This document shows, one piece after another, positions 1 to 64,000 of a DNA stretch of 64,000 nt. This DNA comes from Mesorhizobium sp. 113-3-3. GTDB lineage: Bacteria; Pseudomonadota; Alphaproteobacteria; Rhizobiales; Rhizobiaceae. Position 1 is the stretch's first letter, and every line of letters starts with the position of its first letter. A model generated the notes under the pieces. The model was not told the DNA's origin. It saw only the letters and a list, made by a program, of their open reading frames with translations, and did not search any database. The stretch is from the NCBI RefSeq assembly GCF_016756495.1, contig NZ_AP023243.1, positions 1,550,001 through 1,614,000 of the forward strand. The letters run 5' to 3'. The position numbers were made by a program, and so were the translations under genes.

Positions 1-452
1 ACGACCTCGTTCAGGAGACACTGGTCAAGGCCTGGGACAAGCATGAGAGCTTCCAGCCCGGCACCAACCTCAAGGCATGGCTTTTCACCATCCTGCGCAA
101 TGAATTCTATTCGCAGATGCGCAAACGCGGCCGCGAGGTGCAGGACAGCGACGGCATCATGACGGCGAGGCTCGCGGTGCATCCGGCCCAGCACGGCCAG
201 CTCGATCTCAAGGATTTTCGTGGCGCTCTCGAGCAGTTGCCGGAAGACCAGCGCGAGGCCATCATTCTCATCGGCGCATCGGGCTTCTCCTATGAAGAAG
301 CCGCCGAAATCTGCGGTTGCGCGGTCGGAACGATCAAGAGCCGCGTCAGCAGGGCACGTACGCGCCTGCAGGAGATTCTCAAGATTTCCGGCGAGGACGA
401 ATATGGTCCCGATGCGATCTCGGCCCAGGTGACGGGGACAGCGGCGCATTGA
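1..452 (+). CDS. ECF RNA polymerase sigma factor, EcfG-like (5' end missing)
   Basis: The open frame runs in from the window edge (codons from base 3) and stops at 452, so the start lies outside. The first visible residues, DLVQETLVKAWDKHESFQPG, are sigma region 2 (core binding and -10 recognition). After a short linker comes region 4, LPEDQREAIILIGASGFSYE followed by a helix-turn-helix ending TIKSRVSRARTRL. Size and sequence resemble EcfG, the alphaproteobacterial general stress response sigma factor normally held by NepR and released by PhyR. NepR and PhyR are not visible and may lie just upstream. Five EcfG-consensus promoters within the next 6 kb support this identity. The exact ECF subgroup cannot be proved without the N-terminus. 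Confidence 0.9.
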   Translation, partial: DLVQETLVKAWDKHESFQPGTNLKAWLFTILRNEFYSQMRKRGREVQDSDGIMTARLAVHPAQHGQLDLKDFRGALEQLPEDQREAIILIGASGFSYEEAAEICGCAVGTIKSRVSRARTRLQEILKISGEDEYGPDAISAQVTGTAAH

Positions 453-488
453 CGTGGATCCGGGTCCCTGACTCGGATCGATCTCAGT

Positions 489-938
489 TCACCCCGGAGA
501 GCCGCGTCCATAGGCCATCGCCACCGCTTCGACGAGATCCTCGCCTGAATAGGGTTTGGTGACCAGCCTCACGCCTGGAAAGGATGCCTTGATCTCGTCC
601 GCATCGGAATAGCCGGAGGCGAACACGAAAGGCACGCCTGTTTCACGCAGGCCGGCGGCGAATTCGAGCGTCGAGGTGCCGCCCAGCATCAGATCGACGA
701 TGGCCGCGTCGAATTGCGTTGCGACCTTTCCGCCATCGATCTCGGCCAGGTCGCGGGCAACCACCACCTCGCCGGCCCCGTGGTCGCGGCAGAGCTGCTC
801 GACATCCATGGCGATGAGGAATTCGTCCTCCAGGACAAGAATTCGCAATCCGTCAAGCAAATGGGGCACGGGCAATCGCTCCTTGAAACGCCGGGAGTCA
901 TGATCGCAATTCGGCGTGCTGTCATTTAAAAAAGACAT
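489..938 (-). CDS. Single-domain response regulator (receiver only)
   Basis: A 149-residue protein with one receiver domain (about residues 31-148) and no output domain. The acidic pocket is LEDE at 36-39, the phosphoacceptor is D82 in AIVDLMLGG, the switch Ser is in FASGYS near 108, and the conserved lysine is K127 in VTKPY, so it should be phosphorylatable. Such stand-alone receivers act as phosphate sinks or protein-protein switches. It converges on the sigma factor gene (36 nt apart) and is divergent from the Crp-type regulator. HWE kinases often signal to receivers like this one, and an HWE kinase lies 2 kb away; a partnership is inference. The first 30 residues are poorly conserved, so the true start may be a little downstream. 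Confidence 0.85.
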   Translation of the reverse strand: MSFLNDSTPNCDHDSRRFKERLPVPHLLDGLRILVLEDEFLIAMDVEQLCRDHGAGEVVVARDLAEIDGGKVATQFDAAIVDLMLGGTSTLEFAAGLRETGVPFVFASGYSDADEIKASFPGVRLVTKPYSGEDLVEAVAMAYGRGSPG

Positions 939-950
939 GCCTTCTACTCC

Positions 951-975
951 GGAACTCCCGACCCGGCAAAACGTT
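951..975 (+). promoter_or_regulatory. EcfG-type promoter for the Crp/Fnr gene
   Basis: GGAAC at 951-955 and CGTT at 972-975 are separated by exactly 16 nt, the published alphaproteobacterial EcfG consensus. The site lies 43 nt upstream of the ATG at 1019 and points toward it. Confidence 0.75.
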
Positions 976-1018
976 TAAAAATGCCTGCTGACCGGCAGGC
1001 TTTCGAAGAGGGGTCGAA

Positions 1019-1780
1019 ATGCCAGGCCAGAATGGGCGCGCCTTATCCAGCCGACAGCATCCTTGCGAGAAATGTCCTTTGCGGCCATTGCCGGTTTTCA
1101 GAGAGTTCGAAAAGCAGGAACTGGCCTTCATCAGCACCTTCAAGAAGGGGGAACTGGCGGTCGACAAGGGCGCCACGGTCCTGGTGGAAGGCAGCCACAG
1201 CGCCCATCTCTACACCGTGCTGTCCGGCTGGGCTTTCCGCTACAAGCTGTTGCCGGACGGCCGCCGGCAGATCCTCAACTATCTCATGCCTGGCGATCTC
1301 ATCGGCCTGCAAGGCAGCGTCATGGGGGAAATGCAGCATTCCGTCGAAGCCCTGTCGCCAATGCTGCTTTGCGTCTTCGAGCGCGACAGTCTGCACGAGC
1401 TCTACCGCAACCATCCTGGTCTCGCCTATGACATCACCTGGATCGCGTCGCGCGAAGAACGCATGCTGGATGAGAACCTGCTCAGTGTCGGCCGCCGCAG
1501 CGCGATCGAGCGCGCCGCCTATCTGATTGCCTTCATCGGCAGCCGCGCCAAGGTCGTGGGGCTGAACGGCAAGCAATCGATCCAGATTCCGATCACGCAA
1601 CAACATATCGCCGACACGCTTGGCCTTTCGCTGGTTCATACCAACAAGACGATCCGCAAACTGATGGACCGCAACCTGGTCCTCTGGCGGGATGGTGGTT
1701 GCGAGGTTGTCGATGCGGAAGGCCTCAAGCAACTCGCCGGCTGGGAAGGGCTGGGCGAGGGACGTCGCCCCCTGATCTGA
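1019..1780 (+). CDS. Crp/Fnr-family transcriptional regulator
   Basis: 253 residues: an N-terminal cyclic-nucleotide-binding-like barrel (about 30-150) and a C-terminal winged helix-turn-helix (about 185-235) whose recognition region reads ITQQHIADTLGLSLVHTNKT. Two N-terminal cysteines (C16, C19 in CEKCP) recall FNR/FixK-type proteins, but the full four-cysteine Fe-S set of FNR is not obvious. The start is supported by GAGGGG a few bases upstream. An EcfG promoter lies directly upstream, so the regulator is probably induced in the general stress response. Effector and targets are unknown. Confidence 0.88.
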   Translation: MPGQNGRALSSRQHPCEKCPLRPLPVFREFEKQELAFISTFKKGELAVDKGATVLVEGSHSAHLYTVLSGWAFRYKLLPDGRRQILNYLMPGDLIGLQGSVMGEMQHSVEALSPMLLCVFERDSLHELYRNHPGLAYDITWIASREERMLDENLLSVGRRSAIERAAYLIAFIGSRAKVVGLNGKQSIQIPITQQHIADTLGLSLVHTNKTIRKLMDRNLVLWRDGGCEVVDAEGLKQLAGWEGLGEGRRPLI

Positions 1781-1848
1781 CGAAAGCGCCTCTCGACATA
1801 GGCGATTGGTGCGTACGTACGTGTTTTCGGCTATCTCTTTGTTTTGAC

Positions 1849-1915
1849 GCAACTCCCAAGGGAAGTGCTACCTACTTTTCCCGGGAAAACCGTTTCACAC
1901 TTCTCCTGGAGTTGC
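1849..1915. repeat. Dispersed palindromic element (copy A)
   Basis: The outer arms GCAACTCC (1849-1856) and GGAGTTGC (1908-1915) are exact reverse complements, and inside lies the perfect palindrome TTTTCCCGGGAAAA (1876-1889). The right half, CTCCTGGAGTTGCTCTAG, matches the right half of the element at 16877-16919 with few differences. It resembles rhizobial intergenic palindromic repeats. It sits in the 209-nt gap before the DUF883-like gene. Confidence 0.7.
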
Positions 1916-1934
1916 TCTAGTTTGTCCCGATGCC

Positions 1935-1959
1935 GGAACCTTGAGACGCAAGGCGCGTT
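1935..1959 (+). promoter_or_regulatory. EcfG-type promoter for the DUF883-like/holin-like pair
   Basis: GGAAC at 1935-1939, a spacer of 16 nt, and CGTT at 1956-1959. It lies 30 nt upstream of the ATG at 1990. Confidence 0.78.
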
Positions 1960-1989
1960 TGAAATCGAGCAATCACAAGGAGTTAAGCA

Positions 1990-2316
1990 ATGGCAACCGC
2001 CGCAGGAAAGACCGCCAACGACGCGCGGGCGAATTCGGACCTCGAAGCCGACATCAGGCAGCTGAAGGCCGATATCGACAAGCTCACCAAGCAGTTGGCC
2101 AAGACCGGTGAACATGGCTATGGCACTGCCCGCCGCGCGGCCACCGAGGGCGTCGAGCAATTGCGCGCACAGGGCGAGGCCGCGTTTGACAGTCTGCGCG
2201 GCAGCGCCAAGGACATCGAGGCGCAGTTGCTGGCGAATGTCCGCGAGAAGCCGGTGACGTCGCTGGCCATCGCCGCCGGCGTCGGCTTCCTCTTCGCGCT
2301 GCTCGCGCGTCGCTAG
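1990..2316 (+). CDS. ElaB/YqjD/DUF883-like membrane-anchored protein
   Basis: 108 residues. The first 85 are charged and predicted helical or coiled-coil (DLEADIRQLKADIDKLTKQL, then EGVEQLRAQGEAAFDSLRGS), followed by one C-terminal membrane segment (TSLAIAAGVGFLFALL) ending in Arg-Arg. This is the architecture of the ElaB/YqjD family, whose E. coli members tether ribosomes to the inner membrane in stationary phase; in rhizobia the role is unknown. A good ribosome site (AAGGAGTTAAGCA) precedes the ATG. It is followed after 10 nt by the next membrane gene and preceded by an EcfG promoter, so stress-phase expression is likely. Confidence 0.85.
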   Translation: MATAAGKTANDARANSDLEADIRQLKADIDKLTKQLAKTGEHGYGTARRAATEGVEQLRAQGEAAFDSLRGSAKDIEAQLLANVREKPVTSLAIAAGVGFLFALLARR

Positions 2317-2326
2317 TTCCGCCCAG

Positions 2327-2785
2327 ATGGGACTGTTGGCATCCCTGCTCTCGGGTTTCGCCTCGGGTGAAGCCGTGGCCGCCATACGTCGCGCACGTAC
2401 GGCGGCCATCATCTATGCGATTGCCGCTTTGGCGGCATTCTGCGGTCTCGGCTTCCTGGTCGGGGCAGCCTATATCTGGGCCGCGGCCCGCTATGGATCG
2501 CTTGCGACAGCACTTGGTTTCGGTGTCGGTTTCCTGGTGATCGCCGGTCTCGTTCTTCTGATCCATCGGTTGATGTCCGGTAGCCGTGCCCGCCGGGAGG
2601 CAAGGCGGCGCAGCGCCGACATGAAGGCGATCGGCATCACGGCGGCACTCGCCGTGCTGCCGACCTTGCTCAAGGGAAAAGGTGGCCTCGGTGTCATTCT
2701 GGGGCCGGCCGTGGCACTCGCCGCCTATGCCATCTACCGCGAGAACGTGAAGCCCGACGATCCGGATGCCGGCGAGGGGAAATAG
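2327..2785 (+). CDS. Small integral membrane protein, phage-holin-like family
   Basis: 152 residues with two strong membrane spans near the N-terminus (about 26-52 and 60-82), a basic loop (SRARREARRRSADMK), then a further hydrophobic stretch (about 103-140). This pattern is seen in proteins annotated as putative Actinobacteriophage holin III/phage holin-family, which usually sit next to DUF883-type genes. There is no phage gene nearby, so a lysis role is not implied. It is co-transcribed with the preceding gene (10-nt gap) and shares its EcfG promoter. Function is unknown. Confidence 0.75.
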   Translation: MGLLASLLSGFASGEAVAAIRRARTAAIIYAIAALAAFCGLGFLVGAAYIWAAARYGSLATALGFGVGFLVIAGLVLLIHRLMSGSRARREARRRSADMKAIGITAALAVLPTLLKGKGGLGVILGPAVALAAYAIYRENVKPDDPDAGEGK

Positions 2786-2818
2786 CTCCGGCGCCCCCGC
2801 CCTGGGATCAAAGATCCG

Positions 2819-4363
2819 TCATTTGGACAGATCTTCGAGTGGCATCGATATTTCGGCGAAGACGCCTTCCAGCCGGAATTCGTGGGTCACTTCGCTTGAA
2901 ATGACCTTGGCCAGGCTGCGGCGGATGAGGATCGAGCCGAAGCCGTGGCGCTCCGGCGGCGCGACTTCAGGACCGCCGCTTTCGCGCCAGGTCAGCACCA
3001 GGCGTCGGTTGCCCTTCCTGCCTTGTGCCTTCCAGTCGAGATCGACCTTGCCCGATGCAATCGACAGCGATCCATATTGCAGCGCGTTGCTCGCCAGTTC
3101 GTGCAGGATCAGCCCCAGGCCGACCGCCTGGTCGGGCGACAGCAAGAGATCGGCGCCGGAAATCGCGATGCGCGGCTGGTCTGCGGTATCAAAGGGCCTG
3201 ATCTCGATCTGCACGAGTTCGCGAATGCCGATGCCGCGCCACTCGCGGTCGGACAAGAGGTTGTGGGCGATGCCCAGCGCCTGAAGCCGGGCGCCGAAAG
3301 CGTCGAGGAATTCGCTGGGCTGGCGGGCATGACGCACGGTCTGCGTCGCCAGCGCCTGCACGGTCGCCAGCGTGTTCTTGACGCGATGGTTGAGCTCGCG
3401 CAGCAGAAGCCTTTGCCGCTCCTCGCCGAGCTTGCGTTCGGAAATGTCGTAGTTGACGCCGAAGATCAGCGTCGGCTTGCCGTCGCCGTCGCGCTCGATG
3501 ACGCGGCCGCGCGTGGCCACCCAGCGCGGCGGATGAAAGTCCTTCACCCGGTATTCGCCGAAATAGTCGTCGCTGCCGGACAGGGCATCGCGAAAGCGGG
3601 TTTCGGTCTGGTAGACGTCGCGCGGATCGATGGCGGTCAGGATGTCGCGCGCCCGCAGCCGGGTCGAGCGCGGCAGGTTGAACAGTTCCGACAGCCGAAC
3701 GTCGCATTCGATCATGTCGGCGCGAATATCCCAGGCCCAGCTGGCGAGCGAAGCCGCATCAAGCGCAATGGCGCGGCGCTTTTCCTCGCGCGCCAGGGCT
3801 GCCTCGGCGATGGCGCCGCTGCGTGTCGCGTCCTTCAAGGTGAACAGGCTGGCGGCAAGGCCGGCCAGCGTCTTCAACTGATCGAGCTTGGCCTGCGATG
3901 GAAAGGCATGCGGCTTGCGGTCGAGCACGCACAGCGTGCCGATCCTGGCGCCCGCCACCACCATCGGTGCGCCGGCATAGAAGCGCACATGATGCTTGCC
4001 GGTGACCAGCGGGTTGGTTTTGAAGCGCGGGTCCGTCGTCGCGTCCGTCACCACCATGGGCTCGTCGCCGGCAGCGATGGCATGGGCGCAGAAGGAAATG
4101 CCGGTCGCGGTTTCGCTCTCATCGAGACCGAAGCACGACTTGAACCATTGCCGCTCGATATCGACGAGCGTGACGAGGGCCGTCGGCGCCTGCATCACGG
4201 CCGCGGCAAGGCTGGTGATGCGGTCGAAATCCGGGTCGGCCGCCGTATCCAGCATCTCCAGCCCGTGCAGCACGGCCAGCCGGTCCTCGGCATTGACCGC
4301 GAGCGACACCTCGGCCGGCAGGCTTGCCCCTATTTCCGCCTTGCTATCCACCCCAATCCCCAA
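2819..4363 (-). CDS. HWE-family sensor histidine kinase (GAF-PAS-HWE)
   Basis: 514 residues and no membrane segments, so cytoplasmic. A GAF domain (about 35-175) is followed by a PAS domain (about 195-312, ending in ISERKLGEER) and an HWE/HisKA_2 kinase core. The phosphoacceptor is H327 in ELNHRVKNTLATVQ, and the N-box is HELASNALQYGSLS. HWE kinases typically phosphorylate stand-alone receivers or PhyR-type anti-anti-sigma factors; several feed the EcfG general stress response. Its place among EcfG-promoter genes suggests a role in that circuit, but it has no EcfG promoter of its own that I can find. The input signal is unknown; GAF plus PAS can bind light-sensing or redox cofactors. The GAF region lacks an obvious Cys attachment motif. 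Confidence 0.9.
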   Translation of the reverse strand: MGIGVDSKAEIGASLPAEVSLAVNAEDRLAVLHGLEMLDTAADPDFDRITSLAAAVMQAPTALVTLVDIERQWFKSCFGLDESETATGISFCAHAIAAGDEPMVVTDATTDPRFKTNPLVTGKHHVRFYAGAPMVVAGARIGTLCVLDRKPHAFPSQAKLDQLKTLAGLAASLFTLKDATRSGAIAEAALAREEKRRAIALDAASLASWAWDIRADMIECDVRLSELFNLPRSTRLRARDILTAIDPRDVYQTETRFRDALSGSDDYFGEYRVKDFHPPRWVATRGRVIERDGDGKPTLIFGVNYDISERKLGEERQRLLLRELNHRVKNTLATVQALATQTVRHARQPSEFLDAFGARLQALGIAHNLLSDREWRGIGIRELVQIEIRPFDTADQPRIAISGADLLLSPDQAVGLGLILHELASNALQYGSLSIASGKVDLDWKAQGRKGNRRLVLTWRESGGPEVAPPERHGFGSILIRRSLAKVISSEVTHEFRLEGVFAEISMPLEDLSK

Positions 4364-4417
4364 ATGCCCGTGACGGTCTTCGCCGTCCTGCCGATCGGCC
4401 TGCCAAGCAGGCCTCCC

Positions 4418-4442
4418 GGAACCATCCTAACGAGGAACCGTT
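4418..4442 (+). promoter_or_regulatory. EcfG-type promoter for the 57-residue membrane peptide
   Basis: GGAAC at 4418-4422, spacer of 16 nt, CGTT at 4439-4442. It lies 54 nt upstream of the ATG at 4497 and points at no other gene. Confidence 0.75.
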
Positions 4443-4496
4443 ACCCGACCGTGATTTGCGGAGTGCGCCAGGCGCAAAACGAAACAAGGACCGGCC

Positions 4497-4670
4497 ATGC
4501 CCAAGATCATTCCTCAGGACAAAGCGCGGCAGGGGCGATGGGGCTGGCACGGCCTGCGCATCCTGATCGCCGCGCTGCTTCTTGCCTTCGCGGCCTGGGG
4601 TATCGCCGAAATCTATGGCGAGGTGGCCAAGACACCGGCGACGCAGCAAGGAAGCGCTCCGAGTGGCTAG
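4497..4670 (+). CDS. Small single-span membrane protein (57 aa)
   Basis: A short frame encoding a basic N-terminus (MPKIIPQDKARQGRWGWHGL), one membrane helix (RILIAALLLAFAAWGIAEIY) and a short polar tail. AACAAGGA just upstream can serve as ribosome site. An exact EcfG promoter sits 54 nt before the ATG, and the frame fills the gap between two minus-strand genes. Both points argue that this is a real gene missed by length cut-offs. Small stress-induced membrane peptides of this shape are common in rhizobia. Function is unknown. Confidence 0.75.
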   Translation: MPKIIPQDKARQGRWGWHGLRILIAALLLAFAAWGIAEIYGEVAKTPATQQGSAPSG

Positions 4671-4699
4671 ATTATCGGCCGTCATCGTTGGAGATCGCA

Positions 4700-5620
4700 T
4701 CAGGCAGCCTTTGCTTGCGCGATGCTGGCCGGCACCAGGACATTCAGCGCGCCGGGCCGGATTTCGATCGTCGTCTCACGCTCGAGCCTGACCAGTTCGC
4801 CATCCATGACGGCTCGGAACTTCCTGCTGCCGGAATGGATCTTCAGGACGGTTCGGTCAGCCTGATGGATTTCCACATGCTCATTGTCGCGCCATCTGCC
4901 GCACGCCACATTGAAGAGGAATTTCACCAGTTCGGCGCGCTGCTGCGCCACCGTGACATAGATGCCGAGCACGCCACCTGCAGGGTTGTCCGCATAGGGC
5001 AAGTGGCCTTCGCCGAACAGATTGTTGGTGACGCCGATGCCCGAGATGCGCGCCGTCATCTCGGCCTTGCCTATAGCAAGCGTGACGTTCATCGCCGGAG
5101 GGTTGTTGATTGTCGCCCATGCCGCCTTGGCCGAAGCCCGGATCTTGCCCAGGCGCGAGCCGAATTCCATTCCCTGGCGCAATTGCACCATCCTGGCATG
5201 CATGCCGATCGAGAATTGATGAACGAAGGGCCGGCCGTTGGCGGTGGCCATGTCGACGGCGATGATCTCGCCGTCGGCGAAGGATTTCAATGCCGCATCG
5301 AGGGATTGCGGGATTCCCAGACCGCGCGCGAACAAATTCATGGTGCCAGCCGGCAAGATGGCAAGCGCCTTTTTCTTGTCCATCAGCCTCGCGGCCGCCG
5401 CTGAAATGGTTCCGTCGCCGCCACCCGCCAGCACCACATCGACGGTGCGGCGCGAGGCAGCGTTGTCGAGACCCTCCACCACGTCCTTGCCGGCGACCAC
5501 ATCGATGCTCAAGGAATGTCCCGCGGCTTCCAGCGTCTGACGCATCCTGTCGGAGAAGGCGGCGAGGTCGGTGGTGCGCAAGGTGCCGCCATCCCGGTTC
5601 AGCACCGCTGCAAATTTCAT
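4700..5620 (-). CDS. Diacylglycerol/lipid kinase family protein (DagK/YegS-type)
   Basis: 306 residues matching the DAGK catalytic family: the nucleotide-binding motif GGGDGT at 66-71 with VDVVLA before it, then AILPAGTMNLFARGLGIP near 88-105. The C-terminal half carries the typical beta-sandwich (MDGELV near 265). Members phosphorylate diacylglycerol, sphingoid bases or related lipids at the cytoplasmic face of the membrane; the substrate cannot be read from sequence. An EcfG promoter lies 56 nt upstream on the minus strand, which suggests lipid remodelling or recycling under stress. The length is normal for the family. Confidence 0.88.
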   Translation of the reverse strand: MKFAAVLNRDGGTLRTTDLAAFSDRMRQTLEAAGHSLSIDVVAGKDVVEGLDNAASRRTVDVVLAGGGDGTISAAAARLMDKKKALAILPAGTMNLFARGLGIPQSLDAALKSFADGEIIAVDMATANGRPFVHQFSIGMHARMVQLRQGMEFGSRLGKIRASAKAAWATINNPPAMNVTLAIGKAEMTARISGIGVTNNLFGEGHLPYADNPAGGVLGIYVTVAQQRAELVKFLFNVACGRWRDNEHVEIHQADRTVLKIHSGSRKFRAVMDGELVRLERETTIEIRPGALNVLVPASIAQAKAA

Positions 5621-5675
5621 GCCCCGCTCCGTTGTGTCAGTCCAAAACGGCCGGAGGAAACCAGCCGCAGGCTGA

Positions 5676-5700
5676 AACGTAGCAGTGCGGGAAAGGTTCC
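5676..5700 (-). promoter_or_regulatory. EcfG-type promoter for the lipid kinase gene
   Basis: Read on the minus strand: GGAAC (5700-5696), 16-nt spacer, CGTT (5679-5676). It lies 55 nt upstream of the kinase ATG at 5620. Confidence 0.78.
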
Positions 5701-5789
5701 GTCGGGGCGGTGCTATTGCTGGCGTGTTCTCCCGTCACCGTGCAACTGCTCCGTGTTTTCCCGTCCGCGAAATCCACGCCAATTTTGTC

Positions 5790-5814
5790 GGAACAACAGC
5801 ATGGTCACGACGTT
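5790..5814 (+). promoter_or_regulatory. EcfG-type promoter for the PRC-barrel gene
   Basis: GGAAC at 5790-5794, spacer of 16 nt, CGTT at 5811-5814. It lies 90 nt upstream of the ATG at 5905 and shares the 284-nt intergenic region with the oppositely oriented promoter at 5676-5700. Confidence 0.78.
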
Positions 5815-5904
5815 GTGAACCCGTAGAGATGCCGCGCCGGACCTTTCCGAGAACGGTCCAACCGGACGCGGCGCGCACGAAATCACACGTCAGGAGAGAC
5901 CATC

Positions 5905-7212
5905 ATGATCCGCACCCTCTTAGCCACGACCGCACTCGCAACGCTGATCGCGACGGGCGCCTTCGCGCAGACCGCGACGACTCCGGCTCCCGCCGACGCC
6001 CCTGCCGTTCAGGAGCCGGCCGTAGCCGCTCCGGTGCAACGCGCCGAAGGCAGCATCGTCACCAACATCATCGGCGAATCCGTCTATAACGGCACCGGCG
6101 ACGATGCCGAGAACATCGGCAAGGTGACCGATGTCGTCTTCGACAAGGACGGCATGGCCAAATCCGTCGTCATCGGCGTCGGCGGCTTTCTGGGCGTCGG
6201 GGCGAAGAATGTCGCCTTCGATTACGACAAGCTGCAATGGGCCGAGAAGAACGGCGACCGCTGGCTGGTTGCCCAGACAAGCAAGGATGAACTGACGGCG
6301 CATGCGGAATTCGACAGCAAGCCTTATGGGCCCGCGCCGGCACCTGCCGCTTCGACGGATGCTGCAGCGCCCACGGCACCCGCGGCCACGGATACCGCGC
6401 AAGCGCCTGCCGCCGTTCCGGCCGAGCCTGTGAAGCGTGCTGATGGCAATCTTGCCACCAACATCATTGGCGAGACCGTCTACAACGGCACCGGCGACGA
6501 TGCGCAGAACATCGGCAGCGTCAACGACATCGTGCTGAGCAAGGAGGGCAAGGCGCAATCCCTGGTCATTGGCGTTGGCGGCTTCCTTGGCCTCGGCGCC
6601 AAGAATGTCACCTATGATTTCAACAAGGCTCAGTGGGCCGAGAAGAACGGCGACCGCTGGCTGGTGGCCCAGACCACCAAGGAAGAGCTGCAGGCGCAGC
6701 CTGATTTCAACCGCAAAGCCTATGATCCGGTGCCGGCGACGACGGCATCCAATGAGCCGGCGGCAACAGCTCCGGCCGAGACAACGGCTCCTGCCGCGGC
6801 CCCAACGGATAAGACGGCCCAGGCACCGGCGGCCACCGCTCCTGACCAGACAAAGACGGCAGCTATCGACAAGTCGACGCTGACCGAGATGCCGATGGGA
6901 GAAATCAGAGGTGAAGACCTGAAGGGCGCGACGGTCTATGGCGCCAATGACGCCAAGGTCGGGGAGATCGGCGATGTCGTGCTGACATCCGACAAGAAGA
7001 CCGATGCAGTGATCGTCAATGTCGGAGGCTTTCTCGGCATTGGCGAGAAGGAAGTGGCGGTTGGCTTGGATAATCTGAAGTTCATGACCGACAAGGACGG
7101 CAAGAAGTATCTCTACACGTCCTTCACCAAGGAACAGCTCGAGGCGCAGCCCGCCTATGACAAGGGCAGCTATGCCGAGAAGCGCGACCAGCAGCGGTTG
7201 ATTGTGAAGTAG
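5905..7212 (+). CDS. Secreted protein with three PRC-barrel domains
   Basis: 435 residues with a signal peptide (hydrophobic stretch 4-20, cleavage near AFA-QT). Three PRC-barrel-like repeats lie at about 47-140, 178-270 and 333-420. Each has the core V(I/V)GVGGFLG(V/L/I)G followed by K(N/E)V and a final K-E/D-x-L motif. Repeats 1 and 2 are nearly identical, and repeat 3 is more divergent. Linkers are Ala/Pro/Thr-rich. PRC barrels occur in photosynthetic reaction-centre H subunits, RimM and stress proteins; the role of exported rhizobial ones is unknown. A ribosome site (AGGAGAGACC) and an EcfG promoter precede it. Confidence 0.88.
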   Translation: MIRTLLATTALATLIATGAFAQTATTPAPADAPAVQEPAVAAPVQRAEGSIVTNIIGESVYNGTGDDAENIGKVTDVVFDKDGMAKSVVIGVGGFLGVGAKNVAFDYDKLQWAEKNGDRWLVAQTSKDELTAHAEFDSKPYGPAPAPAASTDAAAPTAPAATDTAQAPAAVPAEPVKRADGNLATNIIGETVYNGTGDDAQNIGSVNDIVLSKEGKAQSLVIGVGGFLGLGAKNVTYDFNKAQWAEKNGDRWLVAQTTKEELQAQPDFNRKAYDPVPATTASNEPAATAPAETTAPAAAPTDKTAQAPAATAPDQTKTAAIDKSTLTEMPMGEIRGEDLKGATVYGANDAKVGEIGDVVLTSDKKTDAVIVNVGGFLGIGEKEVAVGLDNLKFMTDKDGKKYLYTSFTKEQLEAQPAYDKGSYAEKRDQQRLIVK

Positions 7213-7270
7213 AGCAGTAGGGCAGTAGGGCAGTAGGGCAGTAGGGCAGTAGGGCAGTAGGGCAGTAGGG
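7213..7270 (+). repeat. 8-bp tandem repeat array (GGCAGTAG)n
   Basis: Six perfect copies of GGCAGTAG at 7221-7268, preceded by one copy with one change (7213-7220) and followed by GG. The array starts directly after the stop of the PRC-barrel gene. Inverted, less regular copies lie 30 nt downstream, so the transcript could fold into a long hairpin between the two convergent genes. Confidence 0.95.
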
Positions 7271-7301
7271 TGTGCGGCGTCGATGCCGGCATATCCAAAC
7301 A

Positions 7302-7332
7302 TACTGCCTTACTGCCCTACTCCCTTGTTGCC
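7302..7332 (-). repeat. Degenerate inverted copies of the GGCAGTAG octamer
   Basis: TACTGCC, TTACTGCC, CTACTCCC and TTGTTGCC follow each other. They are reverse-complement-like versions of the array at 7213-7270, with about 31 nt between the two blocks. The block overlaps the last codons and the stop (7317-7319) of the minus-strand sulfatase-like gene. Confidence 0.8.
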
Positions 7333-8882
7333 TTACTCACATGTCCCACCACGCCGGTTTCCGTCAACTCCGCCAGCGCCAGTGACTGGTCGAGGTGCTC
7401 GGCTCGCCAGCCCAGCAGCCGCTCGGCGAATTCCAGACGAATGGACAGATGCGCGGGGCTGGTGGCGAGGTTGGTCAGTTCACCAGGGTCCGTCTCGACG
7501 TTGAAAAGCAAAGGTGGCAAGCCGCCGCCAAAATGCACGTATTTGAATTTGTTTGTGCGGATGACAGCCAGGTTGCACTGGCGCGAAGCGATGCCGAAAT
7601 GCGCCTCGGCCTCGCCGTCGGCGATAGAGCGGAAATCGAACTCCCAATGCGCGGCGTCGCGCCAGACGGCGGGGGTTCCGCCGCTCAGGAATGGTTTGAG
7701 CGACCATCCGTCGAGATGCGGTTCGGGGGCCTCGCCAAGCAGATCTATAAGCGTGGGCAGGATGTCCACCGCTTCGGTGAAACGATCCACCGTGCTGCCG
7801 GCAGCCTTGCCATGCCGCGGATCGCGGATGATCAACGGGATGTGGTAGCTGCCGTCGAAGTAGCCGCCCTTGCCCAACATGAAATGGTCGCCCATCATCT
7901 CGGCATGGTCCGAGGTGAGAACGATGATGGTGTCGTCCCACGCGCCTGAAAGCTTGAGCGCCTGCCATATCCGACCGAGTTGTGCGTCGACCTCCGAGAT
8001 CATGCCGTAATAAATCGCCCGGATGCGGCGGAAATCGTCCTCGCTCCAATCGTGCACCTTGCCCGTCGCGCCGGGGCGGAACTTCGCGCGTCTCTGCCGG
8101 CTGAGATCATAGGCGATATAGGGATGGCTCTGGGCTTCGGCTCGCCAGCTCTCGGCGCGATGAAAGACCGGGCCGTCAGCCGGATCGTACAGCGTGTTGT
8201 AGGGCTCCGGTACGATGAAGGGCGGGTGCGGGCTGATGAAGGAGAGATGCGCGAACCAGGGCATGGCCTGCTCCTGTTCGCCGAGCCAGCGGATGAACTC
8301 ACCGGCAAGGAAGGCCGCCGGCGTCTGGTCTTTCGAATAGATTGGCGGCGCCTCTGTCACTGCGTCTGCGGTGTCTTCATCGCCTACGGGGCGATGGATG
8401 TCCGGAGATCCGGCGCTGGCATCGATGCCTTGCTGCTTCAGCCAGGACAGCCACTGTTTCTGATGCTCCGGCAGCAATTGCCGCACCGTGAATCCGGGCA
8501 GCACGCCTTCATAGCTTTTCAGCCTTGGGTCGCGGGGCGTCAGCGGGCGCGGATCGAGCGACACGTCGGTGTAGCCGAACAGCGTCGGATCGTAGCCGAT
8601 GCTGCGCGCATGCTGCGCGATATTGCCGTGACGGGCGTCCAGCGGTGAGCCGTTGCGGCAGACGCGGTTGTTCATCTGGTAGAGACCGGTGTAGAGGCAC
8701 GCGCGGGCTGGAGAGCACGGCGCCGCACCGCCATAGTGCTGCCTGAACAGCACGCCCTCCGCAGCCAGCGCATCGGCGTTGGGCGTCTTCACCACCGGAT
8801 GGCCAGCAGACGACAGGCAGTCGCCGCGCCACTGGTCGCAGGTGATCAGGAGAACGTTCGGGCGTCTGGCTTTTCCTGTCAC
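7317..8882 (-). CDS. Sulfatase-superfamily hydrolase, phosphonate monoester hydrolase-like
   Basis: 521 residues. The N-terminus NVLLITCDQWRGDCLSSAGH carries metal-binding residues, and C56-S-P-A-R60 is the CxPxR signature where Cys is converted to formylglycine. Further motifs are TSDHAEMMGDH near 320 and a C-terminal KYVHFGG. Segment order and the phrase YQMNNRVCRNGSPLDARH resemble rhizobial phosphonate monoester hydrolases/phosphodiesterases more than true arylsulfatases, but substrate preference is promiscuous in this family. There is no signal peptide, so it is cytoplasmic. The last residues run into the inverted octamer copies. No maturase is visible in the window. Confidence 0.85.
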   Translation of the reverse strand: MTGKARRPNVLLITCDQWRGDCLSSAGHPVVKTPNADALAAEGVLFRQHYGGAAPCSPARACLYTGLYQMNNRVCRNGSPLDARHGNIAQHARSIGYDPTLFGYTDVSLDPRPLTPRDPRLKSYEGVLPGFTVRQLLPEHQKQWLSWLKQQGIDASAGSPDIHRPVGDEDTADAVTEAPPIYSKDQTPAAFLAGEFIRWLGEQEQAMPWFAHLSFISPHPPFIVPEPYNTLYDPADGPVFHRAESWRAEAQSHPYIAYDLSRQRRAKFRPGATGKVHDWSEDDFRRIRAIYYGMISEVDAQLGRIWQALKLSGAWDDTIIVLTSDHAEMMGDHFMLGKGGYFDGSYHIPLIIRDPRHGKAAGSTVDRFTEAVDILPTLIDLLGEAPEPHLDGWSLKPFLSGGTPAVWRDAAHWEFDFRSIADGEAEAHFGIASRQCNLAVIRTNKFKYVHFGGGLPPLLFNVETDPGELTNLATSPAHLSIRLEFAERLLGWRAEHLDQSLALAELTETGVVGHVSKATRE

Positions 8883-8968
8883 TCGCTGTACCTTTCGCTG
8901 GCTCGTCGAATGCCATTCATGGAACCGATTTCCAGCAAGGGCGCAAGACCACCCCTGTTAGTCGATTG

Positions 8969-9019
8969 GTGAACAAAATTCTTTCCATCGTTCACTTTTA
9001 CAGCACAGTCCATTCTGTG
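8969..9019. promoter_or_regulatory. Possible operator region upstream of the dioxygenase gene
   Basis: Two inverted repeats lie in the divergent intergenic region: GTGAAC (8969-8974) with GTTCAC (8990-8995), and CACAG (9004-9008) with CTGTG (9015-9019). They could bind a MarR- or LysR-type regulator, but no such gene is adjacent. Confidence 0.35.
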
Positions 9020-9096
9020 TTTGGCGCCTTTGCCGCAAGCGGTCGTGTCCTCATATTGGCGTGGACAGCACAAACAACAAGGGAAGGAGCGAGACA

Positions 9097-10029
9097 ATGC
9101 TCGACCAGATCAAGGGCCTGCATCACGTCACCTCGATGGCCAGGGATGCCCGCCAGAACAATGACTTCTTCACCCACAAGCTCGGCCTGCGTCGGGTCAA
9201 GAAGACCGTCAATTTCGACGCGCCCGACGTCTACCACCTCTATTATGGCGACGAGGCCGGCACCCCCGGTTCGGTGATGACCTATTTTCCGTTTCCCAAC
9301 ATCGGCAAGGGCCGTCCCGGGGTCGGCGAAGTCGGCACCACGGTCTACTCCGTGCCGGAAGGCACGCTCGCCTATTGGGAAAAGCGCTTTGCTGACGAAG
9401 GCGTGAGCGGCGTTTCCCGCGAGGAGAGTTTCGGTGAGAAGCGGCTCAGGTTTGCCGGCCCCGATGGCGACGGTTTCGCGCTTGTCGAGGACAAGGCCGA
9501 CGGCAGGGCGCCGTGGGCCAAAGGCGGCATTCCGACCGACGAGGCGATCCGCGGCTTTCACTCGGTTTCGCTCAGGCTGAAGGATGGCGGCGCCACCGAG
9601 GAACTGTTGAAATTCATGGGCTACGAGGAAGTCGACAAGTCAGGCAATGTCAGGCGGCTCGCCGTGAAGAACGGCAATGGCGCCGATGTCGTCGATATCG
9701 AATCGCTGCCGACCACGGCCTTCGCCGATCTCGGCGCCGGTTCCGTCCACCATGTCGCCTTCGCCGTCGAGAACCGAGCCAAGCAGCTCGAAGTGCGCAA
9801 GGCGTTGATGGACACGGGCTATGGGGTGACGCCGGTGATCGACCGTGACTACTTCTGGGCGATCTATTTCCGCACGCCGGGCGGCGTGCTGTTCGAAGTC
9901 GCCACCAACGAGCCGGGCTTCGACAGGGATGAGGACACCGCGCATCTGGGCGAAGCGCTGAAGCTGCCGACGCAGCACCAGCATTTGCGGCCCTATCTCG
10001 AACAGCATCTGCAGAAGCTGGAAGGCTGA
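9097..10029 (+). CDS. Ring-cleaving dioxygenase, VOC/glyoxalase fold (MhqA/MhqO-like)
   Basis: 310 residues with two tandem VOC modules (about 5-140 and 150-290). Probable metal ligands are a His in LHHVTSM (9-10), a His in VHHVAF (near 220) and a Glu in GVLFEVATN (near 270). This is the pattern of extradiol hydroquinone dioxygenases and the MhqA/MhqO proteins that detoxify quinones. The start at 9097 is preferred because AAGGAGCG lies just upstream; an in-frame ATG at 9061 lacks one. The next gene follows after 4 nt and encodes an MhqD-like esterase, the usual partner. The natural substrate is inferred only. Confidence 0.87.
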   Translation: MLDQIKGLHHVTSMARDARQNNDFFTHKLGLRRVKKTVNFDAPDVYHLYYGDEAGTPGSVMTYFPFPNIGKGRPGVGEVGTTVYSVPEGTLAYWEKRFADEGVSGVSREESFGEKRLRFAGPDGDGFALVEDKADGRAPWAKGGIPTDEAIRGFHSVSLRLKDGGATEELLKFMGYEEVDKSGNVRRLAVKNGNGADVVDIESLPTTAFADLGAGSVHHVAFAVENRAKQLEVRKALMDTGYGVTPVIDRDYFWAIYFRTPGGVLFEVATNEPGFDRDEDTAHLGEALKLPTQHQHLRPYLEQHLQKLEG

Positions 10030-10033
10030 GGTC

Positions 10034-10645
10034 ATGAGCAAGGACGCTTACATCCACAAGGTGCTGCCCGGTTCGCCGGGCGGCCCCATGCTTTTCGTCT
10101 TTCACGGCACCGGCGGCGACGAGAGCCAGCTTCTCTCGCCGGGACGCGATCTCGTGCCCCAGGCCACCATCATCTCGCCGCGCGGCGATGTGTCCGAGTA
10201 TGGCGCTGCACGCTTCTTTCGTCGCACCGGCGAGGGCGTCTACGACATGGACGACCTGGCGCGGGGGACGAGCAAGATGGCTGAATTCGTCAAGGCACAT
10301 GTCGAGGCGGCGAAACCCTCGGCGGTGCTTGGCCTCGGCTATTCAAACGGCGCCAACATACTGGCGTCCGTGGTGTTCGCCGAGCCCGCGCTGTTCGACG
10401 CCACGGTGCTGATGCATCCGCTGATCCCGTTCGAGCCTGAGGTGAAGGGCAGCCTCGCCGGCCGTCACATGTTGCTGACCGCCGGCAAGCGCGATCCGAT
10501 CTGCCCGCCGAACCTGACGACGCGGCTCGAGGCCTATTTGCGTGCCGACGGCGCCGATGTCACAGTGGAATGGCACGAAGGCGGGCACGAGGTGCGGCCA
10601 AATGAAATCGAAGCGGCCCGGCGGCTTTTCGCCAGGGTCGCCTAG
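10034..10645 (+). CDS. Alpha/beta hydrolase, carboxylesterase (MhqD-like)
   Basis: 203 residues of the small phospholipase/carboxylesterase fold. The nucleophile is S104 in GLGYSNGAN, the acid D154 in GKRDPICPP and the base H185 in EGGHEV; FHGTGGDE near 23-30 forms the oxyanion turn. It directly follows the dioxygenase gene with a 4-nt gap, as in Bacillus mhqOD-type operons for quinone or aromatic detoxification. It is probably cytoplasmic. Confidence 0.87.
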   Translation: MSKDAYIHKVLPGSPGGPMLFVFHGTGGDESQLLSPGRDLVPQATIISPRGDVSEYGAARFFRRTGEGVYDMDDLARGTSKMAEFVKAHVEAAKPSAVLGLGYSNGANILASVVFAEPALFDATVLMHPLIPFEPEVKGSLAGRHMLLTAGKRDPICPPNLTTRLEAYLRADGADVTVEWHEGGHEVRPNEIEAARRLFARVA

Positions 10646-10656
10646 GGAGTTTAGAC

Positions 10657-10956
10657 ATGCCTGACCAACTGCCTGAAATCGAACTGGAAGACCGCGGCTC
10701 CAAGGGTCGCTACGTGCTGCGTGGACCCGGCGGCGCCGAGGCCGAGATGACCTTCACCAAGATCGGCGAACACCAGATCATCATCGACCACACCGAAGTG
10801 CCGGACGCGTTTCGCGGCCAGGGCGCCGGGCTTCGGCTCGTCACCCGCGCCGTCGAGGATGCGCGCGCGGCGGGCAAGAAGATCATCCCGCTTTGCCCGT
10901 TCGCCAACGCCCAGTTCCGCCGCCACGCGGAATGGGCAGACGTGCTGAAGCACTAG
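10657..10956 (+). CDS. Small GNAT-like N-acetyltransferase (YjdJ type)
   Basis: 99 residues matching the compact GCN5-related family: IIDHTEVPDAFRGQGAGLRL carries the acetyl-CoA pyrophosphate loop (RGQGAG), and the C-terminus ends in IIPLCPFANAQFRRHAEW, typical of YjdJ/Gtl proteins. It lies 11 nt after the esterase and is probably in the same operon. The acceptor substrate is unknown. Confidence 0.87.
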   Translation: MPDQLPEIELEDRGSKGRYVLRGPGGAEAEMTFTKIGEHQIIIDHTEVPDAFRGQGAGLRLVTRAVEDARAAGKKIIPLCPFANAQFRRHAEWADVLKH

Positions 10957-10983
10957 GAGGCGCAGGCGCGTCCTCGATAGGCT

Positions 10984-11016
10984 GCAGCGGGGGGATAAAG
11001 GGGCAGTCCCCGCTGC
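10984..11016. terminator. Hairpin after the dioxygenase operon
   Basis: GCAGCGGGG (10984-10992) pairs exactly with CCCCGCTGC (11008-11016) across a 15-nt loop. There is no T-run, so it may be a processing or stabilising hairpin rather than a classic terminator. Confidence 0.4.
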
Positions 11017-11103
11017 CGGTTGGCTTTGTCATTTGCCGCGACCAGATATCTTGCCTAGATATGATGTCTCGCCGCGCCGACAAACGAACCGAATGATCCC
11101 CCG

Positions 11104-12162
11104 ATGACCGAAACCGACCTCGTCCCCGTCTTCGACGGCCACAACGATACGCTGCTCAGGCTGTATCAGTCGAAGGACAGGGACGTCGAAAAGCTGTTCG
11201 TCGAAGGCAAGTCGGGCGGCCATATCGATCTGCCGCGCGCCAAGGCGGGCGGCTTTGCCGGCGGCATGTTCGCGATCTTTCCGCCGCCGGTCGAGAAAGC
11301 CAGGCGCAGCGCCGTGCCCCTGGCGCCGAGCGACAGCGAGCCGCTGCCGCCGGAGGTGCCGCGCGCCGATGCGCTCAACTCGACGATCGCGATGGCCTCG
11401 ATCCTGTTCCGGTTGGAGCGGGCCGGGGCTCTGGCCGTCTGCCGCACCGCCGGCGATGTGCGAAACGCTATGGCCAAAGGCACGATCGCCGCGGTGTTCC
11501 ACATCGAGGGCGTCGAGGCGATCGATCCCGAACTGACCATGCTCGACGTGTTGCATGCCGCCGGCCTGCGCTCGCTCGGCATTGTCTGGAGCCGGCCAAA
11601 TGCCTTCGGCCACGGCGTGCCGTTCCGCTTTCCGTCCTCCCCGGATACCGGCCCGGGGCTGACCGATGCCGGCAAGGCGCTGGTCAAGGCCTGCAACGAG
11701 CTGAAGATCATGATCGACCTCTCGCATCTCAACGAGAAGGGTTTTCGCGACGTCGCCGGTCTCAGCGACGCGCCGCTGGTCGCCACCCACTCCAACGTGC
11801 ATGCGCTCTGCACCCATTCGCGCAATCTCACCGACTGGCAGCTCGGCGCCATACGCGAGTCCGGCGGCATGGTCGGGCTCAACTTCGCCACCGGCTTCCT
11901 GCGCGAGGACGGCCGCATGAATGCCGACACCAGCCTCGACATCATGGTGCGTCATGTCGATTCCCTGCTGCAGGCGCTGGGTGAGGACGGCGTCGGCCTC
12001 GGCTCCGATTTCGACGGCGCCATGATCCCGGCCGTCATCGGCGACGTCGCCGGCCTGCCGAAGCTGATCGATGCCTTGGCCGCGCGTGGCTTCGGCCGTG
12101 CCCTGATCGAGAAGATCGCTTACCGCAACTGGCTGAGCATGCTCGAGCGCACGATAGGCTGA
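11104..12162 (+). CDS. Membrane-dipeptidase family (M19) zinc peptidase
   Basis: 352 residues. Zinc-site motifs of renal-dipeptidase-type enzymes are present: H13-x-D15 in DGHNDTLLR, the bridging Glu in FHIEGVEAIDPE (near 138), His residues in IDLSHLNEKG and ATHSNVHAL, and the C-terminal GSDFDG. Members hydrolyse dipeptides, often with D-residues. There is no signal peptide, so it is probably cytoplasmic. It ends 3 nt from the convergent gene at 12166 and may be a single-gene unit. Confidence 0.88.
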   Translation: MTETDLVPVFDGHNDTLLRLYQSKDRDVEKLFVEGKSGGHIDLPRAKAGGFAGGMFAIFPPPVEKARRSAVPLAPSDSEPLPPEVPRADALNSTIAMASILFRLERAGALAVCRTAGDVRNAMAKGTIAAVFHIEGVEAIDPELTMLDVLHAAGLRSLGIVWSRPNAFGHGVPFRFPSSPDTGPGLTDAGKALVKACNELKIMIDLSHLNEKGFRDVAGLSDAPLVATHSNVHALCTHSRNLTDWQLGAIRESGGMVGLNFATGFLREDGRMNADTSLDIMVRHVDSLLQALGEDGVGLGSDFDGAMIPAVIGDVAGLPKLIDALAARGFGRALIEKIAYRNWLSMLERTIG

Positions 12163-12165
12163 AGG

Positions 12166-12414
12166 CTACCGATCGAAGTCCATGCGCTTCAGCCAATCCT
12201 TGCCGACGCCGCGATCCCTGATGATCGGCAGCGGGTTCTCGGAATCCAGCCGCGCGCAGATGCGGTAGACTTCGAGTGTCTCGGCGCTCATCTCGCCGCG
12301 CTTGTAGAAGAACATGGCGGCGGCATAGCGGGTGCGTCCGGACCATTTTTCGCCGAGCGGCGTGTTGACCAACTCCCACTGCTCTGCGGCCTCCAGCTCT
12401 GCGTCGTCGGCCAT
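12166..12414 (-). CDS. Hypothetical 82-aa protein, last gene of the GcvT/oxidoreductase operon
   Basis: 82 residues, acidic at the start (MADDAELEAAEQWELVNTP), then WSGRTRYAAAMFFYKRGEMS and ending in WLKRMDFDR. It is soluble and I do not recognise a domain. The start at 12414 lies 3 nt after the stop of the GcvT-like gene, so the two are translationally coupled. Reading further upstream would overlap that gene. Its position suggests a small subunit or accessory factor of the pathway; this is inference. Confidence 0.75.
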   Translation of the reverse strand: MADDAELEAAEQWELVNTPLGEKWSGRTRYAAAMFFYKRGEMSAETLEVYRICARLDSENPLPIIRDRGVGKDWLKRMDFDR

Positions 12415-12416
12415 GG

Positions 12417-13676
12417 TCAGAAATCCGCCGGCGGATTGGCGGTGCGGCGATCGAGCTTGATGAAGGGCCGCGCCACCACCTTGGCCCGTTTCATCAGCTT
12501 CTGATATTGCAGCTCGCGCATGGCGTAGATCTCGACCCACAGGTCTTCCACGACGGTATCACCATAGGGCCGCGCCAGCGAAGCGATGGCGATGTTGCGC
12601 TTGGCCATTGGGGACCACATGGCGGCGCTGACCAGGCCGACCTCCTGATGCTTCTTGTGATAGACGATGGCGTGTTCGGCCGGGATGTTGCCTTCGATCT
12701 CCAACCCGACCAGCACGTGGCGCAGCCTGCGCTTGGCGCGGGCCTCGAGGATGGCGCGGCGGCCGTTGAAATGGCCCTTTTCCGGATCGATCATGAAGCC
12801 GAGGCCGATCTCGTCAGGCCTGCGCAAGCGGTCGGCGCGGATGGCGTGCTCGGCGGTCGTGAAATCGGCATTGGCAACGATCAGCCCGGCCTCCAGCCGC
12901 GCGCGGTTGAGCGCGGTGTAGCCGATGGCCCGGATGCCGCGCAGTTCGCCGGCCGCCATCAACCGGTCCCACAGGCTCAGCGCCTTGTCGGCCGGCATGA
13001 ACAGTTCGTAGCCGAGATCGCCGGTGAAACCGGTGCGCGAGATGGTGACGGTTGCGCCGTCATGCGGGAAATCGGCAAGGTCGAAAACCTTGAGCTTCTC
13101 GACGCCGGCAAAGCCCGCATCGCGCAGCACGGCAAAGGAGGTCGGCCCTTGCAGTGCCAGCCCAGCGATAGCCTCGGTCTCTTCCTCGACAGTCACGTCG
13201 AATCCGATTGCGCTGTCGAGCAGCCAAGGCAGATGGCGCTCCTGCGAACAGAGACGAAAGCGTGTCGGCGAGAGGCGAAACAGTGTGCCGTCGTCGAGGA
13301 CAAAACCTTCGTCGTCGCACCACGCCGTATAGTGGACGCGGCCGGGTTTGAGTTTGGTGACGTCGCGCAAGGTGACGCGATCGAGGAAGGCTTCGGCTTC
13401 CGGCCCTTCTATCCGGTATTTGGTCATCGGTGAGATGTCGAACAAAGCCGCCTGGCTGCGAATGGCGAAATATTCCAGCTCCTCGTCCCACAGCGAATGC
13501 GGCGCGCGGTAGCCGGCCCAATTGTACCAGTCCTGGGTCTTTGCCAGCGCGTCCAGGCGCGGCTGGAATGGCGTGCCGAGGCGCAGCGTGCGGAAATGGG
13601 ATTGCGCGGCGATGCGGGCGGAAACGGCCGCGTCTTCTGTCTTCGCAGCGGGCTTCTTCCTGGTTGCCTGGGCCAT
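12417..13676 (-). CDS. GcvT/DmdA-family tetrahydrofolate-dependent aminomethyltransferase-like protein
   Basis: 419 residues. The folate-binding GcvT domain spans about 50-330, with the expected segment HYTAWCDDEGFVLDDGTLFR (the DD pair is the catalytic region of T-protein) and YELFMPADKALSLWDRL. The C-terminal barrel covers about 330-405. There is no dehydrogenase domain, unlike dimethylglycine or sarcosine dehydrogenases, so size fits T-protein or the DMSP demethylase DmdA. It probably moves a methyl or methylene group to tetrahydrofolate. It sits in an operon with two flavin oxidoreductases, which could supply the imine-forming step. The N-terminal 30 residues are Lys/Ala-rich and weakly conserved. 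Confidence 0.83.
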   Translation of the reverse strand: MAQATRKKPAAKTEDAAVSARIAAQSHFRTLRLGTPFQPRLDALAKTQDWYNWAGYRAPHSLWDEELEYFAIRSQAALFDISPMTKYRIEGPEAEAFLDRVTLRDVTKLKPGRVHYTAWCDDEGFVLDDGTLFRLSPTRFRLCSQERHLPWLLDSAIGFDVTVEEETEAIAGLALQGPTSFAVLRDAGFAGVEKLKVFDLADFPHDGATVTISRTGFTGDLGYELFMPADKALSLWDRLMAAGELRGIRAIGYTALNRARLEAGLIVANADFTTAEHAIRADRLRRPDEIGLGFMIDPEKGHFNGRRAILEARAKRRLRHVLVGLEIEGNIPAEHAIVYHKKHQEVGLVSAAMWSPMAKRNIAIASLARPYGDTVVEDLWVEIYAMRELQYQKLMKRAKVVARPFIKLDRRTANPPADF

Positions 13677-13679
13677 GGC

Positions 13680-15245
13680 CTATCCCTTCATCGCAATGAT
13701 GCGTCGCGCGGCGTTGAGGCCGGGAGCGCCGGAGACACCGCCGCCGGGGTGCGAGCCGGCGCCGGCCAGGAACAGCCCTTCGAGCGGCGTATCGTAGCCC
13801 GACCAGCCTGAAATGGGCCGCGAGACCAGCATCTGGTCGGCCTGCAATTCGCCATGGTGCCAGTGGCCGCCGGGCATGCCGTAGCGCGCCTCGATATCGG
13901 CCGGCGTCAGAAGCTCGGCATGGACGACACTCTTGCCGACGCCGGGCGCGTAGGTCTCGAGCTGCGCCATGACGACCTCGAGGAATTTCGGCTTGCCGGT
14001 AGCCCAGCCTTCCCTGAGCGCGTAGGGCGCGTATTGCACCACCGCCGACAGAACGCAGGCGCCATCAGGCGCGAGCGATGGATCGGCGAGGCTGGGCAGG
14101 GTGATTTCCATCACCGGTTCGGGTGAGAATTCGCCATACTTGCATGGGTTGAAGGCACGCTCGACATGATCGGGCGAGGGCGCGATGACCAGCCGTCCCT
14201 TGTGAGCGGCGGCATCGGCGCCAGTGAACTGCGGCGGCCGGTCGAGCGCCAGATGAAGCTTGGCGGCGTCGCCTTTCATGCGGATGTTTTTCACCTTGCG
14301 GAGGAAGCCGGTGTCGATTTCGCGTGGCCCGACAAGGTCGAGGAAGGTGGTCGCCGGATTGATGGCCGAGACAATTGTCCTGGCGCGCAGATCCTCGCCC
14401 GTGTCGAGCGCGACGCCGATGGCGCGGCCTTTCTCGACGATGATTTTGGCTGCGGCAGCCGATGTGCGGATGGTGACGCCGGTCTTTTCCGCCGAGGCGC
14501 GGATGGCGGCGATGACGGCGCCCATGCCGCCTCGCGGCAGGACCTGAGCACCGGCCGCTCCGCCGGTCTCGCCGGCGAGGCGATAGTAAAGGCCGAGCAA
14601 CGAGGTCGGCGAGCGCGGGCCGAGATGACTGCCGAGCGTCGCGTCGAAGGCGAGCAGGCCTTTCAGCCTGTCATCCCTGAGCTGTTCGTCGAGCAGGTCG
14701 GCGACGTTCATCAAGAGCACGCGCAGGAAGTCGCGCATGTCCTCCTTGCCGAGCTTCTTCAGCGCCAGCGCGGTCTGGCCGAGCGAAGCGGTCTCCAGCA
14801 GCGACATGCCGGCGAGATCGGGTGGGCGGCGCGAAAGGAAGGGTTTCAGGATGCCGGCATAGCGCAGCAGCTGCGCACGCAGTTCCTTCCAGGCCGACTG
14901 TTCCGAACTGCTGGCGCCGGTCAGAACCTCGCCATAGGCGCCATGCAGCATCAGCGCCGGACCGTCCTTCGACAGCGCCACCGACGGCAGGAAGTCGGCG
15001 CGGGTAAATTGCAGCCCATGCTTCTCCAACTCCAGCGTCTTCACCACATCGGGATGCAGGCGGTTCAACAGATGAGCGACCGACGAGGCGCGAAAGCCCG
15101 GGGCGAATTCCTCGGTGCGCGCCGCGCCGCCGACTTCGTTGCCTGCTTCCAGCACCAGCACCTTGCGGCCGGCTTTGGCCAGCGTGGCGGCGGCGACGAG
15201 GCCGTTGTGGCCACCGCCGATGACGATCGCATCAAATGACGTCAT
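13680..15245 (-). CDS. CrtI/PYROXD2-like FAD-dependent oxidoreductase (second copy)
   Basis: 521 residues with an N-terminal Rossmann motif ([20 protein letters not shown], then E of VLVLEAGNEVGGAART for the FAD ribose) and a C-terminal GAGSHPGGGVSGAPGLNAAR closing the FAD site. This is the phytoene-desaturase-like family that includes PYROXD2; bacterial members are not carotenoid enzymes unless near crt genes, and none are present. It overlaps the upstream paralogue by 14 nt and is followed by the GcvT-like gene after 3 nt. It probably forms a heteromer with its paralogue or acts on a consecutive step. Substrate unknown. Confidence 0.83.
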   Translation of the reverse strand: MTSFDAIVIGGGHNGLVAAATLAKAGRKVLVLEAGNEVGGAARTEEFAPGFRASSVAHLLNRLHPDVVKTLELEKHGLQFTRADFLPSVALSKDGPALMLHGAYGEVLTGASSSEQSAWKELRAQLLRYAGILKPFLSRRPPDLAGMSLLETASLGQTALALKKLGKEDMRDFLRVLLMNVADLLDEQLRDDRLKGLLAFDATLGSHLGPRSPTSLLGLYYRLAGETGGAAGAQVLPRGGMGAVIAAIRASAEKTGVTIRTSAAAAKIIVEKGRAIGVALDTGEDLRARTIVSAINPATTFLDLVGPREIDTGFLRKVKNIRMKGDAAKLHLALDRPPQFTGADAAAHKGRLVIAPSPDHVERAFNPCKYGEFSPEPVMEITLPSLADPSLAPDGACVLSAVVQYAPYALREGWATGKPKFLEVVMAQLETYAPGVGKSVVHAELLTPADIEARYGMPGGHWHHGELQADQMLVSRPISGWSGYDTPLEGLFLAGAGSHPGGGVSGAPGLNAARRIIAMKG

Positions 15246-16851
15246 GGGCCGGGCTCATATGCGAGGTGGATTTGGCGAGATCGCGCAGGATTTCGGCGGC
15301 GGCATTGCGGCCGGGCGCGCCCATGACGCCGCCGCCGGGGTGGGTCGAGGAGCCGCACATATAAAGCCCGCCGACCGGCGAGCGGTATTGCGCGTAGCCC
15401 GGCACCGGCCGGTTGAACAGAAGCTGGTCGAAGGTGAGTTCGCCCTGAAAGATATTGCCTTCGGTGAGCCCGACCTCTGCCTCGATCTCGCGCGGCGTGC
15501 GCACCTCCATATGGACGATGCGATCGCGGAAGCCGGGCGAGTATTCTGATATCTGCGCAACCACGCTTTCGGCGAAGCCGTCGCGATCGGCGTCGGTCCA
15601 GTCGCGGCCGTTCACCTTGGGTGGCGCGTATTGCACGAAGCAGCTCATGAAGTGCTTGCCCGGCGGCGCCATGGTCGGATCGAGCGTCGTCGGGATGACC
15701 ATGTCGAGGAAAGGATCGGCCGACCAGCGCCCGGCCTTCCAGTCGTCATAGGCGCGCTCCATGCGCTCCACCGAATCGGTGAAATGCATGTCGCCGCGAT
15801 AGACCGGCGAGTCCTTCGGCAGTGCGGGGAATTCCGGCAGCGAATCGAGCGCGATGTTGACCTTGCCGGAGGAGCCGCGGATCTTGAAGTTCTTGACCCG
15901 GCGCAGGAAAATGTCGGGCAGTTCCTTTTCCTCGACCAGCTTCAGGAAGGTGCGTTTCACATCGGCATTGGAGACGACGAGCTTGCCGTAGACTTCCTCG
16001 CCGCCGGCCAGCACCACGCCCTTGGCCTTGCCTCTGGCAACCAGCACATGGTCGACCTCGGCGCCGGTGCGGATGGTGCCGCCCGAAGCCTTGAACGACG
16101 CGGCCAGCGCCTTGGTGACCGCGCCCATGCCGCCGCGCGCATAGCCCCAGGCGCCGACCGAGCCGTCGACCTCGCCCATATAGTGGTGCAAGAGCACATA
16201 GGCCGTGCCGGGCGACATCGGCCCGAGCGCGGTGCCGATGATGCCGGACAAAGCGAAGTTCGCCTTGATGACATCGGTCTCGAAATATTCGTCGAGGAAG
16301 TCCGAGATCGACATGGTCCAGAAGCGCAGTGTCAGCGCCATTTCTTCGGCCGACAGGCCGGCGAATTTCTTGCCGAGATAGAGCAGCTCACCGATATCGC
16401 GCGGCTTGAGACTGGTCGGGTCGGGCGCAGTGCGCATCAGCAGCGGCTGGATGAAGCGGCACTGTCGCGTCACGTCGCGGGCGTAGCGGTCATAGGCCTC
16501 GGCGTCGCGCCTGGAGAAGCGGGCGAATTCGCGGCGGTGCGCGTCATGGTCGCGGTAGTTGGCGAGATAGTCGCCATCCCTGGTGAACACCGCGCCGCCC
16601 TCATAGGAAATGACCTGCAGGCCGAAGCGCGGCAGTTCGAGGTCGCGCATGATTTCGGGGCGAAACAGCGAGCAGACATAGGAGCAGTTGGAATAGAGGA
16701 AGCCCGGCGTCAGCTCGCGGCTGGTGGCCGCGCCGCCGACCCATTCGTTCTTCTCCACCACCAGCACGTCGAGCCCGGCGCGCTGCAGATAGCAGGCATT
16801 GACCAGGCCGTTGTGGCCGCCGCCGATGATGATCGCGTCCCATGCCTTCAT
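15232..16851 (-). CDS. CrtI/PYROXD2-like FAD-dependent oxidoreductase (first copy)
   Basis: 539 residues from the ATG at 16851, which places the FAD motif [20 protein letters not shown] at the very N-terminus as in the family; a longer in-frame extension upstream is GC-atypical, crosses the palindromic repeat and operator, and is rejected. The C-terminal signature [19 protein letters not shown] matches the paralogue downstream. It is the first gene of a four-gene leftward operon (two oxidoreductases, GcvT-like protein, 82-aa protein), divergent from the methyltransferase gene across a 253-nt region with a TTGAA-N6-TTCAA-like site. Confidence 0.83.
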
Positions 16852-16876
16852 TGTGGCCCAGTCTCTTTGTTTCCGC

Positions 16877-16919
16877 GCAATTCCGAAGGGACCGCGCCGC
16901 GCGCTTTTCCTGGAATTGC
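16877..16919. repeat. Dispersed palindromic element (copy B)
   Basis: GCAATTCC (16877-16884) pairs exactly with GGAATTGC (16912-16919), and the right half CTTTTCCTGGAATTGCTCTG parallels the element at 1849-1915. It sits in the divergent promoter region, between the operator-like site and the oxidoreductase start, so it would be in the 5' leader. Confidence 0.7.
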
Positions 16920-17005
16920 TCTGTGCGACCCGCTGTTCATTTTTGCGTGATCTGTTCCCGAATGCGCGGAATTTGGCACGGCATCGGCCATTCTGTCCAG
17001 CCATT

Positions 17006-17021
17006 CTGAATGAATGTTCAA
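17006..17021. promoter_or_regulatory. Predicted BetI-like (TetR) operator 1
   Basis: The 16 bases CTGAATGAATGTTCAA fit TTGAA-N6-TTCAA with one mismatch in the left arm. It lies between the divergent oxidoreductase operon (start 16851) and methyltransferase-regulator operon (start 17105). Two further sites with perfect arms stand at 25273 and 28051 before functionally linked genes. Confidence 0.65.
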
Positions 17022-17104
17022 CAAATGATATTGCGTTTTCCCCGACATGCGCTAGGCTTTGCGGCGTTCGAACTGAGCATTCGCCGATTGGGGATCGAGG
17101 GCTG

Positions 17105-17893
17105 ATGATCGAAACGGCAGATGCCGAGTATGACGACACCGCCATCCGCTTCCTCGAGGCGCTGTGGGGCGAAGGCTACCTGTCGCCGGGCGGGCCCGAA
17201 GAGGTCGACCGGGTCGTCGAAGGGCTTTCGCTCGAAGGCAAGACGGTCCTCGATATCGGCTGCGGCTCCGGCGGCATCATCCTTCATCTGGTCGAGCACC
17301 ATGGCGTGGCGCATGCCACCGGCTTCGATGTCGAGCAGCCGGTGATCGAGGCAGCCAGAGGGCGCGCCGCCGCGCGCGGGCTCTCGGACCATGCCGACTT
17401 CATCCAGGCGCCGCCCGGACCGTTGCCTTTCGCCGATCGCTCCTTCGATGTCGTCTTTTCCAAGGATGCGCTGCTGCACGTGCCCGACAAGGACAGCCTG
17501 TTCGCCGAAATCTTTCGCGTGCTGAAGCCGGGTGGCGTCTTTGCCGCCTCCAACTGGATGATCGGGCATGACGGTGAACCGTCACCCGAGATGAAGGCCT
17601 ATGTCGCCGCCGAGGGGCTGTCCTTCGCCATGGCCTCGCCGGCGCGCTATGCGCAGGCGATGCGCCGGGCGGGCTTTGCCGACATCACCGTGCGCGACCG
17701 CAATCCCTGGTACCGGGAGGTGGCGCGCGGGGAACTCGCGCGGCTCAAGGGACCGCTCTACACCCGAGCCGCGGCAGCGGTCGGCGCGGCCTATGTCGAC
17801 AAGAACATCAAGACCTGGGAGGCCATGCAGAAGGTGCTTGACAGCGGCGAGCACCGTCCCACTCATCTGCGCGGTTGGAGGCCGGTTGGATAG
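17105..17893 (+). CDS. SAM-dependent methyltransferase (phosphoethanolamine N-methyltransferase-like)
   Basis: 262 residues. The class I SAM site is [17 protein letters not shown] (about 49-65), then an acidic residue in GFDVEQPV and the post-I motif [20 protein letters not shown] followed by LKPGG. The KDALLHV...LKPGG stretch resembles phosphoethanolamine N-methyltransferases, but small-molecule specificity cannot be assigned. The start at 17105 follows GATCGAGGGCTG; longer upstream frames run through the operator. It is the first gene of the rightward operon that includes the BetI-like regulator 7 nt after its stop. Confidence 0.85.
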
Positions 17894-17899
17894 CCGGCG

Positions 17900-18586
17900 A
17901 TGCTGGAGACCGTCACACCCATGAAGACTTCCGAGGCCAGGGACATTCCCGCCGAAACGGCGCAAAAGGGCGATGCCGAAAAGCGTGGCCGCAAGGCTTC
18001 GAAGGAGGTGCGCCAGCTGCAGTTGATCGAGGCGACGATCGACTCGCTGGCCAAGCGCGGCTACGCCGAGACGACGATGGCCGATGTCGCCGATGGCGCT
18101 GGCCTCTCGCGGGGCATCGTCAACTTCCATTTCGAGAGCAAGGAAAAGCTGCTGATCGCGACGCTGCAGCACATGTATGACGAGTATTCGGCGCATTGGC
18201 GCGCCTCCCTGCAGAAGGCAGGCGACGATCCGGCGCGGCAGCTGCAGCAACTGGTGTGGGCCGACTTCGACCGCTCGATCTGCAACAAGCGCAAGCTCGC
18301 CGCCTGGCTGGCCTTCTGGGGCGAGGCCAAGTCGCGGCCGACCTATCAGGCGCTGAGCAGTTCGCGCGACAATTATTACCAGCAGGTCTTCATCGATCTC
18401 TGCGCGACGCTCAAGCAGAGCGGCTCGTATGCCTATGAGCCGCAGGTGATGGCGCTGGCGCTGTCGGCCATGCTGGAGGGGCTGTGGCTGCGGCTGATGA
18501 TGGGCACCGAGGATACGACGCGCGAAACAGCCTTGCAGGCGGCCAACGCTTTCTTGGCCGCTGCCTTCCCCAAGCACTACGGTTAG
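17900..18586 (+). CDS. TetR-family regulator, BetI-like
   Basis: 228 residues (an ATG at 17921 is an alternative start). The N-terminal helix-turn-helix spans about 34-80: IEATIDSLAKRGYAETTMAD, then GLSRGIVNFHFESKEKLLIA. The ligand domain contains AAWLAFWGEAKSRPTY and MLEGLWLRLMMG, which closely parallel E. coli BetI (KAWLAFW... and DGLWLRA), the choline-responsive repressor. I infer that it represses the cluster via the TTGAA-N6-TTCAA sites and that the inducer is a quaternary or methylated amine. No betA/betB/betC genes are present, so it is not the classic choline operon. Confidence 0.87.
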   Translation: MLETVTPMKTSEARDIPAETAQKGDAEKRGRKASKEVRQLQLIEATIDSLAKRGYAETTMADVADGAGLSRGIVNFHFESKEKLLIATLQHMYDEYSAHWRASLQKAGDDPARQLQQLVWADFDRSICNKRKLAAWLAFWGEAKSRPTYQALSSSRDNYYQQVFIDLCATLKQSGSYAYEPQVMALALSAMLEGLWLRLMMGTEDTTRETALQAANAFLAAAFPKHYG

Positions 18587-18634
18587 CAACAGCCGGCCGC
18601 CAAGACCGGCAAGACCAAAAGAGGATGGAACAGC

Positions 18635-19717
18635 ATGAAGAACCTTAGCCGACGCCTGACATTGACATTGGCGCTGGGTGGCGCGCTTGCGGCTTCGGCG
18701 GCAGCGTTTGCCGTCGCCGCCGACAAGGATCTGATCGTGTTCGACTGGTCCGGCTATGAGGACCCGAGCTTCCATCCGAAATATGTCGAGAAGAACGGCG
18801 ATTCGCCGACCTTCGCCTTCTTCGGCGACGAGGACGAGGCATTCGAGAAGGTGCGCTCGGGCTTCAAGGCCGATCTCGGCCACCCCTGCTCGCAGAGCGT
18901 AACGAAGTGGCGTGAGGCAGGCCTGCTGCAGCCGCTCGACACGTCGAAGATCACAGGCTGGAAGGACCTCAATCCCGGCATCATGGCAATGAAGAATCTC
19001 GCCACGACCGATGACGGCAAGGCTTGGTTCATGCCGTGGGACTGGGGCAACACGCAGCTCACCTATAACTCCTCCAAGATCGGCGCCAAGGACGTGCAGT
19101 CGCTGAAGGCGTTCGCCGATCCGAAGTTCAAAGGCCGGGTGTCGATCGGCGACAATGTCGACGACGCCTATGCGCTGGCAAGCCTTGCCATCGGCCTGAG
19201 GGATTGGACCAAGATGACGGACGACCAGTTCAAGCAGGCCTCCGACTTCCTGCGCCAGGTGCACAAGAACGTCCGCTCCTACTGGACCGACACCACCGAT
19301 ATCGTGCAGCTGATGAGCGGTGGCGAGGTCGACCTCGCCTGGGCCTGGAACGACGCGACGGTTCAGTCCGTCAAGGCGGGCGTGCCGATCAAGTCGGTAA
19401 AGGATACCAATGAAGGCATCTCGACCTGGGTCTGCGGCTATGTGTTGTTCAAGGATGCGCCCGGCAATGTCGACAAGGCCTATGATTATCTGAACGCCGT
19501 CAACGATCCGGAGACCGCCAAGGTGCTGGTCAAGGACTGGGGCTATGGCCAGGCCAACGCCAAGGGCATGGCCGGCGTCGACCCGGCGATCCTGAAGGAA
19601 AAGGGCTATGACGACGTGCAGAAATTCGTCGACAAGACGCTCTTCCAGTCGCCGCTGCCGTCCGATCTGAAGCTGAAGATGATCGCCGAATTCGAGAAGA
19701 TCAAAGCCGGGTACTGA
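18635..19717 (+). CDS. PotD/PotF-like periplasmic substrate-binding protein 1
   Basis: 360 residues with a signal peptide (about 1-28, cleavage near AVA-ADKD). Mature start LIVFDWSGYEDPSFHP is typical of the spermidine/putrescine binding-protein family. Trp, Tyr and acidic residues that line cation sites in PotD are plentiful (WDWGN, DWTK, WAWND). GAGGATGG lies 8 nt before the ATG. It is followed by a paralogue and then an amine oxidase; the matching ATPase and permeases lie on the opposite strand at 22177-25038. The ligand is likely a polyamine-like or methylated cation, by inference. Confidence 0.87.
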   Translation: MKNLSRRLTLTLALGGALAASAAAFAVAADKDLIVFDWSGYEDPSFHPKYVEKNGDSPTFAFFGDEDEAFEKVRSGFKADLGHPCSQSVTKWREAGLLQPLDTSKITGWKDLNPGIMAMKNLATTDDGKAWFMPWDWGNTQLTYNSSKIGAKDVQSLKAFADPKFKGRVSIGDNVDDAYALASLAIGLRDWTKMTDDQFKQASDFLRQVHKNVRSYWTDTTDIVQLMSGGEVDLAWAWNDATVQSVKAGVPIKSVKDTNEGISTWVCGYVLFKDAPGNVDKAYDYLNAVNDPETAKVLVKDWGYGQANAKGMAGVDPAILKEKGYDDVQKFVDKTLFQSPLPSDLKLKMIAEFEKIKAGY

Positions 19718-19731
19718 TCTCGTCTCGACGT

Positions 19732-19763
19732 CCCGTCCGACGCCGATATGGCGGGCGGACGGG
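19732..19763. other. Hairpin between the two binding-protein genes
   Basis: CCCGTCCG (19732-19739) pairs exactly with CGGACGGG (19756-19763), with a further inner GCC/GGC pairing. There is no T-run. Such a 3' hairpin commonly stabilises upstream binding-protein mRNA or reduces read-through. Confidence 0.55.
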
Positions 19764-19829
19764 CCTCGCCAAAGCGGGTGATTTCTCCTAACCTCGCAGC
19801 AAGCTTTTTCGCGATGGGGGAGTTTCGCC

Positions 19830-20906
19830 ATGACGCCAATGCTACGCCGCCTGGCGCTTGCCGCCGCCTGCACGATCGGCGCCGGCGCGGCCTATGCCTG
19901 GGCGGAAGGCGGCGGCGATCTCGTGGTGTTCGACTGGTCCGGCTACGAGGACCCGCTGCTGCATCCCGCCTACACCGCCAAAAATGGCGCCGAGCCGACC
20001 TTCGCCTTCTTCGGCGACGAGGACGAAGCCTTCGAGAAGATGCGGGCGGGCTTCAAGGCCGACATCGCGCACCCCTGTTCGCAAAGCGTGGCGAAATGGC
20101 GTGACGCGGGCCTGCTGCAGCCGCTCGACACGTCGAAGATCACAGGCTGGAAAGACCTCAATCCTGGCATCATGGCGATGAAGAACCTCACCACCACGGC
20201 CGACGGCAAGGCTTGGTTCATGCCGTTCGACTGGGGCAACACGGCGCTGCTCTACCGCACCGACAATGTGACGGCGGACGAGGCGAAGTCGCTGCGGATT
20301 CTGGCCGATCCGAAATTCAAGGGCCGGGTCACCATCGGCGACAATGTCGACGATGCCTACGCGCTGGCGAGCCTGGTCATCGGCCTGAAGGACTGGACCA
20401 AGATGACCGACGCGCAATTCAAGGAAGCGTCGGATTTCCTGCGCCAGGTGCACAAGAATGTCCGTCTCTATTGGACCGATTCGAGCGATATCGACCAGGC
20501 GTTTTCCGGCAATGAGGTCGACCTTGCCTGGGGCTGGGGCCAGACGCTGATCGCGATGAGCGGGCAAGGCGTTCCCGTCGCCATGAACCGCGATACCAAA
20601 GAAGGCATGTCGACCTGGGTGTGCGGGTACGTGCTGATGAAGGACGCGCCGGGCAAGCTCGACCAGGCCTATGATTTCCTGAACGCGGTCAACGCGCCGG
20701 ACATTTCCAAATACATGGTCACGACGTTCGGCTACGGCCATGGCAACAGTGCCGGCATGGCCGCGATCGACCACAAGGTGCTGGCCGAGCGCGGCTTCGG
20801 CGACATCGACAAGTTCCTCGACAAGACGCTGTTCCAGCAGCCGGTCGCGCCCGAACTGAAGAAGCGCATGGTCGACGAGTTCGAGAAGATCAAGGCCGGA
20901 TATTGA
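19830..20906 (+). CDS. PotD/PotF-like periplasmic substrate-binding protein 2
   Basis: 358 residues, signal peptide about 1-25 (cleavage near AYA-WAEGG). It aligns end to end with the preceding protein, with long identical blocks such as FAFFGDEDEAFEK, LLQPLDTSKITGWKDLNPGI and FKGRV-IGDNVDDAYALASL. Differences concentrate in the segment around residues 225-255 (WGWGQTLIAMSGQG versus WAWNDATVQSVKAG), which lies near the expected ligand site. The duplication therefore may widen the substrate range. The stop overlaps the TTG start of the amine oxidase (TTGA). Confidence 0.87.
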   Translation: MTPMLRRLALAAACTIGAGAAYAWAEGGGDLVVFDWSGYEDPLLHPAYTAKNGAEPTFAFFGDEDEAFEKMRAGFKADIAHPCSQSVAKWRDAGLLQPLDTSKITGWKDLNPGIMAMKNLTTTADGKAWFMPFDWGNTALLYRTDNVTADEAKSLRILADPKFKGRVTIGDNVDDAYALASLVIGLKDWTKMTDAQFKEASDFLRQVHKNVRLYWTDSSDIDQAFSGNEVDLAWGWGQTLIAMSGQGVPVAMNRDTKEGMSTWVCGYVLMKDAPGKLDQAYDFLNAVNAPDISKYMVTTFGYGHGNSAGMAAIDHKVLAERGFGDIDKFLDKTLFQQPVAPELKKRMVDEFEKIKAGY

Positions 20907-22213
20907 ACGATAAAACCCAGAGAACCGACGTCGTCATCGTCGGTGCCGGCTTCACCGGCCTGTCGGCGGCGCTTGAACTGAAGCAGGCCGGCATCGATTT
21001 CCTGTTGCTTGAAGCGCGCGACCGCGTCGGCGGGAGGGTCGAGGCGATCCGCAACGGACTTGGCGAGCGCATTGACAGCGGCGGCCAGTTCCTGTGCGAG
21101 GACATGCCGGAAGTGATGGCGCTGGCGAAGGCGCGCGGCAAGACCTTCGTCGAAACCTATGTCGAGGGTGATTTCGTCACGCATCCGCCGATGCCGGCCA
21201 AGGACGCCAAGCAGACCTATCACGGCGCGATGGCGATCCGTGAGCGCATGAACGGCATCGAGCCGGACGACCCGTCGATAAAAGGCATGAGCGTCGCCGC
21301 CTGGCTCGAACGCCAGCCTGATCCTATCGATGCCAAGACCGCTTTCCGCTCGATGATCGAAGGCCTGTGGTGCCTGCCGATGGACAAGGTGCCGCTCTGG
21401 CACCTGATCGACAATGACCGGCGCATCACCAACGAGGTGCCGGAGCTGCAATATTTCCTGCGCGAGACGATGGAGTCGGTTGCCGCGGATCTGGCTGGTG
21501 ACCTCGGCCACCGGGTCCGGCTCGGCGAAGCGGTCACGCGCATCGAGCATGAGCCGCAAGGCGTTCGTGTCGTCACCGGCAATGGCGTGATCGATGCGCG
21601 CCAGGTGCTGGTCGCGCTGCCGCCGGCGACGGCCGCGAAACTCGCTTTCGCGCCGGCCTTGCCGCCCTCCCTGAGGCAGGCGCTTGGCGTTTGGGAAAGC
21701 GGCGCGGTGATCAAGATCCTGGTGCGCTATCCCCGGCCGTTCTGGCGCGAGCGGGGCTTGAGCGGCATGGTGATGTGGCGCGATCTGCCGGGGCTGTTTG
21801 CCTGCGACGCCAGCACGGATGCGGAGCATGCCGCGCTCGTCGTCTTCGTCGGCGGGCCGCTGGCGTTGCGATGGCGTGCGCTCAGCGATGCCGCGTTGCG
21901 CGCGGAAGTGACGGCAAGGCTGGTGGCTGCTCTTGGTCCGGGCGCAGGCGACAGTGTTGATTTCAGCCAGCGCGACTGGATCCATGACCGCTGGAGCGGC
22001 GGCGCCTACAGCGACCTCATCGTCGATGCGACGGCGAGGGACGCCGAGAGGGCGATTCTCGCGGGTGCGCCGCCACTGCATTTCGCCTCTTCGGAACTGT
22101 CGCCGTCATTCCCCGGCTATGTCGAAGGTGCGATCGTCGCCGGGCGCATCGCCGCCCGCAAGATCATGGCGCAGCTTCAGTCGCCCATCGCCACCAGCGC
22201 CTCGGGATCGTAG
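20903..22213 (+). CDS. FAD-dependent amine oxidase (MAO/polyamine oxidase family)
   Basis: 436 residues starting at a TTG that overlaps the upstream stop by 4 nt (TTGA), so translation is coupled. The FAD motif is VVIVGAGFTGLSAALELKQA with RVGGRVEA downstream; the C-terminal FAD contact is GYVEGAIVAGRIAA. The length fits flavin monoamine/polyamine oxidases, which convert amines to aldehydes or imines with H2O2 release. It lacks a signal peptide. Its 3' end overlaps the convergent ABC ATPase gene by 37 nt, a tail-to-tail arrangement that could produce antisense interference. Confidence 0.86.
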   Translation: MNDKTQRTDVVIVGAGFTGLSAALELKQAGIDFLLLEARDRVGGRVEAIRNGLGERIDSGGQFLCEDMPEVMALAKARGKTFVETYVEGDFVTHPPMPAKDAKQTYHGAMAIRERMNGIEPDDPSIKGMSVAAWLERQPDPIDAKTAFRSMIEGLWCLPMDKVPLWHLIDNDRRITNEVPELQYFLRETMESVAADLAGDLGHRVRLGEAVTRIEHEPQGVRVVTGNGVIDARQVLVALPPATAAKLAFAPALPPSLRQALGVWESGAVIKILVRYPRPFWRERGLSGMVMWRDLPGLFACDASTDAEHAALVVFVGGPLALRWRALSDAALRAEVTARLVAALGPGAGDSVDFSQRDWIHDRWSGGAYSDLIVDATARDAERAILAGAPPLHFASSELSPSFPGYVEGAIVAGRIAARKIMAQLQSPIATSASGS

Positions 22214-23310
22214 GCGAGGCGGATCGGGGTGCCGACCGGAATGTCGTCGGCGCCGAAATCGTTGGTCTCGGTCACCGACAGCGGCTTTTCCAGTCCCGGT
22301 ATCTCGACGATCAGATGGGTGATCTCGCCGAAATAGTGGCGTTCGACCACCTTGCCGGCGACCTCGAATTTTGCCGTGGCATTGTCCCACAGCACGCGCA
22401 GACGTTCTGGCCGTATGCCGAGCGTCGCCGCGCCGCCATTGCGCACAAAGGCCTTCGGCTTGTCGGTCTTGACGCGGCCGAAGCCGAGCGTGTCGACAAT
22501 CAATGAGGCGCCGTTCTCCTCGACGATCTCGGCCTTGACGAAGTTCATGCCGCCGAGGAAGTCGGCGACCTGGCGGTTGACCGGCCGCTGGTAGATTTCC
22601 TTGGGCGAGGCGACCTGCGCGATTTTGCCACCGAACATCACGGCGATGCGGTCGGACATTGCGAGCGCTTCATACTGGTCGTGGGTGACCAGCACGAAGG
22701 TGATGCCGACCGCTTGCTGCAGGCGGCGCAGCTCGACCTGCATCTGCTCACGCAATTTCTTGTCGAGCGCCGACAGCGGTTCGTCGAGCAGCAGCACCTT
22801 GGGCCGCATCACCAGCGCGCGGGCGAGCGCCACGCGCTGGCGCTGGCCACCGGACAGTTCGGTCGCCAGCCGCTTGCCGAGGCCGGTCAGCGAGACCTGC
22901 GCCAGCGCCTCCTCGACGCGGCGCTTCTCCTCGCCGCCCTGAAGCTTCAGCCGCTTCAGCCCGTAGGCGACGTTCTGCTCGACATTGAGGTGCGGGAAGA
23001 TCGCATAGCTCTGGAACACCATGTTGGTCGGCCGGCGGTTGGCCGGTATGCCTTCCATCGGCTGGCCGCCGACCGCGATCGAGCCGCTGGTCGGGTTGTC
23101 GAAACCGGCGATCATGCGCAGCAGCGTGGTCTTGCCACAGCCGGATGGGCCGAGCAGCGAAAAGAATTCGCCCTCCCTTATGGTCAGGGAGGCATCGTCC
23201 AGCGCCTTGAACGCTCCATAGCTGCGGGTGACGTTGCGGATCTCGATCATCGCCCGATCAGACTGGGCCCGATCCGATTGGGGGCGCTCGATCTGCGACT
23301 GGTCAGGCAT
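22177..23310 (-). CDS. ABC transporter ATP-binding protein, PotA-like
   Basis: 377 residues: Walker A GPSGCGKTT, signature LSGGQRQRVALARAL, Walker B VLLLDEPLSALD, H-loop VTHDQ, and a C-terminal TOBE region (about 290-370). It matches spermidine/putrescine-type ATPases. The ATG at 23310 overlaps the permease stop (ATGCCTGA, 8 nt). The first 20 residues (MPDQSQIERPQSDRAQSDRA) contain a short repeat and precede the conserved MIEIRNV, so an internal start at 23250 is possible. It works with the two permeases upstream and presumably both PotD-like proteins. Confidence 0.88.
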   Translation of the reverse strand: MPDQSQIERPQSDRAQSDRAMIEIRNVTRSYGAFKALDDASLTIREGEFFSLLGPSGCGKTTLLRMIAGFDNPTSGSIAVGGQPMEGIPANRRPTNMVFQSYAIFPHLNVEQNVAYGLKRLKLQGGEEKRRVEEALAQVSLTGLGKRLATELSGGQRQRVALARALVMRPKVLLLDEPLSALDKKLREQMQVELRRLQQAVGITFVLVTHDQYEALAMSDRIAVMFGGKIAQVASPKEIYQRPVNRQVADFLGGMNFVKAEIVEENGASLIVDTLGFGRVKTDKPKAFVRNGGAATLGIRPERLRVLWDNATAKFEVAGKVVERHYFGEITHLIVEIPGLEKPLSVTETNDFGADDIPVGTPIRLAYDPEALVAMGD

Positions 23311-24124
23311 AGAGGCCTCCCTCGTTCTGGGTGCGTATGGCCGCGCGGCGGCGCAGGATTTCGGCGATTGTCATCAACAGGAAAGAGGCAACCAGCAGCA
23401 GCGTGCCCAGCGCTAGCACGCCTGGCAGTTTCGAGGCGAAGCGCAACTGGCCCCAGATGTAGATCGGCAGCGTCGCTTCGGTGCCGGTCAGGAAGAAGGC
23501 GATGATGAACTCGTCGAGCGAGATGGTGAAGCAGACCAGCAGGCTGGAGATGATGGCCGGCGCCACCATCGGCAGCGTCACCCGGCGGAAGGTGCCGAAG
23601 GCGCTTTCGCCGAGATCGGCGGAGGCTTCCTCCAGGCTGCGATCAAAACCCTCGAAGCCGGAGGTGAGCACCGTCATCGAATAGGGAATGCAGATCAGGA
23701 CATGGCCGAGCACGACGGTGAACAGCGACAGGCTGAGACCCAGCTGCAGCATCACCAGCAGCATCGAGATGGCGACGATGACCTCGGGCAGCACCAGCGG
23801 CGCCATGATCAGGCCGTTGATGGTGCGGCGGCCGGGATAGCGGTAGCGGGTGATCGAACGGGCGGCGAGGATGCCTAGCACGGTGGCCAGGACCGAGGCG
23901 CAGACGCCGACTTTCAGGCTGTTCCAGGCAGCGTCGAGCAAAGCCGGCGTGTGCGGCAGGTCCGCATACCATTGCAAGGTGAAGCCTGTGAGCGGGAATT
24001 TCGGCGTCGGCGCCGTGTTGATCGAGAAGATCGGCAGGAAGATCACGGGCAGATAGAGGAAGACGATATAGAGGAACGCATAGACGGACAGCCAGCCGCC
24101 CGACAGGAAGCGCCGCGCCCTCAT
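23303..24124 (-). CDS. ABC transporter permease, PotC-like
   Basis: 273 residues, about six membrane spans. The ATPase-coupling EAA loop reads EEASADLGESAFGTFRRVTL near residues 170-190. It belongs to the polyamine/opine permease family. It overlaps the upstream permease by 4 nt (ATGA) and the downstream ATPase by 8 nt, so the three are translated together. Confidence 0.88.
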   Translation of the reverse strand: MRARRFLSGGWLSVYAFLYIVFLYLPVIFLPIFSINTAPTPKFPLTGFTLQWYADLPHTPALLDAAWNSLKVGVCASVLATVLGILAARSITRYRYPGRRTINGLIMAPLVLPEVIVAISMLLVMLQLGLSLSLFTVVLGHVLICIPYSMTVLTSGFEGFDRSLEEASADLGESAFGTFRRVTLPMVAPAIISSLLVCFTISLDEFIIAFFLTGTEATLPIYIWGQLRFASKLPGVLALGTLLLVASFLLMTIAEILRRRAAIRTQNEGGLYA

Positions 24125-25038
24125 CGTGCCAGCCTCTGCAGGGCGCGGATGATCAGCACCGTGGCACCGGCCATCAGGGTCACGATCAGCATGGTGGTGA
24201 CCGAAAGCGCGGCGCCGAGCGGCCAGTTGGCCGCCTTGCCGAACTGCGCCTGGATGGCGTTGGCGATCATGACGCCGTCCTTGCCGCCGACCAGTTTCGG
24301 CGTGACATAGTCGCCGACGGTGGGGATCATGACGATGAGCGCCGCCGAAATGACGCCCGGCGCCGACAGCGGCAAGGTCACGCGCAGGAATGAGCGCAAG
24401 GGGCCGTCGCCGAGGTCGGTGGCGGCCTCGACCAGCGTGCGGTCGACCTTTTCCAGCGAGACGAAGATCGGCAGGATGGCGAAGGCCGCCCAGGCGTGGG
24501 TGAGGGTGATGATGACGGCGCTCGAATTGTAGAGCAGAGCGGTCGACGGCTCGTCAATTATGCCGAGGCCCATCAGGCCGGAATTCAAGACGCCATTATA
24601 GCCGAGGATGACCTTCCACGACATGACGCGCAGGAGATAACTGGTCCAGAACGGGATGGTGATGAGGAACAGCCACAGGCTCTTGTGACGGCCGCCATGG
24701 AAGGAAATGTAGTAGGCGATGGGGTAGGCGAGGATGACGGTGAACAGGCTGACCGTCAGCGAAATGTAGAGCGAGCGCCACAACAGATCGCGGTAGATCG
24801 GCTCGGTCAGCGCGACGCGGTAGTTTTCCAACGTGAAGGTGCGGTCGATGGTCAGATAGTGCTGCGTCCAGAAGGAGTGGGCGATGACCACCAGGATCGG
24901 CAGGACCAGCAGGATAAGGGCGTAGAGAAAGGTCGGACTGATCAAGGCAAAGCCCTGGACGGGCTCGGATTGCAGAAGGGCATTTCGTCTGGCCCGCGTC
25001 ATGCGCAATGGAGGCGACCCTTCCACGGCCGCCGTCAT
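24121..25038 (-). CDS. ABC transporter permease, PotB-like
   Basis: 305 residues, about six membrane spans, with the EAA loop VEAATDLGDGPLRSFLRVTL near 205-225. It is the first gene of the leftward permease-permease-ATPase operon. Its leader carries a palindromic repeat at 25152-25201 and the operator at 25273-25288, which it shares with the divergent aminotransferase gene. An internal ATG at residue 13 is an alternative start. Confidence 0.87.
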   Translation of the reverse strand: MTAAVEGSPPLRMTRARRNALLQSEPVQGFALISPTFLYALILLVLPILVVIAHSFWTQHYLTIDRTFTLENYRVALTEPIYRDLLWRSLYISLTVSLFTVILAYPIAYYISFHGGRHKSLWLFLITIPFWTSYLLRVMSWKVILGYNGVLNSGLMGLGIIDEPSTALLYNSSAVIITLTHAWAAFAILPIFVSLEKVDRTLVEAATDLGDGPLRSFLRVTLPLSAPGVISAALIVMIPTVGDYVTPKLVGGKDGVMIANAIQAQFGKAANWPLGAALSVTTMLIVTLMAGATVLIIRALQRLAR

Positions 25039-25151
25039 TGCCAGACTCCGGAGGGCAGGGCTCCGGGCGTGATCTCGGTTGCTGGCCTGGACTGTTCCGC
25101 CATGCGCATCCCATCGTGATGGCGCCGGCTGTTTGTTCCCACTTTATCCTC

Positions 25152-25201
25152 GGAACGCGATCGGACGCAAAACCGGTGACCACTTTTGCTGGTCGCGTTC
25201 C
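25152..25201. repeat. Dispersed palindromic element (copy C, different family)
   Basis: GGAACGCGA (25152-25160) pairs exactly with TCGCGTTCC (25193-25201). The interior has the AAAACCGGTGACCACTTTT core that I recognise from many rhizobial intergenic repeats. It lies in the 5' leader of the permease operon. Confidence 0.65.
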
Positions 25202-25272
25202 TAGCTTGCCGGCTTTCTTTCATCATGCGCGCATCCGTGGATTGAAATCAAGCGCTATTTCTGAGATATTGA

Positions 25273-25288
25273 TTGAACGGACATTCAA
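25273..25288. promoter_or_regulatory. Predicted BetI-like (TetR) operator 2
   Basis: TTGAACGGACATTCAA: TTGAA and TTCAA are perfect inverted arms around 6 nt. It is located between the divergent ABC operon (start 25038) and aminotransferase gene (start 25373). Confidence 0.7.
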
Positions 25289-25372
25289 AATCAGGTGAAG
25301 AAAGCCGTCATCTGCGGTATTGCCACCGAATTCGAGGTCCTTGAAAAAATCGAAAGAGATGTGGAGACGACG

Positions 25373-26791
25373 ATGGCTGCGGTGAGGGATCTGAAGGCGA
25401 CCGAAATGGCGGCGGCAGGCGGCGACGATGCCATTGAACTGGGCAAGCGCCACCTCATCCAGCCCTGGCCTTATGCCGGTTCCGTCGGCGCCGAAGCCCG
25501 CGCGCTGATCGGCGAAGGCGACGGTATTTACATCACCGACAACACCGGCAAGCGGCTGATCGACGGGCCTGCCGGCATGTGGTGCGTCAATGTCGGCCAC
25601 CGCCGCGAGGAACTCGCCAGGGTGATGTACGATCAGGCGATGGCGCTGTCCTACAACACGCCCTGGTACACGATGAACGCGCCGTCGGCCGAACTTGCCA
25701 TGCGCATCGCCGGCCATGCGCCGGGCGATCTCAGCCATGTCTTCTACACGACCGGCGGCTCTTCGGCCGTGGAGACGGCGCTGCGCTTCATGCAGTTCTA
25801 CAACAATGTGCGCGGCCGCCCGGAAAAGAAGCTGATCCTGTCGCGCGGCGGCGCCTATCACGGCTCGACCTATCTGTCGGCCTCGCTCAACGGCCGCCCG
25901 CGCGACCGCGACTGGATGGACGGCGCCGACGAGCTGGTGATCAAGCTGTCCTCGCCCGACCCGTTCCGCCGCCCGAAAGGCATGAGCGTCGCCACCTTCA
26001 CCGACTTCCTCGTCGATCAGTTCCGCGACACGGTCGCCCGTGTCGGCGCCGACAGAATAGGCGCTTTTGTCGGCGAGCCGGTGCAGGCATCGGGAGGCGT
26101 CGTGATCCCGCCGGACGGCTATCTCAAGCGCATCCGCGAGATCTGCCGCGACTACGACATCCTCTACATCTCCGATGAGGTGGTGACAGGCTTCGGCCGG
26201 CTTGGCCATGTCTTCGCCTCGGGCGAGGTGTTCGGCATCGATCCCGACATGATCACCTTCGCCAAAGGCGTCACCTCAGGCTATTTCCCGCTCGGCGGCG
26301 TCATCATCTCGGAACGGCTGCTGGAAGAGTTGCGCCGCTCGAACCATCCAGACGCAATGTTCGGCCATGGCCTGACCTACACCAGCCATCCGGTCGGCTG
26401 TGCCGTGGCGCTGAAAAATCTCGACCTGCTGGAAGAGGGCGTGCTCGCTCACACGCAAGCGGTCGCGCCCTATTTCCAGGCGCAGCTCAAGACGCTGGAA
26501 GAACTGCCGTTGGTCGGCGAGGTGCGCGGCGCCGGGCTGATGGGCTGCGTCGAATGTGTCGCCGACCGCGAAAGCAAGGACCCGCTGCAACTCGACAAGG
26601 ATGTCGGCAAGCGCATCGACGCCCACTGCCATGAACTCGGCCTGCTGGTGCGGCCGCTGATCAACATGTGCGTGATGTCGCCGCCGCTGATCATCACGCG
26701 CGAGCAGATCGACGACATGGTCGGCATTTTGCGCGAGGGCATTTCGCGGACCATGGATGATCTGCGCCGTGAAGGTGTGTGGCGAGGGTGA
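25373..26791 (+). CDS. Class III (omega) PLP aminotransferase
   Basis: 472 residues from the ATG at 25373, which has GTGGAGA 6 nt upstream; a GTG at 25295 is in frame but begins 7 nt after the operator. PLP motifs: TTGGSSAVETALRFMQFY near 125-142, YISDEVVTGFGRLG (the Asp that contacts the pyridine nitrogen) and FAKGVTSGYFPLG with Schiff-base lysine K298. It resembles omega-amino acid:pyruvate and putrescine-type transaminases. In context it would deaminate a primary amine produced after N-demethylation or uptake of a polyamine-like compound. It has no separate terminator other than the shared hairpin downstream. Confidence 0.86.
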   Translation: MAAVRDLKATEMAAAGGDDAIELGKRHLIQPWPYAGSVGAEARALIGEGDGIYITDNTGKRLIDGPAGMWCVNVGHRREELARVMYDQAMALSYNTPWYTMNAPSAELAMRIAGHAPGDLSHVFYTTGGSSAVETALRFMQFYNNVRGRPEKKLILSRGGAYHGSTYLSASLNGRPRDRDWMDGADELVIKLSSPDPFRRPKGMSVATFTDFLVDQFRDTVARVGADRIGAFVGEPVQASGGVVIPPDGYLKRIREICRDYDILYISDEVVTGFGRLGHVFASGEVFGIDPDMITFAKGVTSGYFPLGGVIISERLLEELRRSNHPDAMFGHGLTYTSHPVGCAVALKNLDLLEEGVLAHTQAVAPYFQAQLKTLEELPLVGEVRGAGLMGCVECVADRESKDPLQLDKDVGKRIDAHCHELGLLVRPLINMCVMSPPLIITREQIDDMVGILREGISRTMDDLRREGVWRG

Positions 26792-26796
26792 GGTTT

Positions 26797-26828
26797 CTTC
26801 CTTCTCCCGTAGAACGGGGAGAAGGAAG
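26797..26828. terminator. Bidirectional hairpin between convergent aminotransferase and Rieske genes
   Basis: CTTCCTTCTCCC (26797-26808) pairs perfectly with GGGAGAAGGAAG (26817-26828) across 8 nt. Its core is also a familiar rhizobial dispersed palindrome (CTTCTCCCG...CGGGGAGAAG), so it may be a mobile repeat co-opted as a terminator. Confidence 0.7.
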
Positions 26829-28031
26829 CTACGACCGCGACCTCAGCGCGTCGTTCAGATTCCACATGTCCTTCTCCTCCGGCGCGGTCTCCAAGCCTAG
26901 AACGGGCAGCATCTTGCGCAGATGGTCGTGGTGGGTGCGCACGCCATATTCGAGGTCGGAGAGATAGAAGCCCTCAAAGGCTTCGGACAGCATGGATTCG
27001 TTCGACCACACCGACAGCTGGACATCTTCCGACATGGTGTCACGGTCGATGCGGAAGGACAGGTAGCGGGCGGCGGCCTGCTCGCGGCTTTCGTCGCGGT
27101 AGCGGTAGATGGCGCCGCGCAAAAGGGTTTCACCCGTCGAGAGCGGAAACTCCTGATAGAACTGCACGGATTCCGGCATCACCGAAATAACGGCATTGGG
27201 GAAGATACCGTAATAGACCCAGGCCTTCTTCAGATGGTCCGGCAGATGCGTCGGCTCGGGCGCGATCTTGACGTAGTTCTTGACGCTCCAGCGGCGGCCG
27301 GCATGCGGATTGTAAGTGGCGAAGGAGCGCGACACGCCGTTGATGAAGGGCTCGTCGAAATAGGTCGCGCCATAGAGATCCTGCAGGGCGGGATGCGCCA
27401 TGGCGACGTGATAGCCCTCATTGTCGACATCGCGCACCGACTTCCAGTTGACGGGAGTCTTCTGGGTCCAGATGCCCCAGGACGGCACCATGTCGGCAGC
27501 CTTGTAATGCGCGAATTCAGGCTCGATCGGCTTCATCAGCTCGGCGACCGAAGGCTGCGGCCCGCCATTGCGGAAGCGGATGAAGATGAAGCCCATCCAG
27601 ACTTCCAGGTCGAGTTGCATCAGGCCGAACTCGGTCTTGTCGAGATCGGGGAAGGAGCGCGGGCGCGCGGCGCCCCGCAGCGTGCCGTCAAGATTGTAGA
27701 CCCAACCGTGGAACGGGCACACCAGCGCGTTCTTGCAATTGCCCTGGCTGTCGGCGACGACACGGCTGCCGCGGTGGCGGCACATATTGTTGAAGCCGCG
27801 CACGACGCCGTCCTTGCCGCGCACGATCAGGGCGCGTTCGCCGACCACGTCCATGGTCAGATAGTCGCCGGCGTTCGGGACGTCGGAAACATGACCGACG
27901 ATCTGCCAGTGGTTTCGGAAAACATGTTCCTTCTCGAGCTCGAGAAGGGCATCGGAATGGTAACTCCAGCCCGGTAGTCCCCGCCGGTCCCAATCGTTGG
28001 GGATCGCCACGTCACGGAGGTGCGGGTTCAT
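26829..28031 (-). CDS. Rieske non-heme iron oxygenase alpha subunit
   Basis: 400 residues. The Rieske [2Fe-2S] site is C84-x-H86 and C105-x2-H108 (CRHRG ... VCPFHGW). The mononuclear iron site is H208 and H213 in NEGYHVAMAHP with a C-terminal Asp in the SEDVQLS region; D201 or D203 is the likely electron-bridging residue. The architecture resembles glycine-betaine/carnitine/choline-type monooxygenases that open an N-methyl or C-N bond, although aromatic substrates cannot be excluded. It needs a reductase, and none is encoded in the window. A perfect operator lies 20 nt upstream of its start. Confidence 0.88.
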   Translation of the reverse strand: MNPHLRDVAIPNDWDRRGLPGWSYHSDALLELEKEHVFRNHWQIVGHVSDVPNAGDYLTMDVVGERALIVRGKDGVVRGFNNMCRHRGSRVVADSQGNCKNALVCPFHGWVYNLDGTLRGAARPRSFPDLDKTEFGLMQLDLEVWMGFIFIRFRNGGPQPSVAELMKPIEPEFAHYKAADMVPSWGIWTQKTPVNWKSVRDVDNEGYHVAMAHPALQDLYGATYFDEPFINGVSRSFATYNPHAGRRWSVKNYVKIAPEPTHLPDHLKKAWVYYGIFPNAVISVMPESVQFYQEFPLSTGETLLRGAIYRYRDESREQAAARYLSFRIDRDTMSEDVQLSVWSNESMLSEAFEGFYLSDLEYGVRTHHDHLRKMLPVLGLETAPEEKDMWNLNDALRSRS

Positions 28032-28050
28032 AAAACGTCTCTTCTTTTTG

Positions 28051-28066
28051 TTGAATAATCATTCAA
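28051..28066. promoter_or_regulatory. Predicted BetI-like (TetR) operator 3
   Basis: TTGAATAATCATTCAA has perfect TTGAAT/ATTCAA arms around 4 nt and fits TTGAA-N6-TTCAA. It stands 20 nt upstream of the Rieske ATG at 28031. Confidence 0.72.
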
Positions 28067-28523
28067 TAAAATCATATTTTGCATTGAAATGCAATGGCTT
28101 GTGAAAAACGGAATGATTCTTGGCCTGAGTCTAGGCGTCGCTCGCAACTGAATTCGAGGCGGCGTCTGCCCGAGAAAATCTCGGAGAATCCGGGCGTTAG
28201 CTCCGGTTCCGAAATGCTGTTCTCACGTCATTTCACGAAGCGCGGAAGCTGACGAACACGATGCCTTGCCAACGGCAAAAAGCTCGCCGCGCTCTGGCCA
28301 ATCTGCTGTTCGGCAGGCGCTTGGGTTGGGGCCGCCCGGCGGAGTCGGGCTGAGGTTGGCTTGTATCGGCGAAGGCGAGCCGGCTGACCGATCATGACCG
28401 GTTTTGCCCGATAGCGCCGTTTCAATCTCGTTACATTGCCAGAGCTACGCCAATTTTGTGCTGTTACAAAGTGCGAATAAGTTCGTTTCATCATCAAAAA
28501 GAAACGCAGCGAAGGGGAAGGCA
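28067..28523. other. 457-nt intergenic region
   Basis: Between the Rieske operator and the next rightward gene I find no convincing coding frame, RNA gene or repeat. The left end is AT-rich, as expected for the Rieske promoter. A promoter for the gene at 28524 must lie on the right side, but no clear consensus is visible. Confidence 0.5.
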
Positions 28524-28934
28524 ATGCATGCGAAAATCGAGACCATCAGCAGCGACCACCGCCTCCAGGCTCCAGAGCGCGCTGACCGCCGCCCGAAACT
28601 GGCGCTACGCCAACGCGCCAGCGACCACCCCATGGCCATGTTCATGGGGCTGGCTGCTTGCGCCTTCATCGGCATGGCGCTCACGCCGACAGTCGGGCCG
28701 GCCTTCGCCTCGCTGAATCCGCCGGCCAATGTGGTCGACGGTGCGCCGACGACAACCAAGGCCGCTCGCCTGCCGGTGCCGACGCTCGATTTCGCCTGCA
28801 AGGGGCAGGCATGGGGTGCTGAAAGCATCGATTGCCTGCGCGCCATCGCCGAACAGTCCGGGACGCACAAGGCCCGGGCGATCCGCATGATCGCCAATGC
28901 CGCGCCGCTGACCAACACACCAAACGTTTTCTAG
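28524..28934 (+). CDS. Hypothetical protein with one membrane/signal-anchor segment
   Basis: 136 residues from the ATG at 28524, which is preceded by AAGGGGAAGGCA. The first 35 residues are polar and charged, followed by a hydrophobic stretch (MAMFMGLAACAFIGMALTPT, about 33-52) and an exported-looking C-terminal part with two cysteines (FACKGQAW and SIDCLRAI) that could form a disulfide. I do not recognise the family. It is monocistronic, followed by a hairpin repeat and a terminator. Confidence 0.65.
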   Translation: MHAKIETISSDHRLQAPERADRRPKLALRQRASDHPMAMFMGLAACAFIGMALTPTVGPAFASLNPPANVVDGAPTTTKAARLPVPTLDFACKGQAWGAESIDCLRAIAEQSGTHKARAIRMIANAAPLTNTPNVF

Positions 28935-28952
28935 ATTTCCGTCGAAGCGTGG

Positions 28953-28976
28953 TCCCGAAACCGTTCCCTTTCGGGA
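28953..28976. repeat. Short hairpin repeat (copy D)
   Basis: TCCCGAAA (28953-28960) and TTTCGGGA (28969-28976) pair perfectly across 8 nt. The surrounding GAAGCGTGG ... TCCTGCTCTGA resembles another rhizobial dispersed repeat. Confidence 0.6.
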
Positions 28977-29019
28977 TCCTGCTCTGACCTCCCCGAGCGC
29001 TCCCTCCAGCGCTCCTTTC

Positions 29020-29055
29020 AGCTCCCGCCGCAAGTCGGCCGGGAGCTTCTTTTTT
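29020..29055 (+). terminator. Rho-independent terminator after the 28524 gene
   Basis: AGCTCCCG (29020-29027) pairs with CGGGAGCT (29040-29047), followed by a T-rich run (CTTTTTT). It reads on the plus strand and overlaps the stop of the convergent kinase gene. Confidence 0.8.
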
Positions 29056-31141
29056 AGCCCTTCAACGCAGCTTGCTCGGCGATGGATGAAAGCACGCTGC
29101 GCACGTCCAGCGTGCTAAACGGCTTTTCCAGGATCTGCGGCCGCTGCGGTGCCGGCAAGGCTTCAATCTCCGCCTTGGCGCCGATCAGATCGCCGGTAAC
29201 CAGCACGAAACGCCGTGCCAGTTCGGGCCGCTCGGCAAGCAACTCGCGGTAGATGGCCATGCCTGATGTGCCAGGCATGCGCAGGTCCGAAAAGACGATG
29301 TCGGGCGGCATGTGGCCGCTCAAGGTGGCGGCGCCCGATTCCCAAACCGGCGCGATCCGTGACTTGATGCCCATCAATTCGAGAATGTCGGACAAGGAGC
29401 CCGCGACATCAGGCTCGTCGTCGATGATCAAGGCATGACGCAGGCCGCTCGAGCGCGGCTGGCTCTCGCCGGCAGCGGCGATGCCCGCCGAAATGGCCGG
29501 CAACTGGACAACGAAACGCGCGCCTCGGGGCTGCACTTCCTCGAACCAGACATTGCCATTGTGCCGTTCGATGATCGATTTCGAGATCGACAGGCCAATG
29601 CCGGTGCCCACACCGACCGGCTTGGTGGTGAAATAGGATTCGAAGATGCGGTTGCGGATCGCTTCGGGAATGCCCGGCCCGTTGTCCTCGACCGAGAAGC
29701 CGGGATTGCCGCGCTCGCCGCGGAAGGTCCGCACCTTGATCAGCCGGTCGCCGGCAATGCCGGCCAGCGCATGCTGGCTGTTGATGAGGAAATTGGCCGC
29801 CACCTGCGTCACGTGGTCGGCGTCCGCCATGGCCAGCAGCGGACCGGACGCGAAATCGGTGTCGATGATGATGCCGCTCGAGCGTGCGCCATAGGCGGTC
29901 ACTTCGAGGGCCGCGCGGATCACCTGGTTGAGATCGGTCTCGGCCTGCGCCGCCGGATGCAGACGCACCATCGACAGGAAGCTCTTGACGATGCGGCCGC
30001 AGCGCTCGGCCGCGGCACGCACCTTCTCGGCGCGGACCTTGGTCTGCGGGTCGGAGGCGAATTCGTGCAGCAGCGTCGATTGGGCGACCACCACCGCCAG
30101 CGGATTGTTGAGCTCATGAGAAACGCCCGCAAGCAGCGAGCCCATCGCCGCCATCTTCTCGTTCTGGTGCAGCTTCTCGCGCTGCCGGTTGATCTCTTCC
30201 TCGGCGCGCAGCCTGTCGCGCAGGTCGCGGATCGAGCCGAAGATCAGGCGGCGGTCGGCGACCCGCATCTCGGTCGCCGTCAGCTCGATCGGAAACACCT
30301 CGCCGGCGGCATTCTGCGTCACGGTCTCGAGCCGCTGGCCGACCATCGGCGCGCCGCGGCCCGACATGTAGTCGGCGCCCGAGGAATAGCCCTTGCGGTA
30401 GTATTCCGGAACGACCGTGTCGAGCAGGTCCTTGCCGAGGATGTCGCTGCGCTGGAAGCCGAACATCTTTTCGGCGGCAGGATTGAATTCGATGATCGAT
30501 CCGGCCTCGTCGATGACGATGATGGCATCGAGCGAAGCCTGCAGCATGGTGCGGCGGATCACCTCGCTGGCATGGGCGTCGGAGGGCGAGTGTTCGATGG
30601 CGTCGCCGATGGCGAGCGCGATGATGTGCAGCGTCGCCTCTTCCTCGTCGGTCCACTCGCGCTCGTCGACGCAGTCATTGACGGCAAGCGTGCCCCACAG
30701 ATGGCCATGGGCGAAGACCGACACCGACAGGAACGATTTGATGTTCTGCTTTTCGAAATCGGTTCTCAGGAACCCTTCGAGATTGCGCGTATGCCCGGCA
30801 AAGATCTTGCCCTGCCGTTCGTCCTCGGCGACGCGCTCCAGCAGCGGGTCCGAATTGACGATAGACTGCATGATGACGGTCGGCGAGGCCAGTTCGCCGC
30901 CGAAGTCGGGGTCGATCCAGTAGGCGGATACCGACTGGGCAAAGCCCTGGCCCGGCAGTTCGCGCAAGCGGAACAGGATGCCGCGCTGGCACTCGATGGC
31001 CCGGCAAAGGGTTTCCAGTATGCCGTCCATCTCGCGCTGCCAGTCGCCGGCCTCGCGCAGCCGGCGAACGACGCGCACGGCCGCCATTGCCGCGCCCTGC
31101 CTGAAACCCTGCATGTCCGCGCTTGTTGCTTCGCCCGTCAT
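29054..31141 (-). CDS. Hybrid sensor histidine kinase (GAF-PAS-HisKA-HATPase-REC)
   Basis: 695 residues without membrane spans. A GAF domain (about 40-190) is followed by a PAS domain (about 200-315, DAIIVIDEAGSIIEFNPAAE), a HisKA domain with phosphoacceptor H342 in AGVSHELNNPLAVV, an HATPase domain (VEDNGPGIPEAIR, GVGTGIGLSISKSI) and a C-terminal receiver with D619 in VFSDLRMPG and Lys in ILEKPFS. All catalytic residues are present. It is transcribed toward the left and lies 108 nt downstream of an OmpR-type regulator gene on the same strand, a plausible cognate partner. The signal is unknown. Confidence 0.9.
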   Translation of the reverse strand: MTGEATSADMQGFRQGAAMAAVRVVRRLREAGDWQREMDGILETLCRAIECQRGILFRLRELPGQGFAQSVSAYWIDPDFGGELASPTVIMQSIVNSDPLLERVAEDERQGKIFAGHTRNLEGFLRTDFEKQNIKSFLSVSVFAHGHLWGTLAVNDCVDEREWTDEEEATLHIIALAIGDAIEHSPSDAHASEVIRRTMLQASLDAIIVIDEAGSIIEFNPAAEKMFGFQRSDILGKDLLDTVVPEYYRKGYSSGADYMSGRGAPMVGQRLETVTQNAAGEVFPIELTATEMRVADRRLIFGSIRDLRDRLRAEEEINRQREKLHQNEKMAAMGSLLAGVSHELNNPLAVVVAQSTLLHEFASDPQTKVRAEKVRAAAERCGRIVKSFLSMVRLHPAAQAETDLNQVIRAALEVTAYGARSSGIIIDTDFASGPLLAMADADHVTQVAANFLINSQHALAGIAGDRLIKVRTFRGERGNPGFSVEDNGPGIPEAIRNRIFESYFTTKPVGVGTGIGLSISKSIIERHNGNVWFEEVQPRGARFVVQLPAISAGIAAAGESQPRSSGLRHALIIDDEPDVAGSLSDILELMGIKSRIAPVWESGAATLSGHMPPDIVFSDLRMPGTSGMAIYRELLAERPELARRFVLVTGDLIGAKAEIEALPAPQRPQILEKPFSTLDVRSVLSSIAEQAALKG

Positions 31142-31249
31142 TTTCAGCCGCTATTCCAAAATCTTGCCAGTTCGGTCGGGCCAATCCGATCGGCCCCATT
31201 CGACCGGCGAGCAACGGCTGTGAACCTGAGGCCCTTCAGGCCCTGGCGC

Positions 31250-31975
31250 TCAGTTGCTGTCGCCGGTCGGCAGCGAGAAGATATAGCCTTCGCCGCGCAC
31301 CGTGCGCAGAAATTTCGGGTTGGCCGGATCCGCCTCGATCTTCTTGCGCAGGCGCATGATGCGGATGTCGACGGCGCGCGATGATTCCGGATCCTCGGTG
31401 AAGCCGATCGCCTCCGAGATCGCGGCGCGGGTCAGCAGCCGGTTGGCGCGGGTCAGGAAAACCTCCAGCACGTCGAATTCGCTCTTGGCCATGTCGATCA
31501 CGGTGCCGTTGGCGCCCGTGACCAGCCTGCCGTCAAGATCAGCCTGGAACGGGCCGAAGGCGACGGAACGGCGGTCCGTCCTGGTCTTCCTGTCGAGGGG
31601 TTCCGTCGGCTGCGGCACGCGGCGCAGCACGCTGCGGACCCTGGCCAGCACTTCGCGCAGTTCGTATGGCTTGACGATATAGTCGTCGGCGCCGAGCTCC
31701 AGGCCGACGATGCGGTCGAGCGCCGTGCCGGCGGCGGTCGCGTAAATGATTCCGATCGGCATTCTCGAGCGCAGCCAGCGGCCGAGCGACAGCCCGTCCT
31801 CGCCGGGCATGGCGATGTCGAGAATGGCCAGATGAAAGGCCTGGGTCTCGATCAGGCTGCGCGCGGCGGCGGCGGTTTCGGCGGTCGCCACATCATAGCC
31901 GGCGGCGCCGAGATATTCGGCAACCGCGTCCCTCAGGTCGGGCTCGTCCTCGACGATCACTATTCTTGCCCGCAC
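31250..31975 (-). CDS. OmpR/PhoB-family response regulator
   Basis: 241 residues from a GTG at 31975 (GAGAG just upstream), which starts the receiver at the usual place (RARIVIVEDEPDLRDA); an ATG at 32035 would add 20 non-conserved residues. The receiver has the acidic pair E9/D10, phosphoacceptor D53 in LAILDIAMPG and Lys in YIVKPYELRE. The C-terminal winged helix ends in IRIMRLRKKIEADPANPKFL and the RTVRGEGYIF strand. It should be fully functional. It is divergent from a degenerate homologue and upstream of the hybrid kinase. Confidence 0.9.
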   Translation of the reverse strand: MRARIVIVEDEPDLRDAVAEYLGAAGYDVATAETAAAARSLIETQAFHLAILDIAMPGEDGLSLGRWLRSRMPIGIIYATAAGTALDRIVGLELGADDYIVKPYELREVLARVRSVLRRVPQPTEPLDRKTRTDRRSVAFGPFQADLDGRLVTGANGTVIDMAKSEFDVLEVFLTRANRLLTRAAISEAIGFTEDPESSRAVDIRIMRLRKKIEADPANPKFLRTVRGEGYIFSLPTGDSN

Positions 31976-32068
31976 GATGCTCTCGCTCCCACTTTCAGTG
32001 GAAAGTAGATTGGGTATAAACATCATGTCCAGCACTCATATCGGGTTGCAAGGGAACGGTTGGAAAAC

Positions 32069-32770
32069 ATGGCTGCACGAGCCGTCATTGCACTTGTTTC
32101 CGTCGCCGACGTGGTCGCGACCGAACTTGCCGACCATCTCGAGCGGCGTGGCCATGATGTGCGCCAGGCGCGACAGCCCTGGGAGGCGGAATCGCTGCTG
32201 GCGGGCGCAGGCATCGATGTCGTCGTCGTCGGTGACAGTCTCAGCCAGGCGGAAGGGCGGGACCTGCTCAGGCGTTATGGCGGCCAGGGCGAGGGCGGCC
32301 GGGACGGGCCCGATTTCATCCTGATCTGCCGGCCGTCCGATCTCGTCGACAAGGTGCTGGCGCTCGAACTGGGTGCGGCCGACGTCGTCGAAAGCCCGCT
32401 CAATGTCAGGGAATTGGCTGCCCGGGTCGGCGGCCTGCTGTCGCGTCGGGGCAGGGGCACGCAGGAACTGATCGTGCTGGAGAACGCAACCGTCGATCTG
32501 AGATCGGCCATCGTCATGCACCGTTCCGGTACGGAGGAACAGCTTTCGCCCGGTCAGGTGGCGTTGCTCAGGCTGTTCCTGGCGAGCCCCCGCAAGGTGC
32601 TGACGCGAGACGACATCATCGCAGCCGCACCGGCCGAGAACGCCGACGCCTTCGATCGTTCGATCGATTCGCGCATCGTGCGGCTGCGCCGCAAGCTCGA
32701 CACAGAGACCATCACCACCATACGTGGCGCGGGCTACAGGTTCGATCCGCCGCAGCAATTCGCCGACTGA
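32069..32770 (+). CDS. OmpR-like regulator with degenerate receiver
   Basis: 233 residues (a TTG at 32060 is an alternative start). The N-terminal region (1-120) has the receiver pattern but key residues are altered: the beta-1 acidic pair is SVAD, the phosphoacceptor position reads VVVVGDSLSQ (G55-D56 shifted), the switch Thr region is LICR, and the lysine position of the usual KP pair is Ser (VVESPLN, S109). The C-terminal winged helix is intact (DSRIVRLRRKLDTETITTIR, then GAGYRFDPP). It is likely a phosphorylation-independent or ligand-gated regulator. Its divergence from a canonical OmpR gene (93 nt) suggests duplication and cross-regulation. Confidence 0.85.
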   Translation: MAARAVIALVSVADVVATELADHLERRGHDVRQARQPWEAESLLAGAGIDVVVVGDSLSQAEGRDLLRRYGGQGEGGRDGPDFILICRPSDLVDKVLALELGAADVVESPLNVRELAARVGGLLSRRGRGTQELIVLENATVDLRSAIVMHRSGTEEQLSPGQVALLRLFLASPRKVLTRDDIIAAAPAENADAFDRSIDSRIVRLRRKLDTETITTIRGAGYRFDPPQQFAD

Positions 32771-32836
32771 CTTTAGCGTAACCGGGCTGTCTTTCTGGCT
32801 GAGCATCGGATTTTCCTCCTGCCGATGCTCCCGCGG

Positions 32837-33004
32837 TCAGCGCACCACCAGCAGCGACGGACCGGATGGCATGTCGCTGCTCACGACGAATTCGTTTGCG
32901 TGGGCACGCTCCTTGAGGAGCACGGTGGCCAGGGCGGCAAAGCCAAGCAGGCCCTGCGCGTAAAGCAGGGCGGAAAGTACAGAGGCGGCGAATTTCGTCT
33001 TCAT
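32837..33004 (-). CDS. Small secreted/membrane protein (55 aa)
   Basis: A short frame with a clear signal-like N-terminus: MKTKFAASVLSALLYAQGLL, continuing GFAALATVLL, then KERAHANEFVV. Cleavage after AHA is possible, leaving about 20 residues, or it stays as a membrane peptide. GGGGAG lies 8 nt before the ATG. The family is not recognised. It is transcribed leftward and converges on the degenerate OmpR-like gene. Confidence 0.6.
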   Translation of the reverse strand: MKTKFAASVLSALLYAQGLLGFAALATVLLKERAHANEFVVSSDMPSGPSLLVVR

Positions 33005-33062
33005 CGTTCCAACTCCCCAGAAATGCCAATTCTTCAAAATGAGTAGTATGTCGCGGGTCGCT

Positions 33063-33395
33063 TCAGGAAACTCCCGAAGTGCCCGCGCCGCCCACGGAGC
33101 CCCCCGCTGCGGCGCGGGCCTTCGGTCCTCTCGGCAGCAAGTTGCCGGAGGGGCCGCGCAATGCCAGCAACCGAAGGCCAACCCGCCAGAGGGCCTTGAG
33201 CCGGGTGATGCGCAGGCTGGAAACAATCCAGACCGAGGCGGAAAACAGGGCGACGTGCAGGGTAGAGATTTCGCTCGAACTCATCGCCGCCAGCCTTGCC
33301 ACCGGACCGCCGGCAACCGTGCCGACACCACCTGTGACTGCCGCCGCGATGCTGATCCTGAAGAGCCAGGACCGCGTGTTCGTTTTCGTTCCCAT
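33063..33395 (-). CDS. Possible small membrane protein (110 aa)
   Basis: A 110-residue frame with two hydrophobic stretches (WLFRISIAAAVTGGVGTVAG near 10-30 and LHVALFSASVWIVSSLRI near 46-63) and an Arg/Pro/Gly-rich tail. It is on the same strand as, and 58 nt upstream of, the 55-residue gene. The ribosome site is weak and a plus-strand frame overlaps it; the choice of strand rests on hydrophobic pattern and gene order. Confidence 0.4.
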   Translation of the reverse strand: MGTKTNTRSWLFRISIAAAVTGGVGTVAGGPVARLAAMSSSEISTLHVALFSASVWIVSSLRITRLKALWRVGLRLLALRGPSGNLLPRGPKARAAAGGSVGGAGTSGVS

Positions 33396-33735
33396 GGTCG
33401 TTGCCGTCTGCTTTCGTTACGTCAACCTTGCGGGTGGCCGGTATCCGGATCATGCCGCCTGAAGCCGCGCTTTGTTGCCGGTTGGTTTCGGGATTGCCCT
33501 TTGATCTTTCATATTGAAACAATTCGAACTTTCGTTTTGCGGGGAATACCTATGTGCGGCATCTCACCACCGTCTGCCGGCGTGATCGTCGTCGCCGTGG
33601 TCGCCTGGCTTGTTAACCAGAGGAAACAGATTCGAAACAGAAACGAGCATTTCGCGAAATCTCCCCGAAACACGCCGCATCGATAAGCCGCTCATCGAAT
33701 TGGAGCCGGCCTGACCGGCAGAGAGAGGGGACGTC
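33396..33735. other. 340-nt intergenic region
   Basis: AT-richer than its surroundings around 33500-33550 and likely to hold promoters for both flanking genes. I see no clear palindrome, EcfG site or convincing coding frame in it. Confidence 0.4.
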
Positions 33736-34191
33736 ATGCACACCACCATTTCCGCCAAGCTCATCAACATCACCGCAGCCGCGCTCACGGGTGCTGCACT
33801 TCTGTTCGGCGCCAACGCAGCGCACGCCGCCAACAAGATCGTGGCGCGGGTCTCGCTTTCGCAGCAGATCATGGAAGTCTCGGTCGACGGCCGGCCGACC
33901 TTTGCCTGGAAGGTTTCCACCGGCGACCGGGCGCATGTAACGCCGACGGGCTCGTTCAAGCCGACGCGCATGCATGAGATGTGGTATTCGAAGAAGTACG
34001 ACAACGCGCCGATGCCGCACTCGGTGTTCTTCAGCGGCGGCTACGCGGTGCACGCCACCTATGCCATCAAGCGCCTCGGCCAGCCGGCCTCGCATGGCTG
34101 CGTGCGGCTGCACCCGGACAATGCGGCCGATTTCTACCAGCTGGTCGAGACCTTCGGGCCGGCCAACACCAGCATCGTAATCGTCAAGTAG
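33736..34191 (+). CDS. Secreted L,D-transpeptidase (YkuD/ErfK family)
   Basis: 151 residues with a signal peptide (cleavage near AHA-ANK, residue 32). The catalytic signature is H106 followed by S119-H120-G121-C122-V-R in QPASHGCVRLHP; C122 is the nucleophile. This short form consists of the catalytic domain alone. Such enzymes make 3-3 peptidoglycan cross-links or attach lipoproteins to peptidoglycan in the periplasm. GAGAGGGGACGTC immediately upstream is a strong ribosome site. It is followed by a strong bidirectional terminator. Confidence 0.92.
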   Translation: MHTTISAKLINITAAALTGAALLFGANAAHAANKIVARVSLSQQIMEVSVDGRPTFAWKVSTGDRAHVTPTGSFKPTRMHEMWYSKKYDNAPMPHSVFFSGGYAVHATYAIKRLGQPASHGCVRLHPDNAADFYQLVETFGPANTSIVIVK

Positions 34192-34271
34192 CAGGCTGCG
34201 GGCAGGCCGGCGGACTGCCGCGCCCGCTCAGGACTCCCTCCGGAACATCCCGGCGGTATAGAGCGCAGCCA

Positions 34272-34309
34272 AAAAAAAGAGGCCGGGATTTTCCCGGCCT
34301 CTTTTTTGT
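34272..34309. terminator. Strong bidirectional intrinsic terminator
   Basis: An A-run, the stem GAGGCCGGGA / TCCCGGCCTC with a TTT loop, then a T-run. It serves both the L,D-transpeptidase gene and the convergent RND gene. Confidence 0.93.
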
Positions 34310-37300
34310 TCAGTCCGGCAATGCCGGCATCAGCTTCGGATCCGGCTTTTCCGCAAGATGCGGCAGGTCCTTGCTGGCGATGAAGGTATAGAACATCGGC
34401 ACGACGAACAGCGTGAACATGGTGCCGACGAGGATGCCGGTGAAGATGACCAGGCCCATCGAATAACGGGCCGCGGCACCGGCGCCGCTCGACGTGATCA
34501 GCGGTACGACGCCCAGCGCCATCGCCGCCGTCGTCATCAGGATCGGCCGCAGGCGCACCTTGGCCGAGGCGATGATGGCGTCGCGCCGCCGCATGCCATG
34601 CGCCTCGCGCTGCTGGTTGGCGAATTCGACCAGCAGGATGCCGTGCTTGGTGATCAGGCCGATCAGCGTGATCAGACCCACCTGCGTGTAGATGTTGAGC
34701 GTGCCGAGGCCGAGATTGAGCGGCACGATGGCGCCAAAGATCGACAGCGGCACCGCCATCATGATGATCAGCGGATCGCGGAAGCTTTCAAACTGAGCCG
34801 CCAGCACCAGGTAGATGACGATGACGGCCGCTCCGAAAGCGATCAAAATGGTGTTGCCCTGTTCCTTCTCCTGCCGGGACTGACCGGAATAGTCGATGAA
34901 GAAGGTGTCGGGCAGGCTCTCCCTGGCAATATCCTCGAGGACCTTCAGCCCGTCGCCGGTGGTGACGCCGGGCAGCGGCAGCGCGGAGATGGTCGACGAA
35001 TTCAGCTGGTTGAACTGTTCGATCGCCGCCGGCGAGGCATTGTTGGAAATCTTCACAACGGCCGATAGCGGCACCATCTCGCCCGTCACGCTGCGCACGA
35101 AATACTCGCCGAGCTTGTCGGGATTGTCGCGGAATTGCTGCGGCACCTGCGGGATGATGTCATAGCTGTTGGAGTCGCGGTCGAACTGCGCCACTTCGGC
35201 GCCGCCGACCAGCAGCGTCAGCGTGCGGCCGATGTCGGCGATCGGCAGGTTCAGCGCGGCGGCGCGGTCGCGGTCGATGGTCACCGTCACCTGCGGCGAG
35301 TCATAAGACATCGAGTTCTGCACGACGATGAAGCGGCCGGAGGCCTGTGCCTTGTTCTTGATCTGCTCGGCCGCCTTGTACACTTCCGCGGAATCTCCGG
35401 TCGAGCGCACCACAAGGGCGATCGGCAGGCCGCCCCCGGAGCCCGGCAGCGTCGGCGGTGCGAAGACGAAGGCCTGCACGCCCGCCACCTTGGCGAGACG
35501 AGCCGTGATGTCGGCCTGCAGTTCCTTGGAATTGCGCTTGCGCTCCGACCAATCCTTGAAGGCAAAACCGACGAAAGCGCTGTTCGTCGAGCCGCCGAAG
35601 GCGACCGCCGAGAACTGCGCCCGCGTTTCCGGAATATCCCTCACCAGGCCGAGCATCTGGTTCACATAGGTTTCGGTGTAATCCGATGTCGCATAGGTCG
35701 GCGCGGTCACCAGCGAGAGCAGGAAGCCCTGATCCTCTTCCGGCGCCAGTTCGCTCGAGGTCTTGGTGAACATGAAACCGGTCACGCCGACAAGCGCCAG
35801 CACGATGATCAGCGTCAAAGGACGATAGTTCAGAGAGCCGGTGACGGCCCGCTCATAGACGTGCTCGACCCGCGCGAAAATGCCGTCGACAATGCGCTGG
35901 AAACGGCCGGGCGTGCCGGACTTCAGGAGGCGCGCCGACATCATCGGGGTGATGGTGACGGCGATGACGCCCGACAGCACGACCGAGCCGGCGAGCGTCA
36001 CCGCGAATTCGCGGAACAGCGCGCCGGTCAGGCCGCCGGTGAAGGCCAGCGGCGCGAACACGGCCGCCAGCGTCATGGTCATGGCGACGATGGCCGAGGC
36101 GATTTCGCGCATGCCGCTGAACGCGGCCTGCATTGGCGACATGTGGTCTTCTTCCATGTGGCGGTGAATGTTCTCCACCACCACGATGGCGTCGTCGACG
36201 ACAAGACCGATCGCCAGCACCATGGCCAGCAGCGACAGGAGGTTGATCGAATAGCCCACCGAAAACAACAGGAAGCAGACGCCGATCAGCGACAGCGGAA
36301 TGGTGATGATCGGCATCATCACCGAACGGAATGAACCAAGGAACAGAAGGATGACCACGACGACGATGGCAACCGCCTCGCCGATGGTCTTGAACACCTC
36401 CTCGATCGAGGCGCTGATCTGCCCGGTCGCGTCGTAGACGACCTCGATCGTCATGCCTTTCGGCAGGGTTTCCTGGATCTGCGGCACGAGCTTGGTGAGC
36501 GCTGCCGCCGTGGTCAGCGGGTTGGCCGCCGGGGTCGGGAAGATGGCGAGGAAGGTTCCGGGCTTGCCGTTGAAGGAGACCCTGGTGTCGGTATTCTCCG
36601 CGCCGAGTTCGACGCGCGCCACGTCGCGCAGCCTCACCACATTGCCGTCGGTCGAGCGCAGGGGCAGTTCGGCGAAGGCTTCCGGCGTCTGCAGCGTCGA
36701 GCGCACGGTGATCGACGAGACGACATATTCGTTCTGGGTGTTGCCGGGCGCCGACAGGAAGTTGGAATTGTTGATCGCCGTCAGCACTTCCGCCGCCGTC
36801 ACGCCGCGCGCGGCAAGTCGGATCGGGTCGATCCAGACGCGCATCGAGTATTGCTGGGCGCCGAAGATTTGCACGTCGGCGACACCTTCGACCGTCGACA
36901 TGCGGGGCCGGATGACGCGCTCGATATATTCGGTCAACTGCTCCTTCGTCATGTTCGGATTCTGCATCGAGATGTACATCATCGCGAACTGCTGGCCGGT
37001 GCCCTTGACGATGACCGGATCCTTGGACGCGTCCGGCAAGGTGCCGCGCACGCCCTGGACCTTGGACAGTACTTCGGTCAGAGCCACGTCCGGATTGGAG
37101 CCGAGCTTCATCTGCACCGTCACGGTGCTGGATGACGGGCGGCTGGACGAGGTGACGTAGTCGATGTTCTCGGTCGAGGCGACGGCGCGTGCGATCGGGG
37201 CGGAAATGAAGCCCTGGATCAGGTCGGCGCTGGCGCCCGGATAGGCCGTCGTGATGGTGATCGCGGTTTCGTCAACCTTCGGATACTGCCGGATCGACAG

Positions 37301-37393
37301 GTTGAAGATGCCCTGGAAACCCAGGAGCAGGATCATGCAGCCAAGGACCGTCGACAGGACGGGCCGGCGAATGAAGAGATCGGAAAAGCTCAT
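34310..37393 (-). CDS. RND-family multidrug efflux permease (AcrB/MexB type)
   Basis: 1027 residues, full length for HAE1-type pumps, with twelve expected membrane spans and two large periplasmic loops. The N-terminus is FIRRPVLSTVLGCMILLLGF, and the TM4 proton-relay motif is GLVVDDAIVVVENIHRHMEE. Highly conserved later segments include FRDPLIIMMAVPLSIFGA and GLITLIGLITKHGILLVEFA. It exports hydrophobic compounds from the periplasm or membrane using proton motive force, with the adaptor encoded immediately upstream (4-nt overlap). No TolC-type outer-membrane gene is present, so a channel from elsewhere must be shared. Confidence 0.94.
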   Translation of the reverse strand: MSFSDLFIRRPVLSTVLGCMILLLGFQGIFNLSIRQYPKVDETAITITTAYPGASADLIQGFISAPIARAVASTENIDYVTSSSRPSSSTVTVQMKLGSNPDVALTEVLSKVQGVRGTLPDASKDPVIVKGTGQQFAMMYISMQNPNMTKEQLTEYIERVIRPRMSTVEGVADVQIFGAQQYSMRVWIDPIRLAARGVTAAEVLTAINNSNFLSAPGNTQNEYVVSSITVRSTLQTPEAFAELPLRSTDGNVVRLRDVARVELGAENTDTRVSFNGKPGTFLAIFPTPAANPLTTAAALTKLVPQIQETLPKGMTIEVVYDATGQISASIEEVFKTIGEAVAIVVVVILLFLGSFRSVMMPIITIPLSLIGVCFLLFSVGYSINLLSLLAMVLAIGLVVDDAIVVVENIHRHMEEDHMSPMQAAFSGMREIASAIVAMTMTLAAVFAPLAFTGGLTGALFREFAVTLAGSVVLSGVIAVTITPMMSARLLKSGTPGRFQRIVDGIFARVEHVYERAVTGSLNYRPLTLIIVLALVGVTGFMFTKTSSELAPEEDQGFLLSLVTAPTYATSDYTETYVNQMLGLVRDIPETRAQFSAVAFGGSTNSAFVGFAFKDWSERKRNSKELQADITARLAKVAGVQAFVFAPPTLPGSGGGLPIALVVRSTGDSAEVYKAAEQIKNKAQASGRFIVVQNSMSYDSPQVTVTIDRDRAAALNLPIADIGRTLTLLVGGAEVAQFDRDSNSYDIIPQVPQQFRDNPDKLGEYFVRSVTGEMVPLSAVVKISNNASPAAIEQFNQLNSSTISALPLPGVTTGDGLKVLEDIARESLPDTFFIDYSGQSRQEKEQGNTILIAFGAAVIVIYLVLAAQFESFRDPLIIMMAVPLSIFGAIVPLNLGLGTLNIYTQVGLITLIGLITKHGILLVEFANQQREAHGMRRRDAIIASAKVRLRPILMTTAAMALGVVPLITSSGAGAAARYSMGLVIFTGILVGTMFTLFVVPMFYTFIASKDLPHLAEKPDPKLMPALPD

Positions 37394-38757
37394 TGCTGGT
37401 CGGCCTGCTTGTTCGCCGATTTGGTCGGGTCGATCGTGTTGTCGACGTTGACGGACATGCCATTGAAGAGGCGGTTCTGACCCGCGGTGACGACCTCGTC
37501 GCCGGCCTTCAGCCCTTCGACGATCTCGACCATGCCCTGATTGCGGCGGCCGGGCTTGACGAAGACCTGAGACAGCACCAGCGCGGGCTTGTCGCCTTCC
37601 GCCGCCGGCTTGGCCGGGTCGGCAGCCGGCTTGGTGGCATCGGAAGCGGCCTTGTCGGCTGGCTTTGCAGCATCGGCTGCAGGTTTCATGGCGTCAGCCG
37701 CCGGCTTCATCGCATCGGCTGCCGGTTTCATCGCATCCGCCGGCTTGGTGTCCGCCGGTTTGGGGCTTGCAGCAGCAGCGGGCTTTTCCTCCGGCTTGGC
37801 GGGCTGCGCCGGGGCCGCGTCGGCAGGCTTGGCCGGCTGCACCACGAAGATATAGTCGCCATAGAGGCTGGTGGTCAGTGCCGTCTGCGGCAGCGACAGC
37901 ACGTTCTGCTCCTCGGGCAGTTCGACACGCACCTGCACGAACTGGCCAGGGGTCAGCTTGCCGTCGGGATTGGCGACTTCCGCCCGGATGTTCACCAGCC
38001 GGCTGGACGGGTCGATCTTGGGGTCGATGCCCCGGATTTCGCCGGCAAACGGCATGTCCGCGCCGCTCAGGCCCAGTCGGACCGTCTGGCCGATCTTGAG
38101 CAGCGGGAGCTGCTGTTCGGGTACCGAGAAATCGACCCGCATCGTGTCGAGATCCTGCAATGTCACCACGGCGGTGCCGGGCGCCATATACTGGCCGATA
38201 TCGATCTTCGGAATACCGACCGTGCCGCCGAAAGGCGCCGTCAGTTGCTTCTGGTCGAGCACGGCCTGCAGCTTGGTGACCTGGGACGCCGAAGCCGAGG
38301 CCGCCGCACGTGCGGTGTCCAGCGTCGAGTCGGAGCCGACGCCACGCCTGGTCAGTTCGATGGCGCGGGTCAGCGATACCTGATCGAGGGCGGCCTGCGC
38401 CTTCTGTGCGTCGAGATCGGCGCGCTCGACGGCATCGTCGAGCTGCAGCAGCACCGCATTGGCCGCCACTTTCTGGTTGGCGTGGAAAAGGATGTCCTTG
38501 ACGATGCCGGTAGTCTCGACCGTCAGGTCGACACCGCGCACGGCGCGCACCGTACCGATCGCCTCGACGCCCGGCGTCCAGCTCGACGGCTTGGCGATGG
38601 TCGTTGAAACGGTCGCCGCCGGCGGCTTCATCGTGGCGAAATACTGCTTGATGCCGTTGTCGCGCAGGAAGTTGAAGCCGACGATGCCGCCGACCACGAT
38701 GACCAGCACAGCCAGAACGACGATGACGAGAAAGATACGAAGTATGCGCTTGAACAA
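37390..38757 (-). CDS. RND periplasmic adaptor (membrane fusion protein) with Ala/Lys/Pro-rich insert
   Basis: 455 residues from a TTG at 38757, chosen because GAGGGGAA lies at ideal distance; a longer ATG frame from 38832 lacks one and precedes the membrane anchor. One N-terminal membrane segment (RILRIFLVIVVLAVLVIVVG), then lipoyl/hairpin and barrel domains (PAATVSTTIAKP, LQLDDAVERADLDAQKAQAA, PFGGTVGIPKIDIGQYMAPG). Near residues 315-395 the final domain is split by a low-complexity segment with repeated AMKPAAD units. The ATGA overlap with the pump gene shows coupling. The operator at 38852 lies just upstream. Confidence 0.9.
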   Translation of the reverse strand: MFKRILRIFLVIVVLAVLVIVVGGIVGFNFLRDNGIKQYFATMKPPAATVSTTIAKPSSWTPGVEAIGTVRAVRGVDLTVETTGIVKDILFHANQKVAANAVLLQLDDAVERADLDAQKAQAALDQVSLTRAIELTRRGVGSDSTLDTARAAASASASQVTKLQAVLDQKQLTAPFGGTVGIPKIDIGQYMAPGTAVVTLQDLDTMRVDFSVPEQQLPLLKIGQTVRLGLSGADMPFAGEIRGIDPKIDPSSRLVNIRAEVANPDGKLTPGQFVQVRVELPEEQNVLSLPQTALTTSLYGDYIFVVQPAKPADAAPAQPAKPEEKPAAAASPKPADTKPADAMKPAADAMKPAADAMKPAADAAKPADKAASDATKPAADPAKPAAEGDKPALVLSQVFVKPGRRNQGMVEIVEGLKAGDEVVTAGQNRLFNGMSVNVDNTIDPTKSANKQADQQ

Positions 38758-38851
38758 GGAATTCCCCTCAGTCGAAATCCGGCGCGAAGCTCGGACATCG
38801 GGACACATATCGACTGCGGGTCCCGATTTCAAATAGTGGCGGCTTTACTGT

Positions 38852-38865
38852 ACCGTCTGGACGGT
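38852..38865. promoter_or_regulatory. Predicted TetR operator for the RND pump
   Basis: ACCGTC and GACGGT are perfect inverted arms around TG (ACCGTCTGGACGGT), in the 145-nt divergent region between the adaptor and TetR genes. This is a common operator layout for AcrR-type repressors. Confidence 0.72.
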
Positions 38866-38902
38866 CTTGTCAATTGGGCCTAAGCTTGCCACGGGAGGCG
38901 CC

Positions 38903-39472
38903 ATGAAAGTCCAACGACCGAACTCGCGCGAGAAGATCCTCGCGGCGGCGGCTGATGTTGCCCGCGAATCCGGGCCTGGCAGCCTGTCGCTGGAAGCGGT
39001 GGCCAGTCGCGCCGGCGTGTCGAAGGGCGGGTTGCTCTACAATTTCCCAACCAAGGCCAAATTGATGCAGGGGCTGGTCGAAGGCTATCTGCGCGATTTC
39101 GAGCAGGCGCTGGAAACCGCCAACAGCAACGACGATGGCAAAAATCCGCTCGCCGTCTATATCAGGCTGTCGGCCGATGATTGCGAGGAAAAGCGACCCT
39201 CGGCCTCGTGGATCTTTTCGGCGATCGCCGAGGATCCCGATTTCATGACGCCGATAAAGACATACAAGCGGCAGCTTTTCGAACGGCTGAAGGGCGAAAC
39301 ATCAGACCTCAAATCGCTGCTGGTCTGTTATCTCGCCATCGAGGGGCTGCGCAGCATGAACCTCTTCGATTCCGACGTGTTGTCGAAGGACGAACGGCAA
39401 TTGCTGGTGGCGTCCCTGCTGGAAATCGCGGGATCACCCGATGCCGAGCATGCCTCCGGGACGCAATCCTGA
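38903..39472 (+). CDS. TetR/AcrR-family repressor of the RND pump
   Basis: 189 residues from the ATG at 38903, preceded by GGGAGGCGCC. The N-terminal DNA-binding domain is REKILAAAADVARESGPGSL, then AVASRAGVSKGGLLYNFPTK. The C-terminal ligand domain includes a TetR_C-type region ending in LLVASLLEIAG. It is divergent from the adaptor gene with a perfect palindrome between them, so it most likely represses the pump and itself until a pump substrate binds. Confidence 0.88.
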   Translation: MKVQRPNSREKILAAAADVARESGPGSLSLEAVASRAGVSKGGLLYNFPTKAKLMQGLVEGYLRDFEQALETANSNDDGKNPLAVYIRLSADDCEEKRPSASWIFSAIAEDPDFMTPIKTYKRQLFERLKGETSDLKSLLVCYLAIEGLRSMNLFDSDVLSKDERQLLVASLLEIAGSPDAEHASGTQS

Positions 39473-39504
39473 AGGCCTTCAGCCGGCAGGCGCCGTTTTT
39501 GCAC

Positions 39505-40564
<1,060 letters not shown>

Positions 40565-40578
<14 letters not shown>

Positions 40579-41503
40579 GCGTGGCTTCCCTTGGATGCAT
40601 CGGTTCGCCGTAGTGACGGGGCAAGGTTGATATGGCGCGCGACGCCACCTGCGTCGCGGCCGCGAGCGAGGCGGTCAGCGTCTGGTCCTGCGCCAGTGCG
40701 GCCAGGAAGGCCGCATTGAAGACATCGCCGGCGCCGATCGTGTCGATGACCTTGACGTCGGGCGCGGTCGCCGTGACCAGCGCTCCGCCCGGGCCGATGG
40801 CGATCGCCCCCTCGGGGCCGCGCTTGACGACGGCGGTCGCGCCCTTCTTCATAGTGGACTGGATTTGCCGCGCGGCTTCGACCGGATCGGGCAGGCCGGC
40901 CAGGGTCACTGTCTCCACCTCGTTGAACAAGGCAAGGTCGCAACGCGCGAGCCACATACGGGCCGCCTTGCAGTTCGCCGGGGTCCAACCCTCCATCGGC
41001 CAACCGGTGTCCAGCGCCACTGCTATGTCGTGCCCGTTCGCCCAGTCGAAGAAAGCCTCGTAGTCGTGGGTGAGATCGTCGGTGAGGAAGGAGCCGCACA
41101 GCAGCGCATAGCCGCCGGCGAGCCGCTTGCCGTCGAGCACCGAAAGTACGTCGGCAAGGCTGAAGCGGGGCAGGTGGCCGCGCGTGGTGAAAAACGTCCT
41201 CTCGCCGTCGGGATGGGTCATGCCGACCGAAAGCGTCGTGCTCTCCGGGCGCACAGGCCATTTGTCGGCGCGCGCACCGAACGCCTCACGCAGCCAGCGG
41301 CCGAACTGGTCGTCGCCGACATTGGCGGCGATCTCGAAATCGATGCCCAACGCCTGCCAGGCGAGCCCGGTGTTGCCGGCCTGTCCGCCAACGCGCAGAT
41401 CGTCATGGTCGACGACGGTTTCCGTTCCGGCCTTCGGCCAAGGCGCGACCGGGCCCACGATCAGGTCGACATTGACATTGCCGATCACCGCGAGCGGACG
41501 CAT
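40565..41503 (-). CDS. PfkB-family carbohydrate kinase
   Basis: 312 residues from the ATG at 41503, which overlaps the SIS gene stop (TGATG). Ribokinase-fold signatures: N-terminal VIGNVNVDLIVGPVAPWPKAG, the GGQAGNTG substrate turn and the C-terminal DTIGAGDVFNAAFLAAL with the catalytic Asp. PfkB members phosphorylate sugars or nucleosides. In this operon it probably acts on the imported sugar or sugar-amine before or after the SIS-domain enzyme, analogous to fructosamine (frl) or tagatose pathways; the substrate is inferred only. Confidence 0.87.
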
Positions 41504-42528
41504 CACTCGCTCCTGGTGATCTTGGTGGAGCGCACGGGCGTGCCGGCATTGTCGACGCGGCTGTCGGCGAAGGCGATCATCAGGCGCTGCGCCACCGGCA
41601 GCATGGCGAAGACCGCGGCCAGACCCGTAGCCGGCTTGAAGGAGAGCGTGACCGCGCCAGCGATCGGCGATTGCCCGGAAGCGTCGAAGATCAGGAGCGG
41701 CGCGCCGGCCTCGACCACGGAAAGGGCCATCGCTGTCACCAGCTCCGTGGTCGGATCGTTGCCGCGAAACAGGATGACGCCGATTTTCGGCCCGAGCATC
41801 TCCATCGGTCCGTGGCGCAACTGGCCGCCCTCGAGGGAAAAACACGGCAGCCGCGACAGTTCCGTCAGGCCGAGCGCCAGCGCTTCGGCCACGCCTTGCA
41901 GCCGGCGCCCCGAGGTGACGATGCTTGTCACCTTTTCCAGCGCGGCGAGTGCCAGCGTGATGTCGTTGTCCTGTGGCTGATCCAGCGCGCCAAGAGCGGC
42001 GCCTGGGTCCTCACCCAATGCAGCAAGCATGGCCAGATGCAAGGCGAAGCTCACCGTCAGGCTGCGGGTGGCGGCGAAGGCCTGTTCGGTGCCGCCGGCG
42101 CCGACAAGGCAAGGCGCGGTGCGGGCGAGGAAAGAGCCGCCTTCCAGCGTCAGGCCGAAGACATCGGCGGCTGTGCTGCCGGCCTCCGCAAACCACCTGA
42201 CGACCTCTGCGCTCTCGCCGGATTGCGAGGTGATGAGCACCGTCCTGCCGTCCAGCCGCACCGGCTGGCCGAGCTGTTCCGAGAGCGGCATCGCCAGCGC
42301 ATCGATGCCGAGCGCGCGGTAGAGCGGCTCGACGGCGCGCCCGACGGCGTGCGAGCCGCCCATGCCGAGCAGCAGCAGGCGCCCGGTCTTCCGGATCGAG
42401 GCGGCGACGTCTGCCGCCATGGCAGCGTTGTTCTCGAACGACGCACGCGCATCCGCATGCTGGCGCGCCATCTCGCGGTCGATGGCGACCAGTCCGGCGG
42501 GCCGAGGTTTTTCTGCAGTCATCGTCAT
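41503..42528 (-). CDS. SIS-domain protein (sugar isomerase/deglycase-like)
   Basis: 341 residues with two SIS domains (about 40-165 and 195-330). The phosphosugar-binding phrases are LLLLGMGGSHAVGRAVEPLY and LITSQSGESAEVVRW; SLEGGQLRHGPMEMLGP is the typical second-domain loop. It resembles the GlmS isomerase half, AgaS and FrlB-type deglycases. There is no glutamine amidotransferase domain. It lies between permease (4-nt overlap) and kinase genes, so catabolism of an amino- or amine-linked sugar is a reasonable guess. Confidence 0.85.
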   Translation of the reverse strand: MTMTAEKPRPAGLVAIDREMARQHADARASFENNAAMAADVAASIRKTGRLLLLGMGGSHAVGRAVEPLYRALGIDALAMPLSEQLGQPVRLDGRTVLITSQSGESAEVVRWFAEAGSTAADVFGLTLEGGSFLARTAPCLVGAGGTEQAFAATRSLTVSFALHLAMLAALGEDPGAALGALDQPQDNDITLALAALEKVTSIVTSGRRLQGVAEALALGLTELSRLPCFSLEGGQLRHGPMEMLGPKIGVILFRGNDPTTELVTAMALSVVEAGAPLLIFDASGQSPIAGAVTLSFKPATGLAAVFAMLPVAQRLMIAFADSRVDNAGTPVRSTKITRSE

Positions 42529-43370
42529 CCTTTCACACCGCCGCTGGTCAGGCCCGAAATCAGCGCGCGCTGCATGACCAGGCCGATCAGCACCGGCGGC
42601 AGAGCGGCCAGCACGCCGGCGGTGGCGATCAGCCCGTAGTCGGAAACACGGCCGCCCGCCAAATCGGCGATGGCGACGGTCAAGGTCTTGGCGCGCTGGT
42701 CGGAGGTGAACAGCAACGCGTAGAAGAATTCATCCCATGCGAGGAGCACGGCAAACAGCGCCGATGTCGCCATCACGGGTGCCGCGAGCGGCAGCGTGAT
42801 GATGCGCAGCGTCTGGAACAGGCCGGCGCCGTCGATCATCGCCGCAGCCTCGATCTCGCGCGGGATGGAATCGAAGCCCGATTTCATCAGCCATGTGGTG
42901 AAGGGTGCCAGGATGGTCAGGTAGACCAGCGCCAGGCCGAAGACATTGTTGAGCAGGCCAAGGTGCGACAGGCCCATATAGAGGGGCACGGCGAGCGCCA
43001 CCGGCGGCAGCATGTAGGTGGCGATGACCATCGACAGCGACCAGCCGATCGCAGGCGTGCGCGACACCGCCCAGCCGGCTGGGATGGCCAGGGCCAACGC
43101 TGCCAGCGTCGCCATGCCTGCGATCTCCAGACTGTTGCGAAGCGACGAGGTGAAGGCGGCGCCGGCGCTGTTTTCGACGGTCGACAGCAATGTCTGGTAG
43201 CGGGAGAAGTCGGCGGCCTGCGGCCACCAGCGCAGCGGCTTGGCGGCGAGATCGGCGGCCGGCGAAATGCTCATGATGAACAGCCAGGCGATGGGCGCCA
43301 GGATGACGGCGGCGAGCAGCAGCGCGCAGGCATAGACGAAGACGGTGAAGGCGGGGCTTCTGCGTTCCAT
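42525..43370 (-). CDS. Sugar ABC transporter permease (MalG type)
   Basis: 281 residues from the ATG at 43370, about six membrane spans, with the EAA loop IEAAAMIDGAGLFQTLRIIT followed by LPLAAPV. It overlaps the upstream permease by 1 nt. It belongs to the MalG/UgpE subfamily of carbohydrate importers. Confidence 0.88.
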   Translation of the reverse strand: MERRSPAFTVFVYACALLLAAVILAPIAWLFIMSISPAADLAAKPLRWWPQAADFSRYQTLLSTVENSAGAAFTSSLRNSLEIAGMATLAALALAIPAGWAVSRTPAIGWSLSMVIATYMLPPVALAVPLYMGLSHLGLLNNVFGLALVYLTILAPFTTWLMKSGFDSIPREIEAAAMIDGAGLFQTLRIITLPLAAPVMATSALFAVLLAWDEFFYALLFTSDQRAKTLTVAIADLAGGRVSDYGLIATAGVLAALPPVLIGLVMQRALISGLTSGGVKG

Positions 43371-44254
43371 CAGGCGGCACTCCCGGCGGTTTTTCTCACC
43401 AGCGCCGCATAGGCGACGGCGAGCACCGTGACGAGCAAGGTGACGATCAGCGCCAGCGACGCGCCGGAGCCGGCGCGCTGGAACGAAAAGGCTTCCTGGT
43501 AGACGAGGATCGACAGCGTGCGCGTGCTGTTGGCCGGGCCGCCGCGGGTCATCACCCAGATGATATCGAAGACCTTGAAGGCCTCGATGGTGCGCAGCAC
43601 CAGCGCCACCATCAGCGGGCCGGCGAGATAGGGCAGGATGACAAAGCGGAAGCGGTTGAACGGTCCCGCGCCATCGACGAGCGAGGCGGCGGTGATATCG
43701 CGCGGCACCGCCTGCAAGGCGGCGAGAGCGATCAGCGCCACCAGCGGAAAGTTCTTCCAGCAGTCGGCGACGATCAGGGCGGCCAGCGCCGTCCCCGGCT
43801 CCCCCAGCCATGAGCGGTAGGCGTCGATGAGATTGAGTTGCGTCAGGGCGGCATTGAGCGCGCCATATTCGGGATTGTAGATCAACCGCCACAGCGTCGC
43901 GTTGACCACCGTCGGCAGCGCCCAGGGCAGGATCATCAGGGCGCGCAGGATGGCGCGGCCGTGGAACTGCTGATTGAGGAGCAGGGCGGCGAGAACGCCG
44001 ATCACCATTTCGGCGGCAACGGAAATCACCGCGAACAATGTCGTGGTGACCAGCGTGCGCGAGAAATTCGAGCTCGACAGCATGTTGGTGTAATTGTCGA
44101 AGCCGACGTAATTGCCGCCGGTGCCGACCAGCTTGGCGTCGGTGAAGGAAAGACCGACCGTATCGACCAGCGGCCAGCCGATGACGGCGACCATGACCAC
44201 GAGCAGCGGCAGGATCAGCAACCAGGCACGAGTCGTCATCCAGGTGCTCGACAT
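43370..44254 (-). CDS. Sugar ABC transporter permease (MalF type)
   Basis: 294 residues, about six membrane spans, with the EAA-like loop ITAASLVDGAGPFNRFRFVI near 205-225. It pairs with the MalG-type permease downstream. It lies 80 nt after the binding-protein gene. Confidence 0.88.
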   Translation of the reverse strand: MSSTWMTTRAWLLILPLLVVMVAVIGWPLVDTVGLSFTDAKLVGTGGNYVGFDNYTNMLSSSNFSRTLVTTTLFAVISVAAEMVIGVLAALLLNQQFHGRAILRALMILPWALPTVVNATLWRLIYNPEYGALNAALTQLNLIDAYRSWLGEPGTALAALIVADCWKNFPLVALIALAALQAVPRDITAASLVDGAGPFNRFRFVILPYLAGPLMVALVLRTIEAFKVFDIIWVMTRGGPANSTRTLSILVYQEAFSFQRAGSGASLALIVTLLVTVLAVAYAALVRKTAGSAA

Positions 44255-44334
44255 CAGAGCAGCCTCTCCCTAGCGATCTTGGTTTCAGACATAGCACGGG
44301 CGGCACAAGGCCGCCCGTAACTGGAGAAAAGTGC

Positions 44335-45573
44335 TCAGAGGCCGCTGTTTTTGGCAGCGGTGTTCAGGGCGTCTTCCGGCGAGGACTGGCCGAGCAGCGA
44401 TTCCTGGATGGCCTGCTGCAGCGCGGTCGACAGTTCCTGGTATTTCGGCGTGGTCGGACGCGGATACATGGCTGCCAGGCCGAGCTTGGCGGCGGCGATC
44501 AGCTCTTCCTGACCCTTGGTGACGGCCGGGTCGTCATAGGACGAGGCCCAGATCGGCAGCGACAGCTTGGCATATTGGTTCTGCGTCGCCTGCGAGGTCA
44601 TGTATTCGATGTATTTCCAGGCTTCGTCCGGATGCTTGGAGACCGCGGTGACGCCGAGGCCCATCGAGCCGTTGACGGCCGAAACTTCGCTGATGCCGGT
44701 GACGCCCGGCGCCGGCACGACGCCGACTTTGCCCGAGACCTTCGAGTCCTTCGGATCGTTGGCCATGTTGTACATGTAGGTCCAGTTCAGCGCGAAGGCG
44801 GCGTCGCCGTTTTCGAAGACCTTGCGCACGTCCTCTTCCAGGAATTCCTTGGAATTCGGGTTGGTGAGGCCGGACTTGTAGCTGTCGACCATGTATTTCA
44901 GCGCCGAGAGGCCGCCGCCATTCTGGAAGTCCGGCTTGCCGTCCTTGAGGAAGTCGCCGCCATAGGCGCTGACCAGCGTGGTGTAGTCGCAGATCGCGGC
45001 CTCGGCCTGCGACCAGCTCCAGGCGATCGGCGTCTTCAAGAGGCCCTTGTCCTGGATGATCTTGGCCTGCGCGCCAAGCTCTTCCCAGGTCTTCGGCGGC
45101 GTCTTGATGCCGGCCTTCTCCAGGATGTCCTTGTTGTAGAACAGATATTTGGTGTCGAGGATCCACGGCATGCCGTAGTATTTGCCGTCGTACTGGACCG
45201 TGGTCCAGGCGCCGGGCAGCACGCCCTTCTTCATGTCGTCGGTGATCTTCGACGAGACGTCGACCAGCACCTTGTTGGTGGCGTATTCGGCCGGCCAGAT
45301 GACGTCGAACAGCACGACGTCATAGCCGCCGCCAGAACCCTGAGCGAGCACCGTCTTGTCGTGCAGGCCTTCATAGGGGACGAATTCGAGATTGACCTTG
45401 ACGTCGGGATTGGCCTTGGTGAAGGCGTCCGTCATGGCGCGCACATCGGCTTCGCTATAGGCGGCCTGCGCCATGAACAGCGCGTTGAGCGTCGTTTCGG
45501 CGAAAGCGTGAGGGACGAGCAGTCCGCCGGCGAAGACCGCGCCGACCAGTGTTTTGGTGATTGTCCTAAGCAT
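44335..45573 (-). CDS. Sugar ABC transporter substrate-binding protein
   Basis: 412 residues from the ATG at 45573 (GGGAGAAGAAG upstream). The signal peptide is about 1-26 (cleavage near AFA-ETT). The family is MalE/UgpB-like: NPDVKVNLEFVPYEGLHDKT, then VVLFDVIWPAEYA, YYGMPWILDTKYLFYNKDIL and AFALNWTYMYNM, with aromatic residues lining a sugar site. It is the first gene of the leftward six-gene sugar operon and lies 155 nt from the ROK operator. Confidence 0.9.
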   Translation of the reverse strand: MLRTITKTLVGAVFAGGLLVPHAFAETTLNALFMAQAAYSEADVRAMTDAFTKANPDVKVNLEFVPYEGLHDKTVLAQGSGGGYDVVLFDVIWPAEYATNKVLVDVSSKITDDMKKGVLPGAWTTVQYDGKYYGMPWILDTKYLFYNKDILEKAGIKTPPKTWEELGAQAKIIQDKGLLKTPIAWSWSQAEAAICDYTTLVSAYGGDFLKDGKPDFQNGGGLSALKYMVDSYKSGLTNPNSKEFLEEDVRKVFENGDAAFALNWTYMYNMANDPKDSKVSGKVGVVPAPGVTGISEVSAVNGSMGLGVTAVSKHPDEAWKYIEYMTSQATQNQYAKLSLPIWASSYDDPAVTKGQEELIAAAKLGLAAMYPRPTTPKYQELSTALQQAIQESLLGQSSPEDALNTAAKNSGL

Positions 45574-45727
45574 CTTCTTCTCCCATTTCCGGTGTTGACG
45601 GGTCGGCGATGCGGGCGTTGCGCATCGTCTTCCCGGATCCATGTCGCGTGACCCGATGCTTTATCCGGCTGACCAGTGGCGACAGGCGGAGCGCCTTGGC
45701 CATCTTGTTTTGGGACATTCGGTTTGC

Positions 45728-45752
45728 ATTAAGTCAACTCGCTTGACTTAAT
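45728..45752. promoter_or_regulatory. Predicted ROK repressor operator
   Basis: Perfect 10-bp inverted arms ATTAAGTCAA (45728-45737) and TTGACTTAAT (45743-45752) with a 5-nt spacer CTCGC. It lies between the divergent sugar operon and the ROK regulator gene. Confidence 0.82.
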
Positions 45753-45794
45753 TACTCGATCAATATTCTAATGGAGTCAAGAGGGGAAAAGCCG

Positions 45795-47009
45795 GTGGAC
45801 GACATCAGCCCGATCCGCGCCAAAAGCGGCACCAACCAGGAAGGCACCAGCGCACACAACCGCCGGGTCATGATCGAGGCGCTGCGCCTCAATGGCGCCC
45901 TGTCGCGGGCCGATCTGGCGCGGGCGACGCAGCTCACCAAGCAGGCTGTCTCCAACATCATCGAGGATCTCGAAAGCGATGGCCTGGTCGTCGCACTCGA
46001 TGCGGTGCGCAAGGGCAGGGGACAACCCTCGACCCCCTACCGGCTGGTGCCCGAGGGCGCCTTCGCCATCGGCCTGCATATCGACCGCCATCTGACGCGC
46101 GCCGTGGCCGTCAACCTGATGGGCAGTGTGCTGGCGCGGGCCGAGGCGAACCTGCCTTTCGATGAGCCGTCGAAGGGCGTCGAGATCATTCTGGAGCTGA
46201 TCGCTGGTGTGCGCCACGACCTGGCCGGCATTTCGGCCCAGTCGGAAAAGCGGCTGGTCGGCCTCGGCATTGCCATGCCCGGTCCTTTCGGCCTGAAGGA
46301 TTCGGACGACAAATGGATGATGCCGGCCTGGCAGAAATTTCCGCTGCTGGAGACGCTGGCCAAAGGCACGGGGCTGAATGTCGGCCTGCAGAACGATGCC
46401 GCCGCCTGCGCCACGGCGGAGCGCATCGTCGGCGCGGCGCACGGCGTCGACCACGCGGTCTGCCTCTATGTCGGCTACGGCATCGGCGCCGGGCTGATCC
46501 TCAATGGCGAGCTCTATAGCGGCGGCCATGGCAATGCCGGCGAAATCGGCATGGCGCTGCTGGCGCCGGCCGGTCCGGGCTCGACGCCGCTCGAGCACCG
46601 CGCCTCGCTGGCCTCGCTCTACCAGCATCTCGGCCTCAATCCGGCGGACAGCGATATCTACGAACAGATGAACGCCCTGGTGCTGGCCGGGGATGCGAAG
46701 ATGATGGCCTGGATCGACGGGGCAGCGCATGATTTGCGCTGGAGCGTGCATCTCATCGAGACGATCTTCGATCCGCAGACCGTGATCCTGACCAGCGGCG
46801 CGCCGGAGGCGCTGGCGCGCCGGCTTGTCGAGGCGATGCATCCGCTGCTGCCGTCGATCGCCGACCGGCCAGGTCGGCACCTGCCGCGCCTTCAGCTTGG
46901 CACCACCGACCCCTGGTCCATCGCGTTGGGTGCCGCCGCGGCGCCGATCAGCCGCGCCTTCGATCCGCTGTTCTCGGCGATCCTGAAGACACGCTCCGCT
47001 CCGGCATAG
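45795..47009 (+). CDS. ROK-family transcriptional repressor
   Basis: 404 residues from a GTG at 45795, selected because AGAGGGGAAAAG is correctly spaced; an ATG at 45771 has no ribosome site. The N-terminal winged helix is NGALSRADLARATQLTKQAV, then SNIIEDLESDG. The ROK domain follows with GLGIAMPGPFG, the NDAAACATAE segment and YVGYGIGAGLILNGELYSGG. The three-Cys zinc motif typical of ROK kinases and Mlc is not present (HGNAGEIGMALLAPAGPG instead), and the first ATP motif is degenerate, so it is probably a pure regulator. It likely senses the sugar taken up by the divergent operon. Confidence 0.88.
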   Translation: MDDISPIRAKSGTNQEGTSAHNRRVMIEALRLNGALSRADLARATQLTKQAVSNIIEDLESDGLVVALDAVRKGRGQPSTPYRLVPEGAFAIGLHIDRHLTRAVAVNLMGSVLARAEANLPFDEPSKGVEIILELIAGVRHDLAGISAQSEKRLVGLGIAMPGPFGLKDSDDKWMMPAWQKFPLLETLAKGTGLNVGLQNDAAACATAERIVGAAHGVDHAVCLYVGYGIGAGLILNGELYSGGHGNAGEIGMALLAPAGPGSTPLEHRASLASLYQHLGLNPADSDIYEQMNALVLAGDAKMMAWIDGAAHDLRWSVHLIETIFDPQTVILTSGAPEALARRLVEAMHPLLPSIADRPGRHLPRLQLGTTDPWSIALGAAAAPISRAFDPLFSAILKTRSAPA

Positions 47010-47113
47010 GAGTTTCCAAGGCCGAAGCCCCCCTGTCTCTGCGTCACACAGGGTTCATCGTGCGGACATAGCGTCTTTCCCAGTTCTTTGCTGCAATGCA
47101 ATAGGAGTGGGAC

Positions 47114-48731
47114 ATGGTGGACATAGTTTCTAGTGAGGCGGGCATTCCGAGACCGGATCATCCGCTGGACAGTTCGGGCGGCGCGATGTGGTTTCTGCCG
47201 GCCTTCGGCGTGCTGGTGCTGGTCGGCGTGGTCTATGTCGGCTACGCGCTCAGCCAGGATCTGGCGGTGGCCAAGACCGTGCCGTGGATCCTGCTCGGCA
47301 TCGCCTTGCTGATCGCGCTCGGCTTCGAATTCGTCAACGGCTTCCACGATACCGCCAATGCGGTGGCGACCGTCATCTACACGCGCTCCCTGCCGGCCGA
47401 ATTCGCTGTCATGTGGTCGGGCGTCTTCAACTTCCTCGGCGTTCTCACCTCCAGCGGCGCGGTCGCCTTCGGCATCCTGTCGCTGCTGCCGGTCGAGCTG
47501 ATCCTGCAGGTCGGTTCCTCCTCCGGCTTCGCCATGGTGTTCGCGCTGCTCGTCGCGGCCATCCTGTGGAACCTCGGCACCTGGTTCCTCGGCCTGCCGG
47601 CATCGAGTTCGCACACGATGGTCGGTTCGATCATAGGCGTCGGCCTCGCCAACCAGTTCATGGCGCCCGCTGGCAGCGCCACCAGCGGCGTCGACTGGTC
47701 GCAGGCGACCAATGTCGGCATAACCTTGCTGGTGTCGCCGATCATCGGCTTCTTCGCCGCCGCCATACTGCTCTATGCGATGAAGCTTCTGGTGCGCAAT
47801 CCGGCGCTCTACGAGGCACCGAAGGGCAACACGCCGCCGCCATGGTGGATCCGCGGCCTGCTGATCTTCACCTGCACCGGCGTCAGCTTCGCGCACGGTT
47901 CCAATGACGGGCAGAAGGGCATGGGCTTGATCATGCTGATCCTGATCGGCGTCGTGCCGACGGCCTATGCGCTGAACCGCACGCCGGACATCAACTATCT
48001 CGAAGCCTACAAGTCGGCTTCGGCCAATGTCGAAACGGCGCTGGGCAAATATGTGAAGCCCGGCGTCACCGTGACCGATGCCAAGGACGCCAAGGCGGCC
48101 GTCCAGGACGCCGTGCGCACCCGGAGCTGGAGCGACAAGACGACTGTCGCCTTGCAGACCTACATCCACAACACGACGGCTGGACTGCAGCCCTATGCGT
48201 CGGTCGACACCGTGCCGACCGACCTGGTCAGCAACGCCCGCAACGACATCTATCTGATCGGCGAGGCGCTCAAGCTGATCGACAAGAAGCAGCTGCTGCC
48301 GATGCAGGCCGCCGATCTCAAGGCGGTGACCGACTACCACAAGGCCGTCGACAATGCGACGAAGTTCATCCCGCTCTGGGTGAAGATCGCAGTGGCACTG
48401 GCGCTGGGTCTTGGCACCATGGTCGGCTGGAAACGCATCGTCGTCACGGTCGGCGAGAAGATCGGCAAGAGCCATCTGACCTATGGCCAGGGCGCGGCGG
48501 CCGAACTCATTGCGATGGTGACCATCGGCATGGCCGACCGGCTCGGCCTGCCGGTCTCGACCACCCATGTCCTGTCGTCGGGCGTTGCCGGAACGATGGC
48601 CGCCAACGGCTCGGGCCTCCAATGGTCGACGGTACGCAACCTGCTGCTGGCCTGGGTGCTGACCCTGCAGGCTGCCATGCTCGATCGCGCTGGCCTTCGT
48701 GCTGTTCATTGTCTTCCGCCAGGTGTTCTGA
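47114..48731 (+). pseudogene. pit: PiT-family inorganic phosphate transporter with 3' frameshift
   Basis: Up to base 48680 the frame encodes a typical PiT permease: GFEFVNGFHDTANAVATVIY (first PiT signature) and CTGVSFAHGSNDGQKGMG (second), separated by a soluble loop (about residues 300-430), and GLPVSTTHVLSSGVAGTMAA near the end. After LLAWVLTLQAAML the reading frame is lost. Dropping one G at about 48682 restores ALAFVLFIVFRQVF and a stop at 48731, the expected family C-terminus. Unshifted, the frame runs to 48985 through a terminator and into the convergent patatin gene. It may be a sequencing error or a genuine loss of the last membrane helix. Imports phosphate with protons or cations. 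Confidence 0.82.
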
Positions 48732-48753
48732 GCGGGCGCAGTCCACTACGCAG

Positions 48754-48785
48754 AAACGGCGCCGCTTGCGGCGCCGTTTTCTTTT
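48754..48785 (+). terminator. Rho-independent terminator after pit
   Basis: AAACGGCGCCG (48754-48764) pairs with CGGCGCCGTTT (48769-48779) across CTTG, followed by a T-rich run. Confidence 0.9.
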
Positions 48786-48834
48786 GGGTCTTAGGAATCG
48801 AGGAAATGTCGCGGCCCACGCTAGCCTGTCGATT

Positions 48835-49995
48835 TCAGGTCGGATCTTCTCTGTGCAGATCGTGGATGGTAACGCCGTCGGCATTGGCCGGCAGCGTCAG
48901 CCATTTGCGATGGCGCAAGGTGCGCTGCGTGTCTTCCAGGCCGGTTTCCCAATGCTCGCGCATCGAGGTGCCGGAGAACTCGTAGTCCTTGGCGTGACCT
49001 TCATAGCCCTTGTGCTGGTAGATCAGGTGCACGATGTTGACCAGGCCGGCGTCCGAATAGTCGGCGATCAGCGCTTCTTCCGCCGGCGTCAGCTGGTCCT
49101 TGGGCACGCGCTTGAGCGCGTCGAGCAGGCGCATCTTCAGGCCATGGATGCGCTTGAAATTGTCGGTGTTCTGGCGCGTGCGGCTGGAATACATGATGTC
49201 CTTGTGGCGCGACAACACGTCCGGCATGCTGCGCGGCAGCACGCCGCGGGCGCTGAACAGGTCGACCTGGAACACCAGCGACGAGCGGTCCTCCTCCTGG
49301 TCGAGCAGATACTGTAGCGGCGTGTTGGAGACGATGCCGCCGTCCCAATAATACTCGCCTTCGATGCGGACCGATGGAAAGGCCGGCGGCAGCGCGCCGC
49401 TGGCCATGATGTGCTCCGGACCGATGCGCACTTTCTCCGTGTCGAAGTAGACGAAGTTGCCGGTCCGGACATTGACCGCGCCGACGCTCAGCCGCTTCTT
49501 GCCGTCGTTCAGCACTTCGAAGTCGATCAGGCTCTCCAGCGTGTCTTTCAGTTCTGCGGTGTCGTAGAAGCTGGTCGCACCCTCGGCGCCCTGCGGCTCG
49601 AACCAGGGATTGGGGTTGCGCGGCTTGAAGAAGCCGGGCTGGCCCATGGTCATCGTCATCCAGGACGAGGTGCGGTTGCGGATGTCGCGGTAGATGTCGC
49701 CTTCCGGCGTGTAGGACCAGATCTTGCGGCCCGAGATCGTCTGCCAGAACTGTTCAAGCCGCTGCAGGCGGCGGCTGGGTTCGTTGCCGGCGATGATCGA
49801 GGCGTTGATGGCGCCGATCGAGACGCCGGACAGCCAGCTCGGCTCGCAGCCGGCATCGGCCAGCGCCTGATAGACGCCGGCCTGGTAGGCGCCGAGCGCG
49901 CCGCCGCCCTGGAACACCAAAGCGATGCGGTCATACTGAGCCGAGATCTCCGCGATCGTGGCGGCGGCTTCCTTGTTTCGGTGGCGTTCAAGCAC
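48835..49995 (-). CDS. Patatin-like phospholipase/esterase
   Basis: 386 residues from a GTG at 49995, which has CGGAGAAAATTC upstream and overlaps the preceding stop by 8 nt. Patatin features: oxyanion loop [12 protein letters not shown] near 30-40, nucleophile Ser in the GxSxG motif GVSIG near 63, and the catalytic Asp in [10 protein letters not shown] near 225. There is a C-terminal DUF3734-like extension of about 120 residues ([20 protein letters not shown]), typical of the long form in rhizobia. It is co-transcribed with acetoacetate decarboxylase and divergent from 3-hydroxybutyrate dehydrogenase, so a role in polyhydroxybutyrate or lipid turnover is plausible. Confidence 0.87.
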
Positions 49996-50776
49996 GAATT
50001 TTCTCCGGCTGGGTTGTGCTGGTTGCGAGCCGGCTGTGATCACTGAGATAGTCGTGGACGACCTCGCCCAACCCAAGCGTCAGATCGGCCTTGAAGTGGA
50101 CGGCGGACACGATGTCGAGCACCGGCAGCTTGGCTACGTCGGCCATGACATGGGGCCTGAGATCAAGCGCCGCCGGCGCCGTCCAGGCTTCCTTCAGCGT
50201 GATGTCGGTGAGGTAGTAGCGCACGAGTTCGCAGATGCGCGGCGTACCGTCGACATGCGGGATGATCTTGATCAGGAAATTGGGAGCGGCGAGCGCTGCC
50301 AGCACGGAATCATGATCGGCTTCCCGATGCTTGTAGCCCATCGTGCCGGTGGCGCACAGGACGCTGCCATAGTGCAGCGTGCCGACGATCACCTCGCCTT
50401 CATGGACGATCTTGGGGTTGGCCAGCTTCTTGGGAAAACCCCAGAGCTCGCGGCCACCGGCGATCGGCGCGTCGTCGTCGAGGTACATGGAATGGACGTA
50501 GCCGCCATGCTGGCCCTTGTACTTCACCGGGATGACCTGGCCGGTCTCGGTGTAGTCGCCGAAGCCGGTGGAGTCAGGCATGCGGATGAATTCGTACTTG
50601 ACCAGCGGCTCGTCGATTTCCAGCGGCGCCGGCACGACTGCTTCGAGCGCCTCACGCGTCGTGCGGTAGGTGATGATGATGTATTCGCGGTCGAAAAAAC
50701 GGTAGGGCCCGGGCGGGAAGGACGGATTGGTCAGCGGCATCGCGTAGGCGCGCTTCACGACATCGGCGATTTCCAA
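49988..50776 (-). CDS. adc: Acetoacetate decarboxylase family protein
   Basis: 262 residues from a TTG at 50776 (GGGGGTGCAGC just upstream), which gives the usual family length; longer ATG starts add 28 non-conserved residues. The Schiff-base lysine lies in [13 protein letters not shown] (near 122-127), with [19 protein letters not shown] and the final sheet as expected. It converts acetoacetate to acetone and CO2. Together with the divergent bdhA it forms a ketone-body branch point: 3-hydroxybutyrate to acetoacetate, then decarboxylation. The patatin gene follows with an 8-nt overlap. Confidence 0.88.
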
Positions 50777-51021
50777 GCTGCACCCCCAAGGTTCTGTCGG
50801 ACGGATTTCGTTCAGGAATGACCGCGCGAATGCGCAGCCGATTATGTTGCACGGCACCATGACAGTGCCGTGTCAGCCAAACGACCATGGTTTCGCAGCG
50901 GGCGAGGCCGTGCCGGCGCTGTCGTCTGGCCGTAATCGCACCGACATATGGCTCTGTCATAGTCATGTTGCGACGCACAATTATACGCTCCCATTCCCCT
51001 CCCACTTCTCGCGAGATCATC

Positions 51022-51810
51022 ATGGGTTCCCTGTCTTCGAAGAATGCCCTCGTCACCGGCTCGACCAGCGGTATCGGCCTGGCCATCGCCCGCGCCTTTG
51101 CCGCCGAGGGCGCCAATGTCACCATCAACGGTCTCGGCGATCCTGCGGCCATCGAACAGGAGCGCGCGGGCATCGAGAAGGACTTCGGCGTCAAGTGCCG
51201 CTATTCCGACGCCAACATGATGGATGGCGCCGCGGTGAGCGCCATGGTGCATGACGCCGAGGCGGCGTTCGGCAGCCTCGACATTCTGGTCAACAATGCC
51301 GGCATCCAGCATGTCGCGCCGATTGAGGACTTTCCCGACGACAAGTGGGAGGCCATCATCCGCATCAATCTTCTGGCGGCCTTCTATGCCATCAAGGCAG
51401 TGGTGCCGGGCATGAAGGCGCGCAAATGGGGCCGCATCATCAACACCGCGTCGGCGCATGCGCTGGTCGCTTCGCCGTTCAAGTCGGCCTATGTTTCGGC
51501 CAAGCACGGCATTGCAGGGCTGACCAAGACAGTGGCGCTGGAAGTGGCGCAGGACGGCATCACCGTCAACGCCATCGCGCCCGGCTATGTCTGGACGCCG
51601 CTGGTCGAAAAGCAGATTCCCGACACGATGAAGGCGCGCGGCATGACCGAGGAACAGGTCAAGCACGATGTGCTGCTCGCCGCACAGCCGACGAAGGAAT
51701 TCGTCACCGTGGAGGAACTGGCGGCGTTGGCCCTGTTCCTGTGCTCGGATGCGGCCAGGCAGATCACCGGCACGACCTTGCCGATGGACGGCGGCTGGAC
51801 GGCACAGTAG
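51022..51810 (+). CDS. bdhA: 3-hydroxybutyrate dehydrogenase (SDR family)
   Basis: 262 residues from the ATG at 51022. Short-chain dehydrogenase signatures: TGSTSGIGLAIARAF for NAD binding, NNAGIQHVAPIEDFP, catalytic S-Y-K in NTASAHALVASPFKSAYVSAKHG, and PGYVWTPLVEKQIPDTMK. The phrases INGLGD and NAGIQHV are typical of bacterial D-3-hydroxybutyrate dehydrogenase (BdhA). It oxidises 3-hydroxybutyrate from PHB breakdown to acetoacetate. It is divergent from acetoacetate decarboxylase across 245 nt. Confidence 0.9.
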   Translation: MGSLSSKNALVTGSTSGIGLAIARAFAAEGANVTINGLGDPAAIEQERAGIEKDFGVKCRYSDANMMDGAAVSAMVHDAEAAFGSLDILVNNAGIQHVAPIEDFPDDKWEAIIRINLLAAFYAIKAVVPGMKARKWGRIINTASAHALVASPFKSAYVSAKHGIAGLTKTVALEVAQDGITVNAIAPGYVWTPLVEKQIPDTMKARGMTEEQVKHDVLLAAQPTKEFVTVEELAALALFLCSDAARQITGTTLPMDGGWTAQ

Positions 51811-51881
51811 AGGGTCAGTCGAGGCGTTGCGTTTCCGGCTGGCACCACGCGGTGCCGGCGGGAAGGGGTACGGTCAGGTCC

Positions 51882-52655
51882 ATGAAAATCATCCAGCTCT
51901 CCGATCCGCATCTGATGGCGCCGGGCGGCCTTCTCTATGGCTCCGATCCGCTGGCGAGGCTTGAGGCCTGCCTTGCCGACATCGGCGAGAACCATGCCGA
52001 TGCCGATCTGGTGGTGATCTCAGGCGACCTGACCAATGACGGCGAGCGGGCCGCCTATGCGGCGTTGCGGGAGAGGCTGGCGCGATTTTCGCCACCCTGT
52101 CGACTGATGCTCGGCAACCATGACGACCGGGCGTTGTTTTTCGAGATGTTCCCCGAGGCTGCCAAAGAGCGCGGGTTCGTGCAGAGCGTCTTCGACGGCA
52201 GCGAGGGGCGCCTGATCCTGCTCGACACGCTGGACAGCGGCCATGTCGAGGGCAAGCTGTGCGCCGCACGGCTCGACTGGCTGGACGAAAAGCTCAGCGA
52301 GGCGCGCGGCCCGGCCTTCCTGTTCATGCACCACCCGCCGTTCCGGATCCACATGCCGGTGCTCGATGAGGTCAGGCTTGGCGACGCCGATGCCTTCCAT
52401 GACGTCCTGTCGCGCCACGGCAATGTCCGCCACATCTTCGCCGGCCATGTCCACCGGCCGATCGCCGGCAGCTGGCGCGGCATCCCCGTCAGCACGCTAC
52501 GCAGCACCAACCATCAGACCGCGCTCGATTTTTCGCAGAGCTGGAGCCTGGGCCACGAGCCGCCGGCCTATGCCGTGATCTTCATCGACGCGGATGGGGT
52601 CATCGTGCATTTCCATGATTTTCCCGTGCCGCCGGTGTCGGATCGAGTCCCGTAG
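51882..52655 (+). CDS. Calcineurin-like metallophosphodiesterase (CpdA-like)
   Basis: 257 residues. The dinuclear-metal motifs occur in order: D8-x-H10 (QLSDPHL), GDLTNDGE, GNHDDRALF, MHHPPF and FAGHVHRPIAG. This is the class III cyclic-nucleotide phosphodiesterase family (CpdA/Rv0805) with glycerophosphodiesterase relatives. Substrate may be cAMP or a glycerophosphodiester. It lies 71 nt after bdhA and may be co-transcribed. The start at 51882 places the first metal motif at the N-terminus. Confidence 0.87.
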   Translation: MKIIQLSDPHLMAPGGLLYGSDPLARLEACLADIGENHADADLVVISGDLTNDGERAAYAALRERLARFSPPCRLMLGNHDDRALFFEMFPEAAKERGFVQSVFDGSEGRLILLDTLDSGHVEGKLCAARLDWLDEKLSEARGPAFLFMHHPPFRIHMPVLDEVRLGDADAFHDVLSRHGNVRHIFAGHVHRPIAGSWRGIPVSTLRSTNHQTALDFSQSWSLGHEPPAYAVIFIDADGVIVHFHDFPVPPVSDRVP

Positions 52656-52936
52656 AGGCCTCCACTCCGGACGCGACGCGGCGGTCGCCGCGACCCATTC
52701 ACGGCGCCAGCTCCCCGTGCATTCCCCTTGCGCCGAGGATCATGTCCGGGCGATCGCCTGCCCGCGCATCGTCCTGCACGGTTGCCGTCCCTCATAGAGC
52801 TTTTTGGGCTCACACGCGGTCTCCGCGAAAGGTGCCAAAAAGTGTATGAAATTGGACATTAGTCTTGACAGAAATACAGATGTTCAATACCCGTCAAGCG
52901 AATGAACAAGCCTGCAATGTGGGAGGAATGAGCGGT

Positions 52937-54265
52937 ATGGCTTCCAATGTTTCGTTGACGGGCCTTGCCCGCGATCTCGAGGAACGCGGCAAGTCGGGCA
53001 AGCCCATCCGCATCGGCCTGATCGGCTCCGGCGAGATGGGAACCGACATCGTCACCCGCGTTGCCCATATGTCTGGCATCGAGATCGGTGCGATCTCGGA
53101 ACTGAACCTGCCGGCCGCCAGCAGGGCTGTTGATATCGCCTTCCAGGAAACCGGCCATGCGCGTGAAGTGTCGAGCGCTTCGGCGATGACGGCCGCCATG
53201 GAGGCCGGCAAGGTCGCGGTCACCAACGACGCCAGCCTGGTCATCAACAATGACCTGATCGACGTGGTGATCGACGCGACCGGCGTTCCCGCCGTCGGCG
53301 CCGAAATCGGCCTGCGCGCCATGGAACATGGCAAGCACCTGGTGATGATGAATGTCGAGGCCGACGTCACCATCGGCGCCTATCTCAAGAGCGAGGCCGA
53401 CCGGCTCGGCGTCACCTATTCGCTCGGCGCCGGCGATGAGCCGTCCTCCTGCATGGAACTGATCGAATTCGTCTCGGCGATGGGCCATCCGATCGTCGCC
53501 GCCGGCAAGGGAAAGAACAATCCGCTCAACATCGACGCCACGCCGCCCGCCTATGAGGACGAGGCCAGGCGCCGGCACATGAATGTGCGCATGCTGGTCG
53601 AATTCGTCGACGGCTCCAAGACCATGGTCGAGATGGCGGCGATCGCCAATGCCACCGGGCTGGTGCCGGACAAGGCCGGCATGCATGGCCCGGCGGCGAC
53701 GCTCGGCGAACTCTCGAAAGTGCTGGTGCCGGAAAAGGATGGCGGCGTGCTGTCCAGGGTCGGCGTCGTCGACTACTCGATCGGCAAGGGTGTGGCGCCC
53801 GGCGTCTTCGTCGTTGCCGACATGTCGCATCCGCGCATTTCGGAACGCATGGAAGATCTGAAGATGGGCAAGGGCCCATATTTCACCTTCCACCGCCCCT
53901 ATCACCTGACGTCTTTGGAAGTGCCGCTGACCTGCGCCCGCGTCGTGCTCTACGGCAAGGCCGACATGGTGCCGCTGGCGAAGCCCGTGGCCGAAGTCGC
54001 CGCCGTGGCCAAGAAGGACATGCAGCCCGGCGAGAAGCTCGATGCGATCGGCGAATATTGCTACCGCGCCTGGATCATGACGGCGCCGGAAGCGCATGCC
54101 GCCAAGGCCATTCCCTGCGGCCTGCTGCAGGGCGGCTCGGTCACCGCGCCGATCAAGAAGGGCGAGCTCATCACCTACGCCAATGCGGCGCCTGCCCCGG
54201 GCTCCAAGATCGCCGAACTGCGTGCCCGCCAGGACAAGCTCGTCTACGGAACCGTGGGAGCCTGA
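52937..54265 (+). CDS. NAD(P)-dependent homoserine-dehydrogenase-like oxidoreductase with SAF domain
   Basis: 442 residues from the ATG at 52937 (GGGAGG 10 nt upstream). The N-terminal Rossmann fold (RIGLIGSGEMGTDIVTRVAH, about 30-50) and a homoserine-dehydrogenase-like catalytic region (IDATGVPAVGAEIGLRAMEH, LGAGDEPSSCMELIEF) are followed by a C-terminal SAF domain (about 345-430: VAKKDMQPGEKLDAIGEYCY). It is the first gene of an operon with 2-oxoacid dehydrogenase components (2-nt gap), so it may produce or recycle a polyol or keto-acid intermediate. The reaction is not known to me. Confidence 0.82.
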   Translation: MASNVSLTGLARDLEERGKSGKPIRIGLIGSGEMGTDIVTRVAHMSGIEIGAISELNLPAASRAVDIAFQETGHAREVSSASAMTAAMEAGKVAVTNDASLVINNDLIDVVIDATGVPAVGAEIGLRAMEHGKHLVMMNVEADVTIGAYLKSEADRLGVTYSLGAGDEPSSCMELIEFVSAMGHPIVAAGKGKNNPLNIDATPPAYEDEARRRHMNVRMLVEFVDGSKTMVEMAAIANATGLVPDKAGMHGPAATLGELSKVLVPEKDGGVLSRVGVVDYSIGKGVAPGVFVVADMSHPRISERMEDLKMGKGPYFTFHRPYHLTSLEVPLTCARVVLYGKADMVPLAKPVAEVAAVAKKDMQPGEKLDAIGEYCYRAWIMTAPEAHAAKAIPCGLLQGGSVTAPIKKGELITYANAAPAPGSKIAELRARQDKLVYGTVGA

Positions 54266-54267
54266 TC

Positions 54268-55296
54268 ATGGCCGGAGCCAGCAAAGCCGTCGCGGACAGT
54301 CGCGCCAACCTGCCTTTCGTCTATCGCCAGTACAGCGCCGAGCAGCTCAAGCAGGTGCTCTACAAGATGTACCTCATCCGCCGCTTCGAGGAGGGCGCGG
54401 AGGAAAGCTACGTGCGCGGCCTGATCCACGGCACCATGCACCTGTCGATCGGCCAGGAAGCCAGCGCCATGGGCATCTGCATGCCGCTTGGCGAGGATGA
54501 CCAGATCACCTCGACCCATCGCGGCCATGGCCATTGCATAGCCAAGGGCGCCGAGGTGAAGCGTATGTTCGCCGAGTTCTTCGGCAAGACCACGGGCTAC
54601 TGCAAGGGCCGTGGCGGCTCGATGCACATTGCCGATGTCGCCAAGGGCAATCTCGGCGCCAACGGCATCGTCGGCGGCGGCATCCCAATCGCCGTCGGTG
54701 CGGCACTTTCCTCCAAGATGATGAAGACCGGCAAGGTCGTCGTCTCCTTCTTCGGCGACGGCGCCAACAATGAGGGCGCCTTCCACGAGGCGCTCAACAT
54801 GGCTGCGGTCTGGAAGCTGCCGGTCATTTTCGTCTGCGAGAACAATGGTTACGGCATGTCGACATCGACCGCCCGTTCGACCGCGGTGAAGAACATCGCC
54901 GACCGTGCGGCCGCCTATTCGATGCCCGGCATCATCGTCAACGGCAATATCTTTTCGGAGGTCGCCGAGGCGTCATACAAGGCCGTCGAGCGCGCCCGTG
55001 CCGGCGAAGGGCCGACGCTGATCGAATCCAAGACCTACCGCCATCGCGGCCATTCCAAGAGCGACCGCAACCGCTATCGCACCAAGGAAGAGATCGAGGA
55101 CTGGATGTCGAACCGCGACCCGATCACGCTGTTCGAAAACGAGTTGCGGGAGTTCGGATTCATCGACGACAAGGGCATCGAGGCCATCCGCGACGCGGTC
55201 GCACAGGAGATCGCCGACGGCATCGAGTTCGCCAAGGCAAGCCCGTCGCCTGACGTCAGCGAGACCGGGAATTACGTGTATACGGAGCAGGCGTGA
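54268..55296 (+). CDS. 2-oxoacid/acetoin dehydrogenase E1 component, alpha subunit
   Basis: 342 residues. The thiamine-diphosphate motif is [20 protein letters not shown] near 167-187, continuing to [19 protein letters not shown] and [14 protein letters not shown] (phosphorylation-loop region) are typical of PDH/acetoin-type E1 alpha. It forms an alpha2-beta2 E1 with the next gene product. The substrate may be pyruvate or acetoin; with the unusual upstream dehydrogenase, a dedicated keto compound is also possible. It is coupled to E1-beta by a 1-nt overlap (TGATG). Confidence 0.88.
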
Positions 55297-56294
55297 TGGA
55301 CGCGTTGGTGCGTGAACTGAGCTACGCCCAGGCGATCCAGGAAGCCATGGCGATCGCCATGGACATGGACGAACGCGTCTTCCTGATGGGTGAGGATATC
55401 GGCGTCTATGGCGGCGCCTTCCAGGTGACCGGCGATCTGGTCGAGCGCTTCGGCACCGAACGGGTCATCGACACGCCGATTTCGGAACTGGGTGGAGCGG
55501 GCGTCGCCGTCGGTGCAGCCCTCACCGGCATGCGGCCGATCTTCGAGTTTCAGTTTTCCGATTTCGCCACGCTCGCCATGGAGCAGATCGTCAACCAGGC
55601 TGCCAAGATGCGCTTCATGCTGGGCGGCGAGGTTTCGGTTCCCGTGGTGATGCGCTTTCCCGCCGGTTCGGGCACCGGAGCGGCGGCGCAGCACAGCCAG
55701 AGCCTCGAGGCCTGGCTCGGCCATGTGCCGGGCCTGAAGGTCATCCAGCCGGCGACGCCCTATGATGCCAAGGGCATGCTTCTGGCGGCGGTCGCCGACC
55801 CCGATCCGGTGATGATCTTCGAGCACAAGCTGCTCTACAAGATGAAGGGCCGGGTGCCTGAAGGCTATTACACGGTGCCGATCGGCAAGGCCGATATCCG
55901 CCGCGAGGGCCGCGATCTCACCATCGTCGCGACCTCGATCATGGTGCAGAAGGCGCTCGACGCCGCCGCGACGCTGGAAGCCGAAGGCATCGACGTCGAA
56001 GTCGTCGACCTCCGGACCATCCGGCCGATGGACAAGCAGACCGTCATCGACAGCGTCAAGAAGACGTCGCGGCTGATGTGCGTCTACGAAGCGGTCAAGA
56101 CGCTGGGCATCGGCGCCGAGGTCAGCGCGATGGTCGCCGAGAGCGAGGCGTTCGACTATCTCGATGCGCCGATCGTGCGGCTGGGCGGCGCCGAGACGCC
56201 GATCCCCTACAATCCGGAGCTGGAGAAGGCGACGGTGCCGCAGGTTCCCGACATCATCAGCGCCGCGCGCGACCTCGTAAAAGGGGTCCGCTGA
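55296..56294 (+). CDS. 2-oxoacid/acetoin dehydrogenase E1 component, beta subunit
   Basis: 332 residues from the ATG at 55296 (a GTG one codon earlier is possible). Transketolase-like pyrimidine-binding domain: [20 protein letters not shown], then [20 protein letters not shown], and C-terminal domain [20 protein letters not shown]. It lies 3 nt before the E2 gene. All conserved E1-beta segments are present. Confidence 0.89.
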
Positions 56295-56297
56295 AAC

Positions 56298-57617
56298 ATG
56301 CCGACTGAAGTCATTCTTCCCAAGGTCGACATGGACATGGCGACCGGACAGATCTCGCGCTGGTTCGCCGAGGAAGGCGCCCGGGTCAAGAAGGGCGACG
56401 TGCTGTTCGAGATCGAGACCGACAAGGCGGCGATGGAGATCGATGCACCGGCCAGCGGCGTCTTGCGCGACGTCACCGGCAAGGAAGGCGTCGATATTCC
56501 GGTCGGTGCGCCGGTGGCGTGGATCTATGCCGACGACGAGGCCTATGGGGCCAAGCAGGACGCGGCTCCAATCTCCCCACCCGTGGGGGAGATGTCGGCG
56601 AAGCCGACAGAGGGGCGCGCTGCCCTGCCGGACATCTCCCCCACAAGGGGGGAGATTGGCCAATCGCCGTCGGGCGCACGCGCGACACCGCTTGCCCGAC
56701 GTTTGGCCCGTGAGGCAGGTCTTGCCCTTGCCAGCATCATCGGCACCGGCCCGCATGGCCGGGTGGTCAAGGCGGATGTTGACGCGGCGGTTGGCAAGGG
56801 CGCAGCCAAGGAAGTCCCCGCGGTGGCTCCTGAAGCTCCCGCTGCTTCCGCGCCGGCGGTCAAACCGATGTCGGACGATCAGGTGCTGAAGCTGTTCGAG
56901 CAGGGCTCCTACGACCTCATCCCGCACGACAATATGCGCAAGACCATTGCGCGCCGCCTGGTCGAGGCAAAATCCACCATTCCGCATTTTTATCTCACGC
57001 TCGACTGCGAGCTCGACGCGCTCCTGGCATTGCGCACGCAGATCAATGCCGCGGCACCCATGAAGAAGACCGACAAGGGCGAGGCGCCAGCCTACAAGCT
57101 GTCGGTCAACGATATGGTCATCAAGGCGATGGCTTTGGCATTGAAGGCGGTGCCGGATGCCAATGCCTCATGGACAGAAAGTGCCATGGTCAAGCACAAG
57201 CACGCCGATGTCGGTGTTGCCGTCTCGATCCCCGGTGGCCTGATCACGCCGATCATTCGGCATGCGGACGAAAAGACGCTGTCGACCATCTCCAACGAGA
57301 TGAAGGATCTGGCCAGCCGCGCCCGCAGCCGCAAGCTGAAGCCAGAAGAATATCAGGGCGGTACGACAGCCGTCTCCAACCTCGGCATGTTCGGCATCAA
57401 GGATTTTGCCGCCGTCATCAACCCGCCGCATGCGACGATCCTGGCGGTCGGCGCCGGCGAGGAGCGGGCGGTGGTCAAGAATGGCGAGATCAAGATTGCC
57501 ACCGTCATGTCGGTGACGCTGTCGACCGACCATCGCGCCGTCGACGGAGCACTCGGCGCGGAACTGCTGGCCGCCTTCAAGAACCTCATCGAAAACCCGA
57601 TGGGCATGCTCGTCTAG
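56298..57617 (+). CDS. Dihydrolipoamide acyltransferase (E2) with in-frame repeat in the linker
   Basis: 439 residues. A single lipoyl domain (1-80) with lipoyl lysine K43 in EIETDKAAMEID; a linker; the peripheral-subunit-binding domain (about 133-168, TPLARRLAREAGLALASIIG); and the catalytic domain with H412 in TDHRAVDG. Residues 92-120 of the linker (starting ISPPVGEMS and ending ISPTRGEIG) are the translation of a palindromic DNA element. No E3 gene follows, so the complex must borrow dihydrolipoamide dehydrogenase from elsewhere. Confidence 0.9.
   Translation: MPTEVILPKVDMDMATGQISRWFAEEGARVKKGDVLFEIETDKAAMEIDAPASGVLRDVTGKEGVDIPVGAPVAWIYADDEAYGAKQDAAPISPPVGEMSAKPTEGRAALPDISPTRGEIGQSPSGARATPLARRLAREAGLALASIIGTGPHGRVVKADVDAAVGKGAAKEVPAVAPEAPAASAPAVKPMSDDQVLKLFEQGSYDLIPHDNMRKTIARRLVEAKSTIPHFYLTLDCELDALLALRTQINAAAPMKKTDKGEAPAYKLSVNDMVIKAMALALKAVPDANASWTESAMVKHKHADVGVAVSIPGGLITPIIRHADEKTLSTISNEMKDLASRARSRKLKPEEYQGGTTAVSNLGMFGIKDFAAVINPPHATILAVGAGEERAVVKNGEIKIATVMSVTLSTDHRAVDGALGAELLAAFKNLIENPMGMLV
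56571..56656. repeat. Palindromic repeat element inserted in frame within the E2 gene
   Basis: Two hairpin halves flank a GC-rich core: ATCTCCCCAC...GTGGGGGAGAT (56571-56593) and ATCTCCCCC...GGGGGGAGAT (56634-56656). The ends of the whole 86-bp block are themselves inverted (ATCTCCCC / GGGGAGAT). I recognise the sequence type from the numerous intergenic repeats of Mesorhizobium and relatives. Here it keeps the frame open and lies in the flexible linker. Confidence 0.85.
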
Positions 57618-57871
57618 CGCCAGTCGGGCGCCTTTGATGAGTGTTGGAACATAGCTCCTAGGTCTGGCGTCCAGTTGCGCCAACAGGCTCGCGGAAGGCC
57701 AGGTCCGCGGGCCCTCCTGTCGTGCCGTCAGGGCATCTCATGCCAAGCTGTCGCTTGATCCGATCGCGCATGTGCGCTGTCATCCACCAGTCATATGCGC
57801 CGTGCAGGGAGGAAGAGACGGGGAGCCGGCCAGGGCCGGACCGGTCATGCACAGACAAGACAGGAGGTCTC

Positions 57872-58858
57872 ATGAAGACGCTATTCATCAAGCTGCTGGC
57901 CAGCCAGCTGGCGCTCGCGGCAACTTTGTTTGCCGGCGTGGCAAATGCCGAAACGCTGACGCTCTACACATCGCAGCCGGAAGCGGACGCAGCCAAGACC
58001 GTGGATGCCTTCAAGAAGGCGCAGCCCGGCATCGACGTGACCATCTATCGGTCCGGAACCAGCGATATCCTGACCAAGATGGCGGCCGAGTTTGCCGCCG
58101 GCAGCCCGCAGCCCGACGTGCTCTTGATCGCCGACGCGGTCTCGATGGAGCTGTTGAAGAAAGACGACCGGCTGCTGCCCTATGCCGAGGCCAAGCTCGA
58201 CGGCATCGAGGCGGATGCCTATGACGCCGACAAGACCTATTTCGGCAGCAAGCTGATCACCACCGGCATCGTCTACAACACCGCGGCCGCCGAGAAGCCG
58301 GAGCATTGGGCCGATCTCGCCAAGCCCGCCTATGCCGATAGCCTGGTCATGCCGAGCCCGCTCTATTCGGGTGCGGCGGCCTATCTGCTTTCGGGCTTTG
58401 CCGGCGATACCAACTATGGCTGGGATTTCTTCCAGAAGCTGAAGGCCAACAACACCGTCAGCGTGCGCGGCAATGGCGCGGTGCTGAAGTCGGTGGCCTC
58501 GGGCGAGAAGCCCTATGGCATCCTCGTCGACTTCATGGCGATGAACGCCAAGAAGAAGGGTTCGCCGGTCGAGTTCGTGTTCCCGAGCGAAGGCGTGCCG
58601 GCGGTGACCGAGCCGGTCGCCATCATGAAGACCGCTAGGAATGTCGACGGCGCCAAGAAGTTCGTCGACTTCATTCTGTCGGATGAAGGCCAGAAGCTGG
58701 CGCTGTCCATGGGCTACCTGCCGGCGCGCGCCTCGGTCGGCCGTCCCGAATGGCTGCCGGAAGGCGTCAAGGTCAAGGTGATGCCGTTCGACACCAAGGC
58801 AATCGTCGCCAAGACCGACGCCGACAAGGCGAAGTTCCAGGAACTGTTCGGCGGCTGA
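57872..58858 (+). CDS. Fe(III)-type ABC transporter substrate-binding protein
   Basis: 328 residues with a signal peptide (about 1-27, cleavage ANA-ETL). The mature start LTLYTSQPEADAAKTVDAFK and the region PDVLLIADAVSMELLK are typical of the ferric/phosphonate/thiamine-type family (AfuA/FbpA/PhnS-like). A consensus AGGAGGT lies 7 nt before the ATG. The protein lacks a clear Tyr-Tyr iron pair, so the ligand could be iron, a phosphonate or another small anion. It is followed by the fused permease and ATPase. Confidence 0.86.
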   Translation: MKTLFIKLLASQLALAATLFAGVANAETLTLYTSQPEADAAKTVDAFKKAQPGIDVTIYRSGTSDILTKMAAEFAAGSPQPDVLLIADAVSMELLKKDDRLLPYAEAKLDGIEADAYDADKTYFGSKLITTGIVYNTAAAEKPEHWADLAKPAYADSLVMPSPLYSGAAAYLLSGFAGDTNYGWDFFQKLKANNTVSVRGNGAVLKSVASGEKPYGILVDFMAMNAKKKGSPVEFVFPSEGVPAVTEPVAIMKTARNVDGAKKFVDFILSDEGQKLALSMGYLPARASVGRPEWLPEGVKVKVMPFDTKAIVAKTDADKAKFQELFGG

Positions 58859-58947
58859 TCCGGCAGTCGTGGCGGGATGCCGTCCGGATGGCATCGCGTC
58901 TTCGACAAATTCCGGTCGCACCGGTGATCGATCTCGGGAAATCAATC

Positions 58948-60651
58948 ATGTCGACACGCATCAGGGAAAGCCGGGGCCAGGAGATGGTCCTGACGGCGGC
59001 TGTGGCCGTCGTCATCGTGCTGCTTTCGCTGCTGCCCATGCTGCGCCTCGTCAAGGAGATCGTGGCACCTGGCGGCACCTTGTCGACCATGACCATTGAG
59101 GTCGGGTTGCGGAGCCCGGCGACATGGATCGCGACATGGCACACGCTGGTCGTCGGCATTGGCGGCACCTTGCTTGCGGTGCTGTCGGGAACGCTGGTGG
59201 CGGTGCTGGTCTCGCTGACCGACATACGCGGCCGCGGTGCCCTGGTGCTCTGCTACGTCATGCCGCTGATGATCGCGCCGCAGGTGACGGCGCTGGCCTG
59301 GCTGCAATTGTTCGGCCCGGCAAGCCCATTCCTCAAGCTGTTCGGCGCGGCACCGCCGCTCGGCACCAAGAACGCGCTCTATTCGACCTCGGGCATCATC
59401 CTGTTGCTTGGCGTGCAATATGGCCCGCTGGTGTTCCTGCTGGTGCGGGCCGGGCTGCGCAAGCTGCCGCGCGAACTGGTCGAGGCGGCACGCGCCGGCG
59501 GCGCCGGTTGGTGCACTGTGCTGGTCACCATCGTACTGCCTTTGATGACGCCCTCGATCATGGCGGCGGCCGCACTTGCCTTCGTCTCCTGCGTCGGCAA
59601 TTTCGGCATCCCGGCCTTCCTCGGCATTCCCGCCAATTATCTGGTTCTGCCGACCTTGATCTATCAGAAGCTGGCCGGCGGCGGTCCGGCCGTGCTCGGC
59701 GAGACCGCGTTCCTGTCGGTGCTGATCGGCGTCATCGCCATGGCCGGCATCCTCGCCCAGGAAGTGATGAGCCGCCGCCGCGACTACCGCATCTCTTCGA
59801 CATCGCTGGCGGCCGAACCCTACGAACTCGGCCGCTGGCGCCCCGCCGTCCAGGCCGGCATGTGGCTGCTGATCGTGCTGGTGCTGTTCCTGCCGCTGTT
59901 CGGGCTGGTGCTGACCTCGCTGGTGCCCGGCTACGGCATCGCGCTCACCGCCAAGACGGCGACGCTCGACAATTACCGCTTCGTGCTGTTCGAGCATGAT
60001 GCCGCAAAGCGCGCCTTCTTCAACAGTTTCTGGCTGTCGATCGCCGCCGCCTTCTTCGCGGTCATGGTCGCCGTGCCCGTCGGCTATCTCATCGCCTGGG
60101 GCAAGCAGCGCTGGGTGCGGCTGCTCAATCTGTCGGTCGAGCTGCCCTATGCCTTGCCCGGCGTGGTGCTGGCGATCGCCTCGCTGCTGCTTTTCCTGCG
60201 ACCGATCCCGATGACCGGCATCCAGCTCTACAACACGGTCTGGATCATCCTCTACGCCTATCTCGCCCGCTTCCTGGTGCTGGCGCTGCGGCCGACCATC
60301 AGCGGCTATCACCAGATCGACCGGGCGCTGGAAGAGGCCGCACAGGTGGCGGGCGCCGGGCTGTTCACGCGCCTGCGCACCATCGTCTTCCCGCTGGTCG
60401 CACCGGCGGCGATCGCCGGCGGTCTTTTGATCTTCATGACGGCGCTCAGCGAGCTCACCGTCTCGGCGCTGCTTTGGTCGTCGGGTTCCGAGACGATCGG
60501 CGTGGTGATGTTTTCCTTCGAGCAGGGCGGCGATTCCAACTACGCGGCGGCGATGTCCGTCATCACGGTCGCGGTCACCTTCGTGCTGATGCTGGTGACC
60601 AATCTGCTTGCCCCTCATCTTCCGAGTGGAGTTCTGCCATGGCGCGACTGA
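58948..60651 (+). CDS. ABC transporter permease, two fused domains (FbpB type)
   Basis: 567 residues from the ATG at 58948 (in-frame ATG at 58888 possible). About twelve membrane spans in two homologous halves, each with an EAA loop: LVEAARAGGAGWCTVLVTIV (near 180-200) and LEEAAQVAGAGLFTRLRTIV (near 465-485). The fused architecture is typical of FbpB/AfuB/ThiP-type iron or thiamine permeases. It overlaps the ATPase gene by 13 nt. Confidence 0.88.
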   Translation: MSTRIRESRGQEMVLTAAVAVVIVLLSLLPMLRLVKEIVAPGGTLSTMTIEVGLRSPATWIATWHTLVVGIGGTLLAVLSGTLVAVLVSLTDIRGRGALVLCYVMPLMIAPQVTALAWLQLFGPASPFLKLFGAAPPLGTKNALYSTSGIILLLGVQYGPLVFLLVRAGLRKLPRELVEAARAGGAGWCTVLVTIVLPLMTPSIMAAAALAFVSCVGNFGIPAFLGIPANYLVLPTLIYQKLAGGGPAVLGETAFLSVLIGVIAMAGILAQEVMSRRRDYRISSTSLAAEPYELGRWRPAVQAGMWLLIVLVLFLPLFGLVLTSLVPGYGIALTAKTATLDNYRFVLFEHDAAKRAFFNSFWLSIAAAFFAVMVAVPVGYLIAWGKQRWVRLLNLSVELPYALPGVVLAIASLLLFLRPIPMTGIQLYNTVWIILYAYLARFLVLALRPTISGYHQIDRALEEAAQVAGAGLFTRLRTIVFPLVAPAAIAGGLLIFMTALSELTVSALLWSSGSETIGVVMFSFEQGGDSNYAAAMSVITVAVTFVLMLVTNLLAPHLPSGVLPWRD

Positions 60652-61730
60652 GCCTGGACCGTGTGACCAAGAGCTTCGCCGACTTCGATGCGGTCAAGGA
60701 TGTCTCGATCGACGTCGCCGACGGCGAGTTCCTGGCGGTGCTTGGGCCTTCCGGTTGCGGCAAGACGACATTGCTGCGGCTCGTCGCCGGCTTCGAGAAA
60801 GTGAGTTCGGGCGAGATCCGCATCGGCAGCGATGTCGTGTCGAACAGCGGCGGCAGCGTCGCGCCGGAAAAGCGGCGCGTCGGCATCGTCTTCCAGAACT
60901 ACGCGCTGTGGCCGCACATGACGGTTGCCGAGAATATCGGCTATTCGCTTAAGGTGGCGAAGCTCGACAAGGCGGTCGCGCGCCGGAAGGTCGAGGACGC
61001 GCTCGCCCTGGTCAATCTGCAGGGGCTGGGCGAGCGCAGGCCGGCCAATCTCTCCGGCGGCCAGCGCCAGCGCGTCGCACTCGCGCGCTGCCTCGTCGCC
61101 GCGCCGTCGCTGGTGTTGTTCGACGAGCCGCTTGCCAATCTCGATGTCCATCTGAGAGCCTCGATGGAGGATGAGTTCGCCGCCTTCCACAAGCGCACCG
61201 GCACGACCATCGTCTACATCACCCATGATCAGGCCGAGGCGATGGCGCTGGCCGACCGCATCGCGGTGATGGACCATGGCCGTCTTGCGCAGCTCGCGAC
61301 GCCGCGCAAGCTATATCATGAGCCGGCAAATGAAATGGTCGCCTCCTTCATCTCGCAGGGCATCCTGCTGCCGGCGGATGTCCTGACGGACGAAGAAGGC
61401 GGCCATTGCAAGGTCAGGGTTCTGGGAACCGAACTGCTGGTCCGCTGCCGCCCCGGCGAGCGGCCACGTGCGGGTGCCAAGATCTGCTGCCGGTCGGCCG
61501 ATCTCGACATGTCGCCGGACGGGGCCGGCTTCGACGGTCTCGTCAAACGGGTGATCTATCAGGGAGGGGCGGCCCGAATCGAATTCACGCCTTCCGCTGG
61601 CCCTGATCTCACCTTGCATTTCGAACAGCCAGATCCGGTTACGCTGGAGAGTGGGGTCCAGGCACGGCTGCGCATAAAATCCGGCTGGCTGATCCCGGCT
61701 GCGGCCGCGGAACAGAGCCTTGGGGCTTGA
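60639..61730 (+). CDS. ABC transporter ATP-binding protein (FbpC/PotA type)
   Basis: 363 residues: Walker A GPSGCGKTTLLR, signature LSGGQRQRVALARCLV, Walker B LVLFDEPLANLDVHLR, H-loop ITHDQAEAMALA, and a C-terminal TOBE region (about 285-355). It is co-translated with the fused permease (13-nt overlap) and completes the importer. Confidence 0.89.
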   Translation: MARLSLDRVTKSFADFDAVKDVSIDVADGEFLAVLGPSGCGKTTLLRLVAGFEKVSSGEIRIGSDVVSNSGGSVAPEKRRVGIVFQNYALWPHMTVAENIGYSLKVAKLDKAVARRKVEDALALVNLQGLGERRPANLSGGQRQRVALARCLVAAPSLVLFDEPLANLDVHLRASMEDEFAAFHKRTGTTIVYITHDQAEAMALADRIAVMDHGRLAQLATPRKLYHEPANEMVASFISQGILLPADVLTDEEGGHCKVRVLGTELLVRCRPGERPRAGAKICCRSADLDMSPDGAGFDGLVKRVIYQGGAARIEFTPSAGPDLTLHFEQPDPVTLESGVQARLRIKSGWLIPAAAAEQSLGA

Positions 61731-61904
61731 TAAATATCGGCTTGTCGTGAATGTCAGGACGGACGCTGCTCATTGAGGCGCGTCAGCGGCCCGTGCAGGT
61801 GCGCCTGTGTCGACCATACCGATCACCGAGCTGTCAGCGGCAAAACCGCGCCAATCCGATGCCTGTGCTTGAAGCCGCCGCTATTTCATTCCACATCGGG
61901 CGTA

Positions 61905-63068
61905 ATGAACGGCAAGATACGAGAGTGGGTTCGCAATTGGCGATGGGCCTTGGCCGCATCGCTGATCCTGCATGCCTTGATCGGAGCGTTCTTGTTCTTT
62001 GGCGTGCCGAGATCCGAGCAGCAGCCGGATCAGCAGGAACAGCCCGTCAATGTCACGATTGTGCCGCCGCCCGAGAAGCCCAAGCCGAAACCTGCTCCAG
62101 AGCCACCGGAGCCTAAGGCTGAAAAGAAGGCTGAAAAGCCGCCTGAACAAAAGCCCCCTCCGGAGCCACCGAAAACGCCAGACGACCATGTTCTGAAGCG
62201 GGTCTTCCAGTACGGCCAGAAAGATACGGGCCCGGAGAAATCGCTCGACGGAAGCAGCGCCAAACCCAACACGCCGTCACCGGCCAAGGATGAGCCGGCG
62301 AAGCCGCCGGTAGTACCGACACCCGCGCCGACCCAGCCCGCCCCGGCTGCAACGCCACAGCAGAAGGCAGAGCCCAGCAAGCCTGACGAGAAGCCGGCAA
62401 CCGCCGCGCCGGACGAAAAACCTGCGCAAAGCGAGGAAAAGCAGGCGACCGAGGATACTGACAAACAGCAGCCCGACAAACAGGAGGCGGCGCCGCAAAC
62501 CGACGAGGAGCAAGCCGTCGTGGCGCCAAAGCCATTGGCGGCCGAGGCCGGCAACAAGCCAGCGCCCGCGGCCGGAAAGGCAAAACCCAAACCTGCAAAG
62601 ACGATGAGTTTCAAATCGGCGCGAGCCTTCAAAGCCCCAGGCGGCAAAGCAGCGAAGTCAAGTCCCGCGAACACTGCCGCTGCAGGATCGCCGATCTATT
62701 CCGGCCTTCCGGGTGTTCGAAAGCTCTTCTCGCAGGGGGCAACCGGCGATGCATTCGCCACAAGCTCCATGGAGAACGTGCCGCGCGGTCAGCGCGTGGC
62801 CACCCTTTGCGGCAATGTTCTGAGCCAGGAACTGCAAAGTGCCGACTATTCGATCAAATGGGTGCCAACCATTCAGCTGGACAAAGGCAATGTCCTCAAT
62901 CCTCCGCTGGCCGCCTTCAGCACGAGAAACACCTGGTACAATCTGAACTTCCGGTGCGAGGTCGACGCCGATGCGACGAGGGTGCTGTCGTTCAACTTCC
63001 GTGTGGGGTCAATAGTCCCGCCCGGCGAATGGGCCAGCCGTGGATTCACCAAGTATCCGCTGAATTAG
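61905..63068 (+). CDS. TonB-like proline-rich membrane protein (DUF930-like C-terminus)
   Basis: 387 residues from the ATG at 61905. A short cytoplasmic N-terminus, one membrane helix (WALAASLILHALIGAFLFFG, about 12-32), then about 230 residues rich in Pro, Lys, Glu and Ala with KPKPKPAPEPPEPKAEKKAE-type repeats, and a globular C-terminal domain (about 265-387) with two Cys (ATLCGNVLS and NFRCEVD). The layout mimics TonB/TolA, which span the periplasm. The C-terminal domain resembles DUF930 proteins of rhizobia. No ExbB/ExbD genes are adjacent. Its 3' end overlaps the convergent HAD gene by 4 nt. Confidence 0.72.
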   Translation: MNGKIREWVRNWRWALAASLILHALIGAFLFFGVPRSEQQPDQQEQPVNVTIVPPPEKPKPKPAPEPPEPKAEKKAEKPPEQKPPPEPPKTPDDHVLKRVFQYGQKDTGPEKSLDGSSAKPNTPSPAKDEPAKPPVVPTPAPTQPAPAATPQQKAEPSKPDEKPATAAPDEKPAQSEEKQATEDTDKQQPDKQEAAPQTDEEQAVVAPKPLAAEAGNKPAPAAGKAKPKPAKTMSFKSARAFKAPGGKAAKSSPANTAAAGSPIYSGLPGVRKLFSQGATGDAFATSSMENVPRGQRVATLCGNVLSQELQSADYSIKWVPTIQLDKGNVLNPPLAAFSTRNTWYNLNFRCEVDADATRVLSFNFRVGSIVPPGEWASRGFTKYPLN

Positions 63069-63745
63069 GCCGGCACGCCGATCCCGGCCAATTGCCGGCT
63101 AACTTCTTGCCAGTCGGCGCAGACGAAATCGGCGCCGGCCGCCGTCAGCCGCGCGCCATGCTCGGCATAGGTGTGGCCACCACCGGTGTAGCCGATCGCC
63201 GTCATGCCGGCGGCGACCGCGCCCTGGATGCCGAAGGGCGAATCCTCGATGACGATGCAGTCGGCCGGATCGGCGCCCATCCTGAGGGCGGCGAACAGGA
63301 AGATGTCGGGCGCCGGCTTGCCGTTCTTGACCATGGAGGAGCTGTAGATCGCCTCGCCGAAGAAATGCGCCAGACCGGTGACGGCAAGGCTGTGGTTTAT
63401 CCGCTCGACGGAGGATGATGAGGCAACGCAGCGGTCGCCCTCGAGCGTTTGCAGAAATGCCGCGATTCCCGGCGTAGGCCTCAATTCCTCGGTGAACAGC
63501 ACCTTGGTCTCGGCCCAGATGTCGCCATCCGCGGCAGCGGGAAACTGATGGCCGGTCAATTCCTTGATCCGCACGATGATGTCGGACTGCTTCATGCCGA
63601 CGCACTGGGCGATGATGCCGCCATGGACGCCGGGCATGCCGTGCTTTTCATAGACGCGCTCATAGGCCCTGGCGGCCAGCGGCTCGCTGTCGACGAGAAC
63701 ACCGTCGCAATCGAAAATGATAGGCCTTCCTCGCGCCACGCGCAT
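63065..63745 (-). CDS. HAD-superfamily phosphatase (subfamily IA)
   Basis: 226 residues. The nucleophile/acid pair is D11-x-D13 in IIFDCDGVLVDSEP, motif II is ASSSSVERI, and motifs III/IV are KPAPDIFLFAALRMG and VIEDSPFGIQGAVAAGM. The helical cap lies at about 20-85. It resembles beta-phosphoglucomutase and phosphoglycolate-phosphatase relatives that hydrolyse small phosphorylated metabolites. Substrate is not assignable. Confidence 0.88.
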   Translation of the reverse strand: MRVARGRPIIFDCDGVLVDSEPLAARAYERVYEKHGMPGVHGGIIAQCVGMKQSDIIVRIKELTGHQFPAAADGDIWAETKVLFTEELRPTPGIAAFLQTLEGDRCVASSSSVERINHSLAVTGLAHFFGEAIYSSSMVKNGKPAPDIFLFAALRMGADPADCIVIEDSPFGIQGAVAAGMTAIGYTGGGHTYAEHGARLTAAGADFVCADWQEVSRQLAGIGVPA

Positions 63746-63843
63746 GTCTCCTCACGTCAAATCTCGCACATCGCTATCGTCAAAAAGTCAAATGTTCAAT
63801 AGTGCGATGTCTCGGCGCGTTTTGAGCCTGAAAGGGTGGGCAG

Positions 63844-64000
63844 TCAAAGCTGGCGCAGAGCATCGCTTGCGCGGCCGGATCCGAGCGCCCGTTGCATGGC
63901 TTGCCGGGACTGCGCGCGGTCCGGCGTGATCCAGTTCGGTTCGGCTCCGAGGAAGCGGTCGAGGAAAGCCACTGCGTAGGCCGGCATCTCGGTCACGTTC
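63844..64000 (-). CDS. 3' end of an unidentified gene
   Basis: An open minus-strand frame enters from the right edge and stops at 63844, giving 51 visible residues ending in ALGSGRASDALRQL. The visible part begins NVTEMPAYAVAFLDRFLGAE. Codon use is like the neighbouring genes. Too little is present to name a family. Confidence 0.55.
   Translation of the reverse strand, partial: NVTEMPAYAVAFLDRFLGAEPNWITPDRAQSRQAMQRALGSGRASDALRQL

Follow-up and report, generated by a model that had tools for sequence, protein, structure and literature searches.

The 64-kb window (the whole stretch of DNA analyzed here) of Mesorhizobium, a soil bacterium with legume symbionts among its relatives, contains a gene cluster that probably forms a substrate-inducible catabolic regulon for import, Rieske N-demethylation, flavin- and folate-dependent N-demethylation and transamination of an N-methylated cation or betaine. 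Its genes and the operator-like sites between them are as follows:

12166-12414, minus strand: conserved 82-aa protein, last gene of the gcvT operon; all-helical prediction, mean pLDDT 82.7
12417-13676, minus strand: GcvT-like protein with a folate-binding domain, most similar to the C-terminal half of TMAO demethylase
13680-15245, minus strand: FadA, second CrtI-like FAD oxidoreductase, 37% identical to FadB
15232-16851, minus strand: FadB, CrtI-like FAD oxidoreductase (profile search; UniRef names of relatives)
17006-17021, no strand: operator-like site A, CTGAATGAATGTTCAA, one mismatch, between fadB and the methyltransferase gene
17105-17893, plus strand: SAM-dependent class I methyltransferase
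17900-18586, plus strand: TetR-family regulator with a BetI-type C-terminal domain (PF13977; profile searches)
18635-19717, plus strand: PotD/PotF-like periplasmic binding protein 1 (profile search and PDB alignment)
19830-20906, plus strand: PotD/PotF-like periplasmic binding protein 2 (profile search)
20903-22213, plus strand: flavin amine oxidase (PF01593), accessory, in 67 of 80 loci
22177-23310, minus strand: ABC transporter ATPase with a TOBE_2 domain (domain search)
23303-24124, minus strand: ABC transporter permease
24121-25038, minus strand: ABC transporter permease
25273-25288, no strand: operator-like site B, TTGAACGGACATTCAA, a perfect match separating the ABC operon from the aminotransferase gene
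25373-26791, plus strand: class III aminotransferase, PRK07036 family (NF005447)
26829-28031, minus strand: Rieske oxygenase alpha subunit, GbcA/CntA-like, with the bridging Glu205 and with Asp203 replacing CntA Tyr203
28051-28066, no strand: operator-like site C, TTGAATAATCATTCAA, a perfect match lying upstream of the Rieske gene, about 20 bp from its start codon

A sequence-only reading of this DNA had placed three TTGAA-N6-TTCAA sites in three regions controlling four transcription units. All three sites are present and their positions in the three control regions were borne out; counted singly, however, the units are five, with operons inferred from gene spacing: fad/gcvT; methyltransferase, TetR, two binding proteins and amine oxidase; the ABC operon; the aminotransferase; and the Rieske oxygenase. 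The gcvT operon was corrected to end in the 82-aa gene. Its product resembles the N-terminus of a Fuscovulum cupin of the DMSP-lyase family, and its predicted fold had no significant match in PDB (best E 6.4). The M19 dipeptidase gene (11104-12162) was matched in 67 of 105 loci, decayed clusters included, and in none of the 25 loci outside L042-L121; therefore neither it nor the sulfatase gene (7317-8882) is counted as part of the cluster, both being genus neighbours. The literature search yielded no described pathway with this gene set, in agreement with the earlier impression; homarine catabolism, considered as a known answer, had no matching cluster there. Genes for bet functions, dimethylglycine dehydrogenase or sarcosine dehydrogenase were not seen in the cluster.

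Sites A, B and C are the only matches to TTGAA-N6-TTCAA with at most one mismatch in the window. Shuffled windows gave 0.69 such matches on average and at least three in 4 of 100 shuffles, and therefore the three sites alone are weakly beyond chance. They become strong through uniqueness in the genome, conservation across loci and position in conserved blocks. The perfect pattern TTGAAY-N4-RTTCAA (TTGAAYNNNNRTTCAA), which was narrowed after the sites had been seen, occurs in the whole genome (7.73 Mb) at sites B and C only, and this search thus revealed no further regulon member with a perfect site. With one mismatch, TTGAAYNNNNRTTCAA has 27 matches versus 21 for the reversed control; therefore one-mismatch sites elsewhere in the genome mean little. 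The narrower TTGAATNNNNATTCAA pattern has 9 matches versus 2 for the control. The sites are specific to their own locus.

Conservation was analyzed in 80 named loci, of which 4, 10 and 29 were unscorable for regions A, B and C, respectively. A site with at most one mismatch was found in 76 of 76 loci for region A (perfect in 47), 70 of 70 for region B (perfect in 65) and 49 of 51 for region C (perfect in 48), that is, in 195 of 197 scorable regions, although these counts are not independent because the loci are related. Both loci without site C (L050 and L097) have truncated Rieske genes. Across 1,504,071 bases outside regions A-C, the same loci contain 19 sites with one mismatch and a single perfect site, which is found upstream of an ABC operon that has been relocated (L121). 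In the region alignments, site A falls in the best-conserved block (window rank 6 of 133), site B in one of the two best blocks (8 of 229), and site C takes rank 16 of 138, with the start region of the Rieske gene ahead of it. In B and C, the sites mostly read TTGAAYG-NN-CRTTCAA.

Plasmids of Ensifer, Rhizobium and Shinella also carry the motif, as do two genomes at a greater distance, L189 and L190. Five genomes lack the fadB-fadA-gcvT module at the tetR unit and have retained other units, and therefore the module is separable. In five genomes with the units apart and one module missing, a site lies beside every unit inspected; scattered units without the motif, which the sequence-only reading had named as a refuting outcome, were thus not encountered in these genomes. 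Two Rhodobacterales relatives keep the gene set, with a diverged TetR and no motif in the control regions, and therefore the gene set and its regulator can be uncoupled. Some orthologous clusters are decayed. Taken with the uniqueness of the sites, the conservation and the scattered units that keep the motif support the single regulon assumed earlier, as a locally acting one.

The regulator scores above the cut-off of the PRK00767 BetI model (128.6 bits; cut-off 118) and below that of the BetI equivalog TIGR03384 (126.5 bits; cut-off 201.3), while two higher-scoring BetI genes, above the cut-off, are located elsewhere in the same genome. The BetI parallel drawn from the sequence alone therefore stands for the ligand domain (PF13977, PRK00767) but not for the equivalog or for the operator: the sites do not match the published betI box, ATTGACG*CGTCAAT, as given in the available part of PMC12442346. 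Like the bet regulon, the cluster combines a TetR protein having a BetI-type C-terminal domain with palindromic sites at uptake and oxidation genes for a presumed methylated cation, and the TTGAAC half-site also occurs in a flank common to the R. pomeroyi BetI2 boxes (PMC12442346, same part); unlike it, the cluster contains no bet genes. Among 146 genomes of the genus, 116 have both the TetR and the Rieske gene, three TetR only, none Rieske only and 27 neither. Binding of this TetR protein at the three sites and repression of the units are predicted.

The Rieske protein has CntA as its best PDB match and GbcA as its best NCBIfam match (128 of 670 bits). In an alignment of 26 sequences (the window sequence and 25 of the 48 full-length distinct orthologues available), the bridging glutamate, E205, aligned with CntA E205, is invariant, as in Group V. 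Asp203 is likewise found in 26 of 26, where Group Va enzymes (CntA, choline monooxygenase type) use an aromatic residue, Tyr203 in CntA, to make the pi-cation contact, according to the accessible text of PMC7948474; a pattern search of 61 loci also found the stretch bearing this aspartate in 55 of them. Positions 206 and 209 are glycine and valine in all 26 sequences, and hence the Cys-X-X-Cys pair (C206/C209), described for some Group V members in the accessible part of PMC10952381, is absent. In sequence, the protein thus resembles N-demethylases that keep the bridging glutamate and lack the aromatic residue of the C-N-cleaving subgroup. In these two features it is like group Vb (GbcA, Stc2; glycine betaine and stachydrine), and as in the GbcA and Stc2 demethylation systems a folate-domain protein belongs to the same gene set. 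It differs from GbcA in the low score and in that no Rieske reductase gene was seen among the cluster genes (the rest of the window was scanned in part), and from the GbcA and Stc2 routes in that the presumed later demethylases are CrtI-like flavoproteins with a separate GcvT rather than DAO-type dimethylglycine and sarcosine dehydrogenases. The AlphaFold model of the Rieske protein (mean pLDDT 34.6) was set aside. Additional genes of N-methyl type near orthologous clusters speak for the same kind of chemistry: GbcA-like second Rieske genes in L154, L155 and L187, and a DmdA-like second GcvT in L193, all below the NCBIfam cut-offs where tried.

The GcvT-like protein matches profile positions 370-728 of 763 in the TMAO demethylase (Tdm) model NF053776, with 249.1 of 1100 bits, and is also below the cut-offs of DmdA (NF009133, 109.4 bits; cut-off 410) and of the gcvT models (206.0 and 154.0 bits; cut-offs 300 and 235.85). 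It shares the DDGTLFR stretch with Tdm but has no counterpart of the Tdm N-terminal half (DUF1989-type domains, according to the available portion of PMC12560246), and its gene stands beside those of flavoproteins. The flavin and GCV_T domains, fused in dimethylglycine dehydrogenase and sarcosine oxidase, are in separate genes here, and the soxA model gave 142.6 of 1164 bits. The combination of Rieske and folate-dependent demethylation suggested earlier is supported by the bridging glutamate and by the closeness of the GcvT-like protein to the C-terminal half of Tdm. In one genome (L209) the unit itself includes a gene of the MttB family, which scores above the Pfam cut-off. An apparent FadA-GcvT fusion in L164, which if real would have been strong evidence, was rejected as out of frame, because the FadA match is lost after residue 162 until the GcvT part starts at 553; a protein search with it gave a single match, which was partial. 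In L159, a frame of 1119 aa was not accepted as a transaminase-FadB fusion because its N-terminal part has no Pfam transaminase match.

FadB and FadA score below the cut-offs of the CrtI/CrtO models TIGR02734 (135 and 111.8 bits, respectively; cut-off 238.1) and NF045689 (307 and 240.8 bits; cut-off 1000). FadB orthologues were found with at least 64% identity in 20 of 397 genomes of the order, at E <= 1e-180 in 17 of 385 of the class, and at E <= 1e-150 in 11 of 398 of the phylum, all 11 from its own class. Two close relatives, P0098 and P0103, have a UniRef name beginning with "Pyridine nucleotide-d", which we read as the name of PYROXD2; the putative likeness to the human protein is one of this truncated name. 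In the accessible part of PMC8109053, a PYROXD2 missense variant accounts for 50% and 48% of the variance in plasma N6-methyllysine and N6,N6-dimethyllysine, respectively, and trimethyllysine and N-methylpipecolate are likewise associated with variants of PYROXD2, which are thus linked to N-methyl amines; the accessible literature on these variants gives no established reaction for the human protein. Unlike PYROXD2, FadA and FadB are encoded as a pair, together with a GcvT partner. Our literature search found no CrtI-family flavoprotein demonstrated to demethylate amines. We tentatively propose that FadA and FadB could form a heteromeric N-methyl-amine dehydrogenase of PYROXD2/CrtI fold that passes the methylene group to a separate GcvT/Tdm-like folate protein. 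It would be a second, independently evolved solution to the dimethylglycine and sarcosine dehydrogenase reaction and might serve as a bacterial model for human PYROXD2 acting on N-methylated lysines.

As for import, both binding proteins have PotD and PotF as their closest named families, which upholds the PotD-type importer proposed before; at least two binding-protein places are present in 55 of 80 loci. The aminotransferase, with 730.9 bits, is above the cut-off of 618 of NF005447 (PRK07036), a model named only "aminotransferase", and this fits the transamination step proposed before. In relative L184 an aldehyde dehydrogenase is encoded between gcvT and the transaminase gene.

We therefore picture the regulon as follows. 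A BetI-like TetR dimer would occupy TTGAAYG-NN-CRTTCAA-type operators in the three control regions and repress the five units until released by the imported compound or its metabolite. The PotD-type ABC importer would take up a monocationic N-methylated compound, either a quaternary amine or an omega-trimethylammonio betaine. Its first methyl group would presumably be stripped off as formaldehyde by the Rieske enzyme (R-NMe3+ to R-NMe2), the N-methyl groups still present would be oxidised by the FadB/FadA flavoproteins, and the GcvT-like partner would move the methylene to tetrahydrofolate. The freed primary amine could be converted by the class III aminotransferase to an aldehyde, to be oxidised by an aldehyde dehydrogenase such as that inside the L184 cluster. 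Several observations count against the regulon so pictured: the SAM methyltransferase, present in 72 of 80 clusters, has no place in a purely demethylating route; the cluster genes include no Rieske reductase; the fad module is separable; the two Rhodobacterales relatives keep the gene set without the motif; some clusters are decayed; no amine-demethylating CrtI-family flavoprotein emerged from the literature search; and the counts come from related genomes.

Two special cases of this mechanism name a substrate. The regulon may degrade an omega-trimethylammonio carboxylate (gamma-butyrobetaine, delta-valerobetaine or beta-alanine betaine), three demethylations yielding GABA, 5-aminovalerate or beta-alanine and the class III transaminase a semialdehyde. 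The omega type of this transaminase, the aldehyde dehydrogenase in L184, a CoA ligase adjoining the cluster in L158 and L193, an acyl-CoA dehydrogenase in L160 and a Rieske position 203 not of the CntA type agree with it, but no family model identifies the substrate, the CoA-ligase and acyl-CoA dehydrogenase matches are far under their cut-offs, L158, L193 and L160 carry another transaminase subtype, and the methyltransferase is left unexplained; we regard this case as possible, though somewhat unlikely. Doubtful, by comparison, is the degradation of N6-mono-, di- and trimethyl-lysine from protein turnover, FadA and FadB acting on the epsilon-N-methyl groups as PYROXD2 may. It draws on the UniRef name of the two FadB relatives and on the human variants that track plasma N6-methyl-lysines in the accessible part of PMC8109053, but the relation to PYROXD2 is one of name, and a human association does not give an enzyme activity. 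A further point against it concerns uptake, as lysine is normally imported by transporter families other than the PotD type.

Service to methylated or ordinary polyamines is improbable. The sequence-only reading had called the substrate a methylated or polyamine-like cation, and the PotD/PotF relationship, the polyamine-binding proteins among the best PDB matches of binding protein 1 and the PF01593 amine oxidase agree with a polyamine. However, both binding proteins are far below the PotD/PotF cut-offs (90.6 of 582 bits in NF007048 and 73.9 of 636 bits in NF007962 for protein 1; 81.4 and 64.5 bits for protein 2), and the amine oxidase is absent from 13 of 80 loci, some of which end at contig ends. 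Of the PotD residues Asp168, Glu171 and Asp257, which we take to be the amine-binding acidic positions, two are changed in the alignment, to Asn (168) and Cys (257), and Glu171 is Asp, in an alignment from which the ligand itself is not readable. Finally, the flavoprotein pair and GcvT could act on a lipid- or terpenoid-like compound, the sites being conserved only through regional conservation. Among named families, carotenoid enzymes are indeed the closest to FadA and FadB, and the nearest solved structure of FadB is a phytoene dehydrogenase, but the carotenoid cut-offs are missed by far, the sites are retained in genomes that have separated units and lack the fad module, and C1-nitrogen chemistry is what the Rieske enzyme and the GcvT partner suggest; we consider this reading very unlikely.

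The N-demethylation regulon proposed here is clean and testable, and the genus that carries it is tractable. Should FadA and FadB function in the proposed way, they would offer a bacterial system for measuring PYROXD2-type chemistry and would give a set of alphaproteobacteria a further route by which methylated amines yield one-carbon units.

The cluster occupies 12.2-28.1 kb of the window, within a host genome of 7.73 Mb, and comprises the following genes:

Genes of the cluster
minus strand: fadB and fadA (paired CrtI-like FAD oxidoreductases), a GcvT-like gene and an 82-aa gene
plus strand: methyltransferase, BetI-like TetR regulator, two PotD-like binding proteins and amine oxidase
minus strand: ABC ATPase and two permeases
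plus strand: class III aminotransferase
minus strand: Rieske oxygenase

The sequence-only reading had placed three operator-like TTGAA-N6-TTCAA sites at 17006-17021 (one mismatch), 25273-25288 and 28051-28066 (both perfect), and all three were found there: in the control region between fadB and the methyltransferase gene (region A), in that between the ABC operon and the aminotransferase gene (region B), and upstream of the Rieske gene (region C). Three sites were reached in 4 of 100 shuffles of the 64 kb, so that by these statistics alone the signal beyond chance is modest. Both perfect TTGAAYNNNNRTTCAA sites of the whole genome fall in the cluster, and hence the site is specific to the locus genome-wide.

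Conservation was analyzed in 80 named loci that a search with the TetR protein had retrieved, a region being scored only where its flanking genes could be placed (76 regions A, 70 B and 51 C). A site with one mismatch or none is present in 76/76, 70/70 and 49/51 of these regions, respectively, and a perfect one in 47/76, 65/70 and 48/51. Outside the scored regions of the same loci, 1.504 Mb contain one perfect and 19 one-mismatch sites, the sole perfect one lying 5' of a relocated ABC operon in Xaviernesmea (L121). In alignments of 78, 73 and 52 distinct sequences, the site lies inside the best-conserved block of region A and inside one of the two best-conserved blocks of region B, and ranks 16 of 138 by conservation in region C. 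The second block of region B, GATTGAAATCAAGCGC (window 25240-25255), begins about 30 bp upstream of the site and is conserved as well as the site; it is possibly the site of a second regulator or a promoter element.

At thresholds of E <= 1e-30 for TetR and E <= 1e-120 for Rieske, TetR was found in 119 and the Rieske gene in 116 of 146 genus genomes: both in 116, TetR only in three (G098, G122, G128), Rieske only in none and neither in 27 (Fisher p = 2e-26, a value that ignores the kinship of the genomes). Partial matches are included in these counts: a few of the 116 for Rieske (G051, G054 and G091, the last with a stop) and, for TetR, that in G122.

Many of the 80 loci end at contig ends or at the 10-kb flank, and the gene counts are to be read accordingly: GcvT 76, FadA 75, FadB 77, methyltransferase 72, binding protein 76, ATPase 73, aminotransferase 71, Rieske 59, amine oxidase 67 and the complete ten-gene core 56. 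Four loci (L050, L076, L097, L100) hold apparently decayed clusters with truncated genes, which suggests that the locus is dispensable. A literature search, thin on subscription journals and without bioRxiv preprints, found no paper describing such a gene set. The SAM methyltransferase gene (window 17105-17893) is kept in most clusters and occurs with either transaminase subtype; in a demethylation pathway such a gene is unexpected. Next to the cluster (window 29054-32035) lie a PAS/GAF hybrid histidine kinase and a response regulator whose DNA-binding domain is C-terminal, and an AcrB-type RND efflux pump with an HlyD-type membrane-fusion partner is located at 34310-38832.

In five genus genomes (G028, G043, G059, G093, G141) no fadB, fadA or gcvT match was found at the tetR unit, and the Rieske gene is 31-37 kb away from tetR. 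The separated tetR, aminotransferase/ABC and Rieske units of G028 and G141 each retain a perfect or one-mismatch site; in the other three, a one-mismatch site is kept at the tetR unit, the sole unit inspected there. Genome-wide, FadB was not found in G028 at E <= 1e-100, and G043 has only a 40% paralogue. Where fadBA-gcvT is missing, the gene of the 82-aa protein, predicted to be helical (window 12166-12414), still adjoins the site; in Fuscovulum (L154:25647-26498), a cupin of the DMSP-lyase family begins with a stretch homologous to this protein. One of the five such genomes has, in a cluster without fadBA-gcvT, an MttB-family (PF06253) gene (L209:1404-2957) that is uninterrupted by in-frame stops and is flanked by the binding protein and amine oxidase genes. 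According to the accessible part of PMC8604678, some of the MttB homologues that lack pyrrolysine act as methyltransferases on quaternary amines.

Ten cluster proteins were scanned against NCBIfam, and among the matches listed only the aminotransferase (PRK07036) and the regulator (PRK00767) were above the cut-off; the regulator was below that of TIGR03384, and FadA and FadB were both below those of CrtI and CrtO. Binding protein 1 has Asn, Asp and Cys at what we take to be PotD Asp168, Glu171 and Asp257, and the Trp residues in the alignment are retained; this pattern hints at a ligand with a single cationic end.

The best solved relative of the Rieske protein is CntA (118.6 bits), and its best named family is GbcA (128 of 670 bits, NCBIfam). 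Aligned with CntA, it has the bridging Glu205, Asp at the Tyr203 position and Gly/Val at the Cys pair, all invariant in the window protein and 25 aligned orthologues drawn from 48 full-length ones. An aromatic residue at the Tyr203 position is a subgroup criterion in the part of PMC7948474 available to us; as it is missing here, the protein appears nearer to the demethylating subgroup.

The closest relative of the GcvT-like protein is the C-terminal half of the TMAO demethylase Tdm, and the G-[YF]-E and R-[LF]-E-A stretches are retained as in Bacillus and Thermotoga T proteins. Since Tdm activity does not need THF, which lowers formaldehyde release only slightly (PMC12560246, in its accessible portion), folate transfer by the GcvT-like protein is something we infer. 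Two close relatives of FadB (P0098, P0103) carry a UniRef name starting 'Pyridine nucleotide-d', read from these opening letters as the PYROXD2 name. The excerpts available associate PYROXD2 with N6-methyl-lysines and N-methylpipecolate (PMC8109053) and with trimethylamine and dimethylamine (PMC3169529).

In the subset of cluster neighbours that was scanned, the following extra genes were found:

Extra genes near orthologous clusters
L154, L155, L187: second Rieske
L184: aldehyde dehydrogenase, between gcvT and aminotransferase
L158, L193: CoA ligase
L160: acyl-CoA dehydrogenase
L193: DmdA-like second GcvT, below cut-off
L153, L155: OYE-type flavoprotein
L154: DMSP-lyase-family cupin and amidohydrolase
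L209: MttB-family gene within the unit, in one genome

These genes support methylated-nitrogen chemistry without naming the substrate.

Among distant relatives, each of the three regions in the Rhizobium SL42 and Ensifer plasmid clusters contains a site that departs from the motif at one position at most; for Shinella, reading by eye gave two sites of this kind plus one with two mismatches. L189 and L190, with FadB at 61% identity, have two one-mismatch sites apiece directly upstream of fadB. The gene set is kept in two Rhodobacterales plasmid clusters, Fuscovulum (L154) and Parasedimentitalea (L155), with TetR identity down to 41% and 34%, respectively; TTGAA-N6-TTCAA was not found in the control regions of either. 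L155 (at 15912) and L187 (at 8322) have in common another perfect palindrome, TTTGAGCGCTCAAA, located in the tetR-fadB interval or at the 5' end of fadB, and the TetR helix-turn-helix of L155 has diverged. The new palindrome and the diverged helix-turn-helix together suggest that operator and regulator have co-evolved.
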